Translations under genes and position numbers: made by a program
In this document: one piece after another, positions 1 through 64,000 of the stretch
Layout of the letters: every line of letters starts with the position of its first letter
How positions within the stretch are numbered: position 1 is the stretch's first letter
From: an uncultured Clostridia bacterium
GTDB taxonomy: Bacteria > Bacillota > Clostridia > UBA1381
Length of the DNA stretch: 64,000 nucleotides
NCBI GenBank assembly: GCA_947631235.1
Contig: CANRKO010000012.1
Span: 1 to 64,000, forward strand
Direction: 5' to 3'
The notes under the pieces: model-generated
What the model was told of the DNA's origin: nothing
Seen by the model: only the letters and a program-made list of their open reading frames with translations
Database searches by the model: none

Positions 1-45
1 CCGCAAAAACAAAAAATGTACCGAAAACGCCCGCAAACCGCATAG

Positions 46-2337
46 GTATCGCATACTTCCCATAATACGACTTATACCTTCACCATGCCGGCGCAAGATG
101 TCACTGTTTCTGCCACTTTTGAGGAAGAAGGACCGACGTATACCGACAACGAATATCTTATCGGTTCAGCCGATGAGCCGTACAACTTCAAGAACGGCGA
201 AAGCGACGGATGGACGGCAAACGGAAATAGCAACACCACCTATGTTACAGACGGCGGTGACGATCATCCGACATACGCCAATCTGAAACACACCTATACC
301 AGCAAAAAATCATTCTATTATATAAAGTCCTTTGAGCAGCAGTCCACAGTGGGTGCGGCTGAAATGAAATTCGATTATATGCCCGTAGACGGTGACCTTT
401 CACTGGAGTTGACGAATGAAACCAACACAGCTTGGAATACAGATTTCACATTTGCAAATCTGAGCGCCAATGGTATTAAGTGCGGAGGAACACAAATAGC
501 ATCATCTCTGTCAACGTCGGCATGGACAACGATTGACGTTATACTTGATTTCGATCTCGGAACGGCGACATTTACCGTGGGTGACGCAAAGCCGGTAACG
601 GCGGTATTGCCCGCACACGGTAACGGTAACAACTTCCAAACGAACAACATTGTTACACCCGCGCAGTATCAAGTAGTAAGATTTGTTCACGGCGATTCAA
701 ACAGCGCAGAGGCAAAGCTTACAAATGTAACGTATAAAACTCTCACGAGAACCAGCGAACTTGAAAACAGAACACTTACCGTAGAGAACGCCGATTCAGA
801 GTTGGGTAAGGCATATATAGGCTCTGAGGGAACTCTTACAAAGAGTGTCGCGCAGTCGTCAACCGTTACCGCAACAGCACAGGCTAATGCAGGCGCACGC
901 TTTATAAAGTGGACTTCTTCAGATTCCGATATCGGTACAGAAGCAACAATCACAAGAAGAATGTATGCGGACGAAACGATTAAGGCGCATTTTGCAAAGC
1001 TCTATAACATCACCGTAAATGAGTTTAAAGACGACGGCGATGCCACTATGGGTGCAATTACCGTAGACCAGAGTAAGACCAACGCTGTCGAGGGCGAAGA
1101 AGTAAAGATAACGGTTGCAGCCGAACCGGGTTATGTATACACGCCGGAAAGTTTGAAGGTAACGTACCAGAATGAGGGCGAAAAGCAAGTAACTCTTAAA
1201 CCGGCAGATACTACAAATGAAGGTGAATATACATTTGAAATGCCCGCATACGATGTAACCGTATCGGCTGAATTCACCAAGAATACAAAGCAGGCTGTTT
1301 CGTTAACGTTAGTGTATACAACTGACGGCACTCAATCGGGTACAGAGATTGCACGTAAAGAGGTTATTACAGCCGACAGTCAGGAGAAATATAAAGGCGA
1401 CACTGTATCTGTTGAAGAAATAAAGGACGAGTGGAAAGCAACACAGACAAAAACCTCGTCCAACAATAAATATAAGGTTTATCCTTATGTGTCAGGACTT
1501 GATACGGAAATTCAATTAAATGATGAAGCAGGAAATAATATTCATTATGTTAAGGTTTCCGACGACGACCAGCAAGAATACTATTATTACGAGGACTTTG
1601 AAGGTACCGCGCCCGCTACCAATTCGGGAGCACTTGAAAGAGATGACAATGACGTTACCTTCAACTCTGTAAATGATCGTACGACAGTAGGCGGCGTTCA
1701 GGCTTATGTTGGATTTAAAGCGGAAAGTGGAAATACCTTTGCCGGCGCAACACAAGGATTTGGTTCGGGAGGAAGAACATTTTTTGCTAAATTCAATGAT
1801 ATGAATATAGATTCTGAGACATATACTGTTGAAATGGACGTCAGCCTCCGAAGCGCACAAGCTGATAGTAAAGCATCGCAATTTTCTGTTGTGACGGCAG
1901 ATCCAACAACAACTCATAAAGGAAATACAAATTATCCTTGGGTAACTGCAAATTATTTGTTTGTTGCTGCCGCGCCGCAGGGATCTGATATTTGGACGCT
2001 TGGAAAAACAGATGATCAAACTTTAGCTACCGCTGAAAACAAAGAATCTTCGAGTGGAGATATAGCACTGAAGCTTGCCGCAGCAACTGCCGGAAACAGC
2101 AGCAGTACAGGCGCTGAATTGAATACGCTCAAGCCCGCTGCTAACTTCACACATATTAAGCTTGAAGTTACTGCAGACAGCACAACCGTCACTATATCTG
2201 AAGGCGATAGCCAAATTTACACCGGAACATCGCCAACTAACGGTACCGGCAAAGTCATGGGACTGGTGTTTATGATGGGACGTTCAAGAGGCGGTATTGC
2301 AATCGATAACATCAAGGTTTATCCTACAACAGAGTAA
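46..2337 (+). CDS. Secreted LamG-like / InlB-type repeat protein, 5'-truncated
   Basis: This is the C-terminal part of a large extracellular protein. The reading frame is open from 46 after an in-frame TAG at 43-45, and the first Met is at 85. Sequence just upstream of 85 still matches the paralogue at 3421-11574 (NTTYTFTMP followed by SATFEEE), so the true start lies outside the window or the 5' end is damaged. Counting from Met 85, residues ~20-220 look like a jelly-roll (laminin G/concanavalin-like) domain and ~230-400 are two bacterial repeat (InlB B-like) domains ending in motifs such as DVTVSAEF. A LVYTTDG/KYKVYPYVSGLD domain follows at ~405-500, and a final jelly-roll starting YYYYEDFEG covers ~500-750. 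There is no SLH, dockerin or sortase signal. The role is probably glycan binding at the cell surface. No catalytic motif was recognised. Confidence 0.75.
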   Translation, partial: VSHTSHNTTYTFTMPAQDVTVSATFEEEGPTYTDNEYLIGSADEPYNFKNGESDGWTANGNSNTTYVTDGGDDHPTYANLKHTYTSKKSFYYIKSFEQQSTVGAAEMKFDYMPVDGDLSLELTNETNTAWNTDFTFANLSANGIKCGGTQIASSLSTSAWTTIDVILDFDLGTATFTVGDAKPVTAVLPAHGNGNNFQTNNIVTPAQYQVVRFVHGDSNSAEAKLTNVTYKTLTRTSELENRTLTVENADSELGKAYIGSEGTLTKSVAQSSTVTATAQANAGARFIKWTSSDSDIGTEATITRRMYADETIKAHFAKLYNITVNEFKDDGDATMGAITVDQSKTNAVEGEEVKITVAAEPGYVYTPESLKVTYQNEGEKQVTLKPADTTNEGEYTFEMPAYDVTVSAEFTKNTKQAVSLTLVYTTDGTQSGTEIARKEVITADSQEKYKGDTVSVEEIKDEWKATQTKTSSNNKYKVYPYVSGLDTEIQLNDEAGNNIHYVKVSDDDQQEYYYYEDFEGTAPATNSGALERDDNDVTFNSVNDRTTVGGVQAYVGFKAESGNTFAGATQGFGSGGRTFFAKFNDMNIDSETYTVEMDVSLRSAQADSKASQFSVVTADPTTTHKGNTNYPWVTANYLFVAAAPQGSDIWTLGKTDDQTLATAENKESSSGDIALKLAAATAGNSSSTGAELNTLKPAANFTHIKLEVTADSTTVTISEGDSQIYTGTSPTNGTGKVMGLVFMMGRSRGGIAIDNIKVYPTTE

Positions 2338-2393
2338 TCTCACTTTCCAAAATTCCATATAAAAAGGAACACCCTTCGGGGTGTTCTTTTTTT
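2335..2393 (+). repeat. Left arm of ~58-bp inverted repeat (stop codon, 3' UTR, terminator)
   Basis: From the TAA stop through the terminator T-run, this stretch is the reverse complement of 3367-3423, with only two one-base homopolymer length differences. The arms flank about 1 kb containing the amidase gene and the toxin-antitoxin locus. Confidence 0.9.
2361..2393 (+). terminator. Rho-independent terminator of the truncated surface gene
   Basis: An eight-base-pair stem GAACACCC/GGGTGTTC with a TTCG tetraloop is followed by seven T residues. The preceding A-tract makes it potentially bidirectional. Confidence 0.9.
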
Positions 2394-2398
2394 GAGCG

Positions 2399-2427
2399 TA
2401 TGACCCCCTCGGAGAGGGGGGTCATAC
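2399..2427. repeat. Dispersed palindrome (TATGACCCCCTC type)
   Basis: A palindrome around TATGACCCCCTC and GAGGGGGGTCATA. Related copies lie at 11771-11819 and 19600-19626, all intergenic. Confidence 0.6.
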
Positions 2428-2452
2428 GTGCGCGGACGAACTCCGAGCGTTT

Positions 2453-2941
2453 TTACTGCTCGCCGACATCGACAATATGAATAGGCCGCATATCGACGTA
2501 GTTGTACGTTGACAGCGGGCGGCAGTTCGCGTCGTAGGAGTTTGCGGCGACGAGAATACCTGACGGGGTATTGTTGCCCGCGTCAACAACGACGGGGCTG
2601 TGGTCGAAACGCGTACCCTCGTCGAATTTAAGCTGAATAATATCGCCGTCGCGTATTCCGTCAAGCCCCGTCACACGCCCGCGCGGCCCCGCGCCGCGGT
2701 TCGTGGTCAGAAAGCGGTAAAGCTCGTCTACGCCCGTCCACGCGGGAGCGCGGTTGTTTAAAGAAATGTAGTACCAGCCGTAAATCGGCGTGTAGTTCAT
2801 CACGCCGCTGCCCGCGTACAGGCATTGCGACGCGAAGTTTGTGCAGTTGCCGCCGAGGTCGGAGAAGTCGAAGTATTCCGGATTGCGCCGGTACGCCCAC
2901 TCGTTCGCGTACGCGACCGCCGCGGCTCTGTTATATTCCAT
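2453..2941 (-). CDS. Amidase_6-type putative amidase
   Basis: A 162-residue protein matching the putative amidase domain family (Amidase_6), a papain-like Cys/His fold that occurs alone in many Clostridia and Bacilli. The expected nucleophile lies in GGNCTNFASQ (Cys33) and the catalytic His in FDHSPVVV (His114); DGDIIQL at ~98-104 is also typical. There is no signal peptide, transmembrane segment or cell-wall binding domain, so the protein appears cytoplasmic unless it is released by lysis. The start ATG follows GGGAGG at a good distance. The gene stands alone between the inverted repeat arms, divergent from the toxin locus. Its substrate is unknown; cleavage of peptidoglycan-like peptides is an inference from the fold. 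Confidence 0.8.
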   Translation of the reverse strand: MEYNRAAAVAYANEWAYRRNPEYFDFSDLGGNCTNFASQCLYAGSGVMNYTPIYGWYYISLNNRAPAWTGVDELYRFLTTNRGAGPRGRVTGLDGIRDGDIIQLKFDEGTRFDHSPVVVDAGNNTPSGILVAANSYDANCRPLSTYNYVDMRPIHIVDVGEQ

Positions 2942-3033
2942 GGCTATCCTCCCTTTCCTTTTTTTTGTGCTATTATATTATGCCGGATTGCGCGGTTTGG
3001 ATAGTGGTATACATTACAAATAAATGACAAATA

Positions 3034-3063
3034 TAGACAAAATCGGTGTCGATGTGGTATAAT
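3034..3063 (+). promoter_or_regulatory. Sigma-A promoter of the small toxin gene
   Basis: TAGACA at 3034-3039, an 18-base spacer, and TATAAT at 3058-3063. Transcription would start near 3070, giving a ~65-nt leader before the toxin ATG. Confidence 0.75.
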
Positions 3064-3133
3064 GTACGAGTAATATTACATAGCATCGGGTTGTAAGGGC
3101 GGTTTGTCACTCTCTGAATAAGGGGGTGATTTT

Positions 3134-3208
3134 ATGGACATGAATTTACTTATTCAGTTGGTAATGTTAATTATCATTCTTGAAATAATTCGTAACATAA
3201 AAAAATAG
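3134..3208 (+). CDS. Small hydrophobic type I toxin-like / holin-like peptide
   Basis: A 24-codon ORF (MDMNLLIQLVMLIIIL, ending RNIKK) with a very strong Shine-Dalgarno (AGGGGGTG, 3121-3128) five bases before the ATG. The peptide is a single membrane helix with a basic C-terminus, the pattern of Fst/TxpA-like type I toxins often annotated as putative holin-like toxin in Firmicutes. The DNA following the stop (GCCGCCCC, then GGTGACGGCTATTT) resembles the overlap region of such loci. A convergent promoter at 3291-3319 would produce an antisense RNA overlapping the 3' end. Expected action is membrane insertion when the antisense RNA is lost. The identification rests on layout and composition rather than on a specific motif. 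Confidence 0.7.
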   Translation: MDMNLLIQLVMLIIILEIIRNIKK

Positions 3209-3284
3209 CCGCCCCAACTGCCATAGGTGACGGCTATTTAGCTAAAACTTAAGGCAAACCGCCTTTAATGCGGATCCTTTCTAT
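3203..3284 (-). ncRNA. Putative antisense antitoxin RNA
   Basis: A perfect promoter on this strand (3291-3319) would start transcription near 3284. An intrinsic terminator, stem AAATAGCCGTC/GGCGGCTATT followed by seven T residues, ends at about 3201. The ~80-nt RNA contains no ORF and overlaps the end of the toxin mRNA including its stop codon, as in Fst/RNAII and TxpA/RatA-type systems. The exact ends are inferred. Confidence 0.65.
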
Positions 3285-3290
3285 GTATAT

Positions 3291-3319
3291 ATTATACCAC
3301 ACCCGACCGTGAATGTCAA
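3291..3319 (-). promoter_or_regulatory. Consensus sigma-A promoter of the antisense RNA
   Basis: On the minus strand, TTGACA (3314-3319), a 17-base spacer and TATAAT (3291-3296): a perfect consensus promoter and one of the strongest in the window. Confidence 0.85.
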
Positions 3320-3340
3320 GCGGAAGGGTGTGGTTTTTTA

Positions 3341-3364
3341 TGGGCGAACCGTATTCGCCCCTAC
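3341..3364. repeat. Solo GGGCGAA...TTCGCCCCTACG palindrome
   Basis: This matches the short palindromic unit that also starts the composite repeats at 11821 and 18028. Confidence 0.6.
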
Positions 3365-3366
3365 GC

Positions 3367-3397
3367 AAAAAAGAACACCCCGAAGGGTGTTCCTTTT
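3367..3397 (-). terminator. Rho-independent terminator of the 2717-residue protein gene
   Basis: The same GAACACCC-TTCG-GGGTGTTC hairpin as at 2361-2393, followed by six T residues on the minus strand. Confidence 0.9.
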
Positions 3398-3423
3398 ATA
3401 TGGAATTTTGGAAAGTGAGATTA
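3367..3423 (-). repeat. Right arm of ~58-bp inverted repeat
   Basis: Reverse complement of 2335-2393. It covers the terminator, the 3' UTR and the stop codon of the 2717-residue protein gene. Confidence 0.9.
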
Positions 3424-6400
3424 TTTTACAACGATGTTAGCTATACCGGTTGCACCGAGTGATCTATTTGCCGTAGTTGAGAATCCCAAGAATCCTGTAA
3501 CATCCGTATTCTGGAAATCAACTTCTTCGGAGAGCAACTGCGTATCACTGTTATTTTTATCCTTTATCGTAACGGTTGCTTTATGTGTTGTCATATTTAA
3601 AACAGCCGTTACATTAAGTAAGTGATAACCATAGTCCTTACTTTGATAGTGTCCGTTCGTAGCATCTGCACTTTTATTAATCGTTGCTGTCGCTTTACTT
3701 TCGTCCGTATTTCCATTCAAGTACAAGTTGTCCGTATCCTTCTCGTTGGATATAGTAATTATCGGCTTGTTGCCTGTGCCGAGAATAGCTACGCTTGCGT
3801 CAGGCTTACGACCGGCTGAATTACATTTTGCCAACTTTACATCAAAGCTCACATTAACAGCCGTTTCACCTGCGGCAACTTCACTTTCAAGAACAGATGT
3901 GGCAGTAACAGCATTTTTATTGAATGTTTGTAACAGCTTCAGAACCTGACTTGAACCAAATGAAGTATCTGTGCCAACAGATAATGTACCATCAGCCTCA
4001 CTATAGGTCCATGCTCCAACGCCGCCTGTGAAATCTTCATAGTAATAATACTCTGTATCATCACCTGTAACGGTTACATAAACTGTGTTTTTACCTGCGC
4101 TATCAAGCGAGATTGTATCATCAAGTCCGCTCTGATATTTATATACTTTAAACTTCGAGCCTGAAGATGTTACTTGCTGAGTTGCTTTCCACTCTGCCTT
4201 AACATCAATAGAATCACCCTGATACTTGCCTTCGCTTTCAGGCACTACTTCTACCTCTTTAACTTGACCATTTGAGCTGCCATCAGTCGTATAAACAAGC
4301 GTCAGAGAAGCAGGTTGCTGATTATTTGCTTCAAGAGTCTTTTCGATTGTACCGCCAACTGTTACGGCTTCGCCTTCAACACCTTCATATGTTTCGGTTC
4401 TTTCTATTGTGTACGTATAATTTCCCGGAAGGAGTTTTATACTTTCCGATCCTGTAAGCTGCTGGTCAGCGATAGTTACTTCCACGGTTTCATCTAATTC
4501 TGCCTCGTCCTCAGTCAGTTTATTAGTAGGTGTTCCTTTAATCTTTACAGGAACCTTAACTTCACCGCTTGCGATTGACGGCAATGTAATGCTGAACGTG
4601 GTATTCTGATACGGAATAACATCAAACGCAAGTGTTACTGTTTTGTCCTCATCGCTTACAGCCGCAATCGTAGGCGTACTGTCACCTGCACTGTAGATGT
4701 ATCTCTTAGTCTTAGGTGATTCGTCCTCAAAATTTGCGGTCTTTGCTGCCGAAACCGTATACGGAAGCGTTTTTACTGCCGTATTATCTGTTTCAGAGTT
4801 CTTAACTTCCGTTTCAGGATTTGCCTTGTCAACGTACTTGATATCTACGCTTGCAGCCTCTCCCGGAATGATGTATACCTTGATATTATCAATGCATACA
4901 CTCTTATGATTTAGATACGTATAAAATTCAAGCCCTGTAATGTAGTTTACATCATCATGCAGATATGCTGTACTACCCTTATTGTCGGCATTGCTCGCAA
5001 CAACCTTTCCGTCGGTGTCGGTTACGGTATAAGTAAGTGCTTTTGTTTTATAATCTACCGAAACAACTGTATGTAACCATTTCTTAACTTCCATTTGGCT
5101 GGAGTGATTTTGAGCTACAAAAGCATTACCCTTGTTCATACCTTGCTGGAACAGAACACCGGTATCGTTTAAGTCCTTAGATGTAGCCGTATCATCATGT
5201 CTTACATTTCCGTCGAACAGATAAAGGTTTGTTCTATCGCCTGTGTCGTTGAAGTACGAATCATACTCAACCTTAATTGCGGTAGCGTTATCTACCTTAT
5301 CCGAGAAGTCCAGAACAGCCTTAACATATCCATTGCCGCCGTTATGGGCAGACATAAGCTGTTCGACTTTGTTGCCTTCATTTGATGTATCGGGATCGTC
5401 AACAACATCCCAGTCATTGCCTTCATCATTTCCGCTGTTTGACGACATTCTGCTCTTTCCGACAAATTGCTTTGTTGCGCCGTCCGCTTGATAATCGTAG
5501 TTGTATACCAGCTTCATCGTAACGGCGCCGACCTTATTCGACGTGATTACATTGTTGTCAGCCGCATAATCCTCACCGGCATATGTAACCTTTACGTAAA
5601 CGTACTTGTCAACATCGTCAGCCGCGAGCGTGTATGTGTTTTCTGTTTCGCCGACGATTTCTGTACCGTCGCTTGATCCGTCGTTAGCCCTGTACCACTG
5701 ATAACTCATACCTGTTCCGGGAAGCGGAGTTCCGTCTGCGTTTGCCGTAACTGTGGCTGTAAGTTCCGTTCCGATTTCCGTCTTTGAACCGTCAACAGTT
5801 ACATTAAATGTGTCGGCAAAATTCGGTTTCGCTTCCTCCTCAAAAGTGGCAGAAACACTGACATCTGAGGCGGGCATGGTGAAGGTATAAGTCGTATTAT
5901 CGGAAACATCTGCTACCTGCGTGAAGTCGCTAACACCGTCTGCTGACAAATAATTACCATCAGCAGGAACTTTATAGCCCTTCGTTGCCGCAGCCTTTAC
6001 GTAAACAGTTGTGCCTGCAGCTACACCGGTAAGATTATCCTGAGGATCAGAGGTAAGACCATCCTTAGTCTTTGAGAATTTGAGTGTACCGCCTGTCAGT
6101 GCTGCAGCACCTACCGGGTAAACTACCGCATCTGTCCACTTAACTGTAATCGTGAATGTCGGACCGTCCTGGAATGCAAGATAATACTTGAAATCATCAT
6201 TGCTATACGTAGCGCCCTTGTCGTTTATCTCCTGAGCAAGATTATCCCAGAAGCCGTCCCAGTAGTTTGCGCCTGTCTTTATCAGGAAACCTTGACCTTC
6301 CGACACCCAGTTCTCCGAAGGAGCTACCTTTGCGAAGTATACCTTTTTGCTATCCTTATCGTATGTTTCGGGGTATGTAACTCCCACGCCGTACCAGTAG

Positions 6401-9400
6401 CCAAGCTTACTTTGACCGTTCATATGTGCCTTAATATTGGCAATATCAAGCGTGTACTCATTGTCGCCGCTGCCCTTAGTAAGCTGTAACGTGCCGTTTG
6501 CGGCATCGAGAGTCTTTGCCGAAAGTGTGATCGGCTTAGTTACCTTAAAGCCTGCATCGCTGAAGTTAAGGATAATTCTGTCGCCGATCTCTTCCTCGCC
6601 TGCAACAGAGAATAGCTGGAACATACCGCTGATACCTGCCGTGGCCGGCTTATAGAACGCGATACCGTAGTACTTTGTATTCGTTACGTCAAGTACAGCT
6701 ACGTCCTTCAATTCCGTAGTCGCGCTCACGCCATCAAGCGCGGTCTTAACAGCCTGCTCGTTTTCGCCGCTTACGATAGCTACCTTTGTAGCCGACTTAA
6801 CCGGAGGAGTAAGCTTTACTGCAGCATACGCTTTATTGTCGCTGAGTGTTTCCGCATTACCGCTAACGGTATACTTCACATAACCGGTCTCACTCGTGTC
6901 TGCGGAAGCGAGGTCAATCGTGCCGAGATCTTCAGCCTTTGTATTCGGGGGAAGTGTCTCACCAACCGTGTTTGAGGTGTCGAGATTGCCTGTTACACCC
7001 GTATCGTCGCCGGCAACAGGCTCTTTCATAAGTTCGATACCGCTCAAATCAACGGTGTACTTTGTCGGAGTCTTTTTGTTGCCGTCTGTGTCTTCCTCGT
7101 CAACCCAGATTACAAGTCTTTGATCACCCGTAGTATACTGGGTAAGAGCCGCATCGTCAAGCGTAAATACAACGTTGGTTGTAGTGCCTTCCGTTACCTT
7201 TTCGTAGTTATACTTATCCGTATCACTTCCGGTTACATCTTTGTACGTCTTACCGCCGCCGATATTGTTTGTAACGTAAATTTCAGTATTTGTCGAAACA
7301 TTCAGCTTGATCGGGAGGTAATAACCCTTTCCGCCGCCGCCGAATCCGCTATAATCTTCCTTATTCAAGAGTATTCCCGCGGGTTTGATTGTATTACCCT
7401 CGACACTTACCGTATAGTTTTTAACAAGGTCTTGCGCCTTAACGGTACTATCACCGAAGAATGTATCTTCAGCCGCAGGAGCCTCCGCATCGCCTGCCGC
7501 AAGTCCGGAAGAAGTTTCCGTACCGCCGCTCGCTGTTTCCAGTTCAAGTGCGCTAATGTCGAGCGTAACGGTCACGGGAGCATACTGTTCTTTATCGCCA
7601 TCGTTATCAACGGTGATTGTAATGCCCTTGTTCTTATCCGCCGAGTTGACAGCAGTAAGGAAGTAAACGATATAACTTCCGTCTGCATTCTTTTTGCCGT
7701 CTACTGTTCCCTCTGTGGTAAGCGCAAGAATGTCCGAACCGGAAACCCTGCCCGGATCGTCGATAGCTGTCTCAACATAGCCGTCCGCTGTCATGTTCGC
7801 GTCAACCTTAACGCCGTATGCGATAAAGTTGCCGGTTTCTTCTGCACCAAATCCGAGACCCGCAGCGGTCGCCCACTTCAGCTTACCTGTAGCCGCATTA
7901 GCTGTAATTTCTACGTTTTCGTTGAAGTTTGAAACCGTAAGCGACTCTGTGAGATTTACAGTGCCGTCAAGCTTTTCGGATGCAGCTGTCGACTTCGGCT
8001 GGTCTGCGCATGTAATTTTTGATACATCAATCGTGTAGCAGTAAACCTGCACGTTGCTGCCGCCGATTTCCTTAACCTTTACGAAGAAGTACGGGTCAGC
8101 AACGTCATTGCTCGCGTCTACGTAGTAGCCTACGAGTTCCTTTGTGTCACTTTCGTCATATTGACCGACTGTCGCCATTGCATCGGGAACTTTTGTGTTA
8201 TCATTTGACTTTGTAATTTCGGTAATCTCGTAATTTGCGGGAGCCGCAACCGTAAAGCCTACCCAGTTACCCCATGTGCCGTTGCCGTTCTGCGACCATG
8301 CAACTGTAGCATGACCGTCAGCGTTCTTAAGCTTAACCGTCGCTGTCTTGTATACGCCGGTAGCAGTGCCGGTAGTGTATGTAACATCGCCGTCAAGCGC
8401 GTACTCTTCTGATGTGCCTGCCGCAACTACCGGGTCATTGAGTACCGGTGCGGGCTTATCTTCCGTGGTAATCGTTACATTACCTGCGGGCATTTTGAAT
8501 GTGCCGTCGGTAACCGTAACTTCCGTTGCAGCATCGCCGTATGTAACCTTAACTATCTTTTCTGCGGGCGCGGTAACCTTAATCGGTGTGCCTTCCGTTA
8601 CACCCTCGGTCGGAATCGTTGTTACTGTGCAGCCGTCTCCGCCATTGTTTGTTATTGTGTATCTTGCCGGAGCATCGCCCTTTGTATCCGTAGCGGAATA
8701 CATGATAAAGTTATCTACAGTATCAACCTGAGTCTTACCGGGTCTGAAGTAGATTGTCTGAACCTTATCTCCCGTGTAGGGGTTAGCGGTGTTTTCGAAC
8801 GAAACGTCTATGGGCGTACCGCCGTTTACGGTAACAGTCACCTTCTGGTTTTCCTTCGCAACCGTATTGTCTATTTCCATCTTAACATGGTAAACAGTGT
8901 TTGTATCGGTCATGCCGAGCTTTGAGAGGTCTATTCCAACGCCATAACTCTTACCTTTATTGCCGCCCTGCGTCCAGTTCGGAGCATCATCGTCCGTAGA
9001 TACAAAGTAAATCTGGCTTCCGTTGTTGCCGCTCGCTGTGCCTGTTGTTGAAGTATAGTCAAACTCAACCGTCAGGTTATCGGGAGCATCCGCAACCTTT
9101 GAATAGTGCGAACCAAAGTAAGCGTTGTTGCCGCTGTTTGTGGTCGTCATGGAAATTCTGCCGCCTGCTATCGTTGCCGAACCGTTACCATTGTTCTGGA
9201 ACCATGTGGTCGGAACTGTAGCCGCACTGAATGTCTCATACTCAACCGCTGTCGGTGTCGGAGGAGTTACAGACTTATCGCCTGTTGTAACAGTTAATGT
9301 TACATCCTCGTCGGGCATGGTGAATGTGTACGTCTTAGCGTCGGTGTCACCAACCGCTGCTACAGTCGCATTGATTGATGTCGGCGCCCATGTAACCGAC

Positions 9401-11574
9401 TTGATTTCCTTGTCTGTATTGGGAGTAACCGTAATTACAACCTGCTGGTCTTTTGTAGCGCCGTCTGTATAAGCCGCACCGGCAACCTGAATGCTCGATG
9501 TTATGTCAGCGTTCGTCGCTACCGTTACAGTGTGCTTTGTCGGCGTCGGCGGGGTATCTTCGTCAGCCTGTGCAGCCGAAATCGTTAAAGCCGCAGCAAT
9601 CGGCTTAACGCCCTTGACCGAATCCCAAAGCATAAGCTTGTCGCCCTCGTGGAGTTTAACCTCTGCGGGGATTGTAACCTCGCCGGTCTTTTCATATTTA
9701 ATTTCCATCGGATACGTCTTAACATCGTTAAGCTTTGTACCCGTGTAGCATGCAACGATAAGCTGAGCGCTAACGTCGTCGCCAACTTCTGCCCAGTTGC
9801 TTACCGTAGCCGTAGCCTTGTGTGATGCCTTGTCATATGCAAGAGTTGCCTTCGGGTCTACACCCGCAGCAATAGATGTGTCCTTAACTACGATGTAGTC
9901 GAGGTCGTCGATGTCCTTAACACCCTTCGGTGAAGTCATTTGTTCGCCGTTTACACCTACGAAGAACGCCTCGCCCTCGCTAAGTTCAGCTACCGACGTA
10001 AATGCGCCTGCGCTGTCGTGTGAACCGTCAGTAAGCGGCGTTGCATACTTTGTATCAAATGTGCCGTCGCCCTGAGGAGCAACCTTACCTACCACGCTGC
10101 CGCGCTTACGGTCATGTGTAACTATAGTAATTTCATATGTACCGTCAGCCGCAACGGGGTCTGTCAGGAATCCCGAAGTATAGTTGCTCGCCGTCGGAGC
10201 GTGAGCGGTCGTACCGCCCGAATATCCGTTTTCGCCCGAAAGGTAATTTGTTGAACCTTCGTAGGCCTCAGCCTCTTTGAAGAATACAACGTTCGGAGCC
10301 TTCTTGTACTGTACGTCAACATTTGAATCGGCAGCGCCTACGGTTGCCGAAAGCTTGTAGTTCGCAAGCTCTTTTGCCTCGTAGTATGTATCTCCGCTCT
10401 TCATATATGCCGATTTGAAAGCGTTAACGGTCGCGCCCGGCATACTCTTTACGGCAGCTATTGTGCCGACTGTCGCACCGGTTACGTCAACCGCGCGGAA
10501 AGTAACGGTAATTGCCGCCTTCTTCGCGAATTTAAGAGTAATCGTGTTCGGACCTTCCTTTGTTACGCTTGCAACGCTGTCGGTGCTGCCGGTAGCGGTA
10601 TACTCGTAATAGTTGTCGGGGTCGCTGTCAAGCATGAAATTCGCTTTCTCCGAATCGCCAACCGTATACTTCTGTCCGACTTCAGCCGAAACCGTCTTTG
10701 CGGTCTTTAAAGCAGTACCTGCCTCGTCAACATAGTTGATTGTAACCGTGCCGAATTCCTTAGCCGCGCCTTCTTTAAATACGAAGTTATCGAAGCCCGA
10801 GAAGATAGCGCCCTTGTGGCTGCCGTCAAGACGTACCGCCTCTGCGCAAACAGATTCAACGCTCGCCGGACTGCCGACAAACTCCGATACGGGTATTTCG
10901 ATAGCGTTGTCGTTGTCAAGGTCGTCGCCGTTATACGGCGTCATTGTGGCATAATATGTCTTGGAAGTAAAGTCCATAGTTGCCACTACGTGGAACCACG
11001 TACCCGCCGTTGTCAGCGTGCAGTCGGTGTCTACCACGTTATCGCCGTTGTAGTATGACAGTTTGCTGTCAGTAACTCTCAGCTTAAACGCCTCTGCGCC
11101 TTTGCCTGTTCCCAAGCCGATCGTGTACGGCTTGCCGCCGCCCTCGCCGTCATAGTCTGCCGATACAAGCGACATATCAAATTCCGCAACAACTACTTTT
11201 GATGTGGGTGTGGTTACCGCAGGGTTAATTTTAAAAGTAGTGTCTATATTCTGTCCCTGCTGTGTAGCAATCCAAAATGACTTTGTTCCGACAACACTCG
11301 GAGCTGCAACGGTCGGCGTTGTTAAGCCTTCGCCCATCGATCCTCCGTCGGAAGTCTGGAAATAGTCGTATGCAGCCTGCGCATTCGCCGCAACAGTGCC
11401 ATGGATTTTGGCGTCTTCTCTTGCGCCTTTCCATGAAGCAACATCAGCAGCTTCAAAATTCTGCTGCGCGATTACGTCGCCTGCATTAGCGCTTGCGGTA
11501 ACTGCCAGTCCTGCGAACGAGGACACGGTCATTGCCGCCGCGCATAGAAAAGAAATTAGTTTTTTGCTTTTCAT
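3421..11574 (-). CDS. Giant secreted multi-domain LamG/MucBP/InlB-repeat protein
   Basis: A 2717-residue exported protein with a clear signal peptide (MKSKKLISFLCAAAMTVSSF, cleavage near ASA-NAG ~30). Domains in order: jelly-roll (LamG/ConA-like) ~30-275; MucBP-like repeat (VTINYVDEAG) ~278-355; a carbohydrate-binding-like segment (EAEAYEGS) ~430-570; a KLMLW domain ~585-670; InlB-like repeat ~680-770; second jelly-roll ~780-970; further repeats; another InlB-like repeat ending MPASDVSVSATF ~1900; an Ig-like SYQWYR domain ~1920-2020; jelly-roll ~2025-2240; second MucBP-like repeat ~2245; and a LVYTTDG domain plus jelly-roll ~2425-2717, homologous to the end of the gene at 46-2337. There is no SLH, dockerin or LPXTG motif. 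The start ATG follows AGGGAGAG. The likely role is adhesion or binding of plant or mucin glycans. Confidence 0.85.
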   Translation of the reverse strand: MKSKKLISFLCAAAMTVSSFAGLAVTASANAGDVIAQQNFEAADVASWKGAREDAKIHGTVAANAQAAYDYFQTSDGGSMGEGLTTPTVAAPSVVGTKSFWIATQQGQNIDTTFKINPAVTTPTSKVVVAEFDMSLVSADYDGEGGGKPYTIGLGTGKGAEAFKLRVTDSKLSYYNGDNVVDTDCTLTTAGTWFHVVATMDFTSKTYYATMTPYNGDDLDNDNAIEIPVSEFVGSPASVESVCAEAVRLDGSHKGAIFSGFDNFVFKEGAAKEFGTVTINYVDEAGTALKTAKTVSAEVGQKYTVGDSEKANFMLDSDPDNYYEYTATGSTDSVASVTKEGPNTITLKFAKKAAITVTFRAVDVTGATVGTIAAVKSMPGATVNAFKSAYMKSGDTYYEAKELANYKLSATVGAADSNVDVQYKKAPNVVFFKEAEAYEGSTNYLSGENGYSGGTTAHAPTASNYTSGFLTDPVAADGTYEITIVTHDRKRGSVVGKVAPQGDGTFDTKYATPLTDGSHDSAGAFTSVAELSEGEAFFVGVNGEQMTSPKGVKDIDDLDYIVVKDTSIAAGVDPKATLAYDKASHKATATVSNWAEVGDDVSAQLIVACYTGTKLNDVKTYPMEIKYEKTGEVTIPAEVKLHEGDKLMLWDSVKGVKPIAAALTISAAQADEDTPPTPTKHTVTVATNADITSSIQVAGAAYTDGATKDQQVVITVTPNTDKEIKSVTWAPTSINATVAAVGDTDAKTYTFTMPDEDVTLTVTTGDKSVTPPTPTAVEYETFSAATVPTTWFQNNGNGSATIAGGRISMTTTNSGNNAYFGSHYSKVADAPDNLTVEFDYTSTTGTASGNNGSQIYFVSTDDDAPNWTQGGNKGKSYGVGIDLSKLGMTDTNTVYHVKMEIDNTVAKENQKVTVTVNGGTPIDVSFENTANPYTGDKVQTIYFRPGKTQVDTVDNFIMYSATDTKGDAPARYTITNNGGDGCTVTTIPTEGVTEGTPIKVTAPAEKIVKVTYGDAATEVTVTDGTFKMPAGNVTITTEDKPAPVLNDPVVAAGTSEEYALDGDVTYTTGTATGVYKTATVKLKNADGHATVAWSQNGNGTWGNWVGFTVAAPANYEITEITKSNDNTKVPDAMATVGQYDESDTKELVGYYVDASNDVADPYFFVKVKEIGGSNVQVYCYTIDVSKITCADQPKSTAASEKLDGTVNLTESLTVSNFNENVEITANAATGKLKWATAAGLGFGAEETGNFIAYGVKVDANMTADGYVETAIDDPGRVSGSDILALTTEGTVDGKKNADGSYIVYFLTAVNSADKNKGITITVDNDGDKEQYAPVTVTLDISALELETASGGTETSSGLAAGDAEAPAAEDTFFGDSTVKAQDLVKNYTVSVEGNTIKPAGILLNKEDYSGFGGGGKGYYLPIKLNVSTNTEIYVTNNIGGGKTYKDVTGSDTDKYNYEKVTEGTTTNVVFTLDDAALTQYTTGDQRLVIWVDEEDTDGNKKTPTKYTVDLSGIELMKEPVAGDDTGVTGNLDTSNTVGETLPPNTKAEDLGTIDLASADTSETGYVKYTVSGNAETLSDNKAYAAVKLTPPVKSATKVAIVSGENEQAVKTALDGVSATTELKDVAVLDVTNTKYYGIAFYKPATAGISGMFQLFSVAGEEEIGDRIILNFSDAGFKVTKPITLSAKTLDAANGTLQLTKGSGDNEYTLDIANIKAHMNGQSKLGYWYGVGVTYPETYDKDSKKVYFAKVAPSENWVSEGQGFLIKTGANYWDGFWDNLAQEINDKGATYSNDDFKYYLAFQDGPTFTITVKWTDAVVYPVGAAALTGGTLKFSKTKDGLTSDPQDNLTGVAAGTTVYVKAAATKGYKVPADGNYLSADGVSDFTQVADVSDNTTYTFTMPASDVSVSATFEEEAKPNFADTFNVTVDGSKTEIGTELTATVTANADGTPLPGTGMSYQWYRANDGSSDGTEIVGETENTYTLAADDVDKYVYVKVTYAGEDYAADNNVITSNKVGAVTMKLVYNYDYQADGATKQFVGKSRMSSNSGNDEGNDWDVVDDPDTSNEGNKVEQLMSAHNGGNGYVKAVLDFSDKVDNATAIKVEYDSYFNDTGDRTNLYLFDGNVRHDDTATSKDLNDTGVLFQQGMNKGNAFVAQNHSSQMEVKKWLHTVVSVDYKTKALTYTVTDTDGKVVASNADNKGSTAYLHDDVNYITGLEFYTYLNHKSVCIDNIKVYIIPGEAASVDIKYVDKANPETEVKNSETDNTAVKTLPYTVSAAKTANFEDESPKTKRYIYSAGDSTPTIAAVSDEDKTVTLAFDVIPYQNTTFSITLPSIASGEVKVPVKIKGTPTNKLTEDEAELDETVEVTIADQQLTGSESIKLLPGNYTYTIERTETYEGVEGEAVTVGGTIEKTLEANNQQPASLTLVYTTDGSSNGQVKEVEVVPESEGKYQGDSIDVKAEWKATQQVTSSGSKFKVYKYQSGLDDTISLDSAGKNTVYVTVTGDDTEYYYYEDFTGGVGAWTYSEADGTLSVGTDTSFGSSQVLKLLQTFNKNAVTATSVLESEVAAGETAVNVSFDVKLAKCNSAGRKPDASVAILGTGNKPIITISNEKDTDNLYLNGNTDESKATATINKSADATNGHYQSKDYGYHLLNVTAVLNMTTHKATVTIKDKNNSDTQLLSEEVDFQNTDVTGFLGFSTTANRSLGATGIANIVVK

Positions 11575-11674
11575 TTAATCTCTCCCTTTCCTTTTTTTGT
11601 TTTTTTTGTTATATTTGCGGGCGAGGTCTGTTCAATCGGCATTTTGAACAGAGTACACCCGCCTACATATTAAC

Positions 11675-11703
11675 ATTGTAACATAATTTCCGCAATGTTT
11701 CAA
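11675..11703 (-). promoter_or_regulatory. Promoter of the 2717-residue protein gene
   Basis: TTGAAA (11698-11703), a 17-base spacer and TACAAT (11675-11680) on the minus strand. This leaves a ~95-nt leader before the ATG at 11574. Confidence 0.6.
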
Positions 11704-11770
11704 TATTGCGTCAATTTAAATTTGCACAAATTTGTCGTAAGTTTTTTGTGCATTTTGTGACCCCCGTTTG

Positions 11771-11973
11771 TATGACCCCCTCGCGCACATTCGTATGACC
11801 CCCTCGCTGAGGGGGTCTTGCGGGCGAACACGGTTCGCCCCTACGGCGGGACGTCCCGCAAGGCTCCCCTTGAGGGGAGCTGTCGCCGTAGGCGACTGAG
11901 AGGTGGTTTACAAAAATACTTTGCCACCTCTCCGTCATTGCTCCGCAATGCCACCTCCCCTCAAGGGGAGGCT
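11771..11973. repeat. Composite palindromic (MITE-like) repeat, copy A
   Basis: The intergenic gap 11575-12025 is mostly repeats. It holds TATGACCCCCTC units (11771-11819), a GGGCGAACACGGTTCGCCC palindrome (11822-11840), and a larger inverted structure. The larger structure begins AAGGCTCCCCTTGAGGGGAG (11870) and ends CTCCCCTCAAGGGGAGGCTT (~11973), with an internal TCATTGCTCCGCAATG palindrome. It is closely similar to 18026-18208. No ORF was recognised in it. Confidence 0.75.
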
Positions 11974-11984
11974 TACTTGCGCGC

Positions 11985-12013
11985 AAAAAAAGACCCCCGT
12001 GGGGGTCTTTTTT
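11985..12013 (-). terminator. Rho-independent terminator of the CE12-like gene
   Basis: The stem GACCCCC/GGGGGTC is flanked by A and T tracts on both sides, just after the stop codon at 12026-12028. It could work in both directions. Confidence 0.85.
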
Positions 12014-12025
12014 GGTGTGGGTGGA

Positions 12026-15000
12026 TTACTGTGCCGAGCTTGCGGCAGTACGTACCGTCAGATTATCGATCAATATATGAACCGAGCCATCTTTGTTCAA
12101 ATGCGATACGCCGAGCGTCGAGAACTTCGCCGCCGTCGCATTTGTAAGATTAATCGTCTTTGTAACAGCGCCTTCTGTATTCTGTTCGCCGTCCGCGTAA
12201 GGCGTAATTACAACCGTTTCGGTCTTTGCTTTAATATCAACCGTCGCCTTGATATGGTAGAGCGACGAGAATGTCAATGCATCCGTCGATGCCGTCAGAC
12301 CCGAATCCGCGTAAGCCGACGCCGCATAATCATAATACATCAGCTTGCCGTCCTGCGGTGAAAGTACAAGGAATGTGTCCGCAGCATCGCCGCCTGTTTG
12401 ATTACCAGCAGTATCGCCGCCGAATTTGGCAAATCCCTTTTCGCCTATGGCTAAATCGACCTCCATAATAAATGCGTCGCTTGCAGCCGCGGGCGTTAAT
12501 GTCGAATGACCGTTCCTGTTACCGTTACCGCTCAGGAAATGGTATGCGCCTTTGCCGCCGAACGGGCTGTTTTCAAACTTATGTCCGCCGCGTCCCATGA
12601 TTGTCACGTCAAGCTTGTTGCCGTTCGATTCCGTCCAGTGTATTTCGTTGCTATATGCGTCGGGTGTTCCGACCGTACCGTTGTCGAAGTGCATATCAAG
12701 TATGTATTCAAAATTGTAGAGCTTAAGCTTTATCGTCTTTTCAATACTATTGCATACGCACTTAATCTCTATATCCTTCTCGCCGCCGTCCGGTAATGTG
12801 CATTCGGGAGCAATCGTCAAGACATTGGCGTTAAGGCTTACGCCCGTAACCGTTTCTCCGAGCGACCATGTTGCGTCTGTCGCGCTGTCAACCGGCACGT
12901 CTACGCCCGCCTCTGTCGCTGCGTTCGCTACCGTGAAGGTGACTGTCTTGTTTTCGGTAACGGGAACCTTTACGGATGCGTCGGTGGAAGCTATTTCATA
13001 GCTTGCAATTTCACTGACTTCAGGCACAGGCTCAAATATCGCTTTAAGCGTTATGTCGTCCCACAAACGGAATGAATATTCAGCCGTATCGGCAACCTTT
13101 TTATTGTCGCCGTCCTGCCATTCAACAAAGCGGTAACCGTCGGCAGGTGTGGCTTTTACCTTAACTGTTGAATTTTTTACTGCCGTGAGTGTGTTTCCGG
13201 TAGGTTTGGCTACAGCGTTAATAGCCGTCGTGAGCGGCTGCATTGAGCCGTCGCCCGAAAGCGATGTCCAGAGCATAAGCTTACTGCCCGCCGTCGCCTG
13301 TACGGATTGGCTGCCCGCTTCCGTAAGCTTAATCGGAGTCGATTTTGCATTATTTAATTTATTGCCGGTGTATGTTGCTTCGATAAGTACCGCATCCAAT
13401 GCTTTGTCCGAAGTTACAACGGCGTTCGCGCCGTCATATGACAGCATATCGCTTTCGCCGCCGTCTTCTGTAACGAAGCTGACCGTGCCATTGGTATCGT
13501 CACTTGAGCTTATAGTCGCCGTCTTCTGCGGAAGCGGGTCAGTGTTGAGCGTCGCGATAATGATATTGGTGAGGTCATATGTGGCTGGCGAATCCTTCTT
13601 TGTCTCTATCATTGCGAAATCTTTAAGCACAGCGGGTGAAGGTGTACCAAAGCCTTCGAGGGCGGTAACTTTGCCCTCTTTGGTTACGCCGTTAACCGTC
13701 GCGCTGTGCGCTGCGTTGTCCAAATCTAAGGTATATCTTACCGTAACCCACTCGTTTGCATTTATTGCAGATACAAGCTCACCGTTAAAGTATACGCCCA
13801 CAACGCCGTCAACCGCTTTTACCTCTATAGGCGCTATAAGCGGAGGGAAGCTGTTGGGATCTTTCGAACCGTCGGTAACTTCCATTGTTACCTTTCCTTC
13901 CTTGTATCTTATATCGAACTGTACCATGAGTTGTCCGCTCGATACGGTGCCGAATTCTTTGAAAAGATAGTGCGAATTTCCTTCGTTGCTTTTGGAAACA
14001 GCCGCGTAATTTATGTCGCCCTCTTTTCCGAGTTTCATAATAACATCGCCCGCCGATTTCCAACCGTTTGTATTAAGGAGGCTGCCGCCTTCGGCAACTG
14101 AAGGATACGATGAAAAGTCTTCTTTATTTTCAATGCCCGTTGAGCCTTGCAATAAATACTCCTTAACGTCAATATTATCCTTTTCGGTAAGCGTATTTGA
14201 CACAATAGTGCCGGTTGAACTTGTGTCTGCGTCTACCATATACGCTTTGTACGTGTCGCCCGCTCCTGCGTCAAACTTAACTTCTGTTGCCGGGAATGTA
14301 AGCGCGCCGCTGGTTGACAGTTTATCGTAAAAATCGGTGGTTTCAACGCTGCCCTTTGAGGTACCGTCAGCGTTAAATATCTCTACCTTTCCTTTTGCGT
14401 AAGAATTGGGTATATCCTTTTCGCACGCAACAGGTTCAGCCGTTACAGATTTTGGGGTGCCGTCCTCGTTCCATTCTATCTTTTTAAGAAGCCACGGGAA
14501 ATCGTAATATACGACCTTTGTGAGAGACTTCGGATATAAGCTGTTCGGACCAGCACCGGCGGCAACTATTTCATCAGACACAAGATTTGCCTCGCAATCT
14601 CTCGCGTCGCCGAATATGTACGTAAATACCTCTGCCTGAGTTTTAACGGACTCTGTTGCGCCTGTTGCTTTTGCCGCTTCGATAACGGATTTTGCTTCAT
14701 CAACAACAAGTTTCGCAAAATTATCCGCGCCGTAGTCGTTCGGGTGCGTGTAGTCGGTATTAAAATAGAAATTCATGCTCTTCCAACCGTAATCACGGCT
14801 GCCGGAGTTAATTATCGCCGTCTGCTCGTCAAGAAAACCTAACGACGAATTGTTAAGGTCAACAAACGCTATATTTTTCTTGCCTGCGGCAATCTGTTCT
14901 TCAACAAACGCTTTACCTGCCGTAGCGTATTCTGCAAGCGTTTTGCTCCATTTTTTGGTGCTGCTGTTATACTGGTTTTCCATTTTACGCTGAACCGGAG

Positions 15001-16030
15001 ATACAACAAGGAAATAAGCACCTTCCGGTATTTCGCTGTAAAATTTGGCAATCTCTGTATTGTAGTTTCCTACTCCGTCCGCCAGTTTCGCATCGTTATG
15101 TCCAAACTCAAACCATACGACGTCGCCGGATTTAACTTCATTTTTACAATTTCCCCAATGGGCTTCCGCGTCTTTGGAATTAAGACCGGATTCACCCTCG
15201 TTTACGAGCGCCCAATCCTTACTGAGATACTTGGCAGCCGCTGAGCCTATGCCCTGACAATGATTAAGCGGGAAGTACGGGATTGCCGCGCTCTGCTCGC
15301 AGCCCGTAGAATCCGTCAACACAAATAATGTTTTGCCCGCTGTTGCCTGTTTTGTGACCTCTATCGAAGAAATCGCAACATTTTTACCCTCGGCAACTAT
15401 ATTAAGCATTTTATCCTCATTGTCACCGGGGTGACTTCCGTTGCTTTTACCGTACAAGTTATGAACATGGATATTTGTTTCGTAAACAAGACCTTCCGCA
15501 GGAATGGGCTCGTCAAGCAAATGCTGATGACGGCGCTCGGTGAAAAGATTAACCTTTGCCTCCTGAGTCGCGTCGGCGCGCTTTAAAGTAATCTTTACGG
15601 AATAATATCCGTTCTTCTCCGCGTTCATGGCGAAACGAATAGGACTTATGTAGTCCTGACTCATTTCCTGCCTTACGGTGGTCGCAACCCAGTCGTCATC
15701 CGCGCTCGTGACCGCAGTTGCCGCGCCGTTTTCAAGCTGTAGGTCATAACCCTGCGTCATCTCAAAGCCGTCAGCCAGCCAGTTTGTGGCAAAGCCGTTT
15801 TCAAGACCCAAAAAGCCGTAGCCGGTATCGGCACTGTACTTCGTGTCGGCACTTACGCCGATGTAATCATCCGCAACAGCGGTAGACGCGCCGAAATCAA
15901 ATTTCCATGTACCCGCGTTGGCGTCCCATGTCGCGGGAGCCGCGCTTGCGGATAGCGGCAGTACGATTGTACCCGCGACCATCGCAAGCGACACTGCCGC
16001 GCAGAGCAGTTTTTTAATGTGTTTGTTCAT
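12026..16030 (-). CDS. Secreted SGNH/CE12 rhamnogalacturonan acetylesterase-like protein with LamG domains
   Basis: A 1334-residue exported protein with signal peptide MNKHIKKLLCAAVSLAMVAG (cleavage near ASA ~30). Residues ~40-225 are the beta-rich N-terminal region common in bacterial CE12 enzymes (KFDFG, GYGFLG). Residues ~233-455 are an SGNH hydrolase domain with block I LTDSTG (Ser241), NEGESG (~277-282), block III FGHND (Asn312) and the Asp/His dyad in DYTHPND (Asp426, His429). The family removes acetyl groups from rhamnogalacturonan I. Block I has Thr where CE12 usually has Gly. The C-terminal two thirds are non-catalytic: jelly-roll ~635-830, a KLMLW-type domain ~900, an InlB-like repeat ~955-1010 and a final jelly-roll ~1110-1334. 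RBS AGGAGA precedes the ATG. The nearby GH53 gene fits pectin use. Confidence 0.85.
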   Translation of the reverse strand: MNKHIKKLLCAAVSLAMVAGTIVLPLSASAAPATWDANAGTWKFDFGASTAVADDYIGVSADTKYSADTGYGFLGLENGFATNWLADGFEMTQGYDLQLENGAATAVTSADDDWVATTVRQEMSQDYISPIRFAMNAEKNGYYSVKITLKRADATQEAKVNLFTERRHQHLLDEPIPAEGLVYETNIHVHNLYGKSNGSHPGDNEDKMLNIVAEGKNVAISSIEVTKQATAGKTLFVLTDSTGCEQSAAIPYFPLNHCQGIGSAAAKYLSKDWALVNEGESGLNSKDAEAHWGNCKNEVKSGDVVWFEFGHNDAKLADGVGNYNTEIAKFYSEIPEGAYFLVVSPVQRKMENQYNSSTKKWSKTLAEYATAGKAFVEEQIAAGKKNIAFVDLNNSSLGFLDEQTAIINSGSRDYGWKSMNFYFNTDYTHPNDYGADNFAKLVVDEAKSVIEAAKATGATESVKTQAEVFTYIFGDARDCEANLVSDEIVAAGAGPNSLYPKSLTKVVYYDFPWLLKKIEWNEDGTPKSVTAEPVACEKDIPNSYAKGKVEIFNADGTSKGSVETTDFYDKLSTSGALTFPATEVKFDAGAGDTYKAYMVDADTSSTGTIVSNTLTEKDNIDVKEYLLQGSTGIENKEDFSSYPSVAEGGSLLNTNGWKSAGDVIMKLGKEGDINYAAVSKSNEGNSHYLFKEFGTVSSGQLMVQFDIRYKEGKVTMEVTDGSKDPNSFPPLIAPIEVKAVDGVVGVYFNGELVSAINANEWVTVRYTLDLDNAAHSATVNGVTKEGKVTALEGFGTPSPAVLKDFAMIETKKDSPATYDLTNIIIATLNTDPLPQKTATISSSDDTNGTVSFVTEDGGESDMLSYDGANAVVTSDKALDAVLIEATYTGNKLNNAKSTPIKLTEAGSQSVQATAGSKLMLWTSLSGDGSMQPLTTAINAVAKPTGNTLTAVKNSTVKVKATPADGYRFVEWQDGDNKKVADTAEYSFRLWDDITLKAIFEPVPEVSEIASYEIASTDASVKVPVTENKTVTFTVANAATEAGVDVPVDSATDATWSLGETVTGVSLNANVLTIAPECTLPDGGEKDIEIKCVCNSIEKTIKLKLYNFEYILDMHFDNGTVGTPDAYSNEIHWTESNGNKLDVTIMGRGGHKFENSPFGGKGAYHFLSGNGNRNGHSTLTPAAASDAFIMEVDLAIGEKGFAKFGGDTAGNQTGGDAADTFLVLSPQDGKLMYYDYAASAYADSGLTASTDALTFSSLYHIKATVDIKAKTETVVITPYADGEQNTEGAVTKTINLTNATAAKFSTLGVSHLNKDGSVHILIDNLTVRTAASSAQ

Positions 16031-16190
16031 CTCATTCTCTCCTTTTTATAATTTTTTGTCCGTGCCATAAAGTTAAATTATATTATATCACACTTTTAAC
16101 AAAAATGGAAGTGTAATTTTGTATTTTTTCGGATATATTTTTAAAAATTTTTCCCTCGGACGACGCGTATGTGACAAAACGGTACAAAAC

Positions 16191-16219
16191 TTGACGAAAA
16201 AGATAATTTGTTGTACAAT
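16191..16219 (+). promoter_or_regulatory. Promoter of mltG-trmR
   Basis: TTGACG (16191-16196), a 17-base spacer and TACAAT (16214-16219), 33 bases before the chosen mltG ATG. Confidence 0.75.
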
Positions 16220-16252
16220 AAGGTAACATAATCAATGCAAGGGGGCATAACG

Positions 16253-17335
16253 ATGTCAGTAAAGGTACATGAGCCGCGGCGCGGCAAGTGGAAGATACCC
16301 GTTATAATCGCGGCGGTCATCGTTGCGGTATGTCTTATCGGCGCGGGAGTTGTCATGGAAGACAGCGGCGGCGTATCGGTCGCGGACGGTTCGGTAAAAA
16401 TAAACGTGGCTGAAGGCGCGGGCAGCGCGTCCGTCGCGAATATGCTGAGCGAGGAGGGTATTATAAAATACCCCGTGGTGTTCCGTATTCAGGCAAAACT
16501 CGGCGGTTACGACGGTAAGTTCCGGCCCGGTACGGCTACGATCGAGGACGGTATGAGTTACGCGCAGATACTCGATTTGCTCGTTACCGATAACCGCGAC
16601 GTTACGAAAATCACCATTCCCGAGGGCTATGAGATCAAGCAGATAGCCCAGAAATTCGACGAGGCTGGTATAGTGGGGTGGCAGGATTTTTACGCCGCGC
16701 TTAACCCCGACGATTACGATTACGACTTCTTAAAGGGTCTGCCGCAGCGTGACGGCGTTATGGAGGGGTATTTGTTCCCCGCGACGTACGAGATACCCGA
16801 GGGCGCGGACGCGCATTACATTATTGATTTAATGCTCGCGGCGTTCGACAGTCAGTTTACCGACGAGTACAAGGCGCGTGCGCAGAGTCTCGGCATGACG
16901 GTCGATCAGGTGGTGACGATGGCGTCAATCGTTGAGCGCGAGGCGGGCGATGTGTCCGAAATGGCGAAGGTCGCGGGTGTATTTTATAATAGAAGAAACT
17001 CGGGTATGAAGTTCCAGTCGTGCGCGACGGTGCAGTACATACTTCACGAAAGAAAGCCCACGCTGTCGATTGCAGATACTAAGATCGACTCGCCGTACAA
17101 CACGTACATTTATCCCGATTTCCCGATAGGTCCGATTTGTAACCCCGGTATCGACAGCATACGAGCCGCGCTTTATCCGGAGGTTACGGACGCGTATTAT
17201 TTCGTTGTGGGTAAGGACGGTTCGCACGTGTTCTCGACGACGTACGAGGATCATCTCGCCGCCATGAACGGCGCGGATCCGGCTGTGTCGGTGGATGGCA
17301 GCGCGATTGAAAATCAGGACAGTCTTAAACAGTGA
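16253..17335 (+). CDS. mltG: Endolytic murein transglycosylase MltG
   Basis: A 360-residue YceG/MltG family protein that cleaves nascent peptidoglycan strands at the outer face of the membrane. A basic N-terminus is followed by one membrane helix (~14-34), a LysM-like region (~48-115) and the catalytic domain. The catalytic Glu is in MASIVEREAG (Glu228), with the family motifs EGYLFPATYE (~171) and YNTYIYPDFPIGPICNPG (~282). The ATG at 16253 is preferred over the in-frame ATG at 16235 because AAGGGGG (16239-16245) lies seven bases upstream of it. The gene ends 13 bases before trmR and is probably cotranscribed with it, the arrangement known from Bacillus (yrrL-yrrM). Confidence 0.93.
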   Translation: MSVKVHEPRRGKWKIPVIIAAVIVAVCLIGAGVVMEDSGGVSVADGSVKINVAEGAGSASVANMLSEEGIIKYPVVFRIQAKLGGYDGKFRPGTATIEDGMSYAQILDLLVTDNRDVTKITIPEGYEIKQIAQKFDEAGIVGWQDFYAALNPDDYDYDFLKGLPQRDGVMEGYLFPATYEIPEGADAHYIIDLMLAAFDSQFTDEYKARAQSLGMTVDQVVTMASIVEREAGDVSEMAKVAGVFYNRRNSGMKFQSCATVQYILHERKPTLSIADTKIDSPYNTYIYPDFPIGPICNPGIDSIRAALYPEVTDAYYFVVGKDGSHVFSTTYEDHLAAMNGADPAVSVDGSAIENQDSLKQ

Positions 17336-17348
17336 TAAGGGTGAATAT

Positions 17349-18017
17349 ATGTCAACCGAATATGATTTGAACGCGATCGTGCCGCCGTATATAACGGATT
17401 ATCTGCGGTCGCATATATCGCATGACGACGCGTTTCTGCGCGGTCTCGAGGATTACGCGGCGGCAAACGACGTGCCGATAATAGAGCCGGAGTCGGCAAG
17501 GTTTTTGACAGTTATGTGCAGGATAAAAAAGCCGAAAAAAATACTCGAGGTCGGTACGGCAATAGGGTACAGCGCGCTGCTTATGGCGAAAAACACGCCG
17601 AAAAGCTGCCGTATAACGACGCTCGAATATGATGAAAAAATGGTACGTCTTGCGCGTGAAAATATTAAAAGCGCGGGGTTTTCGGAGAGGATAGCCGTGA
17701 TCGAAGCTGACGCGAAGGATTATCTCGCGTACATTGACGACGAAAGCTCGTTTGATATGATATTCCTCGACGGTCCGAAGGCGCATTACGTGAATATGCT
17801 CGACGAGTGCGTAAGGCTGTTGAAAAAGGGCGGCGTGCTTATTTCGGACAATATTCTGTACAAGGGCATGACCGCCGACGATAACCATGTCGTGAGGAGG
17901 AAAATCACGATTGTGAAACGTCTCCGCGCGTATATTGACGCGCTTATGGCGCATAAAGAATTGCAAACCGCTATTCTCCCTCTCGGCGACGGCGTGACCG
18001 TGTCGGTGAAGATATAA
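17349..18017 (+). CDS. trmR: tRNA 5-hydroxyuridine methyltransferase TrmR (YrrM-type O-methyltransferase)
   Basis: A 222-residue class I SAM-dependent O-methyltransferase. Motif I is ILEVGTAIGYSALLMA (~65-80); the acidic residue of motif II is in TLEYDEKM (~91-98). A metal/substrate motif FLDGPKAHY is at 139-147 and SDNILYKG at 166-173. In Bacillus, TrmR methylates 5-hydroxyuridine at the tRNA wobble position to methoxyuridine. Its position directly after mltG, next to a U32 family gene that would make the hydroxylated substrate, supports this over a generic catechol methyltransferase. The start at 17349 is preceded by AAGGG; an upstream in-frame ATG at 17295 would overlap mltG and is not supported. 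Confidence 0.85.
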   Translation: MSTEYDLNAIVPPYITDYLRSHISHDDAFLRGLEDYAAANDVPIIEPESARFLTVMCRIKKPKKILEVGTAIGYSALLMAKNTPKSCRITTLEYDEKMVRLARENIKSAGFSERIAVIEADAKDYLAYIDDESSFDMIFLDGPKAHYVNMLDECVRLLKKGGVLISDNILYKGMTADDNHVVRRKITIVKRLRAYIDALMAHKELQTAILPLGDGVTVSVKI

Positions 18018-18025
18018 AAAAGTTT

Positions 18026-18208
18026 GCGGGCGAACACGGTTCGCCCCTACGAAAGGCTCCCCTTGAGGGGAGCTGTCGCCGTAGGCGACTGAGAGGTGGT
18101 TTTTTAGAATTGTTGCCACCTCTCCGTCATTGCTTCGCAATGCCACCTCTCCTCAAGGAGAGGCTAACGGCGTTGCTGCAACGTAGGGGCGACCCTTGCG
18201 GTCGCCCG
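18026..18208. repeat. Composite palindromic (MITE-like) repeat, copy B
   Basis: It fills the gap between the convergent trmR and U32 genes. The outer units, CGGGCGAACACGG and on to CCCCTACG (18028-18052) and CGTAGGGG and on to GTCGCCCG (18182-18208), are inverted. Inside is the AAGGCTCCCCTTGAGGGGAG to CTCCTCAAGGAGAGGCT hairpin, also seen at 11870-11973. It ends two bases before the U32 stop codon and may double as a terminator structure. Confidence 0.75.
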
Positions 18209-18209
18209 A

Positions 18210-19436
18210 TTATATCCGTTTCTTTCTCAGCATCGAGCCCGCGGTGACGGGCTCGGTCATTTTTATTTTCACGATTTGTTCCGCGTGGTTCGCGACGTCG
18301 ATTTCGTTGCCGTCCGCATCGGTCATACGCTCAATCGTCTGCGTAAAAAACGGCTGCATGGGTCGGATAATTTCCGTCTCGTCGCCCTTAAAAAAGCGGT
18401 TGCGCTGCGAAATTTCGGCAACGCCCGTTTCCGCGTCATACGACTGTACGATGCCGATAAGGTCGTAGTCGCGTATATACGAGCTTGACGTGTACACCTG
18501 CGCGTCCGCGTCGGGCTTACCGAAGTAAAAGCCCGTGTAATACGGCCGGTGGCTCACCTTGCAAAGCTCGTCGTACTCCGACTCGTTAAAAACGTAATGC
18601 TCGAGGTCGGCAAAGTAACGGTCGATTTCGCGCCTGTACGCGCCGACGACGGTCGCGACGTAGTACGGTGTTTTTACGCGTCCCTCAATTTTAAAACTTG
18701 TTATGCCGCTCGCGATAAGCTCGGGTATGTGGCGTATCATGCACAAGTCCTTTGAATTGAAAATAAACGTGCCGCGCTCGTTTTCAAAAATGTCCATGTA
18801 CTCGCCCGGACGCGTTTCCTCGACAAGCTTGTAGTTCCACCTGCACGGGTGAGCGCACGCGCCGAGGTTCGAGTCGCGTCCCGTCATGTAATTCGACAAA
18901 AGGCATCTGCCCGAATACGATATGCACATCGCGCCGTGTACAAACGCCTCGATTTCAAGCGTGTCGGGCGTGTTTTTTCGTATTTCGGCTATTTCCGCAA
19001 GCGACATTTCCCGCGCCAGTACGACGCGCTTTGCGCCCATTTCGTGCCACATCTGCGCGGACTTGTAGTTGACGTTGTTCGCCTGCGTGCTTACGTGTAT
19101 CGGTATTTCGGGCGCGAGCGAGCGCATCATGCCGAACAGTCCGAGGTCGGCGATAAGCACCGCGTCAAAGCCCATGGGATGTATTTCGTTCACAAACTCC
19201 TCAAATTGGGCTATATCCTCATTGTGCGGTATTATGTTGGCGGTGAGGTATACCTTTTTGCCGCGGGCGTGGGCATATTTTATGCCTTCCGCCATATCGG
19301 ACGGAGAAAAGTTTTCCGCAGCGGCGCGCAGCGAAAACGATTCGCCGCCTATATACACCGCGTCCGCGCCGTAGTCGATTGCAGTTTTCAGCTTTTCAAG
19401 ACTGCCCCCCGGGGCAAGCAGTTCCGGTTTTTGCAT
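18210..19436 (-). CDS. trhP: U32 family peptidase-like tRNA hydroxylation protein (TrhP/YrrO type)
   Basis: A 408-residue protein of the U32 family. Despite the peptidase name, TrhP/YrrN-YrrO members support prephenate-dependent hydroxylation of tRNA wobble uridine. The N-terminal TIM-barrel-like part starts KPELLAPGGSLEKLKTAI. The U32 signature EAFVHGAMCISYSGRC (~163-178) and its continuation contain four Cys (171, 178, 194, 198), expected to bind an Fe-S cluster. KIEGRVKTPYYVATVV lies at ~245-260, and a C-terminal beta domain follows. RBS AAGGAG precedes the ATG. The gene is convergent with trmR, whereas in Bacillus the equivalents are codirectional. It probably supplies the hydroxyuridine that TrmR methylates; the pairing is inferred from context. 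Confidence 0.85.
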   Translation of the reverse strand: MQKPELLAPGGSLEKLKTAIDYGADAVYIGGESFSLRAAAENFSPSDMAEGIKYAHARGKKVYLTANIIPHNEDIAQFEEFVNEIHPMGFDAVLIADLGLFGMMRSLAPEIPIHVSTQANNVNYKSAQMWHEMGAKRVVLAREMSLAEIAEIRKNTPDTLEIEAFVHGAMCISYSGRCLLSNYMTGRDSNLGACAHPCRWNYKLVEETRPGEYMDIFENERGTFIFNSKDLCMIRHIPELIASGITSFKIEGRVKTPYYVATVVGAYRREIDRYFADLEHYVFNESEYDELCKVSHRPYYTGFYFGKPDADAQVYTSSSYIRDYDLIGIVQSYDAETGVAEISQRNRFFKGDETEIIRPMQPFFTQTIERMTDADGNEIDVANHAEQIVKIKMTEPVTAGSMLRKKRI

Positions 19437-19489
19437 GTTTTCTCCTTTAATTTCGTTTTTTGTAAATTTAGATTAGCAAAGATGCTATC

Positions 19490-19626
19490 GGGCTGTCGAG
19501 GGCGCCAATATGACCTCCTCTCTGAGGAGGTCGAAATCTCTGATTTCGGGTGGTGTGCGGTTCCGCTAATGACACCCCCCTAAACTTGCAAGCAAGTTTA
19601 GACCCCCTCATAGAGGGGGTCATATA
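19490..19626. repeat. Intergenic palindromic repeats
   Basis: The gap 19437-19701 contains GGGCTGTCGAGGGCGCCA (19490-19507, shared with 28126-28143) and a GACCTCCTCTCTGAGGAGGTC hairpin split here as GACCTCCTC/GAGGAGGTC (19512-19532). It also holds an AAACTTGCAAGCAAGTTT palindrome (19583-19600) and GACCCCCTCATAGAGGGGGTC as two arms (19601-19621). No gene was seen in this stretch. Confidence 0.6.
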
Positions 19627-19654
19627 TGCCGCGCCGCATATTGTCCCCCGCAAA

Positions 19655-19686
19655 AGAACAGCCGCCGCTATATGGCGGCGGCTGAT
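19655..19686 (-). terminator. Rho-independent terminator of the ABC importer operon
   Basis: The stem CAGCCGCCGC/GCGGCGGCTG with a short TATA-type loop is followed on the minus strand by TTCTTTT. It lies 16 bases after the stop codon of the binding protein gene. Confidence 0.85.
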
Positions 19687-19701
19687 CAAATAATGCCGAG
19701 A

Positions 19702-21312
19702 TTATTTCTTTTCCTCTTCGTAAAGCTGTTTCTTTTCGTCGAGTACCTGCTGATAACCGGCTGCAAGGTAATCCTGACAAGCCGCCTCATACTTAGCCTC
19801 AAATTCCTCGGGCTTGCAGTTTGTAAGTTCAACCTTATGCGTGAGCCAGTTGTCGAGAAGAGTACCCGCAAGGTTCGAAAGCGACGATACCGGCTTTGAG
19901 AAGATATAGTCGGTGTAGAGGTAATCCTTACCCTTCTGGAAGTTCTCGTATGACTTTCTTATAAGCCACTCATAGCCCTCGGGAGCGTACATCTTTTCCT
20001 GAGCCTTTACGTTAAGCTCCTCGTCGCCGAGATCTTTACCCTCGATTACGAGACACCACATATCCTTGTTGCCGTTGTAATTGAGTCTTTCCTCGCCCTC
20101 ATAGCCGTCTACAAGAATGGGAACGTCGCCGTCCATGTTGTACGTTACGCCCTCGATACCGTTCTGCATTACGAACAGGTTATCGTTGAGCCACTCGAAG
20201 TACATCATTATAGCTTCGGGATGCTCACAGTTCGCGTTGATACCCGAAACCATACCGAACGGGTTGTCATGTCTGCCCGGCGTCGGATGTCCGAAATCGG
20301 GGTCGTCGTATGTCGTGAGAATTGTTACCTCCGCGTCGGGAACATTCTGCTTAAGCGTTCCGATTACGTCGGGGTTCTTCGAGAGATAATCCGAATATGT
20401 TCCGGCTCTGCCCGATACGAACGCTTCTCTTGCCTTCGAGCCGTCCTTGTCGAGGTACCACTCGGAGCTTATAAGACCCTCGTTGTACATCATATTGTCA
20501 TGCTGGAGCGACTTCTTGACAGGCTCCCATGTAAGAGCCGCAACGGTAAGGTCGCTGTAAAGAGCGTTGTCCTCCTCGGACAGCGGATACGGTCTGTACT
20601 TATACGCGCCGTAGTAAGCGTTGCCGAGACTTGCGGTGGCGGGAATTGTACCCTCGCCGCCGAGTTTCGCGTCTCTGAACTTGCGGAGCATGTCGTCGTA
20701 TTCCTCCGTGCTCTTCGGTTCTTCGATACCGAGTTTATCCATCCAGTCTTTTCTTACGAGCGTTATGAAGTTGTACGCGTCGGGTCTTGTACCCGCCATG
20801 AACAGCTTTTCGCCGTCAACGTATGTGTACTCGTCGAGATCCTTCGTTCTCTCATAGAAATGAGGAGCGTACTTCTTAATCATTTCCTCATCGAGCGTCT
20901 GGAACGCGCCCTGATCCGCGAATGAAATGATCGTCGGATAGTCGTAGTTAAAGATAATATCCGGCTGATTTTCCGGCTTACCCGCAAGCAGCTGGTTAAA
21001 CATCGTTACCTCTTCCTTACGCGGAATGGAGATGTATGTAACCTTGATGTTGTGCTTGTCGCCGAATTCCTGCTGAACGTACTTTGTCCAATAGTTGTCC
21101 GTTACGTTCGCCTGACCCGCGTTACCTCTGTCGTATACGGGGATTTTGATTTCAATCTGCTCGGGATAAACGTAATTTTCAACGTCCTCACGCGACATTA
21201 TCTCGTCAACGTCCACGTTGGCGTTTCCGCCGCCCCCGCAGCTTGAGAGCGCTCCCGCCGCGCCTACCGTCATGGCAGCGGCAAGAAAGATACTGAGTAA
21301 TCTTTTTTTCAT
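19702..21312 (-). CDS. Carbohydrate ABC transporter substrate-binding lipoprotein (LplA-type)
   Basis: A 536-residue family 1 extracellular solute-binding protein. The lipoprotein signal ends ALSSC with Cys25 as the lipidated residue, followed by a Gly-rich linker. Length and opening (IPVYDRGNAG, KYVQQEFGDKHNIKVTY) fit the long LplA/YtcQ subgroup that works with LplB/LplC-type permeases to import oligosaccharides from plant polysaccharides. It is the last gene of a three-gene operon, 59 bases after the second permease, and is followed by a strong terminator. Proximity to the GH53 galactanase suggests beta-1,4-galacto-oligosaccharide or a rhamnogalacturonan fragment as ligand; this is inference. 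Confidence 0.88.
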   Translation of the reverse strand: MKKRLLSIFLAAAMTVGAAGALSSCGGGGNANVDVDEIMSREDVENYVYPEQIEIKIPVYDRGNAGQANVTDNYWTKYVQQEFGDKHNIKVTYISIPRKEEVTMFNQLLAGKPENQPDIIFNYDYPTIISFADQGAFQTLDEEMIKKYAPHFYERTKDLDEYTYVDGEKLFMAGTRPDAYNFITLVRKDWMDKLGIEEPKSTEEYDDMLRKFRDAKLGGEGTIPATASLGNAYYGAYKYRPYPLSEEDNALYSDLTVAALTWEPVKKSLQHDNMMYNEGLISSEWYLDKDGSKAREAFVSGRAGTYSDYLSKNPDVIGTLKQNVPDAEVTILTTYDDPDFGHPTPGRHDNPFGMVSGINANCEHPEAIMMYFEWLNDNLFVMQNGIEGVTYNMDGDVPILVDGYEGEERLNYNGNKDMWCLVIEGKDLGDEELNVKAQEKMYAPEGYEWLIRKSYENFQKGKDYLYTDYIFSKPVSSLSNLAGTLLDNWLTHKVELTNCKPEEFEAKYEAACQDYLAAGYQQVLDEKKQLYEEEKK

Positions 21313-21371
21313 AGCTTTTTATTCCTTTCTTTATTTATTATTTTATAATTGAATTATAAAGCTCATGTTTA

Positions 21372-22253
21372 TTAACCCTTTACCGCGCCTATCATAACGC
21401 CCGTTACGAAGTACTTCTGCAGGAACGGGTATATGACTACGATAGGCAGCGTCGCGAACATGATCGTCGCCGACTTTACGACCTCGGCGGCCTGCTGCTG
21501 ACCTCCGCCGGCTTCCTGCGCGAGTGCGCCGGTCGAACCGGACGCGTTTACGAGGTTATAAAGCTTTAACTGCAGCGGCTTTAAGTTGTCCGACTGGATA
21601 AAGTACAGTGCGTCCGTGAAGGAGTTCCAGCGTCCTACCGCGTAGAACAGCGCGAGTGTCGCAAGAACCGGTTTCGACAGCGGAAGTACCACCTGTACAA
21701 GTATTCTGAAATCGTCGCAGCCGTCAAGTTCCGCAGCCTCGATAAGACTTTCGGGAATGGAGTTCTGCATAAACGTTCTCAGAATTATCATGTTGTACGC
21801 CGAGAATATCAGCGGCAGCACGAGTACGGCAGCCGTGTCGAGCAGGTTAAGGCTGTCCATAAGCAGGTAGTCGGGAATTGTACCTGCACTGAAATACATC
21901 GTCATCAGGAATATCGTCGAGATGATGTGTCTGCCCTTAAGTTTCGGTCTTGACAGCGCGTATGCCGAGCATATCGTTACCATCATGCCGAGAACCGTGA
22001 ATACCACCGTCAGTATTACGGTGAAGATGAGCGAACGCATCATCGACGGGTCGCCCAGAACCGTTTTGTACGCGTTTAAGTTTACGTGTTTCGGAATAAG
22101 GAACACGTTATTCGCGTATACGTCGGCGTCGCCGCTTATCGACATTGCCGCAACGTGGATAAACGGTATTATACATATTATCGCCACAAGCGCTATAAAA
22201 GCGTATATAAGTACATCGGCGATAAGGTCAAGAGGTGATTTTTTTATTTTCAT
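21372..22253 (-). CDS. Carbohydrate ABC transporter permease (LplC/YtcP-type)
   Basis: A 293-residue MalG-type inner permease with about six membrane helices. The EAA loop EAAELDGCDDFRILVQVVLP (~172-191) contacts the ATPase. A polar insert GSTGALAQEAGGGQQQA near the C-terminus is common in the LplC/YtcP subgroup. It is the second gene of the importer operon, starting 14 bases after the first permease. No ATPase gene is in the window, so a shared MsmX-type ATPase encoded elsewhere is expected. Confidence 0.9.
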   Translation of the reverse strand: MKIKKSPLDLIADVLIYAFIALVAIICIIPFIHVAAMSISGDADVYANNVFLIPKHVNLNAYKTVLGDPSMMRSLIFTVILTVVFTVLGMMVTICSAYALSRPKLKGRHIISTIFLMTMYFSAGTIPDYLLMDSLNLLDTAAVLVLPLIFSAYNMIILRTFMQNSIPESLIEAAELDGCDDFRILVQVVLPLSKPVLATLALFYAVGRWNSFTDALYFIQSDNLKPLQLKLYNLVNASGSTGALAQEAGGGQQQAAEVVKSATIMFATLPIVVIYPFLQKYFVTGVMIGAVKG

Positions 22254-22267
22254 AGCCGCGTCCCTCC

Positions 22268-23221
22268 TTATACAATACCGTCTTCGCCCATGAACTTAGC
22301 CGCTTTGTCAGCCAAAAGCACGAGTATAACGCCTACGAGCGACTGGAAAAATCCGACCGCCGTAGCCACATTGTACTGGCTGTTCTGCAGACCTACGCGG
22401 TAAACGTATGTGGCGATAACGTCCGAGAATTGTGTAACCATCGGGTTCGATAACGTATACGGTCGTTCGAGCGAACTTCCCATGATACGTCCGAGACTCA
22501 TTATGAGCATTACCACTATCGTGGACTTCAGGCACGGCAAAGTGATGTTCCAAATCTTTCTCCATCTTCCCGCGCCGTCAACGGTAGCCGCCTCGTAAAG
22601 CTCGGCGTCAATGCCGGTTATCGCGGCGAGGTAGATAATCGTACCCCAGCCCATGCCCTGCCATACGCCGATGAGTATGTACATAACGAGCCAGTGCCAT
22701 TTTTCCGTAAGGAACGGAACAGACTGTCCGCCCATACGCGTTATAAGCACGTTTAAGTAGCCCGTGTCGGGAGAGAACAGCTGGTACGCGAGACCCGCTA
22801 TAATAACCCACGACAGGAAGTGCGGCAGGTACAGTATGGTCTGTGTTGTGCGTTTGAACCACTTGCAGCGTATTTCGTTCAGGAATATCGCAAGTATGAT
22901 AGGAGCCGGAAATCCTACAATTAAGTCGAGTATGTTAAGTATAAGAGTGTTTTTAAGCGCTATGTAGAAATCCCTCGACTGGAACACCTTTTTAAATACT
23001 TCCATACCTATAAATTCCGAACCGGCAAAGCCTTTAATGGGCTTATAATCGAGGAACGCGATAGACAAGCCCGCAAGCGGCAGAAATTTAAAGACGATAA
23101 CCAGCGCAAGCGGTATAACAAGCAGGACGTAAAGCTGCCAGTCCCGCTTAAAATAATACCAGATGCTGCCGAGTATGCTTCTCTGCGACCTTGCTTTGAG
23201 TTCAATCTCTTTTTTCGACAA
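22268..23221 (-). CDS. Carbohydrate ABC transporter permease (LplB/YteP-type)
   Basis: A 317-residue MalF-type permease. The N-terminal cytoplasmic stretch carries the subgroup pattern KRDWQLYVLLVIPLA, and the EAA loop is YEAATVDGAGRWRKIWNITL (~209-228). The start is a TTG codon at 23221: GAGGGGGG lies six bases upstream and the promoter at 23272-23300 is correctly placed. It is the first gene of the importer operon. The substrate is inferred from the neighbouring GH53 enzyme. Confidence 0.9.
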   Translation of the reverse strand: MSKKEIELKARSQRSILGSIWYYFKRDWQLYVLLVIPLALVIVFKFLPLAGLSIAFLDYKPIKGFAGSEFIGMEVFKKVFQSRDFYIALKNTLILNILDLIVGFPAPIILAIFLNEIRCKWFKRTTQTILYLPHFLSWVIIAGLAYQLFSPDTGYLNVLITRMGGQSVPFLTEKWHWLVMYILIGVWQGMGWGTIIYLAAITGIDAELYEAATVDGAGRWRKIWNITLPCLKSTIVVMLIMSLGRIMGSSLERPYTLSNPMVTQFSDVIATYVYRVGLQNSQYNVATAVGFFQSLVGVILVLLADKAAKFMGEDGIV

Positions 23222-23271
23222 GAAAATCCCCCCTCTTTTCTTTGTTACCTTTGATTATTATGTTAAAATAT

Positions 23272-23300
23272 ATTGTAACATTTTTTGTATAATATGTCAA
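23272..23300 (-). promoter_or_regulatory. Promoter of the ABC importer operon
   Basis: TTGACA (23295-23300), a 17-base spacer and TACAAT (23272-23277) on the minus strand. It lies downstream of the GH53 terminator, so the importer is a separate transcription unit. No operator was recognised. Confidence 0.8.
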
Positions 23301-23321
23301 TAAATTTATGTAAAAAGATAA

Positions 23322-23355
23322 ATTAAAAAGCCGACTTTTTTCAAAGCCGGCTTTC
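23322..23355 (-). terminator. Terminator of the GH53 gene
   Basis: On the minus strand, AAAGCCGGCTTT, a short loop with A-tract, and GTCGGCTTTTTAATTT form a hairpin with T-rich tail immediately after the GH53 stop. Confidence 0.75.
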
Positions 23356-23364
23356 AGTCTCATT

Positions 23365-24852
23365 TTAAAATCCCGATGATGAACGGAGCGCAAGCGATTT
23401 GCCGTCCCATTCGTATGTTTTTATTTTGCCCGTGTCCGTGCTTTCACCGTCCGCGCGTATTTTTACGGCTGTGATTTTTCCGTCGTCACCGTAGTACACG
23501 TCGATAAACTTATTCGCGCTTTCCGCGCCGCCGAACGCTTCAAACGCCGGTAAAGCCTTACCGTCGAAGTCGAAAAGCGTCGTGTTCTCGACAACGTTTC
23601 CGGCGGGCTTGTCGTCGCTTTCGTTGTACGCCCAGCCCGAAAGCGACTCGTTCGCGTTTTCACCGTCCTCGACGTGAATCATGCACGGATCCCAGTAAAG
23701 CGCGCCGACGCATCTTCCGCCGTCAACCGAGCGCAGCGCGGTGAACAAATCTTTAAGAAAATCACGCTGACCTTCGGGCGTGTACGGATACTTTTCCTCG
23801 TAGCCCTCGGCGTTTTTGGGGTCGTCCTCGGTCGGCGTGAGCTGTCCGCCGTAGCCGTTCTTTTTGTTCAAAGTCCAGTTGTAGCCCGTTTCCATTATGA
23901 GTATGTCCCTGTCGTATTTTGCCGATATATTGTTGCAGAACGACACGAGCGTGTCAATCGTGTTGTGCGACCACGCGGGATAGTACGACGCGCCTATCAC
24001 GTCGAACTTGCCGCCCGCCTCGATGTACTTATCGAAAAACCACGTGAACACGCTGTCGCTCGAACCGTTTGCGAGATGTATAACGACCTGCGACTCGGGC
24101 GACACTTCCTTTACCGCGTCGTAGCCGCGGTTTAAAATGTCGGCGAGAGCCTTCCAGTCCTCATAACATTTTATATCGTTTTTCTCGTCGATGTTACTGT
24201 CAAACACAAGCTCAAATCTGTCCTTGTTCATATTCGCGTCATACGTGTTCGCGAACGGGAAGAACATGCCGCCGTTTATCTCGTTGCCGAGCGACACATA
24301 TTCGGGAACGGTGTCCTGCTCCTTAAGCTTGTTCATAATGTCGAGCGTGTACGCGTACACGATGTCGCCCAGCTTGCCGCGTATCTCCTCTTTCTGCTTG
24401 TCGGTCATGCTCTTTAAAAATTTCTCGTCCTTTACGTCGTAACCGAGTTCGTCCTTTATCTGTTTCGCCCATTCGGACGGGATAATTTGTCTTTCGCCGT
24501 TCGACCAGTAATCGGAATAATTAAATGTGTACTGTATCGCCATTCCCGCCGCTTTGGCGCGTTTCGCGAGCGAGAGAGTGTCCTTTTCGTCCTGATACGA
24601 CGCGGGCAGGTAATACGTGCCGTCGCCCGTACCCTTGCCGGGCGTGTTGGAAAGGCGTATACGCGCCATGTTCACTCCCTGCGCCGCCATAAATTCGAAC
24701 GGATCGACCTTTTCGCCGTCAGCCGTTTTGTACTCGCCGCCCAAATCCTCTATATACGTTACCTCCGTCATGTCTCCGCCTGTGTAAAACTGCGCTGACG
24801 CGGCGGTACCGAGCATCGCGGACGCAAGCAGAACCGATATTATTTTCTTCAT
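23365..24852 (-). CDS. Secreted GH53 endo-beta-1,4-galactanase
   Basis: A 495-residue exported enzyme with signal peptide MKKIISVLLASAMLGTAASA (cleavage ~20/21). It is a GH53 family TIM barrel hydrolysing beta-1,4-galactan of pectin side chains (type I arabinogalactan). The general acid is in EYVSLGNEINGG (Glu191) and the nucleophile in ILIMETGYNW (Glu321); MARIRLSN and YTFNYSDYW are further family motifs. The catalytic domain covers ~22-400. The remainder is a short beta-type extension ending KTYEWDGKSLALR, without CBM, SLH or dockerin. The gene is transcribed alone, upstream of the ABC importer in the same direction, a natural depolymerise-and-import pair. Confidence 0.93.
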   Translation of the reverse strand: MKKIISVLLASAMLGTAASAQFYTGGDMTEVTYIEDLGGEYKTADGEKVDPFEFMAAQGVNMARIRLSNTPGKGTGDGTYYLPASYQDEKDTLSLAKRAKAAGMAIQYTFNYSDYWSNGERQIIPSEWAKQIKDELGYDVKDEKFLKSMTDKQKEEIRGKLGDIVYAYTLDIMNKLKEQDTVPEYVSLGNEINGGMFFPFANTYDANMNKDRFELVFDSNIDEKNDIKCYEDWKALADILNRGYDAVKEVSPESQVVIHLANGSSDSVFTWFFDKYIEAGGKFDVIGASYYPAWSHNTIDTLVSFCNNISAKYDRDILIMETGYNWTLNKKNGYGGQLTPTEDDPKNAEGYEEKYPYTPEGQRDFLKDLFTALRSVDGGRCVGALYWDPCMIHVEDGENANESLSGWAYNESDDKPAGNVVENTTLFDFDGKALPAFEAFGGAESANKFIDVYYGDDGKITAVKIRADGESTDTGKIKTYEWDGKSLALRSSSGF

Positions 24853-24883
24853 AATGGTTTCCTCCTGTCGGTATTATACGTAT

Positions 24884-24912
24884 ATTGTACCACAAAACAA
24901 TGTGTCGGGCAA
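24884..24912 (-). promoter_or_regulatory. Probable promoter of the GH53 gene
   Basis: TTGCCC (24907-24912), a 17-base spacer and TACAAT (24884-24889) on the minus strand. The -35 is weak, suggesting activator dependence. Confidence 0.5.
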
Positions 24913-24933
24913 GGTTAAAATTCGACTTAACTC

Positions 24934-24962
24934 TTGCATATAAACGGCTGTTGTGATAAAAT
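24934..24962 (+). promoter_or_regulatory. Promoter of argS
   Basis: TTGCAT (24934-24939), a 17-base spacer and TAAAAT (24957-24962), ~30 bases before the argS ATG. The short leader leaves no room for a T-box. Confidence 0.65.
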
Positions 24963-24992
24963 AACCGTTACAAAGACTGAAGGAGTGTAAAT

Positions 24993-26693
24993 ATGGATTT
25001 CAAGCAGCATATAACAGACAAAATAACGGAGATAACGGGTCTTGACCGCGCGGCGGTCGAGGACGCGATAGAAACACCGCCCGACGAGAAAATGGGCGAC
25101 CTCGCGTTCCCGTGCTTTCCGCTTGCGCGCGTAATGCGCAAAGCCCCGCCGGCTATCGCGGCGGAACTTGCGGAAAAACTCTCCGGCGACGAGTATATAG
25201 AAAAGGCGCAGGCGCAGGGCGGTTACCTCAATTTCTTCTTTAACCGCGCAAAATACATCGCGGACACCGTTACGGCTGCGCGGAGCGCGGGCGATACATG
25301 GGGTTCGTCCGACATCGGCGGCGGCAGGACTGTTTTAATAGAATATTCCTCGCCGAATATCGCAAAGCCGTTCCATATAGGTCATCTGTTTTCGACGGCT
25401 GTCGGCAACTCGCTCGCGAGAATATACAAGCACCTCGGCTACAGCGTGCAGTCGCTGAACCACCTGGGCGACTGGGGTACGCAGTTCGGCAAGCTTATCT
25501 GCGCGTACCACCGCTGGGGCGACAAGGACGTAATCGCGAAAGACCCCATAAACGAGATTTTGAAGGTCTACGTAAAGTTCCACGAGGAAGCGGAAAAAGA
25601 CCCGTCTCTGGAGGACGAAGCGCGTGAGTACTTTAAAAAGTTAGAGGACGGCGATAAGGAGACTACGGAGCTTTGGGAGTATTTCCGCGAGATGAGCCTT
25701 GTTGAGTTTAAGCGCGTGTACGATATGCTCGGCGTTAAGTTTGACAGCTACAACGGCGAAGCGTTTTACTCGGATAAGATGGACGAGGTTGTTGATATAT
25801 TGCGCGATAAAGGACTTCTCGTCGAGTCGGACGGGGCGCAGGTGGTCGATTTGTCCGACCTCAATATGCCTCCGTGCATAATATTAAAGTCCGACGGCGC
25901 GACGATTTACGCGACGCGCGATATTGCCGCCGCGCTTTACCGTCACAGGACTTACGATTTTTACAAGAACATTTACGTTGTCGGCATACCGCAGTCGCTG
26001 CACTTCAAGCAGATTTTCGCCGTAATGGACAAGGCGGGCTGGGAATGGTCAAAGGGCTGCGAGCACGTCGGTTTCGGACTTGTGAAGCTGCCCGGCAGGG
26101 CTATGTCCACGCGTCACGGCGACGTTGTATTTTTGGAGGACGTTTTAAACGAATCAATCGACAAGACGCGTGAAATAATAAAAAGCAACGCGTCAAAGGT
26201 GGACGACATCGAGGACGCGGCAAAGAGGATAGGCATCGGCGCGATACTGTACACGTTCCTGCACTCGTCGCGCGAAAAGGATATTGTGTTCAGCTGGGAC
26301 ACGATGCTCGACTTCGAGGGCGAGAGCGCGCCTTACTGCCAGTACGGCTACGCGCGCGGCAGGAGCATATTAAGACGCGCTGAAGATATTGACTACTCCG
26401 CGCCCGATATGACGAAAGCGGTATCGGACGAGGCGTACACGCTCATAAAGCACCTCGGCGCGTTCGCGGACGCGGTCAAGGACGCGGCTGACAAAAACGA
26501 GCCGTTCTACATTAACCGCTACGTCACAAACCTTGTGCGGCTGTTCAACAAGTTCTATACCACAAATCCCATTTTAAAGGACGACGTGGACGAGGACACG
26601 AAAAAGGCGCGTCTGGCGATAGTGGACGCGGTGACGCGCACGGTAAAAACGGCATTGTATCTTTTGGGAATAGAAACGGTGGAGAGTATGTGA
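24993..26693 (+). CDS. argS: Arginyl-tRNA synthetase
   Basis: A 566-residue class I aminoacyl-tRNA synthetase charging tRNA-Arg. An N-terminal ArgS additional domain (~1-85) is followed by the catalytic domain with PNIAKPFHIGHL (HIGH at 128-131). The KMSK-equivalent loop is the degenerate GRAMSTRHGD, normal for ArgS. An alpha-helical anticodon-binding DALR domain ends in NKFYTTNPIL and the C-terminus. RBS GAAGGAG precedes the ATG. The stop overlaps the next gene (TGATG), so the two are translationally coupled. Confidence 0.97.
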   Translation: MDFKQHITDKITEITGLDRAAVEDAIETPPDEKMGDLAFPCFPLARVMRKAPPAIAAELAEKLSGDEYIEKAQAQGGYLNFFFNRAKYIADTVTAARSAGDTWGSSDIGGGRTVLIEYSSPNIAKPFHIGHLFSTAVGNSLARIYKHLGYSVQSLNHLGDWGTQFGKLICAYHRWGDKDVIAKDPINEILKVYVKFHEEAEKDPSLEDEAREYFKKLEDGDKETTELWEYFREMSLVEFKRVYDMLGVKFDSYNGEAFYSDKMDEVVDILRDKGLLVESDGAQVVDLSDLNMPPCIILKSDGATIYATRDIAAALYRHRTYDFYKNIYVVGIPQSLHFKQIFAVMDKAGWEWSKGCEHVGFGLVKLPGRAMSTRHGDVVFLEDVLNESIDKTREIIKSNASKVDDIEDAAKRIGIGAILYTFLHSSREKDIVFSWDTMLDFEGESAPYCQYGYARGRSILRRAEDIDYSAPDMTKAVSDEAYTLIKHLGAFADAVKDAADKNEPFYINRYVTNLVRLFNKFYTTNPILKDDVDEDTKKARLAIVDAVTRTVKTALYLLGIETVESM

Positions 26694-26905
26694 TGATTTA
26701 TTCGGGCGATATAAATAAGGTCTGTGCCGTGTGCGCCATGGCGCGGGAGAGCGAAAACGGCGAGATGCTTTGCACGCTTAAAAACAAAACGTTTCCCGCA
26801 TCAGCCGCAGCCTGTAAAAAATTCCGCTACGACATACTGAAAAAAAAGGTCAAGCGTATGCGGCGGTTAAAAACGGACTACAAAAAAGAGGATTTCACCC
26901 TATAA
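26693..26905 (+). CDS. Small four-cysteine protein of unknown function
   Basis: A 70-residue basic protein starting at the ATG that overlaps the argS stop (a GTG one codon earlier is also in frame). Cys pairs in VCAVCAMARE and later single Cys in MLCTLKN and AACKKFRYDIL give a Cys4 pattern, CxxC then C then C, compatible with a small zinc site. The pattern resembles a short family common in Clostridia whose members end in a KF.YDPLKR-like motif (from memory, not checked). The C-terminus is lysine and arginine rich, as in nucleic-acid-binding proteins. The stop codon lies within the loop of the downstream terminator. Coupling to argS suggests a link with translation, but no function is known. 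Confidence 0.75.
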   Translation: MIYSGDINKVCAVCAMARESENGEMLCTLKNKTFPASAAACKKFRYDILKKKVKRMRRLKTDYKKEDFTL

Positions 26906-26925
26906 GGTGAAATCCTCTTATTGTT
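26882..26925. terminator. Bidirectional rho-independent terminator
   Basis: The 14-bp perfect stem AAGAGGATTTCACC/GGTGAAATCCTCTT (26886-26919) has A-rich and T-rich flanks on both sides. It serves the argS operon (+) and the rsmA-XRE operon (-). The + strand stop codon TAA (26903-26905) is in the loop. Confidence 0.9.
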
Positions 26926-27189
26926 TTATTCATTCCTATTACTTATAAGACCTGTAAGCGACTTTCTCGCATTCGGATCCTCGATGCCGAGAATAAGCTT
27001 GTTGATACTCACTCCGAGAGCCACGGAAAGATTATATAAAGTGTCCACATTGGGATTATCCACTTTGTCATCTTCGTACTTTGACAACGTTGTAACGGAG
27101 ATGTCTGCCATTTCGGCAAGCTGCGTTTTTGTAAGACCTGCTCTTTTACGATATATTATCAGTCTTTCCCCCAATGAAAAAAATTCCAT
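26926..27189 (-). CDS. XRE-family HTH transcriptional regulator
   Basis: An 87-residue protein with a Cro/C1-type helix-turn-helix (~7-62: GERLIIYRKRAGLTKTQLAE, then ISVTTLSKYEDDK). It has only a short tail and no ligand domain. Its ATG overlaps the rsmA stop by one base (TAATG), so it is cotranscribed and coupled. The target is unknown. Confidence 0.9.
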   Translation of the reverse strand: MEFFSLGERLIIYRKRAGLTKTQLAEMADISVTTLSKYEDDKVDNPNVDTLYNLSVALGVSINKLILGIEDPNARKSLTGLISNRNE

Positions 27190-28046
27190 TACACATTCAT
27201 CCTTTCGTAAATCAAGTCAGATAACTTTGCAAATTCCCCGAGCGACAGTGTTTCGCCGCGACGTGACGGATTTCCCGCCGCGTCGGAGATAAGCCGCGCC
27301 ATGTCGGGTTTCGGTATGGGAAAAGCGGTGCAAAGACAGTTTAAAAGCGTTTTGCGCCTTTGCGCGAACGACGCTTTCACCACTTTAAAAAACAGCTTTT
27401 CGTCCTTTACCCTGACCGACGGTTCGGGCAGAACCTTCATTTTTAACACCGCACTGTCCACCTTCGGGGGCGGTACAAACATTGACGCGGGTACGACGGT
27501 TACGATTTCCGGCTCGGTGCAGTAACGGCACAATACCGTTATCGCGCCGTAATCCTTCGTACCCTCACGCGCCGAGAGCCTTTCCGCAACCTCCTTCTGC
27601 ACCATTACGACTATGCTTTCGACCGGCAGCTTTTCCTCCAAAAGCCGCGTTATGACGGGCGTTGTAATATAGTACGGAAGGTTTGCCGCCACGCTCACGC
27701 TCATATCGGGAAATTCGGTTTTTATAAGGCTGTGAAGGTCTGTTTTCAGCACGTCGCCGTGAATGATTTTTACGTTGTCATACCCGGCAAGCGTGTAGTC
27801 AAGTACCGGCAAAAGCCGCTCGTCAAGTTCTATCGAAACGACCTTTTCCGCGCTTTCGGCAAGCGGCTGCGTAAGCGTTCCGAAACCCGGTCCTATTTCC
27901 AAAATTCCGCCGCCTTGACCTGTGGCGCGCACAATTTCGTCAAGCGTTTCGCGCGAGGTCAGGAAATTTTGCCCGAGTCCTTTTTTAAACGTAAAACCGA
28001 ATTTGCTCTGCACGGAGCGTATCTCTTTCGGAGATGTTAAGTCCAT
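27189..28046 (-). CDS. rsmA: 16S rRNA (adenine1518/1519-N6,N6)-dimethyltransferase
   Basis: A 285-residue KsgA/RsmA family protein that dimethylates two adjacent adenines in the 3' terminal helix of 16S rRNA during 30S maturation. The N-terminal GLGQNFLT (~23-30), SAM-binding motif I ILEIGPGFGTLTQPL (~48-62) and catalytic motif NLPYYIT (122-128) are intact, and the C-terminal helical domain is of normal length. A strong promoter lies just upstream. The next gene is an XRE regulator overlapping by one base. Confidence 0.96.
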   Translation of the reverse strand: MDLTSPKEIRSVQSKFGFTFKKGLGQNFLTSRETLDEIVRATGQGGGILEIGPGFGTLTQPLAESAEKVVSIELDERLLPVLDYTLAGYDNVKIIHGDVLKTDLHSLIKTEFPDMSVSVAANLPYYITTPVITRLLEEKLPVESIVVMVQKEVAERLSAREGTKDYGAITVLCRYCTEPEIVTVVPASMFVPPPKVDSAVLKMKVLPEPSVRVKDEKLFFKVVKASFAQRRKTLLNCLCTAFPIPKPDMARLISDAAGNPSRRGETLSLGEFAKLSDLIYERMNV

Positions 28047-28067
28047 AGCGTTCCCCCTTTTGCGGTT

Positions 28068-28096
28068 ATTATACCGTTTTGGTCATATTTTGTCTA
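28068..28096 (-). promoter_or_regulatory. Promoter of rsmA-XRE
   Basis: TAGACA (28091-28096), a 17-base spacer and TATAAT (28068-28073) on the minus strand, close to the rsmA start. Confidence 0.8.
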
Positions 28097-28124
28097 TGCC
28101 ATGATGGAAATTTTTGCGACACTG

Positions 28125-28202
28125 CGGGCTGTCGAGGGCGCCAGCCCCTACGGCTCATATTTTTAAATTACGGGTGTAGGGGACGGCGCCCTCGACGTCC
28201 CG
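28125..28202. repeat. Intergenic inverted repeat (GTCGAGGGCGCC type)
   Basis: GGGCTGTCGAGGGCGCCAGCCCCTACGG-like left arm (28126-28152) and GTAGGGGACGGCGCCCTCGACGTCCCG-like right arm (28176-28202) form a large imperfect hairpin between ileS and rsmA. The left arm is shared with 19490-19507. Confidence 0.7.
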
Positions 28203-28215
28203 TAATCCTCCCATG

Positions 28216-31200
28216 TCACACCTTTTCTACTCCCATTGTTACGGTTTCGCCGTTGATATTCCATTCCTTGGTATTGCCGCTTGCAGCCGTTGTGTCAAGC
28301 TCGTCGGCAAGCGTTTCGTCCTTGATCGTGTCCGCGTTCTTCGCGATAATATCGGCGATTTTCGCGTTACCCTCGCAGCTCAACTTAATATGATCCATAA
28401 CCTCAAAGCCGGAGTCCTTTCTCATCGTCTGCACCTTCGAGATAATCTCTCTGACAAAGCCCTCTTCAATGAGTTCGGGCGTAAGGTTGGTGTCAAGAAC
28501 GACCGTTACGCCGTAATCGCTGTTCGACTCAAAACCTTCGGTCTGCGCGGTCTCTATAAGCAAGTCCTCCTCGCCGAGTTCCTCTTTCACGCCCGCGACC
28601 TCGATCGTAAGCTTACCCGTCTCCTTTATTTCAGCCATAGCCTTCGCACCGTCGATGTTCGCCAAAATCTCGCGCACGGCGTTTATATTCTTGCCGAAAC
28701 GTCTGCCGAGCGTTTTAAGCTGCGGTTTAAAGCTGTACGACGTGAACGACGCAACGTCGTCGGTAAACTCGACGCTCTTTACGTTCAGTTCGTCCTCTAT
28801 AATATCGACATAAAAACCGTCAAGCTCCGCGTCAGCCTTAACGTACATCTTACCTATCGGCTGACGGTTCTTTATATTCGCGGTGTTGCGGCAGCCGCGT
28901 CCAAGCACGACTATACGCAGCACTTCCTCCATTTTATCCTCCAGTTCCTTGTCTATGAGCTTTTCGTCGTACGTCGGGAAGTCGCACAGGTGTATGCTCT
29001 CCGGCGCGGTTTTGTCTATACTTCTCACAAGGTTCTGATAAATGTCCTCAGTCATAAACGGTATCATCGGCGCGGCAGCCTTGCACAGCGTCACAAGCGC
29101 GGTATAAAGCGTCATGTACGCGTTGATTTTATCCTGCGGCATATCCTTTACCCAGAAACGCGCACGGCTGCGGCGTACGTACCAGTTCGACAGCTCGTCT
29201 ACAAAATTGTCGAGTGCGCGGGCTGTCTCGGTTATCTTGTAATCGTTAAGGTTCTCGTCCACGGTCTTTACGAGCGTGTTAAGCTTTGACAAAAGCCACT
29301 TGTCCATTACCGACAGCTTATCGTATTCGAGCGTGTACTTCGTCGCGTCGAAATTGTCGATGTTCGCGTAAAGCACAAAGAACGCGTATGTGTTCCAAAG
29401 CGTACCCATAAACTTGCGCTGACCCTCCGACACCGCGCCGTCATGGAAACGGTTAGGCAGCCACGGCGCACTGTTCGAGTAGAAATACCAGCGGATAGCG
29501 TCCGCGCCGTGCTTTTCGAGAGCTTCGAACGGGTCTACGGCGTTGCCCTTCGACTTCGACATTTTCTGACCGTTTTCGTCCTGAACGTGTCCCAACACTA
29601 TTACGTTCTTGTACGGCGCTTTGTTAAATATAAGCGTCGATTCCGCGAGCAGCGAATAGAACCAGCCGCGCGTCTGGTCGACCGCCTCACTTATGAAGTC
29701 TGCCGGGAAGGTCTCTTCAAACACGTCCTTATTCTCAAACGGGTAGTGCCACTGCGCGAACGGCATTGCGCCCGAGTCGAACCAGCAGTCTATAACCTCG
29801 GGTACACGGTGCATCTCCTTGCCGCAGTCGGGGCATTTTATAGTCACCGCGTCGATATACGGGCGGTGCAGTTCTATATCGTCGGGGCAGTTTGAGGACA
29901 TGGATTTTAATTCCTCTATAGAGCCTATAGAGTGGCGGCAGCCGCACTCGCATTCCCAGATGTTAAGCGGCGTACCCCAGTAACGGTTACGGCTTATGCC
30001 CCAGTCCTGAACGTTTTCGAGCCACGAGCCGAAACGTCCTTCGCCTATCGTTTTCGGTATCCAGTTTATGGTCTTATTGTTTCTTATTAAATCGTCCTTA
30101 ACGGCGGTCATTTTTATAAACCACGTGTCGCGCGCGTAGTAGATGAGCGGCGTGTCGCATCGCCAGCAGAACGGGTAGCTGTGCTCGAACTTCGGCGCGT
30201 TAAAGAGAAGTCCGCGCTTGTCAAGGTCGATAAACACTTCCTTGTCCGCGTCCTTACAGAACGTACCCGCCCACGGCGTTTCCCTCGTCATCTGACCCTT
30301 GCCGTCAACAAGCTGCACGAACGGCAAATCATACTTTCTGCCCACGTTAGCGTCGTCCTCACCGAACGCCGGAGCGATATGGACTATACCCGTACCGTCG
30401 GTGAGCGTTACGTAGTTGTCGCACGTTACGTACCAGCACTTTTTGTCGGGGTTCACGAACGCGAAAAGCGGCTCGTACTCCTTATATTCAAGATCCGTGC
30501 CGACGTATTTTTCAACGACCTCGTATTCGCCGTCGATATTCGATTCAACGAGAGCCTCGGCGAGAATGTAATATTCGTCGCCGACCTTTATTTTAACGTA
30601 AGTCTCGTTCGGGTTCACGCACAGCGCGACGTTTGACGGCAGCGTCCACGGCGTTGTCGTCCACGCGAGGAAGTACGTGTTTTCCTCGCCCTTTACGATA
30701 AATTTAGCCGTCGCGGAGCGTTCCTTTACGTCCTTGTAGCCCTGCGCCACCTCGTGCGACGAAAGCGGAGTTCCGCAGCGCGGGCAGTAGGGAACGATTT
30801 TGTGACCCTTGTAGAGCAATCCCTTTTCCCATATCTTTTTGAGCGCCCACCATTCCGACTCGATAAAGTCGTTGTGGTACGTTACGTAGGGGTCGTCCAT
30901 ATCCGCCCAAAAGCCGACGGTATTCGAGAAGTCCTCCCACATACCCTTGTACTTCCAGACGCTTTCCTTACATTCCTTTATAAACGGTTCAAGTCCGTAT
31001 TCCTCTATCTGTTCCTTGCCGTCAAGACCGAGCTTTTTCTCGACCTCAAGTTCGACCGGCAGACCGTGAGTGTCCCAGCCAGCTTTACGCGGCACGCGGT
31101 AGCCCTTCATAGTGCGATAGCGCGGTATCATATCCTTTATTACGCGCGTCAGAACGTGTCCGATATGCGGCTTGCCGTTTGCCGTCGGGGGACCGTCATA

Positions 31201-31329
31201 GAACATATACGTGTCGCTGTCGGCGCGCGCGTCGATACTCTTCTGGAATATGTTGTTGTCGCGCCAGAACTTCTCCGTTTTCTTCTCCCTTTCCACAAAA
31301 TTAAGATTTGCAGATACCTTTTCGTACAT
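28216..31329 (-). CDS. ileS: Isoleucyl-tRNA synthetase
   Basis: A 1037-residue class I synthetase charging tRNA-Ile. It has the HIGH motif NGKPHIGHVL (55-58), the KMSKS loop GQKMSKSKGNAVDPFE (~590), an editing CP1 domain, a CWRCDTPLIYYARDTWF segment and an extended C-terminal region. The length matches the longer, eukaryal-like IleS2 class rather than the ~920-residue classical bacterial form. The ATG at 31329 is chosen because GGGAGG lies seven bases upstream; an in-frame alternative five codons earlier lacks that spacing. It lies 26 bases after the stalk-domain gene and so falls under the upstream isoleucine T-box. No separate T-box fits in the gap. Confidence 0.96.
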   Translation of the reverse strand: MYEKVSANLNFVEREKKTEKFWRDNNIFQKSIDARADSDTYMFYDGPPTANGKPHIGHVLTRVIKDMIPRYRTMKGYRVPRKAGWDTHGLPVELEVEKKLGLDGKEQIEEYGLEPFIKECKESVWKYKGMWEDFSNTVGFWADMDDPYVTYHNDFIESEWWALKKIWEKGLLYKGHKIVPYCPRCGTPLSSHEVAQGYKDVKERSATAKFIVKGEENTYFLAWTTTPWTLPSNVALCVNPNETYVKIKVGDEYYILAEALVESNIDGEYEVVEKYVGTDLEYKEYEPLFAFVNPDKKCWYVTCDNYVTLTDGTGIVHIAPAFGEDDANVGRKYDLPFVQLVDGKGQMTRETPWAGTFCKDADKEVFIDLDKRGLLFNAPKFEHSYPFCWRCDTPLIYYARDTWFIKMTAVKDDLIRNNKTINWIPKTIGEGRFGSWLENVQDWGISRNRYWGTPLNIWECECGCRHSIGSIEELKSMSSNCPDDIELHRPYIDAVTIKCPDCGKEMHRVPEVIDCWFDSGAMPFAQWHYPFENKDVFEETFPADFISEAVDQTRGWFYSLLAESTLIFNKAPYKNVIVLGHVQDENGQKMSKSKGNAVDPFEALEKHGADAIRWYFYSNSAPWLPNRFHDGAVSEGQRKFMGTLWNTYAFFVLYANIDNFDATKYTLEYDKLSVMDKWLLSKLNTLVKTVDENLNDYKITETARALDNFVDELSNWYVRRSRARFWVKDMPQDKINAYMTLYTALVTLCKAAAPMIPFMTEDIYQNLVRSIDKTAPESIHLCDFPTYDEKLIDKELEDKMEEVLRIVVLGRGCRNTANIKNRQPIGKMYVKADAELDGFYVDIIEDELNVKSVEFTDDVASFTSYSFKPQLKTLGRRFGKNINAVREILANIDGAKAMAEIKETGKLTIEVAGVKEELGEEDLLIETAQTEGFESNSDYGVTVVLDTNLTPELIEEGFVREIISKVQTMRKDSGFEVMDHIKLSCEGNAKIADIIAKNADTIKDETLADELDTTAASGNTKEWNINGETVTMGVEKV

Positions 31330-31355
31330 TTTATATCCTCCCAAATAATTTTTTC

Positions 31356-32591
31356 TTAGTTTTCTTTAGCCGTCATTTCGCCGGTTTTCAAATCTATCAC
31401 ATAATCCTTGTCGTAACGGAAATAGCACTTTTCGTTTTCCTTGTCTATCGTCACGTTGTCGAAGGTTTTCTGTCCGTACAGGCTCACGGACTCAAATTCC
31501 TTGGCGTAATCACGGTAGGTGCCGTCGTTTTCAATTCTTAACAGGTTCTCCGACGCGCCGCCGTGGGGCAAGCCGTAAAATCCCGCGTAAATGAACGTGT
31601 AATCGTCCGTTTCCAGTTTGTCGTTTATCTTATTCCAATGATGCAGCCACCAATCCTTTTCGACTTCCTCGCGCTTTGTAAGGGCGGGGTGTTCGAGATC
31701 CTTTGCCGCGTCCTTGGCGACGTCGGTATATATGAAGTAAAAGTTTATTTTCTCGTCCCGAAGCTCGTAAACCTCGGTTTCCTCTCCCGTAAAGCTATAG
31801 CCGTAGCCGTCCGTAAAGCCGCCGTCGGGCGTTCTGTAGCCGGTTTGGTAGTAGTCTTTCGTGCCGTGCGTGAAATTCCAGCCTATCTGTTTTTCCTCAC
31901 CGTTTATCATGGCGGTCACGGGTATCATGCCGTTACCCTGCTCATTGAGGAACGCGGTTAGCTCCTCCGTTTCGGTGGTATTACCGCCGACGCTGAACTT
32001 ATCCGCGGGAACGTACTCCGCCGTTATGTGAGTTTTGTCCCCGCTCAGCGAATACGTCACGTCCGCCGCGTTGTCAAAGAGCATAGTCATAGCGTCGGGA
32101 AAGTTGCTGTACAGAATATCGAGCTTCAGCGTGCGCGTGTCGTCGTCATAGAAATATCTGCCGCCGAGGTCGTTGTACTCCTTAAAGCCGCCCAGATCCT
32201 CGATTGCAACGGCTGTTTTGCCGTTCAGGTTGTACGCGGGAAGCTCCTTGTCGTACATATACGTCTTAATATCCGTTTCGTATATGTCGCCGATAATTCG
32301 TCCCGAACCGCCGTCCGTGGCGTTTGAGCCGCTGCTTAAAGCGTTCGGGTAAAAGTCGCCGACAAGCAGCGTGCGGAACTCGTCGTGATATTCGGTGCTC
32401 GTAAGCAAATCCTCGGCGATTACGACCGTTCTGCCGCCTATGTTGTAGGCAGGCACTTCTGTATCGTTTATATACGCGCGAATGTCGGTCGAGTATATGT
32501 GACCTATAACGTCGCCCGTCTGCGCGCTTGCGGCTGACGCGCCGAGCATTACCGCCGCAATTATTGCCGGAAATAATATTGTTTTCTTCAT
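31356..32591 (-). CDS. Secreted protein with two copper-amine-oxidase-N-like (stalk) domains, upstream of ileS
   Basis: A 411-residue exported protein with signal peptide MKKTILFPAIIAAVMLGASA (cleavage ~23). Two tandem modules, GDVIGHIYSTDIRAYINDTE (~26-90) and GRIIGDIYETDIKTYMYDKE (~97-157), match the small stalk domain annotated as copper amine oxidase N-terminal-like in Clostridia. The remaining ~250 residues were not recognised; they contain aromatic-rich strands such as GWNFTHGTKDYYQTGY and end in YVIDLKTGEMTAKEN. RBS AAGGGGAG precedes the ATG. The gene sits directly after an isoleucine T-box terminator and 26 bases before ileS, an odd place for a surface protein. Function unknown. Confidence 0.8.
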   Translation of the reverse strand: MKKTILFPAIIAAVMLGASAASAQTGDVIGHIYSTDIRAYINDTEVPAYNIGGRTVVIAEDLLTSTEYHDEFRTLLVGDFYPNALSSGSNATDGGSGRIIGDIYETDIKTYMYDKELPAYNLNGKTAVAIEDLGGFKEYNDLGGRYFYDDDTRTLKLDILYSNFPDAMTMLFDNAADVTYSLSGDKTHITAEYVPADKFSVGGNTTETEELTAFLNEQGNGMIPVTAMINGEEKQIGWNFTHGTKDYYQTGYRTPDGGFTDGYGYSFTGEETEVYELRDEKINFYFIYTDVAKDAAKDLEHPALTKREEVEKDWWLHHWNKINDKLETDDYTFIYAGFYGLPHGGASENLLRIENDGTYRDYAKEFESVSLYGQKTFDNVTIDKENEKCYFRYDKDYVIDLKTGEMTAKEN

Positions 32592-32616
32592 AGATGTTCT
32601 CCCCTTTCAGAATATA

Positions 32617-32855
32617 AAAGGCTCCCGCCTTGCATAACAAGACGAAAGCCTAAACCTTCGCTATACCACTCGTCATACCTTCATATGCGTTCCCTGTTAC
32701 GGAGGAAATCCGGCGCAGCCTATTTGGCAAAACCGTTCGGTGCGCGGCTCGGAGGTGATTTTCTTTTCCGCTTACTCGCCGCCGCGCTCACACCGTCCGC
32801 GGCTCGCTTTCGCTTTCATACGGAATTTACTGTCCCCGTCATCGCCTTTATACGA
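32617..32855 (-). promoter_or_regulatory. T-box riboswitch leader, isoleucine specifier
   Basis: A T-box leader occupies most of the gap 32592-32975. Stem I carries AGTAAATTCCG and GAGCCGCGGACGGTGTGAGC. The specifier loop GAAAATCACCTCCGAG holds ATC (Ile) at 32759-32757. The T-box sequence GAGTGGTATAGCG (32671-32659) contains TGGT, which pairs with the ACCA end of uncharged tRNA. Antiterminator GACGAG/CTTTCGTC and terminator AGGCTTTCGTCTTG/CAAGGCGGGAGCCT plus TTTTAT (32651-32615) are mutually exclusive. Uncharged tRNA-Ile should allow transcription of the stalk-domain gene and ileS. Confidence 0.92.
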
Positions 32856-32860
32856 ATATA

Positions 32861-32889
32861 AGTATATATCAAAAATTTTAAATTGTCAA
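32861..32889 (-). promoter_or_regulatory. Promoter of the T-box operon
   Basis: TTGACA (32884-32889), a 17-base spacer and TATACT (32861-32866) on the minus strand. Transcription would start near 32855. Confidence 0.85.
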
Positions 32890-32930
32890 TAAATAAGATG
32901 TAAATTATATAAAGTTACTGCATAAAAACC

Positions 32931-32966
32931 GCAAAACTGCCGTAAAGCACAGCTTTACGGCAATTT
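32931..32966 (-). terminator. Terminator after the surface protein operon (P7)
   Basis: The stem TTGCCGTAAAGC/GCTTTACGGCA with a three-base loop and a T-rich tail lies ten bases after the P7 stop. Confidence 0.85.
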
Positions 32967-32975
32967 TGTTATGGT

Positions 32976-35900
32976 TTAATATTCACATGACGCAAGCAAT
33001 ATATCATTGTAAGCCCAGTGCGACGCATCCACGTCGCTGAACGGACAGATAAGCGTTTGCGCCGTTTCTTCGGTCATTTCTCTGCCGAGAATACGATTTA
33101 TCATAGATACCGTTTCCGCACGCGTTATCCAATTTTCGGGCAGGAACAAGTTTTCTTCGTAACCGCTTATAATACCCATTGATGCGAGCGTGTTGATCTC
33201 GTTCCGACACCATCCGAACTGCGCTATATCGCTGAACATATCATCCGTTTCAATCACGTCTATATTCGCAAACCTTGCCAATATGGCGGCGAACTCCGCT
33301 CTTGTTATCATGTTTTCGGGGCGTCCGTTTCCGTCCTCATAGCCGGAAATATAACCCTGTGAGGCGGCAAAATTGACATAATTTGCATACCACACGTCCG
33401 CGCTTATATCGGGGAATATATTCGGATAAACGACGTTTTCGTCATAACTGCCGTCGAGTACCGACAATATTCTTGAAATCTCCGCACGTGTTATGGTATT
33501 GTCGGGTCGGAACTCCGACAGCTCACTGTCACCGTAACCGCTTATGTACACCGCGCCGCTGTCATGTATCGGCGTAAATCCCTTATCGGGCGCCGCCGTG
33601 GGTTCGGTCGTAGGTTCGGCAGTCGGCTCGGCTGTAGGCTCCGGCGTAGGTTCGGGCGTGGGCGTAGGCTCGGGCGTCGGCGCGGGTGTCGGCGTCGGCG
33701 TCGCGCCAGACGACGAATGGCTGCTGCCGCGTCGTCTTTGTTGCTTCGTAATAGTTACATAATACTTATGCTCCACTCCGTATTCGTTCACTACCGTATA
33801 AACAACGGGCGTATCTTCGGAGTTTGTGAAGTCCTGCGCTCCCTTGGGCGAATAATCCGTACCCACGTAGTCGAGTATCGGCTCTACCGTCTTTAAATCC
33901 GCGCTTGACGGAAGAACGATGCTTATATTGTCTCCGTCGTATGCGGTATCTTCTTCCTGATGTTCCACCGTCATGCTCTTAATATACGGGGCTTCACCCT
34001 TTTGGGTCACATTAACGGTGTATGTAACGCTTTCGTCACCCGACGAGGACAATGTGTAGGTTACGGGGTTCGTGAAGTCCTGCGGCGTGTCGGCATTCGG
34101 AGTTATCATATCCGCGTCATACGTTATTTGAGGTGTTACCGCGGTTATGTCCTGCGTATACGGAACAGTTATGTTGATGTCCGTGCCGTTAATCTCCGTT
34201 TCACCCTCCTGAATGTCGGGCAGCGTAAACTCCGTAATCTCCCGCGTCGTGCGCCGCGGAACGGTTATTTCTGAACCGCCGAAGAACGATGTGACAACGC
34301 CGTCTATTATAAATCTCAATTTATAGATTTTTGCGTTATCGGTATCGTAATTAGCCGGCAACTCTACTACAGCCGATGCTTTACCGGTATTAAACGACAA
34401 TATGTTTCCCGCTATCTGCTCACTGCCTTCGCAATCCGCGTATACCTGAACGCTGTCGAAGAAAACTCCCTCGAAGTTAACGGCAACACTTCCGCCGCGG
34501 AAGTTACTCGGCGATGTAAATGTCAGCATATTGATTTCGGGCGCGCCGTCACGCGCTATATGTACAGTATACTCTCTGTCCTCATCATCGGCTGCCGAAA
34601 CCGTGTATACGACAGATCTTGTTTCATTGTTAAAATTCTGTTCACCTTCGGGTGAATAGCTGTCGCCGTCTATCGAAACGGTCGGTTTGATACTTGTTAT
34701 ATCCGTGTTGTACCGTACAGTTACATATATATCGGTATCGGTAATCTGTGCGACGCCTACTTGGTTTGGTACTATAAATGAAGTTATTGCGCGTGTTTTA
34801 CGGCGCGGTACTGTTATAACAATAGGGTCGCCTGCCGAAATCGGATTTTCAAATCCGTCAAGGTAGAACTGCAAGGTATATTCTTTATCCGAAGTCGTGC
34901 TGTCATTTTCGGGAATATCAAGCGTCGCCATGGCTTTATGCCACTCGTCCATCGTTACAACTCCGTCAATGGGGTCGCCTCCGTCATTCGGAAAGGCTTT
35001 GACCTTAAAGTCATAGAAGAATGTTCCGCTTGTTTCGATATTTATCGTCGAGCCTTTAAATGTCGTCGGCGTATCGGTAACGTTTACCGTTGCAATGGAC
35101 GGAAGTCCGTAACGTGCGGCACGAACAGTATAGGTCCTGTCGGTATCGCCCTTCGCGGAAACCGTGTATGTTATTGTCTTTTTGTCAAAGTCCTGTTCGC
35201 CTTCCGGGGTATAGCTGTCTCCGTCTATAAGCACCGTCGGCAAAATATGCGTTAAATCCGTTTCATAAGGCATTGTAAACAGTATACTGCTGCCGTTTAC
35301 GTCGTCCTCCGTAATCTCCGCCGGCGCGGCGGCGCCGTTAACGCCGAAATATGTTATCTTACGGCTCTTACGTCCCGGTACGGTTATTGTCTGCGTCTGC
35401 GGGCACTCGCTGCCGTCAATAAACAGTTTTATGTCATATATCTTGTCTTGCGGTGTATTGTTAATAGGCAATTCCAGTTCGGCCGTGGCATGACCGCCAT
35501 AAACTTCACTGTCATACGTAACTTCTTTTCTGATTGTTGATTCGCCGTCATCTCGGCTCACAGCCGCAATTTCCACAGTATTCATTTTAACGTCTGTGTC
35601 GAGATACGGTATAAATTTTCCCGTTATATCGGCTGTAATATTTGTATCCGCAAAATGCTCCGGATATGTAACGCTGAAGGTATCAACTTCAGCAACACCC
35701 AGACGTCTTACAGAAATCTCATAATCCTGCGAGGTTCCGTCCTCAGCAAAAACAGTATATGTTATCGGGTTATTGAAATTCTGCGCTCCCTTGGGTGAGT
35801 AATCCGTACCCGTGTGACGCACCTGCGGTTCAATATTCCTTAAATCCGTGTTATACGGAACGTACAGAACGAGTTTATTGTCTTCATTGCGGTTAAGTTC

Positions 35901-38900
35901 TTCCTGTCCTTCGGTAAGAATAATATCCGAAAGATATTTTGAATTCGGCTCTCTCGCGCATACCGTAAGGACTTTATCTCCCGCAAGCGTCTGTGCGGTA
36001 TTGCCTATTGTTACCGATAATTCGTATTCTCTCGGTGTATCCGTGTTGTTCGGGGGAACGGTTATGGATGCGATATAGTCGCCGCTGTCGTTTTTCCTTG
36101 CGACCTGCGATTGAATTTCCGAATCCTCCTGCTCGCCGCTTATAAGGCGTGCGCTTACCTGTATGTATTGAGGCGCTGTAAGCGCATATGCGGCATTGTC
36201 CAAATACTGTCCGATAACCTTGACATTTACAATTCCTCCCGCACTGTATGGCGGATCTCTAAATTGTACGCCCGATGCTGTGGGCGTTTCTTGCCTTGTG
36301 ACATGGATGTAATACTCGTGTGTATCGCCATTTTCTGCCGTTACGGTATATATCACTTCCGAGTTAAAGTCTTGAGACCCAATCGGCGAATAACGCGCAT
36401 TGTCAGATACCTTAATCTGCGGTTCGAGTTCGCTTAAATTGGCGTCATACGGCATTGTCACACGCACTTCTCCGTCGGTAATCACGCTCTCGCCTACCTG
36501 ATTTGGCAGCGTGAACGAAAGTATTTCCGTTCCGCCTTTCGGTTTCCTGGGAACGCGAAGCACTTGCTCGTAAGACTGTACATAATCGTTGCCTATTCTC
36601 GCTTTAATCGTATATTCCGCCACAACTTGGTCATTATTGTTCGCAGGAGCCACTATGTCGGCGATATATTTTCCGCTTTCATCGTCATATACCGCCTTGA
36701 CGGGCGCTATTGCGCCGTCTGCGGAATAAATCCATATATCCCTGTTCTCTTCATGTTCCGCATGGGCAAGTCGGTCAAGAGCGGAGCCTGTTACCGTAAC
36801 GCGCACCGTACCGCCCGCCGACGTATTCGGATTTGTAAAAGTAAACAATGTTACCGTAGGCGCGGCTTCCTTGTAGATATATGCCTCGTACACGGTAGTT
36901 GTTGTTTCGTCTTTGGCTCTTACGGTATAATTCGTTCTCATTACCCCGTTTGACTCATGGAATGACGCCATGCCTACCGACGGGTCTATCGACGAGCCGA
37001 TATATGCTATATCCACGTTGTACCATGTCGTATAATCATGATCCCACGGCATATACACATATATGGTTGAATTGCTGTTTTCGTGGTTGAAAATCTCGCT
37101 GCGGACTTGTCCTTGAACCGTGAATTCGGTAATCTGTGCCATCGTATTGTTATACGGCAAATAAACCGTACGGCTTCCGACCGGCAGACGTTCGTCATTA
37201 ACTTCGTAGTACACGCTGTAGTTTATGGGCGTGTCATAACTCTTATTTTCCGGTAAGGTAAATGTTGCGCTGTAAGATCCGTCATCCTCGACAATTACAT
37301 TCGTTATTAACTCATCATATCCTTCCATATCGGGAACGAGTATCAGTTTCACACGGTTTGGCATAACCGTACCATACACGGTAATTTTAAACTCACCGCC
37401 CATGTATGTAAGGTTGGCGGCATCATACCATATATTATCTACGATAATTTTATGAAGGTCAACCTCTCGCGCGGCATCTTCAACATTAACAAAACCGTTA
37501 TACTCCTCGTTATTGTACGTTATGCTCATGTTGTATTTACCGTTCGGAACAAGCAGATAAAGCGTTGCGTTATCGTATATATAATATTTTTTACCTTCGT
37601 CTTCTTCACTCGTTTTATACAAACATTCATGTAAATCCTTGTTGTCCGAATCTATACGCGCCGTAATCTGATACAGCGGTACACCTTCCTCGGTCTTTGG
37701 GTAAACCGATGAGCCGTCGCTTGAATATTCGCCGTCTATGCGTGCGTAATCAACACCGTCGGTTATGAAACTGCCCGCACCGATAAGCGCGTTCATTCCG
37801 TCGGGAGATGCTATGCGTATGGGCATTTCGGTGACCTTCATGGATGTTCTGTTTGCTATGTTTATCGCGTTTGAATTGCCGCTTTCCACATCCAAAACAG
37901 CATTTTCATCGCCTTTTTTCACGACAAAACTAAGGTCTTTAAATGTCATATATGTACCCGATACGGAAATTGCATTCGTGTTTTGAGACGTTATGCTGCA
38001 CTTGCCCAAAATGGTAAATTCAGTATCCCAGTTAATCTGTACGGATGCACCGCTGTGGTTTGTGGCAATCGTCACGTTATCCAGTGTTATCGGAGGAAGT
38101 ACGGTTCCTTCTGTATTTTTCTCCGTCTGAGTTGAGAGTATATGAGTGTCGGTTTCACCTACAATTTTGTATCCTACCGGATCTGTATTGTATGCCGTAC
38201 CACCGTACAGCACGTACTCGTCCGAAATTACGATGTCGCCCTTTGAAATATCGTACGTTGTCGGGTTTATCTCGCCTATGTCCTCAAGAACGAGAGTAAT
38301 GGTATACGTTACATCTTTTTTGTCATGTCCCGTTATGGTGTACTCCGCCGTGTGTTCCACGCCGGAAAAGTCCAGTCTGCCTTCCGTAGCTGTTGCACCC
38401 ACGTACTCACTCGTAGGCTCAATACGCGCAAGCATAATATTTTCGGGTACATGAACCGTTACAGTATGAGTTTCCTCATTTATTTCCGTGTCCTTGGTTT
38501 GACCGGGAACGGTAAAGCTTGTAAGCTTTGTTTCGGGATTTGATATACATTCAGCCGTATTATCAGTATTTACGCGTACTCTTACATAGTAATAGTATGT
38601 CGTTCCATCCTTATATACGCGTATCCATCTCATGCCCGGAACAAGGTGCAGATATAACTTGCCGTCCTCGTCCGTGCTCGTTTTTATCTTCGTCGCAGGT
38701 TCCTCGTCACCGTCTATTGAATATTCAATGTCCTCCATACCCGTAATGCCTTCAACGGTTACGGTTACGGGACGCAGTGCATCGCTGCTTCCGGTCTCAG
38801 GAATTGGTGAGTCGGTGTCATAATTCTTGAAATCCGCTTTGACGCTGCCGCCCCTTATTATCATTTTGGATGATTTGTTGGACGCGCCTCGATTAATTCC

Positions 38901-41363
38901 GAAGCCGCCTTCTTCACCGCCCACAGCGGATACAAAACCGCCGTTTATCACAATGTTCATGCCGCCCGCCAACATATTTGAACTGATGCCTATACCTGAT
39001 GAGGCGCCGCTGCCGACCGCGTAAATCTTACCGCCGTTTACGGTCAGGTTCATATTTTGTACCTGTGTTGTGGCGCTGCCGCCGATACCGCTGCCGCCTT
39101 TTTTACCTATAGCGTTAACGGTACCTCCGTTTACTATGAGCGAGTTCAGCTCGCCAATACCCGGACCGCTCTGCGATGTTGCGGTAACTGTACCGCTGTT
39201 TATTGTAACAGTGCCCAGCTTACCGAGACCCGCACCGGAGTTTGAGACAATTTCTATCGCACCGTCACCCTCTATTATCAATTTAGACTGTGCCGAGGCG
39301 TCCGTAATTCCGCTTATCGCTCCGGTTGCCAATGATTCGATTTTATTGCTGCCCTTAAGTTCCAATGTTAGGCTGACATTATCCATCAGCGTGATTGCGC
39401 TTTTCTGCCAAGCGCTTATAGATACATTGTCCAGTTCAATACGCGGACTGACGCCCATAACGCTTATTTGGTTCTGAACTACGCTGCCGGATTGAATTAT
39501 ATGAACTGTCTCTGTTTTTGGAATACTGTATGTCCGATTTGTGCCTACAGTTATTTTCATGTTGGCATCGTTATCATTGTCGGGCGAAATATCAATGTTT
39601 CCGTCGGATATGTCAAAACTCGCCGTAGAGTCTTTTGTTATTTGGATGTCTTTTGTTGCCGTGTATGTATACTGCTCACCGCCCGACTTTGTTAATGTAA
39701 CGGTCGCGGTCAAGTTGACCGTCTTGCCCGCCGCCGCGAGAGCAACCACAAGAAAACCGCCTTCGATTTTCGCCTCATCCGCGTCCGCCGCCGCACTGTC
39801 AACCTTAATCGAATACTCCTTCGACAGCGAGTGTACGGGATATGTACATTCTTCGGCGGGAATAAACACCGCGTCCACCTTCTGCCGCACCGTACCGTCT
39901 ATTACATTTACTTTTATTTCCGACGGTATATTTTCAAGCGATACTGACGCGCTATCACCGTCACATTTACATTCTTCCTCGGCGCTGTGCTTTTCAAGCG
40001 TGTATTCCGTCACCTCGGGCGTAATGCCCGATACCGAATATATATTTTCATTATAGTGAAGCGCAAAGCTGTCCTCGTCATCGCTCAGATAAGGATACAG
40101 TTTTCCATCTTCGTCCGTATATGCTTTCCAAGAACCGACTGTTATTTCCTTATTCGCGTAATTAGCGTCCGACGGCATCTGCATGACCGTGCAATGAAGT
40201 GGTTCACCGAACTCGTTTGTAGGATAAGTTGTATCTACTATAGTATCAAACGTAGTATTCTTAATACTTCCGCCTTTTACGATAACATCATTGTATTTTT
40301 CCGACAAGGCAGACCCCGAACCGATACCGACACAATTACCTCCGGTTTTTGTACCGCCGGTTGCCGTTATATTGCCGCCGGTAATGGTTATCGGCGCGTT
40401 TGGAATATAATTACATCCGCCTATACCGGCACCATATTTGCCGCCTGTCGCTGTCACGTTTCCGCCTTCAATCAATATGCCTACTCCGTAATTGGATTGA
40501 TAGGCTCTACTTGTGGTATTCGGCGCACCGATACCGGCACCGCTGAGACCGGCGGTTGCGTTTATATTACCGCCTCTAACGGTTATTTGACCGTGAGCGC
40601 CTGAAGAAGAATCTTTATTGGGAGCATTTGTGCCTATTGCCGGAGCGTTGCTCTTACTGCCCACCTCCAGCGAACCGTCTCCTTCAATTATGAGTGTGCC
40701 ATAGCTTGACCTGTCTGCAGAGGAATAAACCGCAATACCCGCATAACCTGCAAGTGTCGCGGTAATATTATTAACCCCATTTAAAACAAGCGTAAGTTCC
40801 GCGCCTTCCTCCACTTTTATCGGCGCGGTCGTGCTTGAGGTCATGGTAACATCATTAAGGGTAAGCGTGGCTTTAACATCGGTTTTTACCACGATATTAT
40901 TCGTTATGTCTCCGCTTGCGTTTGTAACACTATATTCTCCCTCTTCCGCAATTTCCACGGGACTCGATTGGAGATCTTCGGTTATGTCACCGCTCGCAGT
41001 AAGCGCCATGAGTTTAAAGCCGTTCGTGCGTGAGGGAATTGTTTTTAAATCCAAAGGAGGTTCTGCCGTTACGGTCGGAGCCTTCGCGGTCGGCTGCGGT
41101 GAGACAGTCGTTTCCGCTTCAATATCATCTTCTTCATCCTCGAAAGACGGCAGTGTAATCGGCAGCTTTACAGGATTTTTCAGCATCGGAAGTTCAAACG
41201 CTTTGGGGGTCGGTGATGCCGACGGTTCGGGCGTGGTTTCCGTGACCTCCGTGACCGGAGGATTTTCAGTTTCTGCCGTTATGTCTTCCGCAAACACAGG
41301 AATGTTAACGCTTGTAAAAACCATTATAAGCGCCAAAAAAAGCGAAACAGATTTTCTTTTCAT
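32976..41363 (-). CDS. P7: giant SLH-anchored protein with beta-helix carbohydrate-binding-like and cadherin/DUF5018-like repeats
   Basis: About 2795 residues; the ATG at 41363 follows AAGGGAG, and a GTG three codons upstream is also in frame. After a signal peptide (MKRKSVSLFLALIMVFTSVN) and Pro/Thr linkers come three beta-helix regions at ~130-410, ~577-844 and ~1036-1211. They have repeated T/V-x-G-G-x-I/V strands and GIG turns, resembling the Cthe_2159-type pectate-binding domain. From ~950 to ~2550 there are about nine modules of the type ITSF.VPNQVG, YSPEGEQNFN, YTV (cadherin/DUF5018-like), alternating with Ig-like modules. A linker of TPEP repeats (~2560-2600) leads to three SLH domains (~2600-2795; ISGYEDG, ITRAE), which hold it to the wall polysaccharide. 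It is second in an operon with P6. Confidence 0.85.
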   Translation of the reverse strand: MKRKSVSLFLALIMVFTSVNIPVFAEDITAETENPPVTEVTETTPEPSASPTPKAFELPMLKNPVKLPITLPSFEDEEDDIEAETTVSPQPTAKAPTVTAEPPLDLKTIPSRTNGFKLMALTASGDITEDLQSSPVEIAEEGEYSVTNASGDITNNIVVKTDVKATLTLNDVTMTSSTTAPIKVEEGAELTLVLNGVNNITATLAGYAGIAVYSSADRSSYGTLIIEGDGSLEVGSKSNAPAIGTNAPNKDSSSGAHGQITVRGGNINATAGLSGAGIGAPNTTSRAYQSNYGVGILIEGGNVTATGGKYGAGIGGCNYIPNAPITITGGNITATGGTKTGGNCVGIGSGSALSEKYNDVIVKGGSIKNTTFDTIVDTTYPTNEFGEPLHCTVMQMPSDANYANKEITVGSWKAYTDEDGKLYPYLSDDEDSFALHYNENIYSVSGITPEVTEYTLEKHSAEEECKCDGDSASVSLENIPSEIKVNVIDGTVRQKVDAVFIPAEECTYPVHSLSKEYSIKVDSAAADADEAKIEGGFLVVALAAAGKTVNLTATVTLTKSGGEQYTYTATKDIQITKDSTASFDISDGNIDISPDNDNDANMKITVGTNRTYSIPKTETVHIIQSGSVVQNQISVMGVSPRIELDNVSISAWQKSAITLMDNVSLTLELKGSNKIESLATGAISGITDASAQSKLIIEGDGAIEIVSNSGAGLGKLGTVTINSGTVTATSQSGPGIGELNSLIVNGGTVNAIGKKGGSGIGGSATTQVQNMNLTVNGGKIYAVGSGASSGIGISSNMLAGGMNIVINGGFVSAVGGEEGGFGINRGASNKSSKMIIRGGSVKADFKNYDTDSPIPETGSSDALRPVTVTVEGITGMEDIEYSIDGDEEPATKIKTSTDEDGKLYLHLVPGMRWIRVYKDGTTYYYYVRVRVNTDNTAECISNPETKLTSFTVPGQTKDTEINEETHTVTVHVPENIMLARIEPTSEYVGATATEGRLDFSGVEHTAEYTITGHDKKDVTYTITLVLEDIGEINPTTYDISKGDIVISDEYVLYGGTAYNTDPVGYKIVGETDTHILSTQTEKNTEGTVLPPITLDNVTIATNHSGASVQINWDTEFTILGKCSITSQNTNAISVSGTYMTFKDLSFVVKKGDENAVLDVESGNSNAINIANRTSMKVTEMPIRIASPDGMNALIGAGSFITDGVDYARIDGEYSSDGSSVYPKTEEGVPLYQITARIDSDNKDLHECLYKTSEEDEGKKYYIYDNATLYLLVPNGKYNMSITYNNEEYNGFVNVEDAAREVDLHKIIVDNIWYDAANLTYMGGEFKITVYGTVMPNRVKLILVPDMEGYDELITNVIVEDDGSYSATFTLPENKSYDTPINYSVYYEVNDERLPVGSRTVYLPYNNTMAQITEFTVQGQVRSEIFNHENSNSTIYVYMPWDHDYTTWYNVDIAYIGSSIDPSVGMASFHESNGVMRTNYTVRAKDETTTTVYEAYIYKEAAPTVTLFTFTNPNTSAGGTVRVTVTGSALDRLAHAEHEENRDIWIYSADGAIAPVKAVYDDESGKYIADIVAPANNNDQVVAEYTIKARIGNDYVQSYEQVLRVPRKPKGGTEILSFTLPNQVGESVITDGEVRVTMPYDANLSELEPQIKVSDNARYSPIGSQDFNSEVIYTVTAENGDTHEYYIHVTRQETPTASGVQFRDPPYSAGGIVNVKVIGQYLDNAAYALTAPQYIQVSARLISGEQEDSEIQSQVARKNDSGDYIASITVPPNNTDTPREYELSVTIGNTAQTLAGDKVLTVCAREPNSKYLSDIILTEGQEELNRNEDNKLVLYVPYNTDLRNIEPQVRHTGTDYSPKGAQNFNNPITYTVFAEDGTSQDYEISVRRLGVAEVDTFSVTYPEHFADTNITADITGKFIPYLDTDVKMNTVEIAAVSRDDGESTIRKEVTYDSEVYGGHATAELELPINNTPQDKIYDIKLFIDGSECPQTQTITVPGRKSRKITYFGVNGAAAPAEITEDDVNGSSILFTMPYETDLTHILPTVLIDGDSYTPEGEQDFDKKTITYTVSAKGDTDRTYTVRAARYGLPSIATVNVTDTPTTFKGSTINIETSGTFFYDFKVKAFPNDGGDPIDGVVTMDEWHKAMATLDIPENDSTTSDKEYTLQFYLDGFENPISAGDPIVITVPRRKTRAITSFIVPNQVGVAQITDTDIYVTVRYNTDITSIKPTVSIDGDSYSPEGEQNFNNETRSVVYTVSAADDEDREYTVHIARDGAPEINMLTFTSPSNFRGGSVAVNFEGVFFDSVQVYADCEGSEQIAGNILSFNTGKASAVVELPANYDTDNAKIYKLRFIIDGVVTSFFGGSEITVPRRTTREITEFTLPDIQEGETEINGTDINITVPYTQDITAVTPQITYDADMITPNADTPQDFTNPVTYTLSSSGDESVTYTVNVTQKGEAPYIKSMTVEHQEEDTAYDGDNISIVLPSSADLKTVEPILDYVGTDYSPKGAQDFTNSEDTPVVYTVVNEYGVEHKYYVTITKQQRRRGSSHSSSGATPTPTPAPTPEPTPTPEPTPEPTAEPTAEPTTEPTAAPDKGFTPIHDSGAVYISGYGDSELSEFRPDNTITRAEISRILSVLDGSYDENVVYPNIFPDISADVWYANYVNFAASQGYISGYEDGNGRPENMITRAEFAAILARFANIDVIETDDMFSDIAQFGWCRNEINTLASMGIISGYEENLFLPENWITRAETVSMINRILGREMTEETAQTLICPFSDVDASHWAYNDILLASCEY

Positions 41364-41395
41364 AGCCGTCACACTCCCTTAATTTGATTTAAAAC

Positions 41396-44011
41396 TTACT
41401 TTACCCACGGATAATACGGTACAAGCGGTTTGGCAAAACGGTTATATATGTCGTCAGCGTCGTCTCTGTTAAGCGTGCCGTCTTTATTGACATCCCATAT
41501 TCTCGCCTGCGTTACCGTATTCGGTGCGCCGGACGCTTTGGCTGTTATGTAATTTCCGTCAAGCGCGTTTAATATACCGTCGCCGTTTGCGTCGCCTATT
41601 TTACCGCCCACAACCATTACATAACGCGTCAGCGTGCCGCCGTCGTAAGTATACGTCACCTTGTACAAACCGTCGCTCACCTCTACGGGATCGCTGCCGT
41701 TTACCGCCGCCGCGCCGTTTACGACCATACCCGGGTCGTTAAAATTCTTTATATCGTTTACGATAACCGTATTCACATCTGCGTCAAAATCCGCGTCTTC
41801 CGTATCGGGTACGGTGAATTTCGGATAATGCGTATCGTTGTATATGCGGCTCGCCTTAAACGCGTTTACTTTACTTTCCCGCTCCGCCTCGACGGACTCA
41901 TTGTAAATCTTGGCGGCGGGCGAGTTGCCCACATTAAGAGACGCGACCGAAGTGATTGTCATTATTGCGCTAAAGTCGTCCGCAAGCGTATAATTATTGC
42001 TTTTAAGCGTGATTACAATATCATACTCACCCGCGGCGGTAACATCATTCGTAAGAGCGCCGCCCGCGTTTCTGTACTGTACGGTATAGTCGTCGCCCTC
42101 CGAAAGTCCGTCGTTACTCGTAACCGTCGCCTTGTGCGCACTGCCGTCGTAGGGGACGGTATTGTTGGTTATGGCGAAGGTGACCGGTTTGGGGCTGACC
42201 GTATACTGATATGACTGCTGTGTTGCGGACGGAGTATAATTATCATTTGTTACTTCAATTACAATATCATACGTACCCGCGTCCGTTACGCTGTCCGACA
42301 AAGTTTCCGACGCACTCTTATACTGTACATTATAATCATCGGGCGATTGAAGGTCACTGTCATTATCCACCGTTGCCGTATGTTGTGAACCGTCATATGT
42401 TGTACTGTTATCGCTTACGGTAAACTTTACCTGTTTCGGGTTTACCGTGTACTGATACGACTGCTGCGACGAGGACAACGTATAGTTATCGTTTGTAACT
42501 TCAATGACAATATCATACGTACCCGCGTTCGTTACTTCATTTGACGTATGTTCGTCCTTATCCCGATATGTAACGGTGTAATCGCCATCGGTAAGACCGC
42601 TGTCGTTTGCCACAGTTGCCTTATGAGGCGAACCGTCATACGTGGTACTGTTATCGCTTACGGTAAACGTTACCTGCTTTTTCGTGATTTCAAATGTGTT
42701 ACCCGAGACCGTGCCCATTGTATAGCCTATACCGTCGTTAAGTGTAATAACAACGGTGTACGTTCCCACTTCGGTAGGTTCTACGGAGGTTAAATGCTCT
42801 GCGTCATCGCTCTTATAATACTTAACCGTGTACTGCTCGGGAGTAAGCTCGCAATCATTGGTAATTGTCGGATACTGCGCCTCACCGCTGTACTGCTTTA
42901 CCGCGTCGCTTACCGTGAAATTGGCTGTCCGTTCGCGCACGGTTACGGTCGATGGAGTGATCGTTCCCACGTCGTACATTTCCGCATCTTCATCCTGCAG
43001 CGTGATATGCACGGTATATGTACCGACACCTTCGGGTTTATTGTGCATTTGACCGTCTTTTTCATACTGAACGGTATAATGCGTTACGTCCTCGCGTGAC
43101 GGCTTGTACGTTCTGTTCCACGTTTGACCGACATAGAAATTGCTCGTATCATCAAGCGTAAAATCCACACGGTTACGCGCTATTTCAAAGGCTGTACTGT
43201 TATTCTCCGGTGTCGCGAAATTATTATCCGTAATGGTACATGAAACATGATATATACCGGGTTCTGTCGGCGGAGTATCGGAAGAATACTCTACATTTAT
43301 GCCTTCATAATGCAAAGAATAGCTTTGGGGAGTCGGCGTACCCGTAACCGTACAGGTCGGAGCATGCTGTGATTTATCATAATTAAACTCCGTATTTGCA
43401 TATGAAATATTAACCGTGTCGTTTTTATTTATGTATAAATGCGTTTTATCCATTGAGCCAAAAGCATAGCCTGCCGATGTAACGTTAATATTTATCGGGT
43501 AAGTTCCGACATCCGTTTTGGTTTCACTGCCGCCATAGGTTACGGTAAAGTCAATTCCTTCTGCGGGCGAACCTTCAAGGTACGGAGATACTGTAACTTT
43601 ATGCGGTGAACCGTCATAATTATAGATATTATCTTTAATTTTAAAATCAACTAGTAAAGCGTGAATTGGCAGTCTGAATTTTTGTTCAACCGACGCGCCC
43701 GCACTGTCCTCTACTTTTATTCTTATATTACTGTATGTAGTGCCTCCCTCCGTCGGAACTCCCGAATATGTTCCGTCAGATGATAATGAGAGTCCGTTTG
43801 GATATAAGTATGCACTGGACGGGTTGGCAAGTGAAAATGTATAAGGCGGTGTGCCGCCTTGCGCTTCAAATTTAACCTCATAATGAGCATTTGATGTTGC
43901 GGTCGGGAGCAAAGCTTTTGTTGTAAACGCCAAATCATCCGCCGCATGAGCGCACAATCCCACAGCGAACACTATTACAAATACCGCGAAAAAAGCGGAT
44001 AATTTTTTCAT
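41396..44011 (-). CDS. P6: secreted MBG-repeat protein with C-terminal dockerin
   Basis: 871 residues. The ATG at 44011 follows AGAGGG at eight bases; a GTG three codons earlier is also in frame. Signal peptide MKKLSAFFAVFVIVFAVGLC. Residues ~25-110 form a putative Ig (He_PIG) domain (GLSLSSDGTYSGVP). Six or seven MBG-type modules follow to ~700, each with YDGSPHKATV and AGTYDIVIEV motifs; the last three are almost identical. A short GNSP module (LNVGNSPAAKIYNE) precedes a canonical dockerin with two calcium loops, GDANGDGILNALDGNYI and WDVNKDGTLNRDDADDI. The dockerin should dock to a cohesin partner. The gene ends 32 bases before the P7 ATG, so the two are probably cotranscribed. Confidence 0.85.
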   Translation of the reverse strand: MKKLSAFFAVFVIVFAVGLCAHAADDLAFTTKALLPTATSNAHYEVKFEAQGGTPPYTFSLANPSSAYLYPNGLSLSSDGTYSGVPTEGGTTYSNIRIKVEDSAGASVEQKFRLPIHALLVDFKIKDNIYNYDGSPHKVTVSPYLEGSPAEGIDFTVTYGGSETKTDVGTYPININVTSAGYAFGSMDKTHLYINKNDTVNISYANTEFNYDKSQHAPTCTVTGTPTPQSYSLHYEGINVEYSSDTPPTEPGIYHVSCTITDNNFATPENNSTAFEIARNRVDFTLDDTSNFYVGQTWNRTYKPSREDVTHYTVQYEKDGQMHNKPEGVGTYTVHITLQDEDAEMYDVGTITPSTVTVRERTANFTVSDAVKQYSGEAQYPTITNDCELTPEQYTVKYYKSDDAEHLTSVEPTEVGTYTVVITLNDGIGYTMGTVSGNTFEITKKQVTFTVSDNSTTYDGSPHKATVANDSGLTDGDYTVTYRDKDEHTSNEVTNAGTYDIVIEVTNDNYTLSSSQQSYQYTVNPKQVKFTVSDNSTTYDGSQHTATVDNDSDLQSPDDYNVQYKSASETLSDSVTDAGTYDIVIEVTNDNYTPSATQQSYQYTVSPKPVTFAITNNTVPYDGSAHKATVTSNDGLSEGDDYTVQYRNAGGALTNDVTAAGEYDIVITLKSNNYTLADDFSAIMTITSVASLNVGNSPAAKIYNESVEAERESKVNAFKASRIYNDTHYPKFTVPDTEDADFDADVNTVIVNDIKNFNDPGMVVNGAAAVNGSDPVEVSDGLYKVTYTYDGGTLTRYVMVVGGKIGDANGDGILNALDGNYITAKASGAPNTVTQARIWDVNKDGTLNRDDADDIYNRFAKPLVPYYPWVK
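42180..42690 (-). repeat. Tandem ~245-bp coding repeat in P6
   Basis: Successive MBG modules are nearly identical at DNA level; for example the stretch around 42205-42300 recurs around 42450-42545. This indicates recent tandem duplication. Confidence 0.75.
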
Positions 44012-44060
44012 ACATGACACCCTCTTTCGGTTTGTGTTTTGCTTAATTTATGTTGTCATA

Positions 44061-44232
44061 TTTCCGAGAACATCGTCAAAAAACGACAATATCCTCGGAA
44101 ATGCAACAACACGGGGCGATAACGCCCCGCATTATTACACTTCGCATACGCGTTAATATGCAGGGGGATGAGCGGCTCCGCAAGAGCCGCTCATGCGGGT
44201 TAGGAATGCAACGTCAATGCGTTGTTCCTTAC
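44061..44232 (-). other. Cluster of four hairpins between P5 and P6
   Basis: Consecutive palindromes are TTCCGAGAACATCGTC with its partner (44062-44100), CGGGGCG/CGCCCCG (44112-44129), ATGAGCGGCT/AGCCGCTCAT (44168-44194) and an AGGAA-AACG/CGTT-TTCCT stem (44202-44229). None has a strong T-run. They may stabilise the P5 mRNA end or partly terminate it. No clear promoter for P6 was found here. Confidence 0.5.
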
Positions 44233-44245
44233 GAATTATGCGTTA

Positions 44246-47200
44246 TTATTCTGTGGGATTGGTAACTTCCCCGGGGTCGGAAACAGGAGATTCCTCGGGA
44301 GTCTCCTCACCCTCCGGCGCAGGAGTTGCCTCTCCTTCGGGTGCGGGCGTTTCCTCCGCATCGGGTGCGGGTGTCGCTTCCGCATCGGGCGCGGGCGTTT
44401 CCTCCGGAGCGGGAGTTACCTCAGGTTCGGGCGCCTCGGCGCTGCTGTTTACCTGTCTCTCGTTAACCGCGAGTATAATATTGCTTTCAGCCCAATAACC
44501 GGATATATCGGTCGGGGTGAATGTTACGATCGCTGTCGACGGAGCGAGAACGTTGTTGATCATCGTTACAGCCTCGGCTCTCGTCAAAGGCGAATACGGA
44601 GCGAACGTTCCGTCCGCGTAACCGGAAACCACACCGCGTGTAGCGAGCGTCGTTATGCTATCCTTAGCCCAGTTATCAGACGTTACATCCGTGAACATAT
44701 CGTCCACAACAACGATGTCATACTTCTGCGCTCTTGTGATTACAGCCGCAAGTTCGCCTCTCGTTACCTGATTATCGGGTCTGTATGTGCCGTCCTCGTA
44801 GCCGCTTATCACATTATAATTTTCAAGATAACCTACATACTTATTATACCAAGCGTCGTCCGCAACGTCGGGGAATGACGAATCATACACACCGTCGGGA
44901 ATATCGTCGCCGTTTATAAGTCTCGCTATCATCGACGCAAGTTCCGCTCTTGTGATATTGTTATCGGGCAGGAACGTGCCGTCGTCATAGCCGGACGCGT
45001 AAGGCTTCGTGTACTCCGTGTCAATCAGAGGAGCGGGCGTGGGAGTCGGAGTCGACGGTGACGACGGAGCGGGCGTCTTGTCGGGAGCGGGTTTAACCGT
45101 AATTCCCACAGACTTCTGAACGCCTCCAACGTTCACGGTAATTCTTACCTCTCCTTCCTTCAAAAGCTTAACGTTACCGTTTTCATCTACCGTTGCGATA
45201 GTTTCATTGGTTGACTTCCATGTCGGCTTGCTTGTTGTTCCGGTGATTGTCGGATTGAGCGTCAGCGTTTCGCCTACGTAGCCCTCAAGATTTGACTCGG
45301 GGAACTTGACGGTCACGCTGCTTCCGCCGCCACCGCCGCCGCCACCGCCGCCACCGGTGGTCTGCGTCATGTAAAGTTCTGTTTCCGCTTTAAGCGTAAA
45401 CGGATATTCAATCTTCGTCTTACCTTCCTTATCGGTGTAATACGCCTTAAATCTCGACGGTTTAGCGCCCAAGACGCCCGTTGAGGAGTTAAATCCGTTA
45501 TCGTCCGCAACGGATGTCACGTCCGTGTACACCTCGGCAAGCTTTGTTGTCGAATTTACCTTATAAACAACCACATGGTTCTTTAACGTTGTTACCGCAG
45601 CACTTCCCGCAGGTGACGGATTGTGGTTATCGTCGCCCTTCTTTCTTGCCTGTACGGTATACTCCTTGCCCTTTTCAAGATTCTCAAAGTTCGGCTCTGC
45701 AACCCAGTCCGTGCCGTTGATTGAGTATTCAAGCGTATCGTCCTTAACGTAACCGTTCTCGGTGTCGGGAACGATATTGTTCGTCTTGGGATCAACCTTT
45801 ACCTTCGGAGCGGCAGGCTCGTCTTGATCAGCCTTGTTGATCTTACCTGTAGACTTAGAAGATATATCATCCTCAATCTCATAATTCTTTGCAGCGTCTC
45901 CCGTGAGAGTTACATCGCTTAACGTAACTTCCTTATCGGTATCGCTTGCGTTTGCGTCGGCAAACGTCGCCTTAAATTCAAGGGTCAGCTTGCCTTCGTC
46001 CGCAGTTTCTACGCCCGCGGGGTCTGCTACCGTGCCGCTGTATGTATTGTCACCGTTATATTTTTTCTCGATACCGAGGGTAACATCCGACAGCTTAATC
46101 TTTTTCTTGTTGGTCGTAATCGCAACGCTTGTTTCCTTGCCGCCGAATGCCAGCTTTAAGGTCGCCGCGCCGCATTCAAGGTCAACCGTGCCTGCACCGT
46201 CGGCAGCCGTAATCGTCTTATCGGGTGTGGTTGAACCCGTGGGATATACCAGCGTAATTATGCCGCCCTCGGCGATAAACTGCTCCCATGTGATCGGTGT
46301 TGCGGTCGTTCCTTCATAGTTAAGCGATACCATCATACCCGTTAAATCAAGCTTCTCGGGATATGTGTACGTTACCTTAGGCTGTGTCGTAACCGTAATG
46401 CTATCCAAATTCTTCGGCTTTACACTACCCTTACCGGTGATTGTCGCGCTTGTATCAAGTACGTAGTTGCTCGCCGCAGCGCCGGTAAGCGGAGTTGTCG
46501 CGTCTTTCGTTATCGTTACGGTTACATTGTCTTGCGGCGTTCCGTTCACATCGTTCTCGCTGTACTCATAACCGTAATTGAAGATAACCTCGTCGCCCTG
46601 AAAAACCGCATCGCCTGTGTTTGTCGGCGTCAGGTTGACTGTTTGTCCCGTCTTGGTTCTGTTTGCCGTATCACCCTGAGTGATGTTCGGAACGGTTACT
46701 TCAATCGTTGTAATCTTCTTTTGCTCGATTGTACCTTTAAGCGCGGCAAGTGAAGTCGGATCAAGCTTTAACGTATAATACTTGTTAAAATCTGCAGCCG
46801 CATCACCCGCAGCGGTTATTGTGCCGCTGAATGAAATAGCCTTGTCCGAACCCGCGTTCGCGTCCGCATATGTGAACAAGTCGGCGGTCGTAGCGGTAAT
46901 GTCCGCATACGTTGTTTGGTCTTCGGTCAGCATATCTGTCGTGGTTACTGTGAGCGTCGGCGTGTCTGTTGTTTCAAGAGCGGTCGTCTTGTCATACGTC
47001 TTTGAAATTCCGTCCGCCGGAGCGGCTACCGTAACTTTTACTTCGATTTTCTGTACCTTTAATTCAAAATGTCCTGTCGGATCGCCCGCGCCGGCATTGA
47101 GTACCGTGTCGTCGGTGGTAATGCCCGTATTTCCGCCTTCAACATAGAATTGCAGGTGCTTTCCGTTCATTTCGGGCGTAAGCGTCGTATCCTTATCAAT

Positions 47201-49366
47201 ATCGCCATAATCTCCGACAACATCGTGCGTATCGGGTTCAACGACGCGCATCTTGATACCCGCATCCGCAAGGTCGTCAAACGACTCAAATGTGTCGGTC
47301 TCGCCGTTATCGTACGTTACCGTTACAGATAAACCGGTGTCGCCGAGTTTGTCGCCGTACTTTGTATCATCGGTTGTAAATGTTCCCGTTACCGTACCGC
47401 TTGCAATAGATCTGTCCTTAAGCGTACCTACCTTTTGCGGCGTCGCGGTAAGATCGTCCTTGGGAACAACGTACAGCGTCTTGCCGTTCATTTCGGGCGT
47501 GTATTTGTCGGTCTTATTCTTAACTTCATGCTGATTACCGGTGCCGGTATAGCTTGCAGGCGGCGTTGTATCGTCATCCACGTAGAAGAATGTGAATGAA
47601 TCGGCAGGATATGCGCTTACCTTTTGTTCCGTTGTTGTACCGCTGTCGGTCTCTGTCTCGATTACAATATCATCAAAGTTAAACGACGGCTGATCATCGG
47701 GTGTATCTGTTGACTTGTAACTCAAACTGTTAGCGGGAACATCTGTTACGCCTGTTATATTAGTCTTATCCTTAGTACCCGTTACGGTTAATTCTGCTTT
47801 TACGGTAACAGCAGTGGGTTCTGAGCCTGTTTTGCCTTTTTCAGCCACGTAGAAGGTGTTCGTACCCTCTGTAAGAGTTACGGCAGCGTCAACTACTTTA
47901 AGCTTGCCGTCTGCGTCAACACAGTAAAGCGCAAGGTTGTTGTCGTCAAAGTTAGCGTAATGGATATTGTTGATTGTATCGCCGTTGTCATACGCAAGGT
48001 CTACCACAATAGCCTGGGCAGTAGAATCTTCAAGCAAACCAAGAACGCTTTTACCGGCATAATAAGTATTTCCGGCTTTACCGAAGGTGGTTTCGTCGGC
48101 GTCGATGACGGTTTCTGTGTCGAGGGTGATTGTGCTGAGTTGCCTGGCAGACACCGCTAATTCACCGATTGAGCACATTACTGTATTACCTGACTTAAAC
48201 GCATATACCGCATACAGTGTCTTACCGGTCATATCGGTTGTCAGCTTGTCGGGAACCGGTGTCAGTTCCGACGTATCGGTTTTACCCGCATCGCCGTAGT
48301 AATACGACACCTTTTTCATCTCATTAACATCCGATGTCAAAACCACTGAGTCAGGAGCTTCATTGAATGTCGCCGTTAATTCTAATTGATTTGCAACATC
48401 ACCGATACCCTTATTTACATCAAGCGCTGTACCTTCCAACTGCGCCGGTAATGTGTAAGATACATTTGTGGACTCCAACTTCGTTGCAACACGGCTCGCC
48501 GATTCAGGGAAGAGGTCTAAGTCGCCGGTGTAGTCGAAGTGGTTTTTGATGTTGGTATCAGGTGTTACTGAACGATTTGCATTCCACTGTGATTTCCATA
48601 TTGGTAGAGTATTAGTTCCGGTTTGAATTACAAATTGTGACTGGTTCAACGCTGCCTGTATAACCTTTGTGCCTGCCGGCGGAACCTCTTTTACTTTAAA
48701 CGGAACTGCCAATATGGCTACTTCGTCATCTGTCAAATCGTCTGTAAATCCAAAAAGTTTATTTGCGGGATTTGCTTGAGATGTTGACATGCTTATGTAT
48801 ATTATCTTAGGTTCATCTGCAGGCTTTATAATACTTTCTTCTCTACCAGGAGCCTGAGTAATATCTTCACCCATAGCAGCCACAACATCAGTATAACGTG
48901 AATATACGCTGTTGAGATTCGACATTATGGAAGAATAGTTGTCTTGCAATTCGCTAGTATCGTAGAATACAGGCTCTAAATATTTACTTGCATATTCAAG
49001 TCCTGCGGCGATATTGGATACACCGCCGGAAAGGCTGCGGTGGGACGTATAATCTGCCTGATTAGCCCATTGTGAGAAATGCGAAGTACCTCCGCCTGTT
49101 TGCTCATCCATAGTTTTTAGATTAGTCAATGATAAACCAATCCAAAAAATATCATCTTGCTGAAAAGGATCTGATGGTAAATCCTGAATTGCGGGAACGT
49201 CATCAGGTGCATACGATGTACCCTCACCCATATAAACCATGTTCAATTTTGCTCTGTTTTCTGAGGTGCCCTCTGTTGTATCAGTAGCAAAGACTCCCGG
49301 TTGAATCATTGCCATTATCATCGCTATAGCAATAAACGATGATAATACTTTTTTAAGATGTTTCAT
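44246..49366 (-). CDS. P5: SLH-anchored protein with N-terminal cohesin-like domain, YDG and Big_2 domains
   Basis: 1706 residues with signal peptide MKHLKKVLSSFIAIAMIMAM (cleavage near VFA ~28). Residues ~35-295 are a beta-sandwich candidate shared with P4 and, more distantly, P3 (FWIGLSLTN, GLEYASKYLEP, ILAVPFKVKE). Next come repeated Ig-like modules (~300-800), YDG-type domains (KTYDKTT, KKYNGDNTYSG), a run of eleven or more Gly (~1340-1355), a Big_2 domain (~1355-1430) and three SLH domains (~1455-1640: ASGYDDG, NNITRAE). After the SLH set comes an unusual acidic tail of PAPEGEATPAPEGEE repeats. RBS AGGAGG precedes the ATG. It follows P4 by 25 bases in the same operon. I infer an S-layer-anchored scaffold. 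Confidence 0.85.
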   Translation of the reverse strand: MKHLKKVLSSFIAIAMIMAMIQPGVFATDTTEGTSENRAKLNMVYMGEGTSYAPDDVPAIQDLPSDPFQQDDIFWIGLSLTNLKTMDEQTGGGTSHFSQWANQADYTSHRSLSGGVSNIAAGLEYASKYLEPVFYDTSELQDNYSSIMSNLNSVYSRYTDVVAAMGEDITQAPGREESIIKPADEPKIIYISMSTSQANPANKLFGFTDDLTDDEVAILAVPFKVKEVPPAGTKVIQAALNQSQFVIQTGTNTLPIWKSQWNANRSVTPDTNIKNHFDYTGDLDLFPESASRVATKLESTNVSYTLPAQLEGTALDVNKGIGDVANQLELTATFNEAPDSVVLTSDVNEMKKVSYYYGDAGKTDTSELTPVPDKLTTDMTGKTLYAVYAFKSGNTVMCSIGELAVSARQLSTITLDTETVIDADETTFGKAGNTYYAGKSVLGLLEDSTAQAIVVDLAYDNGDTINNIHYANFDDNNLALYCVDADGKLKVVDAAVTLTEGTNTFYVAEKGKTGSEPTAVTVKAELTVTGTKDKTNITGVTDVPANSLSYKSTDTPDDQPSFNFDDIVIETETDSGTTTEQKVSAYPADSFTFFYVDDDTTPPASYTGTGNQHEVKNKTDKYTPEMNGKTLYVVPKDDLTATPQKVGTLKDRSIASGTVTGTFTTDDTKYGDKLGDTGLSVTVTYDNGETDTFESFDDLADAGIKMRVVEPDTHDVVGDYGDIDKDTTLTPEMNGKHLQFYVEGGNTGITTDDTVLNAGAGDPTGHFELKVQKIEVKVTVAAPADGISKTYDKTTALETTDTPTLTVTTTDMLTEDQTTYADITATTADLFTYADANAGSDKAISFSGTITAAGDAAADFNKYYTLKLDPTSLAALKGTIEQKKITTIEVTVPNITQGDTANRTKTGQTVNLTPTNTGDAVFQGDEVIFNYGYEYSENDVNGTPQDNVTVTITKDATTPLTGAAASNYVLDTSATITGKGSVKPKNLDSITVTTQPKVTYTYPEKLDLTGMMVSLNYEGTTATPITWEQFIAEGGIITLVYPTGSTTPDKTITAADGAGTVDLECGAATLKLAFGGKETSVAITTNKKKIKLSDVTLGIEKKYNGDNTYSGTVADPAGVETADEGKLTLEFKATFADANASDTDKEVTLSDVTLTGDAAKNYEIEDDISSKSTGKINKADQDEPAAPKVKVDPKTNNIVPDTENGYVKDDTLEYSINGTDWVAEPNFENLEKGKEYTVQARKKGDDNHNPSPAGSAAVTTLKNHVVVYKVNSTTKLAEVYTDVTSVADDNGFNSSTGVLGAKPSRFKAYYTDKEGKTKIEYPFTLKAETELYMTQTTGGGGGGGGGGGSSVTVKFPESNLEGYVGETLTLNPTITGTTSKPTWKSTNETIATVDENGNVKLLKEGEVRITVNVGGVQKSVGITVKPAPDKTPAPSSPSTPTPTPAPLIDTEYTKPYASGYDDGTFLPDNNITRAELASMIARLINGDDIPDGVYDSSFPDVADDAWYNKYVGYLENYNVISGYEDGTYRPDNQVTRGELAAVITRAQKYDIVVVDDMFTDVTSDNWAKDSITTLATRGVVSGYADGTFAPYSPLTRAEAVTMINNVLAPSTAIVTFTPTDISGYWAESNIILAVNERQVNSSAEAPEPEVTPAPEETPAPDAEATPAPDAEETPAPEGEATPAPEGEETPEESPVSDPGEVTNPTE
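45318..45358 (-). repeat. GGN trinucleotide run encoding a poly-Gly linker
   Basis: An in-frame GGT/GGC run in P5 between the YDG region and the Big_2 domain. Its length can vary by slippage without changing frame. Confidence 0.7.
48500..49366 (-). repeat. Duplicated N-terminal coding block (P5 copy)
   Basis: The DNA is highly similar to the start of P4 (53280-54191). Long identical stretches occur around 48530-48690, opposite 53300-53460. Confidence 0.8.
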
Positions 49367-49391
49367 TTTGTCGTTTCCTCCTTGTTAACTC

Positions 49392-52300
49392 TTAATTTTG
49401 CGGTAATGCCTTATAAAATTGATCTATTCCCGTAGTAACCTTAGACATAATTTCACTGGCATCATTATTATTAGCAGTATAATTTTCATCTGTAACAGTA
49501 TCTGCTATTCTAAATTTATACAGGCTGTGTACACCTACACTTGCAAAATAACCTATGTTAGCCATGATTTCAGATGCGTCGTTGTTATTTATTGTATCAT
49601 TTGCGTCGATATAAACATCTCCGCGTCTGGAAATGGCTATTACCTTACGCGTCTGCTCGACTGTATCTTCTGTAATCGGGTCTGTAAATGTATACTTCAT
49701 TTCATATACATCGGGACGTATATCATAGTCAACAAAGTTTACAAATACATGATTATTACCCGTGGCAGTTTCAGACGGATTGTCTGTTGTAAGTTCATCG
49801 TCTGTATACTTAGCAAGTCCGCCCTTAAAGACTTTCATGCTAAGGCTGCTTGAAACAGAACTGTCTGCTACCGGCTTATCCATAGAATCGTAAGCTGTAA
49901 ATCCTACGTCCTTAAATGCCTTTCTCTGGAACACGAACATCGCATACGGGTCTTCGTCGCCGTTATAATCCTCGTAAGTTGTCCACGCATTTGTATAGTA
50001 ATCCAAATTCGCAGTTACTCCGCTGAACTTATGTGTTGACTTAAACGCCGTTACTGCAGCCTGTTTTGCCTCTTCGCCGTCATAGGTTTCATCGTCGCTC
50101 ATAATCATGCCGACAGGCGAGTTACCGTAATTCAGTTCAACCCTTGCCGTTGCATACTGCAATATATCGAACTCATACTTTTCCGATGTTGTGCCGTCGG
50201 GAGCGGTAACGGTGACTTCAACCTTAGTTGACGAGTTTGTATCGCTTTCGTCGTCATACGTTGTCTGCTCGGGCTTGAATGTAAACGTATATTTGCCGTC
50301 TCCATCAGGGCCAGAGACATCAGCCGGCTGACCGTTTACCTCGACCGTAACCGTTGAACCGGGCTGCGAGGGAGTAAGCTCGCCATACACGTTCTCCGTT
50401 TCGTCATCGTCAACAATCAGATAATGCTTTTCGGTGTCAGGATCGAACTTCTGATCCGGCTGCTTTTCCCACCGCTCATTCGCGAACGGAAGATCGTCGC
50501 CGTCCGAACTGTCCTTCTTAAATACCGCGCCGCTGCCGGTGCCGTCGTCGCCGGGCTTTTTAAGTGACGCATCGTCGCTGAGAACATACACGGCGTATAC
50601 CTCTAACGTTGAAGTACCCTCTTCCGGCACAGTGTCGACCGTAAACATATTAGCCTTATATGTGGTCGTCAAGTCGCTTGCTTTATAATCGTTTGAAATC
50701 GACTGTTCCGCAAAATTCTTGTCCGTTGACCATCCACCAAACATCTTGCTCTCGGGCGCCTTATCAATCGTAGGTAATGTTGTCGGCGCAGGATCGGCAT
50801 CCTCACCGTTAACCTTTTTAACAGCTCCCTCAGTTGAGATTGGCTTCTTTGCCTCTACCGTATAGGTAACATCGTCAGCTTTATCGGCTGTCTTTGTATC
50901 TTTAAACGTTACCGTCCACTGCGCGTCCTTATATACCGCATATATATTCAGCGGTTCGCCTGTACCGGCAGGAATATCGGTTGTGGCGGTAAATTCATGC
51001 TCGCCTGTCTTTTCCTGCTCATTATCGTACGTTACAAACTTATCAATCGTCTTTCCTGTGGGGGGTGTGAAATCCGTACCCTCCTGAGGCAGAGTTTTTG
51101 AGTTCAAAGTCAAGTTCGTCTTTGCATCGGCGAGTTTTTGCGGCGGTGTGGGCGTAGTAATATTAACCGTTACATAGTCCTTCTCATGCGCTGTATCGTC
51201 TTTTACAGTACCATCACCGTAATTAGCATGAACTACACGCGATGTGGGAACAATATGCAAATCCGCGTCTCCGCCGTCTCCCGCAGCCTTATCGCTAACG
51301 GTTCCGACCGCAAAGTTGCTGTTCTCTACAGCGGTAATAACTATATCATAGTTACCGAATGCTTGCGGCATAGTATTATCCGCCGTGCTGCTATGGTCGC
51401 TCAGATTTTCAAATTTTACCTTAATGTCGTCGCTTCCGTCGCCAAACACGTCTATTGACGGTTTCGGCTCATCTGTACCATCAGCAATCTCAATCGTCAC
51501 ATTTGTAATACCCGATGGAACATTATCGTTCGCAAGATACTGATAGTTGTTTGATACAACATAGTTAATTGTCTTTGCTTTTATTTCAAATTCATTCTCA
51601 AAAGTCGTCGGCTCATAGATAAGGAATTTTTCTTTCAAAGCTGCTTGTCCTTCATCAGAAATACTCAAATCCATATCGTATTTCATGGCGTTTGTCGGAC
51701 TCTCAACGGTATCTTCTTGCCCTTGTTTCGTATATGTAGCCTCCAAATACGATAACGGGATAGGATCCGGAACCAAGTTGGTTTTTGAAGAATCCTCTTT
51801 TAAGGTAACTTTTACGTTTCCTTCCGTCAGCGGCGTCTGTTCCTTTCCGTTATACTCAAATTCTGTCTCATCAAAGGATATGTCTATTGTACCTTTCCAC
51901 ATAGCTGTCAAGCTAAGAGACTTGGTTATCGGAGTATCCTTTTCTACTTTTTTGAACTCTTCTCCTTCTTTATAGTACCAACCTTCGAATGTATAATTAT
52001 CTCTTGTAACCGTAGGCATATCTTTGCTTTCGCTTACGTCGCCTATCGTTTGATTTGCATAAAGAGTCACTTGGTCTATTGAGTTCGGCGTACCGCCGTT
52101 TGGATTAAATGTAACCGTTACCTTATCCGACCAATGCGCATAAAGGATGATTTCTCCTTTCGTACCATCTTGCAAAGAGGGGTCAAGATCACTGTTAATC
52201 ACTGTCGTAGAATCAACCTTTTTGCCGTCTTCTTGACCTTGCGGTTTTGTATACCAACCGTCAAAGCCCTTGGTATCATGAGTCATGTCTGCCGGATTCG

Positions 52301-54191
52301 GCATATTCGGTATCGTATCTCCGTAATCTACATACTTATCATTTATTGTACCGTAAGCATATGAACCACCGTTAGCGTCACTGTATTTGCTGCTTCCTTC
52401 ATCTTTATGGAACTTGACGGTAATTGCATCCGCCTTCGGTTCATCATAAGGACCTAAAACATAGCCCCAGCATGCGTATACGGTCGCTTCATTTGAATCG
52501 CCTGTATCTATATAATCACTGAGAGTTTGTTCTTCCGTTAACATATCGCCGTCGCCGCTCTTGTTCTTGTACCAACCCAAAAAGTCATAGCCTTCGTAGT
52601 CACCCTGCGGTTTCGGGGGTACCGGCAGTCCGCCGATTAAGGCTTGAAGTGTGTCGCCCTCATCATATTTTACCGATGCAGGGTCAGCAGGAGCGGCATC
52701 GGGTAAATTCGAGTCAAAGTTTAATGTGTATTGCTTGCTTTCATCATTTGTCGGCGTCCACTTTGCGTAGAGGTCAAGCGAATTGTTGGTATTTCCTTTT
52801 ATTGCATTCTCGTCATATTGTTCAATAAATGTACCTTCCGTCTTTGTGTACCAGCCGGCGAATGTATATTCTGCTCTCGTCGGATTCTCACCAATGAGGT
52901 CTTGGAGTGAAGTTTTAATTACTGATTCGCCCATTTTAGCCGTAAACGATTTTGCATCGCTGGTTCCATCAGTAAACTGCGCATTCTCGCCGTTCAGGTT
53001 GAAGGTGACTTTATAACCGTCGGTGTAGTGGGCATAGACGGTTTTTTCTTCATCAACCGTTGATTCTGTGGTGAATGGTTTGTCGTTGGTTTCATTATTC
53101 TCATCCTCGTACCAACCGACAAATACCTTGCCCACAGGAGGATTAAGGTAGTCGGAAATGTCTTTTCCGTTATACTTTAATGTCGGATTTCCGCCTTCAA
53201 TTACCGACTCCTTGCGATTGTCTTCTGCAAGTTCATCTTTAAATGAACCCTCTCCCGCATTGTATGTTACATCAACCTTCGCCGGGAAAAGATTGAGGTC
53301 GCCGGTGTAGTCAAAGTGGTTTTTGATGTTGTGTTCAGGTGTTACGTTCCTGTCACTGTTCCACTGTGATTTCCATATTGGTAAAGAATTAGTTCCCGTC
53401 TGAATTACAAATTGTGACTGGTTTAATGCTGCTTGTATAACCTTTGTACCTGCTGGAGGGAGTTCCTTTATCTTAAAAGGAACTGCTAATATACAAATCG
53501 GATCATCCTTCAAATCATCTGTAAATCCAAAGAGTTTGTTTGACGGATTTGACTGTGAAGTTGACATACTGATGTATACAACCTTGGGTTGATTGTCTTC
53601 AGTAATAATGCTCGCTTCTCTACCGGTAGCCTTAGTAATATCCTCATTCATACTTGCAGTAATAGTGCCGTAGTTTGTATATACATCTTCAAAATTCGAC
53701 ATTATTGTAGAATAATTATCCTCTATATCCGTGGTCATCTCGGCTGCAGGCTCTATATACTTGCTCGCATATTCAAAACCGGCAGCGATATTAGAAATAC
53801 CACCTGAATGACCTGAGCGGTTAGAAGTATAATCTTCTTGATTTGCCCACTGCGAGAAATGAGACTGATTCTGTGCCGGTGCATTATCCTCTTTATTAGA
53901 AGGATGACTTCCTTTTGTTCCTTCATCCATTTTTTTAGCATCTGAAATGGTTAATCCTACCCAAAAGACTGTACCCACTTCCCACTCAGATGTGTCCGGT
54001 AATTGTGCTTGAATACTCGGGCTATCATCATAAAATGCTTGTTCGCTTCCTTCGCCCAAGTAAACCATACTTACCTTGCCTCGCTGCTCTGATTCTTCAT
54101 TCTTATCAGTGGCAAATATGCTTGGTTGAATCATTGTTATTATCATCGCTATTGCTAAAAATGATGATAATAATTTCTTCATTGTTTTCAT
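49392..54191 (-). CDS. P4: secreted protein with cohesin-like N-domain, Listeria-Bacteroides repeats, GNSP module and degenerate dockerin
   Basis: 1599 residues with signal peptide MKKLLSSFLAIAMIITMIQP. Residues ~35-310 are the cohesin-like candidate shared with P5 (FWVGLTISD, GFEYASKYIEP, ILAVPFKIKE). About six Flg_new/InlB B repeats follow (~315-830; motifs AGWYTKTEG, YAKWTP, FEGWYYKEGE), then an MBG-like region (~830-1010) and further repeats. The GNSP module (~1360-1510; LNYGNSPVGMIMSDDETYD, YDIRPDVYEMKYTF) leads to a dockerin-like end with two NNNDASEIM helices preceded by shortened or altered calcium loops. RBS AGGAGG lies seven bases before the ATG. It lies 31 bases after P3. No catalytic motif was recognised; the role is structural or adhesive by inference. 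Confidence 0.83.
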   Translation of the reverse strand: MKTMKKLLSSFLAIAMIITMIQPSIFATDKNEESEQRGKVSMVYLGEGSEQAFYDDSPSIQAQLPDTSEWEVGTVFWVGLTISDAKKMDEGTKGSHPSNKEDNAPAQNQSHFSQWANQEDYTSNRSGHSGGISNIAAGFEYASKYIEPAAEMTTDIEDNYSTIMSNFEDVYTNYGTITASMNEDITKATGREASIITEDNQPKVVYISMSTSQSNPSNKLFGFTDDLKDDPICILAVPFKIKELPPAGTKVIQAALNQSQFVIQTGTNSLPIWKSQWNSDRNVTPEHNIKNHFDYTGDLNLFPAKVDVTYNAGEGSFKDELAEDNRKESVIEGGNPTLKYNGKDISDYLNPPVGKVFVGWYEDENNETNDKPFTTESTVDEEKTVYAHYTDGYKVTFNLNGENAQFTDGTSDAKSFTAKMGESVIKTSLQDLIGENPTRAEYTFAGWYTKTEGTFIEQYDENAIKGNTNNSLDLYAKWTPTNDESKQYTLNFDSNLPDAAPADPASVKYDEGDTLQALIGGLPVPPKPQGDYEGYDFLGWYKNKSGDGDMLTEEQTLSDYIDTGDSNEATVYACWGYVLGPYDEPKADAITVKFHKDEGSSKYSDANGGSYAYGTINDKYVDYGDTIPNMPNPADMTHDTKGFDGWYTKPQGQEDGKKVDSTTVINSDLDPSLQDGTKGEIILYAHWSDKVTVTFNPNGGTPNSIDQVTLYANQTIGDVSESKDMPTVTRDNYTFEGWYYKEGEEFKKVEKDTPITKSLSLTAMWKGTIDISFDETEFEYNGKEQTPLTEGNVKVTLKEDSSKTNLVPDPIPLSYLEATYTKQGQEDTVESPTNAMKYDMDLSISDEGQAALKEKFLIYEPTTFENEFEIKAKTINYVVSNNYQYLANDNVPSGITNVTIEIADGTDEPKPSIDVFGDGSDDIKVKFENLSDHSSTADNTMPQAFGNYDIVITAVENSNFAVGTVSDKAAGDGGDADLHIVPTSRVVHANYGDGTVKDDTAHEKDYVTVNITTPTPPQKLADAKTNLTLNSKTLPQEGTDFTPPTGKTIDKFVTYDNEQEKTGEHEFTATTDIPAGTGEPLNIYAVYKDAQWTVTFKDTKTADKADDVTYTVEAKKPISTEGAVKKVNGEDADPAPTTLPTIDKAPESKMFGGWSTDKNFAEQSISNDYKASDLTTTYKANMFTVDTVPEEGTSTLEVYAVYVLSDDASLKKPGDDGTGSGAVFKKDSSDGDDLPFANERWEKQPDQKFDPDTEKHYLIVDDDETENVYGELTPSQPGSTVTVEVNGQPADVSGPDGDGKYTFTFKPEQTTYDDESDTNSSTKVEVTVTAPDGTTSEKYEFDILQYATARVELNYGNSPVGMIMSDDETYDGEEAKQAAVTAFKSTHKFSGVTANLDYYTNAWTTYEDYNGDEDPYAMFVFQRKAFKDVGFTAYDSMDKPVADSSVSSSLSMKVFKGGLAKYTDDELTTDNPSETATGNNHVFVNFVDYDIRPDVYEMKYTFTDPITEDTVEQTRKVIAISRRGDVYIDANDTINNNDASEIMANIGYFASVGVHSLYKFRIADTVTDENYTANNNDASEIMSKVTTGIDQFYKALPQN
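53280..54191 (-). repeat. Duplicated N-terminal coding block (P4 copy)
   Basis: Counterpart of 48500-49366. The near-identity suggests recent duplication or gene conversion between neighbouring genes. Confidence 0.8.
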
Positions 54192-54222
54192 CTTCGTTCC
54201 TCCTTTTATTTTTTATCAATGA

Positions 54223-56223
54223 TTAATTAGGTAGTTTATTATAGAATTGCGGTAATCCTCTGGTAACATTTGCCATAATTTCAGTAGCATCATTGTTATT
54301 TATGGTCAAATTATCGTCTGTAACAGTATCCGCTATTCTAAATTTATATAAGCTGTTTGCGGTTTCTCTTGTAAAATGAGTGACATTCGCCATAATTTCG
54401 GTAGCATCATTATTGTTTACAGTATTATTTGCATCTATATACACGTCACCGCGTTTGGAAATCGCTATAACCTTGCGGGTTTGTGTTACAGAACTATCTG
54501 TGACAGGATCTTCAAATGTATAAGTCATGTCATACACATCCGGACGTATGTCATAGTTTATAAATTCAGTAAACTCGTGACCGTTGCCTGTAGCTGTCGC
54601 TTGTATATCAACCGCATTGTCCGTATCATCATACCTAGCAAATCCGCCTTTGTATGACTTCATTGTTAAGCTGATAGACACATCAGTATCTTGTACCTCC
54701 TCCCCTGTAGAATCATAGGCGGTAAATCCCACGTCCTTAAAGCTTTCTCTTTGGAATACGAACATAGCGTAGGGGTCTTCGTCGCCGTTATAATCTGTGC
54801 CGTCTGCGCCTTTGCCTTTGTAGCTTGTCCACGCGTCCGGATAATACGTTAAGTCTTTGGTAACTCCGCTGAACTTGTGATTTGATTTAAAATCATCTAT
54901 CGCCGCCTGCTTTGCATCATCACTGTCATAGGTTTCATCGTCGTTCATAATCATGCCGACGGGAGAGTTACCGTAATTCAACACTATCTTTGGTTTCAGC
55001 AATCGTCGTATGTAGATGGTATATGTGGTTGTTCCGTCGGAGACGGTGACGGTATTGCTAAAGCCGCCGTTCGTTTCCTTATCCAATTCGGTTAAGGCGA
55101 ATACGTCCGTTTCGTAGTCAAAGTCCTCTTCATCGCTCTCGCTGACCGAAACTTCCTCACCGTTAGCCTTTACCGTCGGCGCGGCGGACGCTTTAAGCCC
55201 CAGCCTAAGTTCGTTTACGTCGTTTGGAACGGAAACATAATATTCCTTATGGTCGGATAAAAATCCGTCATCCGTTAACTCGTTGCTTTGATACAGCGTA
55301 TATTTCGTCACAACCGGTTCCGGCGGGTCTGCCTCCGGCGGTGTTGTACGCGTGAACGGAACTATATCTGTAATTGTTCCGCCGATACCGAACAGTGATA
55401 TGTCACGCTCAAAGCCGAATAAATTTTTCAAGTTTGTTTGGTCGTCAGGGTCTTCCACGGTTGCTTGCCATGACGCGTATGGGTCTGTTCCGTCCGTACC
55501 GGAGCCTATGTTAAACGTCTCCGGCGCACGTACAAGGCTTAGTACCTCAGTACTCGTGTCCTCGGGTACGTCCACAAGCTTGAACGGCAATTTCAGAAGG
55601 TACTGCTTGTCCGCGGTATCAAGTTCATAGAAAACCGCGTTTTCCGAATTTAACGTCGTTTCCCGCGACGCCACACTCACAACGCAGGTTCGCCACGGCT
55701 CATTTTGCCTGTCGGTCTTTGTGATGTTTTCTCTGTCTGTGGCAAAAGTGTCATACTCCGAGTTATGCACCGAAACAATGTCATAATATTCGGAGGACCA
55801 TATGTCGTTGTTCCCCAATTCCAGCGCTTCCTGCCACTCGTTAGCCGAATCCTGTGTGCTTGGACTTGAGGATTTATAATACGGTATTACATAATCCGAA
55901 TTATACTCAAACGCAATTTCGAGCGAGTATATTCCTTTTGTGAACAATTCCAAATCGTTCACGTTATCCACCGCTACACCGACCCAAAACTCATTTCCCG
56001 CGGAGGCGCCGACATCGCTCTGTTTAAAGTAAGCGTCGCGCTGTGTACTCGTCTTCTGCGGCGTTTCGCCCGAGCCGAGAAATTCGACTGTCAGGTGGCG
56101 CGTAATCTCCGCCTGCGGCGATATGCCGTTCTCGGCGGAAACCGGCGTAACTCCCGGCAACGCCGATAATACCGTTGAAACCGATACCGCGCCGGAAAGT
56201 ACCCTTTTTAACAAGCTGTTCAT
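54223..56223 (-). CDS. P3: secreted cohesin-like N-domain, cadherin-like, GNSP module and degenerate dockerin
   Basis: 666 residues with signal peptide MNSLLKRVLSGAVSVSTVLS (cleavage near VSA ~29). Residues ~40-290 align with the P4/P5 N-domain (NEFWVGVAVDNVNDLELF, IAFEYNSDYVIPYY, LLKLPFKLVDVP). A cadherin-like beta-sandwich (~310-410, ending TYTIYIRRL) leads to the GNSP module (~413-580) and a dockerin-like end with two NNNDATEIMANV helices. It is the shortest member of the family and shows the minimal architecture. The ATG overlaps the P2 stop (TGATG), so translation is coupled; GGAGG sites lie just upstream within the end of P2. Confidence 0.85.
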   Translation of the reverse strand: MNSLLKRVLSGAVSVSTVLSALPGVTPVSAENGISPQAEITRHLTVEFLGSGETPQKTSTQRDAYFKQSDVGASAGNEFWVGVAVDNVNDLELFTKGIYSLEIAFEYNSDYVIPYYKSSSPSTQDSANEWQEALELGNNDIWSSEYYDIVSVHNSEYDTFATDRENITKTDRQNEPWRTCVVSVASRETTLNSENAVFYELDTADKQYLLKLPFKLVDVPEDTSTEVLSLVRAPETFNIGSGTDGTDPYASWQATVEDPDDQTNLKNLFGFERDISLFGIGGTITDIVPFTRTTPPEADPPEPVVTKYTLYQSNELTDDGFLSDHKEYYVSVPNDVNELRLGLKASAAPTVKANGEEVSVSESDEEDFDYETDVFALTELDKETNGGFSNTVTVSDGTTTYTIYIRRLLKPKIVLNYGNSPVGMIMNDDETYDSDDAKQAAIDDFKSNHKFSGVTKDLTYYPDAWTSYKGKGADGTDYNGDEDPYAMFVFQRESFKDVGFTAYDSTGEEVQDTDVSISLTMKSYKGGFARYDDTDNAVDIQATATGNGHEFTEFINYDIRPDVYDMTYTFEDPVTDSSVTQTRKVIAISKRGDVYIDANNTVNNNDATEIMANVTHFTRETANSLYKFRIADTVTDDNLTINNNDATEIMANVTRGLPQFYNKLPN

Positions 56224-59200
56224 CAGCCTCCACCTCCTTGCGTTAAATTAGTATAGAATGGGTCTAATTTATTTGCTTTTATAAAGTTCGCATCAATAGC
56301 GTTTATAAAACCGTCCTTGTTTGCGTCGCAAATGCGGTACTTAAACAGCCTGCCGCCCGACGTATAGCCCGAAACGCTGACCTCATCGGCAAGCAAGTCG
56401 GTAAACCTGTTCATTATCGCCGAAACATCGGACACGTCCGCATTGCCGCTTATATTCACATCACCGAGTTTACTCAAAATAATGAGCGGTTTTGAAACGG
56501 AAATTTGCTGTCCGTCAAAATCGGCGAAAGTATAGGTCAGCATATATATATCCGGACGTATACGTCTGCCGCTGAGCGATGTAATCGCGCCCGATGCGGA
56601 TTCTGTAAGCGTAATTTTCAGCGGGTCGTGAGAAATGTTGTTAAAGTCGTCTATCGTACCGTTCATGTCCTCTCCCGACGCCAGCAGCGGAAATACGCTT
56701 ACCGTTTTCGTTACCTTGCCGCTTACCTCTGTGCCGATCGATGTTTTTAACTCCTTATATCCGGGGTCGGTAAACGACGAATAATCGGTCACAAACAACG
56801 CTGCGTCGTTCTCATCATAATTATCGTTTATCCATGCTTTGGGCGTGTAAACAACTCCGCTCTTTGCGCCCTGCGGAACGGTTTCCTTAAACTGACGACC
56901 GTTGTCAATAAATTCTTGCTTTACGGTGTCTTTATTTTCAGCCGTTATGGTGTCATCCCGCATAATCAAGCCGTACGGTGAGTTTCCGTAGTTAAATTCA
57001 ACCATTTCCGCCGCGGTCAGTTTCCTGAATATATGTATCGTGTATTCTTTCTTGCCGGGTCCGTCGTCCGGATCCTCATATTCAAATGTAAGTTTTACTA
57101 TATTGTCCACGGGGCTTAGGTCAAGTTCGATTTCATCCGATATATAGTAATCGCTGTCGCCCTTCGTCGGGTCACCGAGCGTATCGGTAGATTCGCCGTG
57201 CTCGTGAGTAATCGTTGTTGTTTTTTCCGCTATCTCCTCTCTCGGCTTGAACCACAGCTTAACTTTCTCCATATCATTCGGCACCGCAACGTAATATTCA
57301 TTCGTTATCGGGTCGTAATCAATATGTTTCCATTTGCTGTCGTAAAACGGCTCGCTCGGATCGCTTGCAGTTTCATACTTTGCATCCTTTACGTACAGTT
57401 CTGCCGCACGGAGACGCGCAACAACAGTTTCCTTAAAATTTGCTGTTATTTCCACATCATGAGCCGGCATGAAAAATGTCTGTTTGGCTTTTTCGGCGGG
57501 TTTAAGCACAACATCCTCGTTCTCGGTACTCCAATTGACAAATTCACAGTCCGTATTGGGAGTCGCGAGTATCGTGATTTCTTCGCCTGCCTTTGCGGTA
57601 TACGTCTTTGTCTCCGTTTCGGCTTTGCCAAGATCCGACGGCTCCGCTTTCAAAACGATTTTATATACCGGTTCTGCCGTAACCTCAAAGGATACCTTGA
57701 AACTGTCGAGCAATTTATTGTTTGAGTAAATCGACACGGTCGAAACGTATTTCCCTACGGGAAGTCCGTATTTTGTCGATATGTCAAATTCTGTCCGTGC
57801 GTCTTTTTCAAGCAGTCCAATCGGCGCTCTCTTAAGCAGAAAAGCCTCGGCGCTCGGTGTTTCGCTGTCTGTAACCGTGCTGAGCGCGATTACCGCCGAC
57901 AGACCGTATATATCTGTTTCACCCGTATTATGTATCGTAAATGTGTGCGTTTGAAGTTCATCGTAATCATAGCCCACTTCTTTCGGGTCAAACACAAAGT
58001 CATCTATATGTTCTATCGCATCTTCGCCCATGTTTTCGGCTGCAAGATACTTTATTTTCACTTTTATTTGTTTGTCTTTATTGGTTACTTCACCGTAATT
58101 TGTGTAAGAAGTATCGGAAAGTATTCCCTCAATCTCAACGACGCTGCCTGCCGTTTCGGGTTCGCCGCTGATTGTGTCCCATTCATCCACGGTGAAGGTT
58201 TTCAGCACGCCTTCCTCGTCACCGTCATAACCGCTGTAGGTTGTTTTAATGCTGTTTACACCGTCAATGAGCGTTATCGTCGTCGGAGGGAGTCCGCCCG
58301 CCTGTATCGGGAGCATTGCCGACATCTCGCGTGAATAGTCAAACTCGTATATGTCGCTTACGTCGTTCGGCGGCAGATAATAGTTATTCCTCGGATTTGA
58401 GGCAAAGTTTACGTACTCGCTTTGGTTCTTTTCCGGCTCTTTGGATGCTATGCTGAACTCGCCCGCTCTGCTTCCGAGATTTATAAGACGCGCAAGCAGT
58501 TGTTCTTCGGGATCTGTCATGTCGGGATCAAACGTTATTGTGGCAGTTCCGTCCTCGTTTACAGATACGGTATATTTTGTTCCCACCCCGTCAATTTTTT
58601 GTCCGTTCGGCATTTTTACTGTAAATGTTGTGCCTTCGGGTATCTGTGAGCCGTCGGTATTTTTCACCGTGACGGTCATAACTCCGTTGTCGTCCGTTAC
58701 CGCCTCGGCTTCGATTGCTTTCGGCATCTCGTCGGCGGTTGCCACGACGTATCTGTTGGCAATTATCGTCGGCGTAGGTTCGGATACCGTCAACCACGGA
58801 TAGCTGCTCAGCGAGTTGGCTACATTATTTATCATTCCCTCAATTTCATATGATTCGGGAGGGGACTCGCCAAAGCCGTCGGGTAAGGTGGTAAGTCCCA
58901 CACCGCTGCCTTTTTCTCTGTACCAGTCTATAGTAATCTCAGCCAATCCGCAGTTGGGGGTATACGTATCAAGCACGGGTCTTGCCGTTTTAGGGAGTTG
59001 CAAATCATCAAATGTGGCAGGAAATCCTTCCATGCCGACATAGTATGTTTTGTTTTCATTTTCAAAATCAAAATCAACAAGACTTACGGGAGTCACGTTC
59101 ACCGTTACGGAAACCGAAATGTTCTCGTTAAACGGCTGCTTTACCGTATACGTTCCGCCTTTGGGATCCCATGAACCCGTTACCGAACTTTCCGAGCCGC

Positions 59201-60176
59201 TCCATTGGAATGCGGCAGGAAATTGAGTTCCGTCGGCATATTCAAGGGTCAACACCGACGCTTTCTCATTGAGATACCTGAATAAGTCGTCGACGCTGCC
59301 CGTATTGTAGATATCATAAGCGGAAACGGTAAATTCCGTATTCTGCGGCTTAACCGATATAAGATCCGCGTCTATGCCCATGTTGTACTCTATATTTCTC
59401 TCGGTACACGGATACCACTCAAGCCACGCGACGTTTTCAACCGGATATATGTAATACGACATATGTAAGCCGAATTTGTTTATAATGTCGTCTTCGGTGG
59501 TTATGTCGTCTCCAAGCATAGCCGAAAGAGGGACAATTTTCACAATATCTTTAAGTTCGTCCTCCGAAAGTCTTGCAAGTCCCACCGGATCAACCACTCT
59601 AAAGCTTATTTGACCGAAGGATACTCCGTCTTCCGTTTTGTCCGCCAGTATTACCGGCTGATCATAAACCGCGCTGTCTTCGTCCACGCTTTTGTATTCA
59701 ATATATTCACTGTTTATAAAACTCTCCGATTGCGGAACAAAAGTCATAATGACTCGGGAAATGTCGGGGTTTGCCGTGCCAATAACCATCGGGTGAACCG
59801 GATCAATAATTGAGTTTGCATTATCGTCTATAAAACTGTCAATCGGGAAAGCGTCAGTATTCTGTTTAAAATATTTATGGTCATGGTCGTTTGCGCCGGT
59901 CGGCGCCACAATAGCTAAGTTGGTATCCGCGTCGGAAAGCTGAATGTATTTGTTGTCATATTCAAAACAAAATGAAATGCCGGGGGTTTCTATGTTTTTT
60001 AGTGAAATGTCGATAAAACCCTGCGGCGTATGTGAGGTTTGATTTTCAACAATATGTATGCCTGAAAAGGACAGCGTGGCGTTGGTGGCTTGCTGCTGTG
60101 CTGCAAAAACGGCGGCAGACATCAAAACAAACGCGAAAACCGCGCCTATCGTGAAAAATTTGCGATTTCGTATCAC
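56223..60176 (-). CDS. P2: secreted protein with cohesin-like N-domain, InlB-like and cadherin-like modules, GNSP module and dockerin
   Basis: 1317 residues from a GTG start with GGGGGG seven bases upstream. Signal peptide ~1-28 (FFTIGAVFAFVLMSAAVFAA). Residues ~30-220 show the strand pattern of a cohesin-type domain (LSFSGIHI, GFIDISLKNIETPGISFCFE, FGQISFRVVDP). Middle modules include a possible cell-wall strand (GVMTVTVKNTDGSQIP), a CARDB-like segment (THTFTIHNTGETDIYG ~735), an InlB-like repeat ending MPAHDVEITANF, and a cadherin-like domain ending YTIHIFRKL. The GNSP module (FNYGNSPYGLIMRDD) precedes a dockerin whose second loop CDANKDGFINAIDANFI is canonical, while the first (GDVNISGNADVSDVSAIM) is degenerate. 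First gene of the P2-P5 operon. Confidence 0.85.
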   Translation of the reverse strand: MIRNRKFFTIGAVFAFVLMSAAVFAAQQQATNATLSFSGIHIVENQTSHTPQGFIDISLKNIETPGISFCFEYDNKYIQLSDADTNLAIVAPTGANDHDHKYFKQNTDAFPIDSFIDDNANSIIDPVHPMVIGTANPDISRVIMTFVPQSESFINSEYIEYKSVDEDSAVYDQPVILADKTEDGVSFGQISFRVVDPVGLARLSEDELKDIVKIVPLSAMLGDDITTEDDIINKFGLHMSYYIYPVENVAWLEWYPCTERNIEYNMGIDADLISVKPQNTEFTVSAYDIYNTGSVDDLFRYLNEKASVLTLEYADGTQFPAAFQWSGSESSVTGSWDPKGGTYTVKQPFNENISVSVTVNVTPVSLVDFDFENENKTYYVGMEGFPATFDDLQLPKTARPVLDTYTPNCGLAEITIDWYREKGSGVGLTTLPDGFGESPPESYEIEGMINNVANSLSSYPWLTVSEPTPTIIANRYVVATADEMPKAIEAEAVTDDNGVMTVTVKNTDGSQIPEGTTFTVKMPNGQKIDGVGTKYTVSVNEDGTATITFDPDMTDPEEQLLARLINLGSRAGEFSIASKEPEKNQSEYVNFASNPRNNYYLPPNDVSDIYEFDYSREMSAMLPIQAGGLPPTTITLIDGVNSIKTTYSGYDGDEEGVLKTFTVDEWDTISGEPETAGSVVEIEGILSDTSYTNYGEVTNKDKQIKVKIKYLAAENMGEDAIEHIDDFVFDPKEVGYDYDELQTHTFTIHNTGETDIYGLSAVIALSTVTDSETPSAEAFLLKRAPIGLLEKDARTEFDISTKYGLPVGKYVSTVSIYSNNKLLDSFKVSFEVTAEPVYKIVLKAEPSDLGKAETETKTYTAKAGEEITILATPNTDCEFVNWSTENEDVVLKPAEKAKQTFFMPAHDVEITANFKETVVARLRAAELYVKDAKYETASDPSEPFYDSKWKHIDYDPITNEYYVAVPNDMEKVKLWFKPREEIAEKTTTITHEHGESTDTLGDPTKGDSDYYISDEIELDLSPVDNIVKLTFEYEDPDDGPGKKEYTIHIFRKLTAAEMVEFNYGNSPYGLIMRDDTITAENKDTVKQEFIDNGRQFKETVPQGAKSGVVYTPKAWINDNYDENDAALFVTDYSSFTDPGYKELKTSIGTEVSGKVTKTVSVFPLLASGEDMNGTIDDFNNISHDPLKITLTESASGAITSLSGRRIRPDIYMLTYTFADFDGQQISVSKPLIILSKLGDVNISGNADVSDVSAIMNRFTDLLADEVSVSGYTSGGRLFKYRICDANKDGFINAIDANFIKANKLDPFYTNLTQGGGG

Positions 60177-60225
60177 GATTATGCCCCCCTATCACACCTA
60201 CTCTATATTATTGTACTTATTTACA

Positions 60226-60254
60226 ATTTTACTACATATTTTAGTAAAAGTCAA
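60226..60254 (-). promoter_or_regulatory. Promoter of the P2-P5 operon
   Basis: TTGACT (60249-60254), a 17-base spacer and TAAAAT (60226-60231) on the minus strand, ~45 bases before the P2 GTG. The rest of the gap 60255-60411 is AT-rich with no gene recognised. Confidence 0.7.
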
Positions 60255-60411
60255 TGCTAATATGCCGTTTTGTTGGTAATTTTGTTTACTTTTTTGTATC
60301 TTTATTTTAGTATTTGTTACATTTTGCCATATTTCTCTGCGAATGAGCAATAAATCCGAAAAATCCGGCTTATTTATTAAGATTAAAATATAAATTTATT
60401 TTTGAGTAAAA

Positions 60412-60450
60412 ATATAAAAAAACAAAACCGGCGGATTGCTCCGCCGGTTA
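60412..60450 (-). terminator. Rho-independent terminator after P1
   Basis: The perfect stem ACCGGCGGA/TCCGCCGGT with a four-base loop (60427-60448) is followed by TTTGTTTTTTT on the minus strand. Confidence 0.92.
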
Positions 60451-60462
60451 AGTTATTCTGTT

Positions 60463-63400
60463 TTAAATTGCCTGCAATTTAACCACGTTTTTGTTGGCTG
60501 CCTTTGTTCCGTATGTGGAAGAAGGTTGGTTGTCGAATATGACGGTTGTCTTGCTCATATTCATACCTGCGTAGATAAGGTCTCTCGTCGTGATAGAGCC
60601 GTCCTTATCAAAGTCACAGTCTTCTCTGTAAATCCTGCCGCCCACGAAGTTAATCCACAGCACAATTCTCTGATTACGGCTGTTGACGTAGTACGCTCCG
60701 CTCGGGTTATCCTCGGGACCGAACGTGTATTCAACGTAATCTGTCGCCGCGTCTACCGCAGATTCAAGTTCGTGTACGTCGCCGTCTGCGCTGTCCGCGC
60801 TGTCGGTGTCGTCAGCCCTGTCTATGCTGTCAGTGCTGTCTGCGCCGCTATCAGCCTCAGGCTCGGGCTCGGACTCGTTTTCAGCATCGCCGCCGATTAC
60901 TTCTTCTTCCGACTGAGCGTCCGAATTATCGGGCGTTTGAGCCGAGTCATCTATAGCCGTCTCGCCGCCGGGTACTTCCGTATCGTCGGGAACGGTTTCG
61001 GTGTCATTAGGCTCGCCGCCTTCGGGCGTATTCTCGTCAGCGTCACCGTCATTCGGTTCGTCGACAACGTCGTCCGTCTTGTTTTCGCCTTCGGTCGGAG
61101 CGTCGTTATCAGCCTCAGGTTCCTTGACGTCGGGTTCTTCAATGCTCGGATCTCCTATACTCGGTTCTCCGATGCCGGGACCTTCGATACTCGAATCGCC
61201 TTCGGGAACAACGGGTTCACTGTTATCCTGCTGCGGTTCGTCGGTGTTTGGAGCAGTCTGTTCCGCGGTGTCTTTTTCCACTGCGTCATTCAGCTTGTCG
61301 CGTTCATCTTGTTCAAGAGCAATGTTCTCAGCTAACTCCTTGTATACTACGGGTTCGTTTATCGTATCTCCGTCATTCACTATACGTCCCTGATATGAGT
61401 AGAATATCTGGTTGTACAAGAAGATATTTATAAGGTTGATGTCCGCGTAGTTTACAAGTTCTTCACTGTCGTCGTAATCCGTTACGTTACCTGGCTGAAT
61501 TCTTACCAGCTTGAAGTAGTATGTCGCCGGTATGAATGTCTTTTCAGCCACTACATTTTCTATTCTGTAGTTTAAGTAGCCGTCTCTCTCAAATACGACG
61601 TCATATATGCCTTCATTGAGCAGCGGAATTTCAAACTTACCCGTTACGGACGATTGTGTTTCCATATGACCGTCTTCATCAATCGGAACGTATTCCTCCG
61701 CAACTTTGTCGTACAGTTTTATTGTGGCGATGTGGTTTTCCGCCGCAACCGAGAGAACGTTACCCGTGACGGTAGACTGCATAATAGCCTCTTCCTCATC
61801 GGTGTCTCTCGTTACGGTTACATAGTACTTACCAATCTTCTTTTCACCGTCGACTGTGCTTTCCACTGTGAATTCAAAGTCAAACGTCTTTTGACTGAGC
61901 GCAAGTTCGAATGTATGAGCCATGTTGAATGTTAAAGCAGTGGTATCTGTGGATGTTCTCTTAATCTCGCTCTCATCATCCTTCCTCATCGTCAGAGTGG
62001 GCTTATACTCACCCGTGATAAGTTCAAACTCAATTTCTGCCGCAAGCGGGTCAATGAGTATGTTATAAGAACTTACCTTTCCGTTGAATGTTGTCGGAGC
62101 AAGATACTGATCAAGCAGTTCATACTCGTTCGATTCAGCATCTCTCGCTATCAAATTGTTCAATGTAGCGGTGTTTTCTCTCAATATCTTAAGCACATAA
62201 GTGAATGCTGTGCCGTCCTCCTCGAAGCCGACCGTTACAAAGATGAGGCTTTCTTTCTCATTCATGAGAGTGAATGTATGGGACATCTCCGATGGTACAG
62301 CGGCTGTGCTTACTCCATTGTATGTCATTACTACATCGTCATACAAATTCTCAGCAACTGCCGAAACTGTTATCTCGTTCTCATTCGGGTTAATCTTTAT
62401 TGCATAGTCGTACTTTTCGGGATTGAACGTATCAGACCATTCACCCTTATCCGTTTCAAGAGATGCAAGTCTCGAAACACCGTCAGCACGGCTGTCTCTG
62501 TGTACGGTAAGTTTATATTCACCGACTTCCTTAGTATCAGCCTCTGTTATGAAGATTGAAATAACTTCCGTCGCGTTATCCGTCAGTATAAATGTCTCCG
62601 GCAGAACAATCTCTGTCTCAACACCGCTTGTAAGCGGTATCTCGGTACCGTCGCTGAGCTTAGCGTAAAGCACGTCATTCTTGTCACTGTCATCGTTTCC
62701 GCTCTTGAATGCGGTTACAGTTAAGGTCAGCGAGTTATCGGTATAGCTGATTGTTGTCGAGTATGTAGCCTTTTCACTCTCAAAGTCAGGCGTAAGCTCA
62801 TATAAGCCGTCCTTTTCGCCTGTTTCCTCTGTGTCTGTTTCATCATAAATCTCAAGATTCTTGATGAATACATCGGCGAGAAGATCCTCACTGCGTATTA
62901 CGTGAAGAACGTATATTCCTTCCTCTCCGTCAACAGATACCTTGACATTCACGGTAAACTCGTCTTGGTCAAGCGACAGGTCTGTGAACTGTCTTGTCTT
63001 TCCGGATACATACTCTTCGTCATCAATATTCATACTGATGATTTCAATTCCCTTGTCCTCATACGTATGCTCCGTAAATACGGTAAACTGCTCTGTTTGC
63101 GGTCCTATGAGAACGTCGTACTCTCTTGTAAGAGGATCAAACGACTTCTTCATAATAGCGTTTTCCGTCCACAAATTCTTGAGAATAGGCGCGTCCGTAT
63201 TGTATACGGTTACTTCATACTCATTCACAAGTTCGTATCCGCTTGAAGCGAACTTCGTTACCCGGAACTTGAATACAGCCTTTCCGCTCTCGCCTATATT
63301 CTCGGCGATGTAACTGCCTAAGCCGTCGATTAACGCGTAATCGTTAAGTTCCTCGTCAAACAACTCGATATACGCCTCATCGTCTTCGGACGATGCGTAG

Positions 63401-64000
63401 AGATACGGCGTATCGGAATTGTTTGTGATTTCGTAAGCAAATACCTTATTGTCAAAGGTTGTGAAGAATTTAGCGTCGCTGCCTGTAGGTTCGCTTGACG
63501 GGTCAATCTTAATATGGTCGATATACGGCTCATAAGGCTTAGCGGCGTCACTTTCGTTATAAACCACATAAGCTTTGCTGTATACTTTACCCGACGCTGT
63601 TGTATGTCTGATTGATATATCAAAGCGTTCCTTTTGGGTTGTCATTGCAAACTCTGTGTCCGCATCGTTTTCGACCTCAACACCATTGATCGTTATAACA
63701 ATCTCGTCGTCCGAGTTGACCGAGGTATGTACCATAATCGGAATTACATCGGTTTCGTCAGCTACCGTGAAGGTTTGTACCGGCACGCTGCTGAAGTTAT
63801 CGTTTGTGTTAATGGTACCCCTAAGTTCGTCTCCGGCGCTCTCTTTAAGTATTGTTAATGAGTATCGCTGTAATGTTGAGCCGTTACGTACGGTTATAAT
63901 GTTTACAGTCTTGCTGTCATCGTCATTGAGAGGTATTACGCCTACGCCGCTTACAATAGCGTCCTTAGCCGCAGCCGACGCACTGATTGAAACCTCCGTC
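60463..64000 (-). CDS. P1: cadherin-like repeat protein with acidic linker and split dockerin, 5' end outside the window
   Basis: The frame is open from the right edge to the stop at 60463, about 1179 residues; the first in-frame start-like codon (GTG at 63786) is internal. At least six cadherin-like beta-sandwich repeats of ~90-100 residues fill the first ~700 residues, each with a FNPEKYDYAI-type entry and a YKLTVHRD-type exit. A carboxypeptidase regulatory-like domain (TVTGNVLSVAAENHIATIKL) follows. Then PGNVTDYDDSEELVNYADIN resembles a first dockerin helix with an enlarged loop. About 200 residues of Asp/Glu/Pro-rich linker lie before the second canonical loop CDFDKDGSITTRDLIYAGMN near the C-terminus. 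The protein is exported by inference. A strong terminator separates it from P2. Confidence 0.8.
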   Translation of the reverse strand, partial: TEVSISASAAAKDAIVSGVGVIPLNDDDSKTVNIITVRNGSTLQRYSLTILKESAGDELRGTINTNDNFSSVPVQTFTVADETDVIPIMVHTSVNSDDEIVITINGVEVENDADTEFAMTTQKERFDISIRHTTASGKVYSKAYVVYNESDAAKPYEPYIDHIKIDPSSEPTGSDAKFFTTFDNKVFAYEITNNSDTPYLYASSEDDEAYIELFDEELNDYALIDGLGSYIAENIGESGKAVFKFRVTKFASSGYELVNEYEVTVYNTDAPILKNLWTENAIMKKSFDPLTREYDVLIGPQTEQFTVFTEHTYEDKGIEIISMNIDDEEYVSGKTRQFTDLSLDQDEFTVNVKVSVDGEEGIYVLHVIRSEDLLADVFIKNLEIYDETDTEETGEKDGLYELTPDFESEKATYSTTISYTDNSLTLTVTAFKSGNDDSDKNDVLYAKLSDGTEIPLTSGVETEIVLPETFILTDNATEVISIFITEADTKEVGEYKLTVHRDSRADGVSRLASLETDKGEWSDTFNPEKYDYAIKINPNENEITVSAVAENLYDDVVMTYNGVSTAAVPSEMSHTFTLMNEKESLIFVTVGFEEDGTAFTYVLKILRENTATLNNLIARDAESNEYELLDQYLAPTTFNGKVSSYNILIDPLAAEIEFELITGEYKPTLTMRKDDESEIKRTSTDTTALTFNMAHTFELALSQKTFDFEFTVESTVDGEKKIGKYYVTVTRDTDEEEAIMQSTVTGNVLSVAAENHIATIKLYDKVAEEYVPIDEDGHMETQSSVTGKFEIPLLNEGIYDVVFERDGYLNYRIENVVAEKTFIPATYYFKLVRIQPGNVTDYDDSEELVNYADINLINIFLYNQIFYSYQGRIVNDGDTINEPVVYKELAENIALEQDERDKLNDAVEKDTAEQTAPNTDEPQQDNSEPVVPEGDSSIEGPGIGEPSIGDPSIEEPDVKEPEADNDAPTEGENKTDDVVDEPNDGDADENTPEGGEPNDTETVPDDTEVPGGETAIDDSAQTPDNSDAQSEEEVIGGDAENESEPEPEADSGADSTDSIDRADDTDSADSADGDVHELESAVDAATDYVEYTFGPEDNPSGAYYVNSRNQRIVLWINFVGGRIYREDCDFDKDGSITTRDLIYAGMNMSKTTVIFDNQPSSTYGTKAANKNVVKLQAI

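Follow-up and report, generated by a model that had tools for sequence, protein, structure and literature searches.

A row of adjacent genes in an uncultured Clostridia bacterium probably encodes a non-cellulosomal, wall-anchored cohesin-dockerin chain in which each subunit carries a predicted type II-like cohesin at its N-terminus and an X module plus dockerin (X-dockerin) at its C-terminus, while the last subunit carries SLH repeats instead. Module order, homologies, predicted folds, co-variation, module exchange and gene fusions all support this reading, to which we assign a probability of roughly 0.7, although binding, subunit order, stoichiometry and polymerization are inferred rather than computed or measured. 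A preliminary description had proposed that proteins with a receptor-like domain at one end and a ligand-like domain at the other could assemble head to tail, with P5 as the wall-anchored base. This idea largely holds, and the present analysis adds an order to it.

Organization of the gene cluster

The window analyzed here is a 64,000-nucleotide stretch of DNA (contig CANRKO010000012.1 of assembly GCA_947631235.1, positions 1 to 64,000). Seven adjacent long open reading frames (P1 to P7) lie on the minus strand, and no enzyme family was found in them. P2 (56223-60176, 1317 aa), P3 (54223-56223, 666 aa), P4 (49392-54191, 1599 aa) and P5 (44246-49366, 1706 aa) look like one transcription unit. 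A promoter-like site (TTGACT-17-TAAAAT; 60226-60254), identified by consensus match only, precedes P2, a terminator-like hairpin with a 10-bp stem and a T tract (60426-60449) follows P1, and P3 overlaps the P2 stop by one base (TGATG). Between their terminal modules, P3 contains a cadherin-like module, P4 contains Listeria-Bacteroides repeats and a cadherin-like module, and P5 contains YDG and Big_2 modules ahead of three SLH repeats.

P1 (60463-64000) is not a protein of ~1,200 aa; the 1178 aa in the window are only its C-terminal part, as the frame continues upstream to the contig end and encodes at least 13,449 aa. It comprises RCC1 propellers, Big_2, cadherin-like repeats, an acidic stretch, an X module and a dockerin split by an acidic insert. 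The X module (61498-61770) is carboxypeptidase-regulatory-like (CnaB-type), matching PF13620 below its cut-off in P1 itself (E 0.0015) and at E 2.8e-9 in the counterpart Q1. Dockerin repeat 1 (61408-61494; PGNVTDYDD...VNYADINLINIFL), as read from the sequence, is followed 261 residues later, beyond the acidic insert, by repeat 2 (60556-60624; EDCDFDKDGSITTRDLIYAGMNM), and the same layout was found in five other genomes (G013, G005, G014, G020 and G011).

P6 (41396-44020, 874 aa) combines MBG repeats with a short X-dockerin but has no cohesin, and its dockerin has no obvious partner. P7 (32976-41372, 2798 aa), which was left out of the interval originally delimited, carries Cthe_2159-like beta-helix modules and SLH repeats and occupies the same position in congeners, yet no shared N-domain or C-module was found in it.

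N-terminal domains are predicted to adopt a cohesin fold

P3, P4 and P5 share an N-terminal domain (P3N, 55390-56133; P4N, 53274-54110; P5N, 48497-49285), with 63% identity between P4 and P5 and 24% between P3 and P5 (E 2e-8), and the P2 N-terminus (P2N, 59343-60086) is also cohesin-like. To assess the fold of these domains, structure predictions were generated for P2N and for P5N of the congener G001. The P2N model (AF2, pLDDT 65, pTM 0.69) returned 38 cohesins as the top 38 Foldseek hits (best E 7e-4, probability 1.00) and a Z of 10.9 in the VIA comparison. The G001 P5N was predicted within a two-domain model (pLDDT 78) that gave good folds for X and cohesin but no usable statement on their contact (pTM 0.51). 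Foldseek on this two-domain model gave no significant hit; in contrast, per-chain VIA comparison placed cohesins in the top 35 rows, with type II first (Z 8.7) and the first 17 rows mostly type II. The alignments behind the models were shallow (4 and 29 rows), and P3N and P4N are assigned as cohesin-like by homology only. The preliminary proposal would have been contradicted had the N-domains folded as something other than cohesin, and the predicted folds gave the opposite.

P2N to P5N were not matched by the Pfam Cohesin profile (PF00963), with only 1 of 23 relatives matching at E 0.029. A profile search of the three shared N-domains against PDB sequences found nothing, and a further PDB profile search ranked type II cohesins first but at E 0.13. 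An initial scan of genome contigs with the three N-domains also found nothing, whereas the P3 alignment then identified four named relatives.

C-terminal X-dockerin modules and the SLH anchor

The C-termini of P2 (56226-57005), P3 (54226-54990), P4 (49395-50144) and P6 form one family (P3/P4, 64% identical; P2/P3, 31%) composed of an X module, Ig-like by Pfam in most members, and a dockerin or dockerin-like repeat pair. Among 23 C-modules, Dockerin_1 was matched in 12 (best E 2e-7) and the Ig-like PF16403 in 14 (best E 7e-7). The top PDB hits were dockerins, and the C-module profile also hit the dockerin part of proteins in a dockerin-rich clostridial genome. Within the window, P2 (E 0.011) and P6 (E 0.002) matched below cut-off, and P3 and P4 are linked to dockerins only through homology to these modules. 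The repeats of P2 are asymmetric (56403-56465 and 56271-56330), those of P3 are nearly identical (54382-54450 and 54265-54333), and those of P4 and P6 lie at 49554-49622 and 49437-49505, and at 41534-41596 and 41435-41497, respectively. Both calcium loops of P6 and that of the second P2 repeat are canonical, whereas direct reading of the P3 and P4 repeats showed loops two residues shorter than the canonical 12, which makes their calcium dependence uncertain.

P5 lacks a dockerin and ends in SLH repeats (44570-44995; PF00395, E 2.9e-34), consistent with a role as the base of the assembly. The genome also encodes two PF04230 (pyruvyl transferase, CsaB type) matches and 69 SLH motifs.

Co-variation of dockerins and cohesins suggests an ordered chain

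The gene order P1-P2-P3-P4-P5 is kept in congeners and, with the same module logic and mirrored similarity pattern, in a distant clostridial family. In trees, the P3 and P4 C-modules (P3C/P4C) and the P4N/P5N domains cluster by genome, while P2C and P3N form clades of orthologs, although the P4N/P5N pair is unresolved in G013. The Mantel correlation for pairing each C-module with the N-domain of the next gene product was r 0.936, compared to 0.17 for pairing within one protein, by which P3C with P3N and P4C with P4N were rejected. Every assignment with P2C-P3N scored at least 0.919, the best other reaching 0.766. Furthermore, the dockerin repeats of P3/P4 are 81% identical within a genome but 28% identical between genomes.

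Comparison of the window genome with its close relative G005 indicated that the P4-dockerin/P5-cohesin junction was exchanged with edges at the module boundaries: identity is 80-92% over P4 residues 1201-1350, falls to 30-42% in P4C and 18-42% in P5 residues 1-300, and returns to 84-100% in P5 from residue 301 up to residue 1650. In six other genomes dockerin and cohesin are fused in one protein, with the C-module 9-33 residues before an N-domain.

Following this reasoning, each X-dockerin would plug into the cohesin of the next gene product, with the P2 dockerin pairing with the P3 cohesin and the P3 and P4 dockerins pairing with the P4 and P5 cohesins. The P1-P2 link is the least supported and rests only on position and folds. 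As the P3 and P4 dockerins appear to share one specificity, as do the P4 and P5 cohesins, P4 could also bind P4 and extend the chain, giving a wall-anchored fiber P1-P2-P3-(P4)n-P5 that displays the giant RCC1-propeller protein P1; a display or adhesion function is likewise inferred. More tentatively, and somewhat less likely than not, this could amount to a pilus-like surface fiber in which P4 polymerizes head to tail, P3 and P2 act as tip adaptors, P5 forms the SLH base and P1 is a >1.4-MDa tip protein, with lock and key inherited as one genetic cassette and replaced together between species so that each species has its own private coupling.

Alternative explanations

The co-variation could instead be a by-product of DNA mechanics, with the piece from one C-module through the short intergenic gap to the next N-domain duplicating and converting as a unit, without binding in this order. 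Contiguous 1.8-kb blocks at 70-71% DNA identity in G001 and in the genome G002, and a nearly contiguous block in the window genome, show that gene conversion or duplication alone could give co-variation there, and contiguous DNA exchange could explain part of the overall signal. However, in the genome G269 the matched parts are separate islands, as the Q3/Q4 dockerins are 55% identical but their X modules 23%, while Q4N/Q5N are 64% identical. The two repeats inside one dockerin are also kept alike (50-100%), which conversion between genes does not explain, and cohesins and dockerins bind as their known function. We consider this explanation unlikely, although it is the strongest of the alternatives.

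It is even less probable that P2 to P5 form a minimal cellulosome-like scaffold recruiting dockerin-bearing enzymes encoded elsewhere in the genome or by other cells. Cohesins with an SLH anchor do resemble anchoring scaffoldins such as SdbA or ScaC, but only one cohesin-like domain was found in each of P2 to P5, and genome-wide only three Dockerin_1 matches (C10, P6 and P2) were identified, none on an enzyme, while the C-module profile found only P2, P3, P4 and P6, with the limit that the assembly is 86% complete and some dockerins could be missed. Independent surface adhesins, in which the cohesin-fold domains bind glycans or host proteins and the dockerins are calcium modules of long proteins without serial assembly, are similarly doubtful. 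Cohesin-like folds also rank near streptococcal antigen I/II and other adhesin domains, and the fast divergence resembles that of surface antigens. Yet this reading does not explain the cohesin at one end and dockerin at the other in the same gene order across two families, the mirrored similarity pattern, or the absence of a dockerin only in the SLH-anchored member.

Relation to known cohesin-dockerin systems

The closest known counterparts are the type II cohesin:X-dockerin anchoring complexes of cellulosomes (C. thermocellum SdbA/OlpB with CipA X-DocII; A. cellulolyticus ScaA/ScaB/ScaC, PMC4217186), which also feature a dockerin preceded by an X module, an SLH-anchored cohesin protein as base and serial scaffoldin coupling. 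In contrast, no enzymes, multi-cohesin scaffoldin or CBM were found here, each coupling subunit has one cohesin and one dockerin, the sequences lie outside Pfam Cohesin, the P3/P4 dockerin loops are shortened, and lock and key diverge together from species to species. Adaptor scaffoldins such as ScaB of A. cellulolyticus (PMC4217186) similarly bridge two other proteins through cohesin(s) and a dockerin of their own, but multiply binding sites for enzymes, whereas here three adaptors in series would form a linear chain and P4 is predicted to be compatible with itself. Non-cellulosomal cohesins and dockerins, sometimes with surface-layer domains, have been described previously (Peer et al. 2009, cited in PMC9012536; C. 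perfringens cohesins 2vo8/2jh2; ANME archaea, PMC9012536); those papers list modules, while the conserved operon described here gives partner order, an anchor and an end cap. A giant surface ORF of Omnitrophota, proposed as an adhesin (PMC10066038), carries nine dockerins with no described partners, compared to the single C-terminal, split dockerin of P1 next to a cohesin operon. With respect to sortase-built pili of Gram-positive bacteria, no LPXTG-like motif was found in the last 60 residues of P1 to P7, although two sortases exist in the genome; coupling would be non-covalent, with anchoring by SLH.

Cohesin-dockerin coupling is among the strongest known protein contacts and is known almost entirely from enzyme scaffolds. 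An enzyme-free operon using it in series would be a new way to build a long surface structure without sortases, and would give a purpose to some of the many non-cellulosomal cohesins and dockerins. The co-varying cassettes, with five different dockerin repeat sequences and matching cohesins in five congeneric species, are a natural data set for how a tight protein pair changes specificity without losing binding, and may provide new mutually orthogonal coupling pairs for protein engineering. The system sits in gut Clostridia, with rabbit gut MAGs among the relatives, where the giant propeller protein could mediate attachment.

Organization of the gene cluster and of P1

Seven adjacent long genes, P1 to P7 in transcription order, were identified on the minus strand of the window. 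P1 (60463-64000) runs off the window, and when stitched with the rest of its contig it is at least 13,449 residues long and still lacks a start, with counterparts of at least 13,547 and 13,622 aa in the congeners G013 and G005. Its far part is composed of RCC1 repeats (over 40, E 0), followed by Big_2 and cadherin-like repeats, and it ends in a carboxypeptidase-regulatory-like module and a dockerin whose two repeats are separated by 261 residues with a long acidic stretch. The same layout was found in five relatives, and the terminal dockerin is split by a long acidic insert in all relatives read. A terminator-like hairpin and a promoter-like site lie between P1 and P2. P2 and P3 overlap by one base, P3-P4 and P4-P5 are separated by about 30 bases, and P5 is followed by a gap of some 225 bases with hairpins. 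P2-P5 therefore look like one transcription unit, which is also the set that carries the shared N-domains and C-modules in series.

Predicted cohesin folds of the N-domains

P3, P4 and P5 share an N-domain of ~250 residues that is not recognized by Pfam. A profile built from 23 relatives returned type II cohesins (1tyj, 2y3n) as its best PDB hits, albeit at E 0.13. The predicted fold was decisive, as the P5 N-domain of congener G001, modeled with 29 sequences, matched cohesins in all of the first 35 rows of a structure comparison and type II cohesins almost throughout the first 17 (Z 8.7 to 7.9, about 150 residues at 3.5 A). The N-domain of P2, which is not related to the others by a simple comparison, was modeled with only four sequences (pLDDT 65, pTM 0.69). 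Although the alignments behind both models are shallow, the top 38 Foldseek hits of the P2 N-domain were all cohesins, led by type II SdbA (E 7e-4, probability 1.00), and its best Z was 10.9. The P3 and P4 N-domains were assigned by homology to that of P5.

C-terminal X-dockerin modules and SLH anchoring

P2, P3, P4 and P6 end in one family of modules. Over 23 relatives, 14 matched an Ig-like family (PF16403) and 12 matched Dockerin_1. PDB profile hits were dockerins, and the profile also picked up dockerins in a dockerin-rich clostridial genome outside this family. This is the X-dockerin layout of type II systems. In P3 (54265-54450) and P4 (49437-49622), the two dockerin-like repeats are alike, and their calcium loops are two residues shorter than canonical in the window genome, G001, G013 and G005. 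In contrast, P5 has the cohesin but carries SLH repeats instead of a dockerin. The genome has CsaB-type pyruvyl transferases and dozens of SLH motifs, so SLH anchoring is plausible. A second, separate cohesin-dockerin pair is found on another contig of this genome (C10, 9699-10825), where a protein with Big_2 repeats, one cohesin and one dockerin lies next to a 277-aa secreted single cohesin. Both pass the Pfam Cohesin cut-off.

Co-variation suggests an ordered chain

The gene order P1-P5 is the same in G013 and G005, as is P2-P5 in G001 and the congener G002, whose contigs end near there. In the trees, the P3 and P4 C-modules cluster by genome while those of P2 form a clade of orthologs; likewise, the P4 and P5 N-domains cluster by genome (G013 unresolved) while those of P3 form a clade of orthologs. 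The similarity of the C-modules thus mirrors that of the next protein's N-domain, not of their own. When expressed as a distance-matrix correlation over five genomes, pairing of each C-module with the N-domain of the next protein gave r 0.936, compared with 0.17 for own-protein pairing. Of 7,776 assignments, all 32 that pair the P2 C-module with the P3 N-domain reached at least 0.919, and the best other reached 0.766. P3 and P4 dockerin repeats are 81% identical within a genome and 28% between genomes, whereas the two repeats of P2 differ from each other (14-36%) but its second repeat is kept between genomes (62%). This reads as one private, symmetric coupling shared by P3/P4 dockerins and P4/P5 cohesins in each species, and a separate, asymmetric, slowly evolving coupling for P2-P3. 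Because P4 has both halves of the first coupling, it could polymerize.

Overall, the preliminary description was right in observing adjacent giant exported proteins with a shared N-domain and dockerin or SLH ends, and largely right in proposing that they could assemble head to tail with P5 as the wall-anchored base. With binding and its order inferred from these patterns rather than from any computed interface, the assembly is best described as an enzyme-free, SLH-anchored cohesin–dockerin chain with a definite order, a new variation on a known coupling rather than a cellulosome. The P1-P2 link is supported by position and fold only, and display or adhesion by P1 is a guess from its domains.

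Exchange and fusion of dockerin-cohesin junctions

The window genome and G005 are close (flanking genes 95% identical in DNA, one neighbor 100% in protein). Along P4 and P5, however, identity is 80-92% up to P4 residue 1350, 30-42% over the P4 C-module, 18-42% over P5 residues 1-300, and then 84-100% up to residue 1650. The junction was replaced with its edges at the module boundaries. More broadly, across 32976-60176 of the window, P1-P4, the P5 N-domain and parts of P6 and P7 are strongly diverged from G005 against 95-100% identical neighbors, as in surface loci under diversifying selection or recombination. P6 also differs around residues 451-550 within its MBG repeats. In six other genomes (G004, G008, G011, G014, G020 and G034), a C-module is followed 9-33 residues later by an N-domain in one protein, and one such protein begins with a P2-type N-domain and so is a P2-P3 fusion. 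In the fused lineages G020 and G014, a further 712-748-aa protein with a cohesin-like start and a giant of up to 4,960 aa lie between the two fused proteins.

A similar operon in a distant clostridial family

In the window genome, G001 and G002, the alike stretches form one (nearly) contiguous DNA block, so part of the mirrored similarity could come from gene conversion without binding. This explanation is weaker for G269, a genome of a distant clostridial family, in which a five-gene operon (contig C169) has the same plan: an RCC1 protein, at 1161 aa much shorter than P1, with CarboxypepD_reg and a dockerin-like end, three proteins with a cohesin-like N-domain and an X-dockerin, and an SLH protein with the N-domain. 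Again, the third and fourth dockerins are alike (55%) and the fourth and fifth N-domains are alike (64%), while the X modules between them are not (23%). A further genome, G121, has its counterparts on two contigs. Distribution is otherwise narrow, with 12 of 70 genomes of the family identified by the C-module and 4 of 391 genomes in a class-wide sample by the N-domain. Elsewhere in the window (3421-16030), two more large exported proteins (2717 and 1334 aa) were observed with MucBP, Flg_new_2 and a weak GDSL-lipase match.
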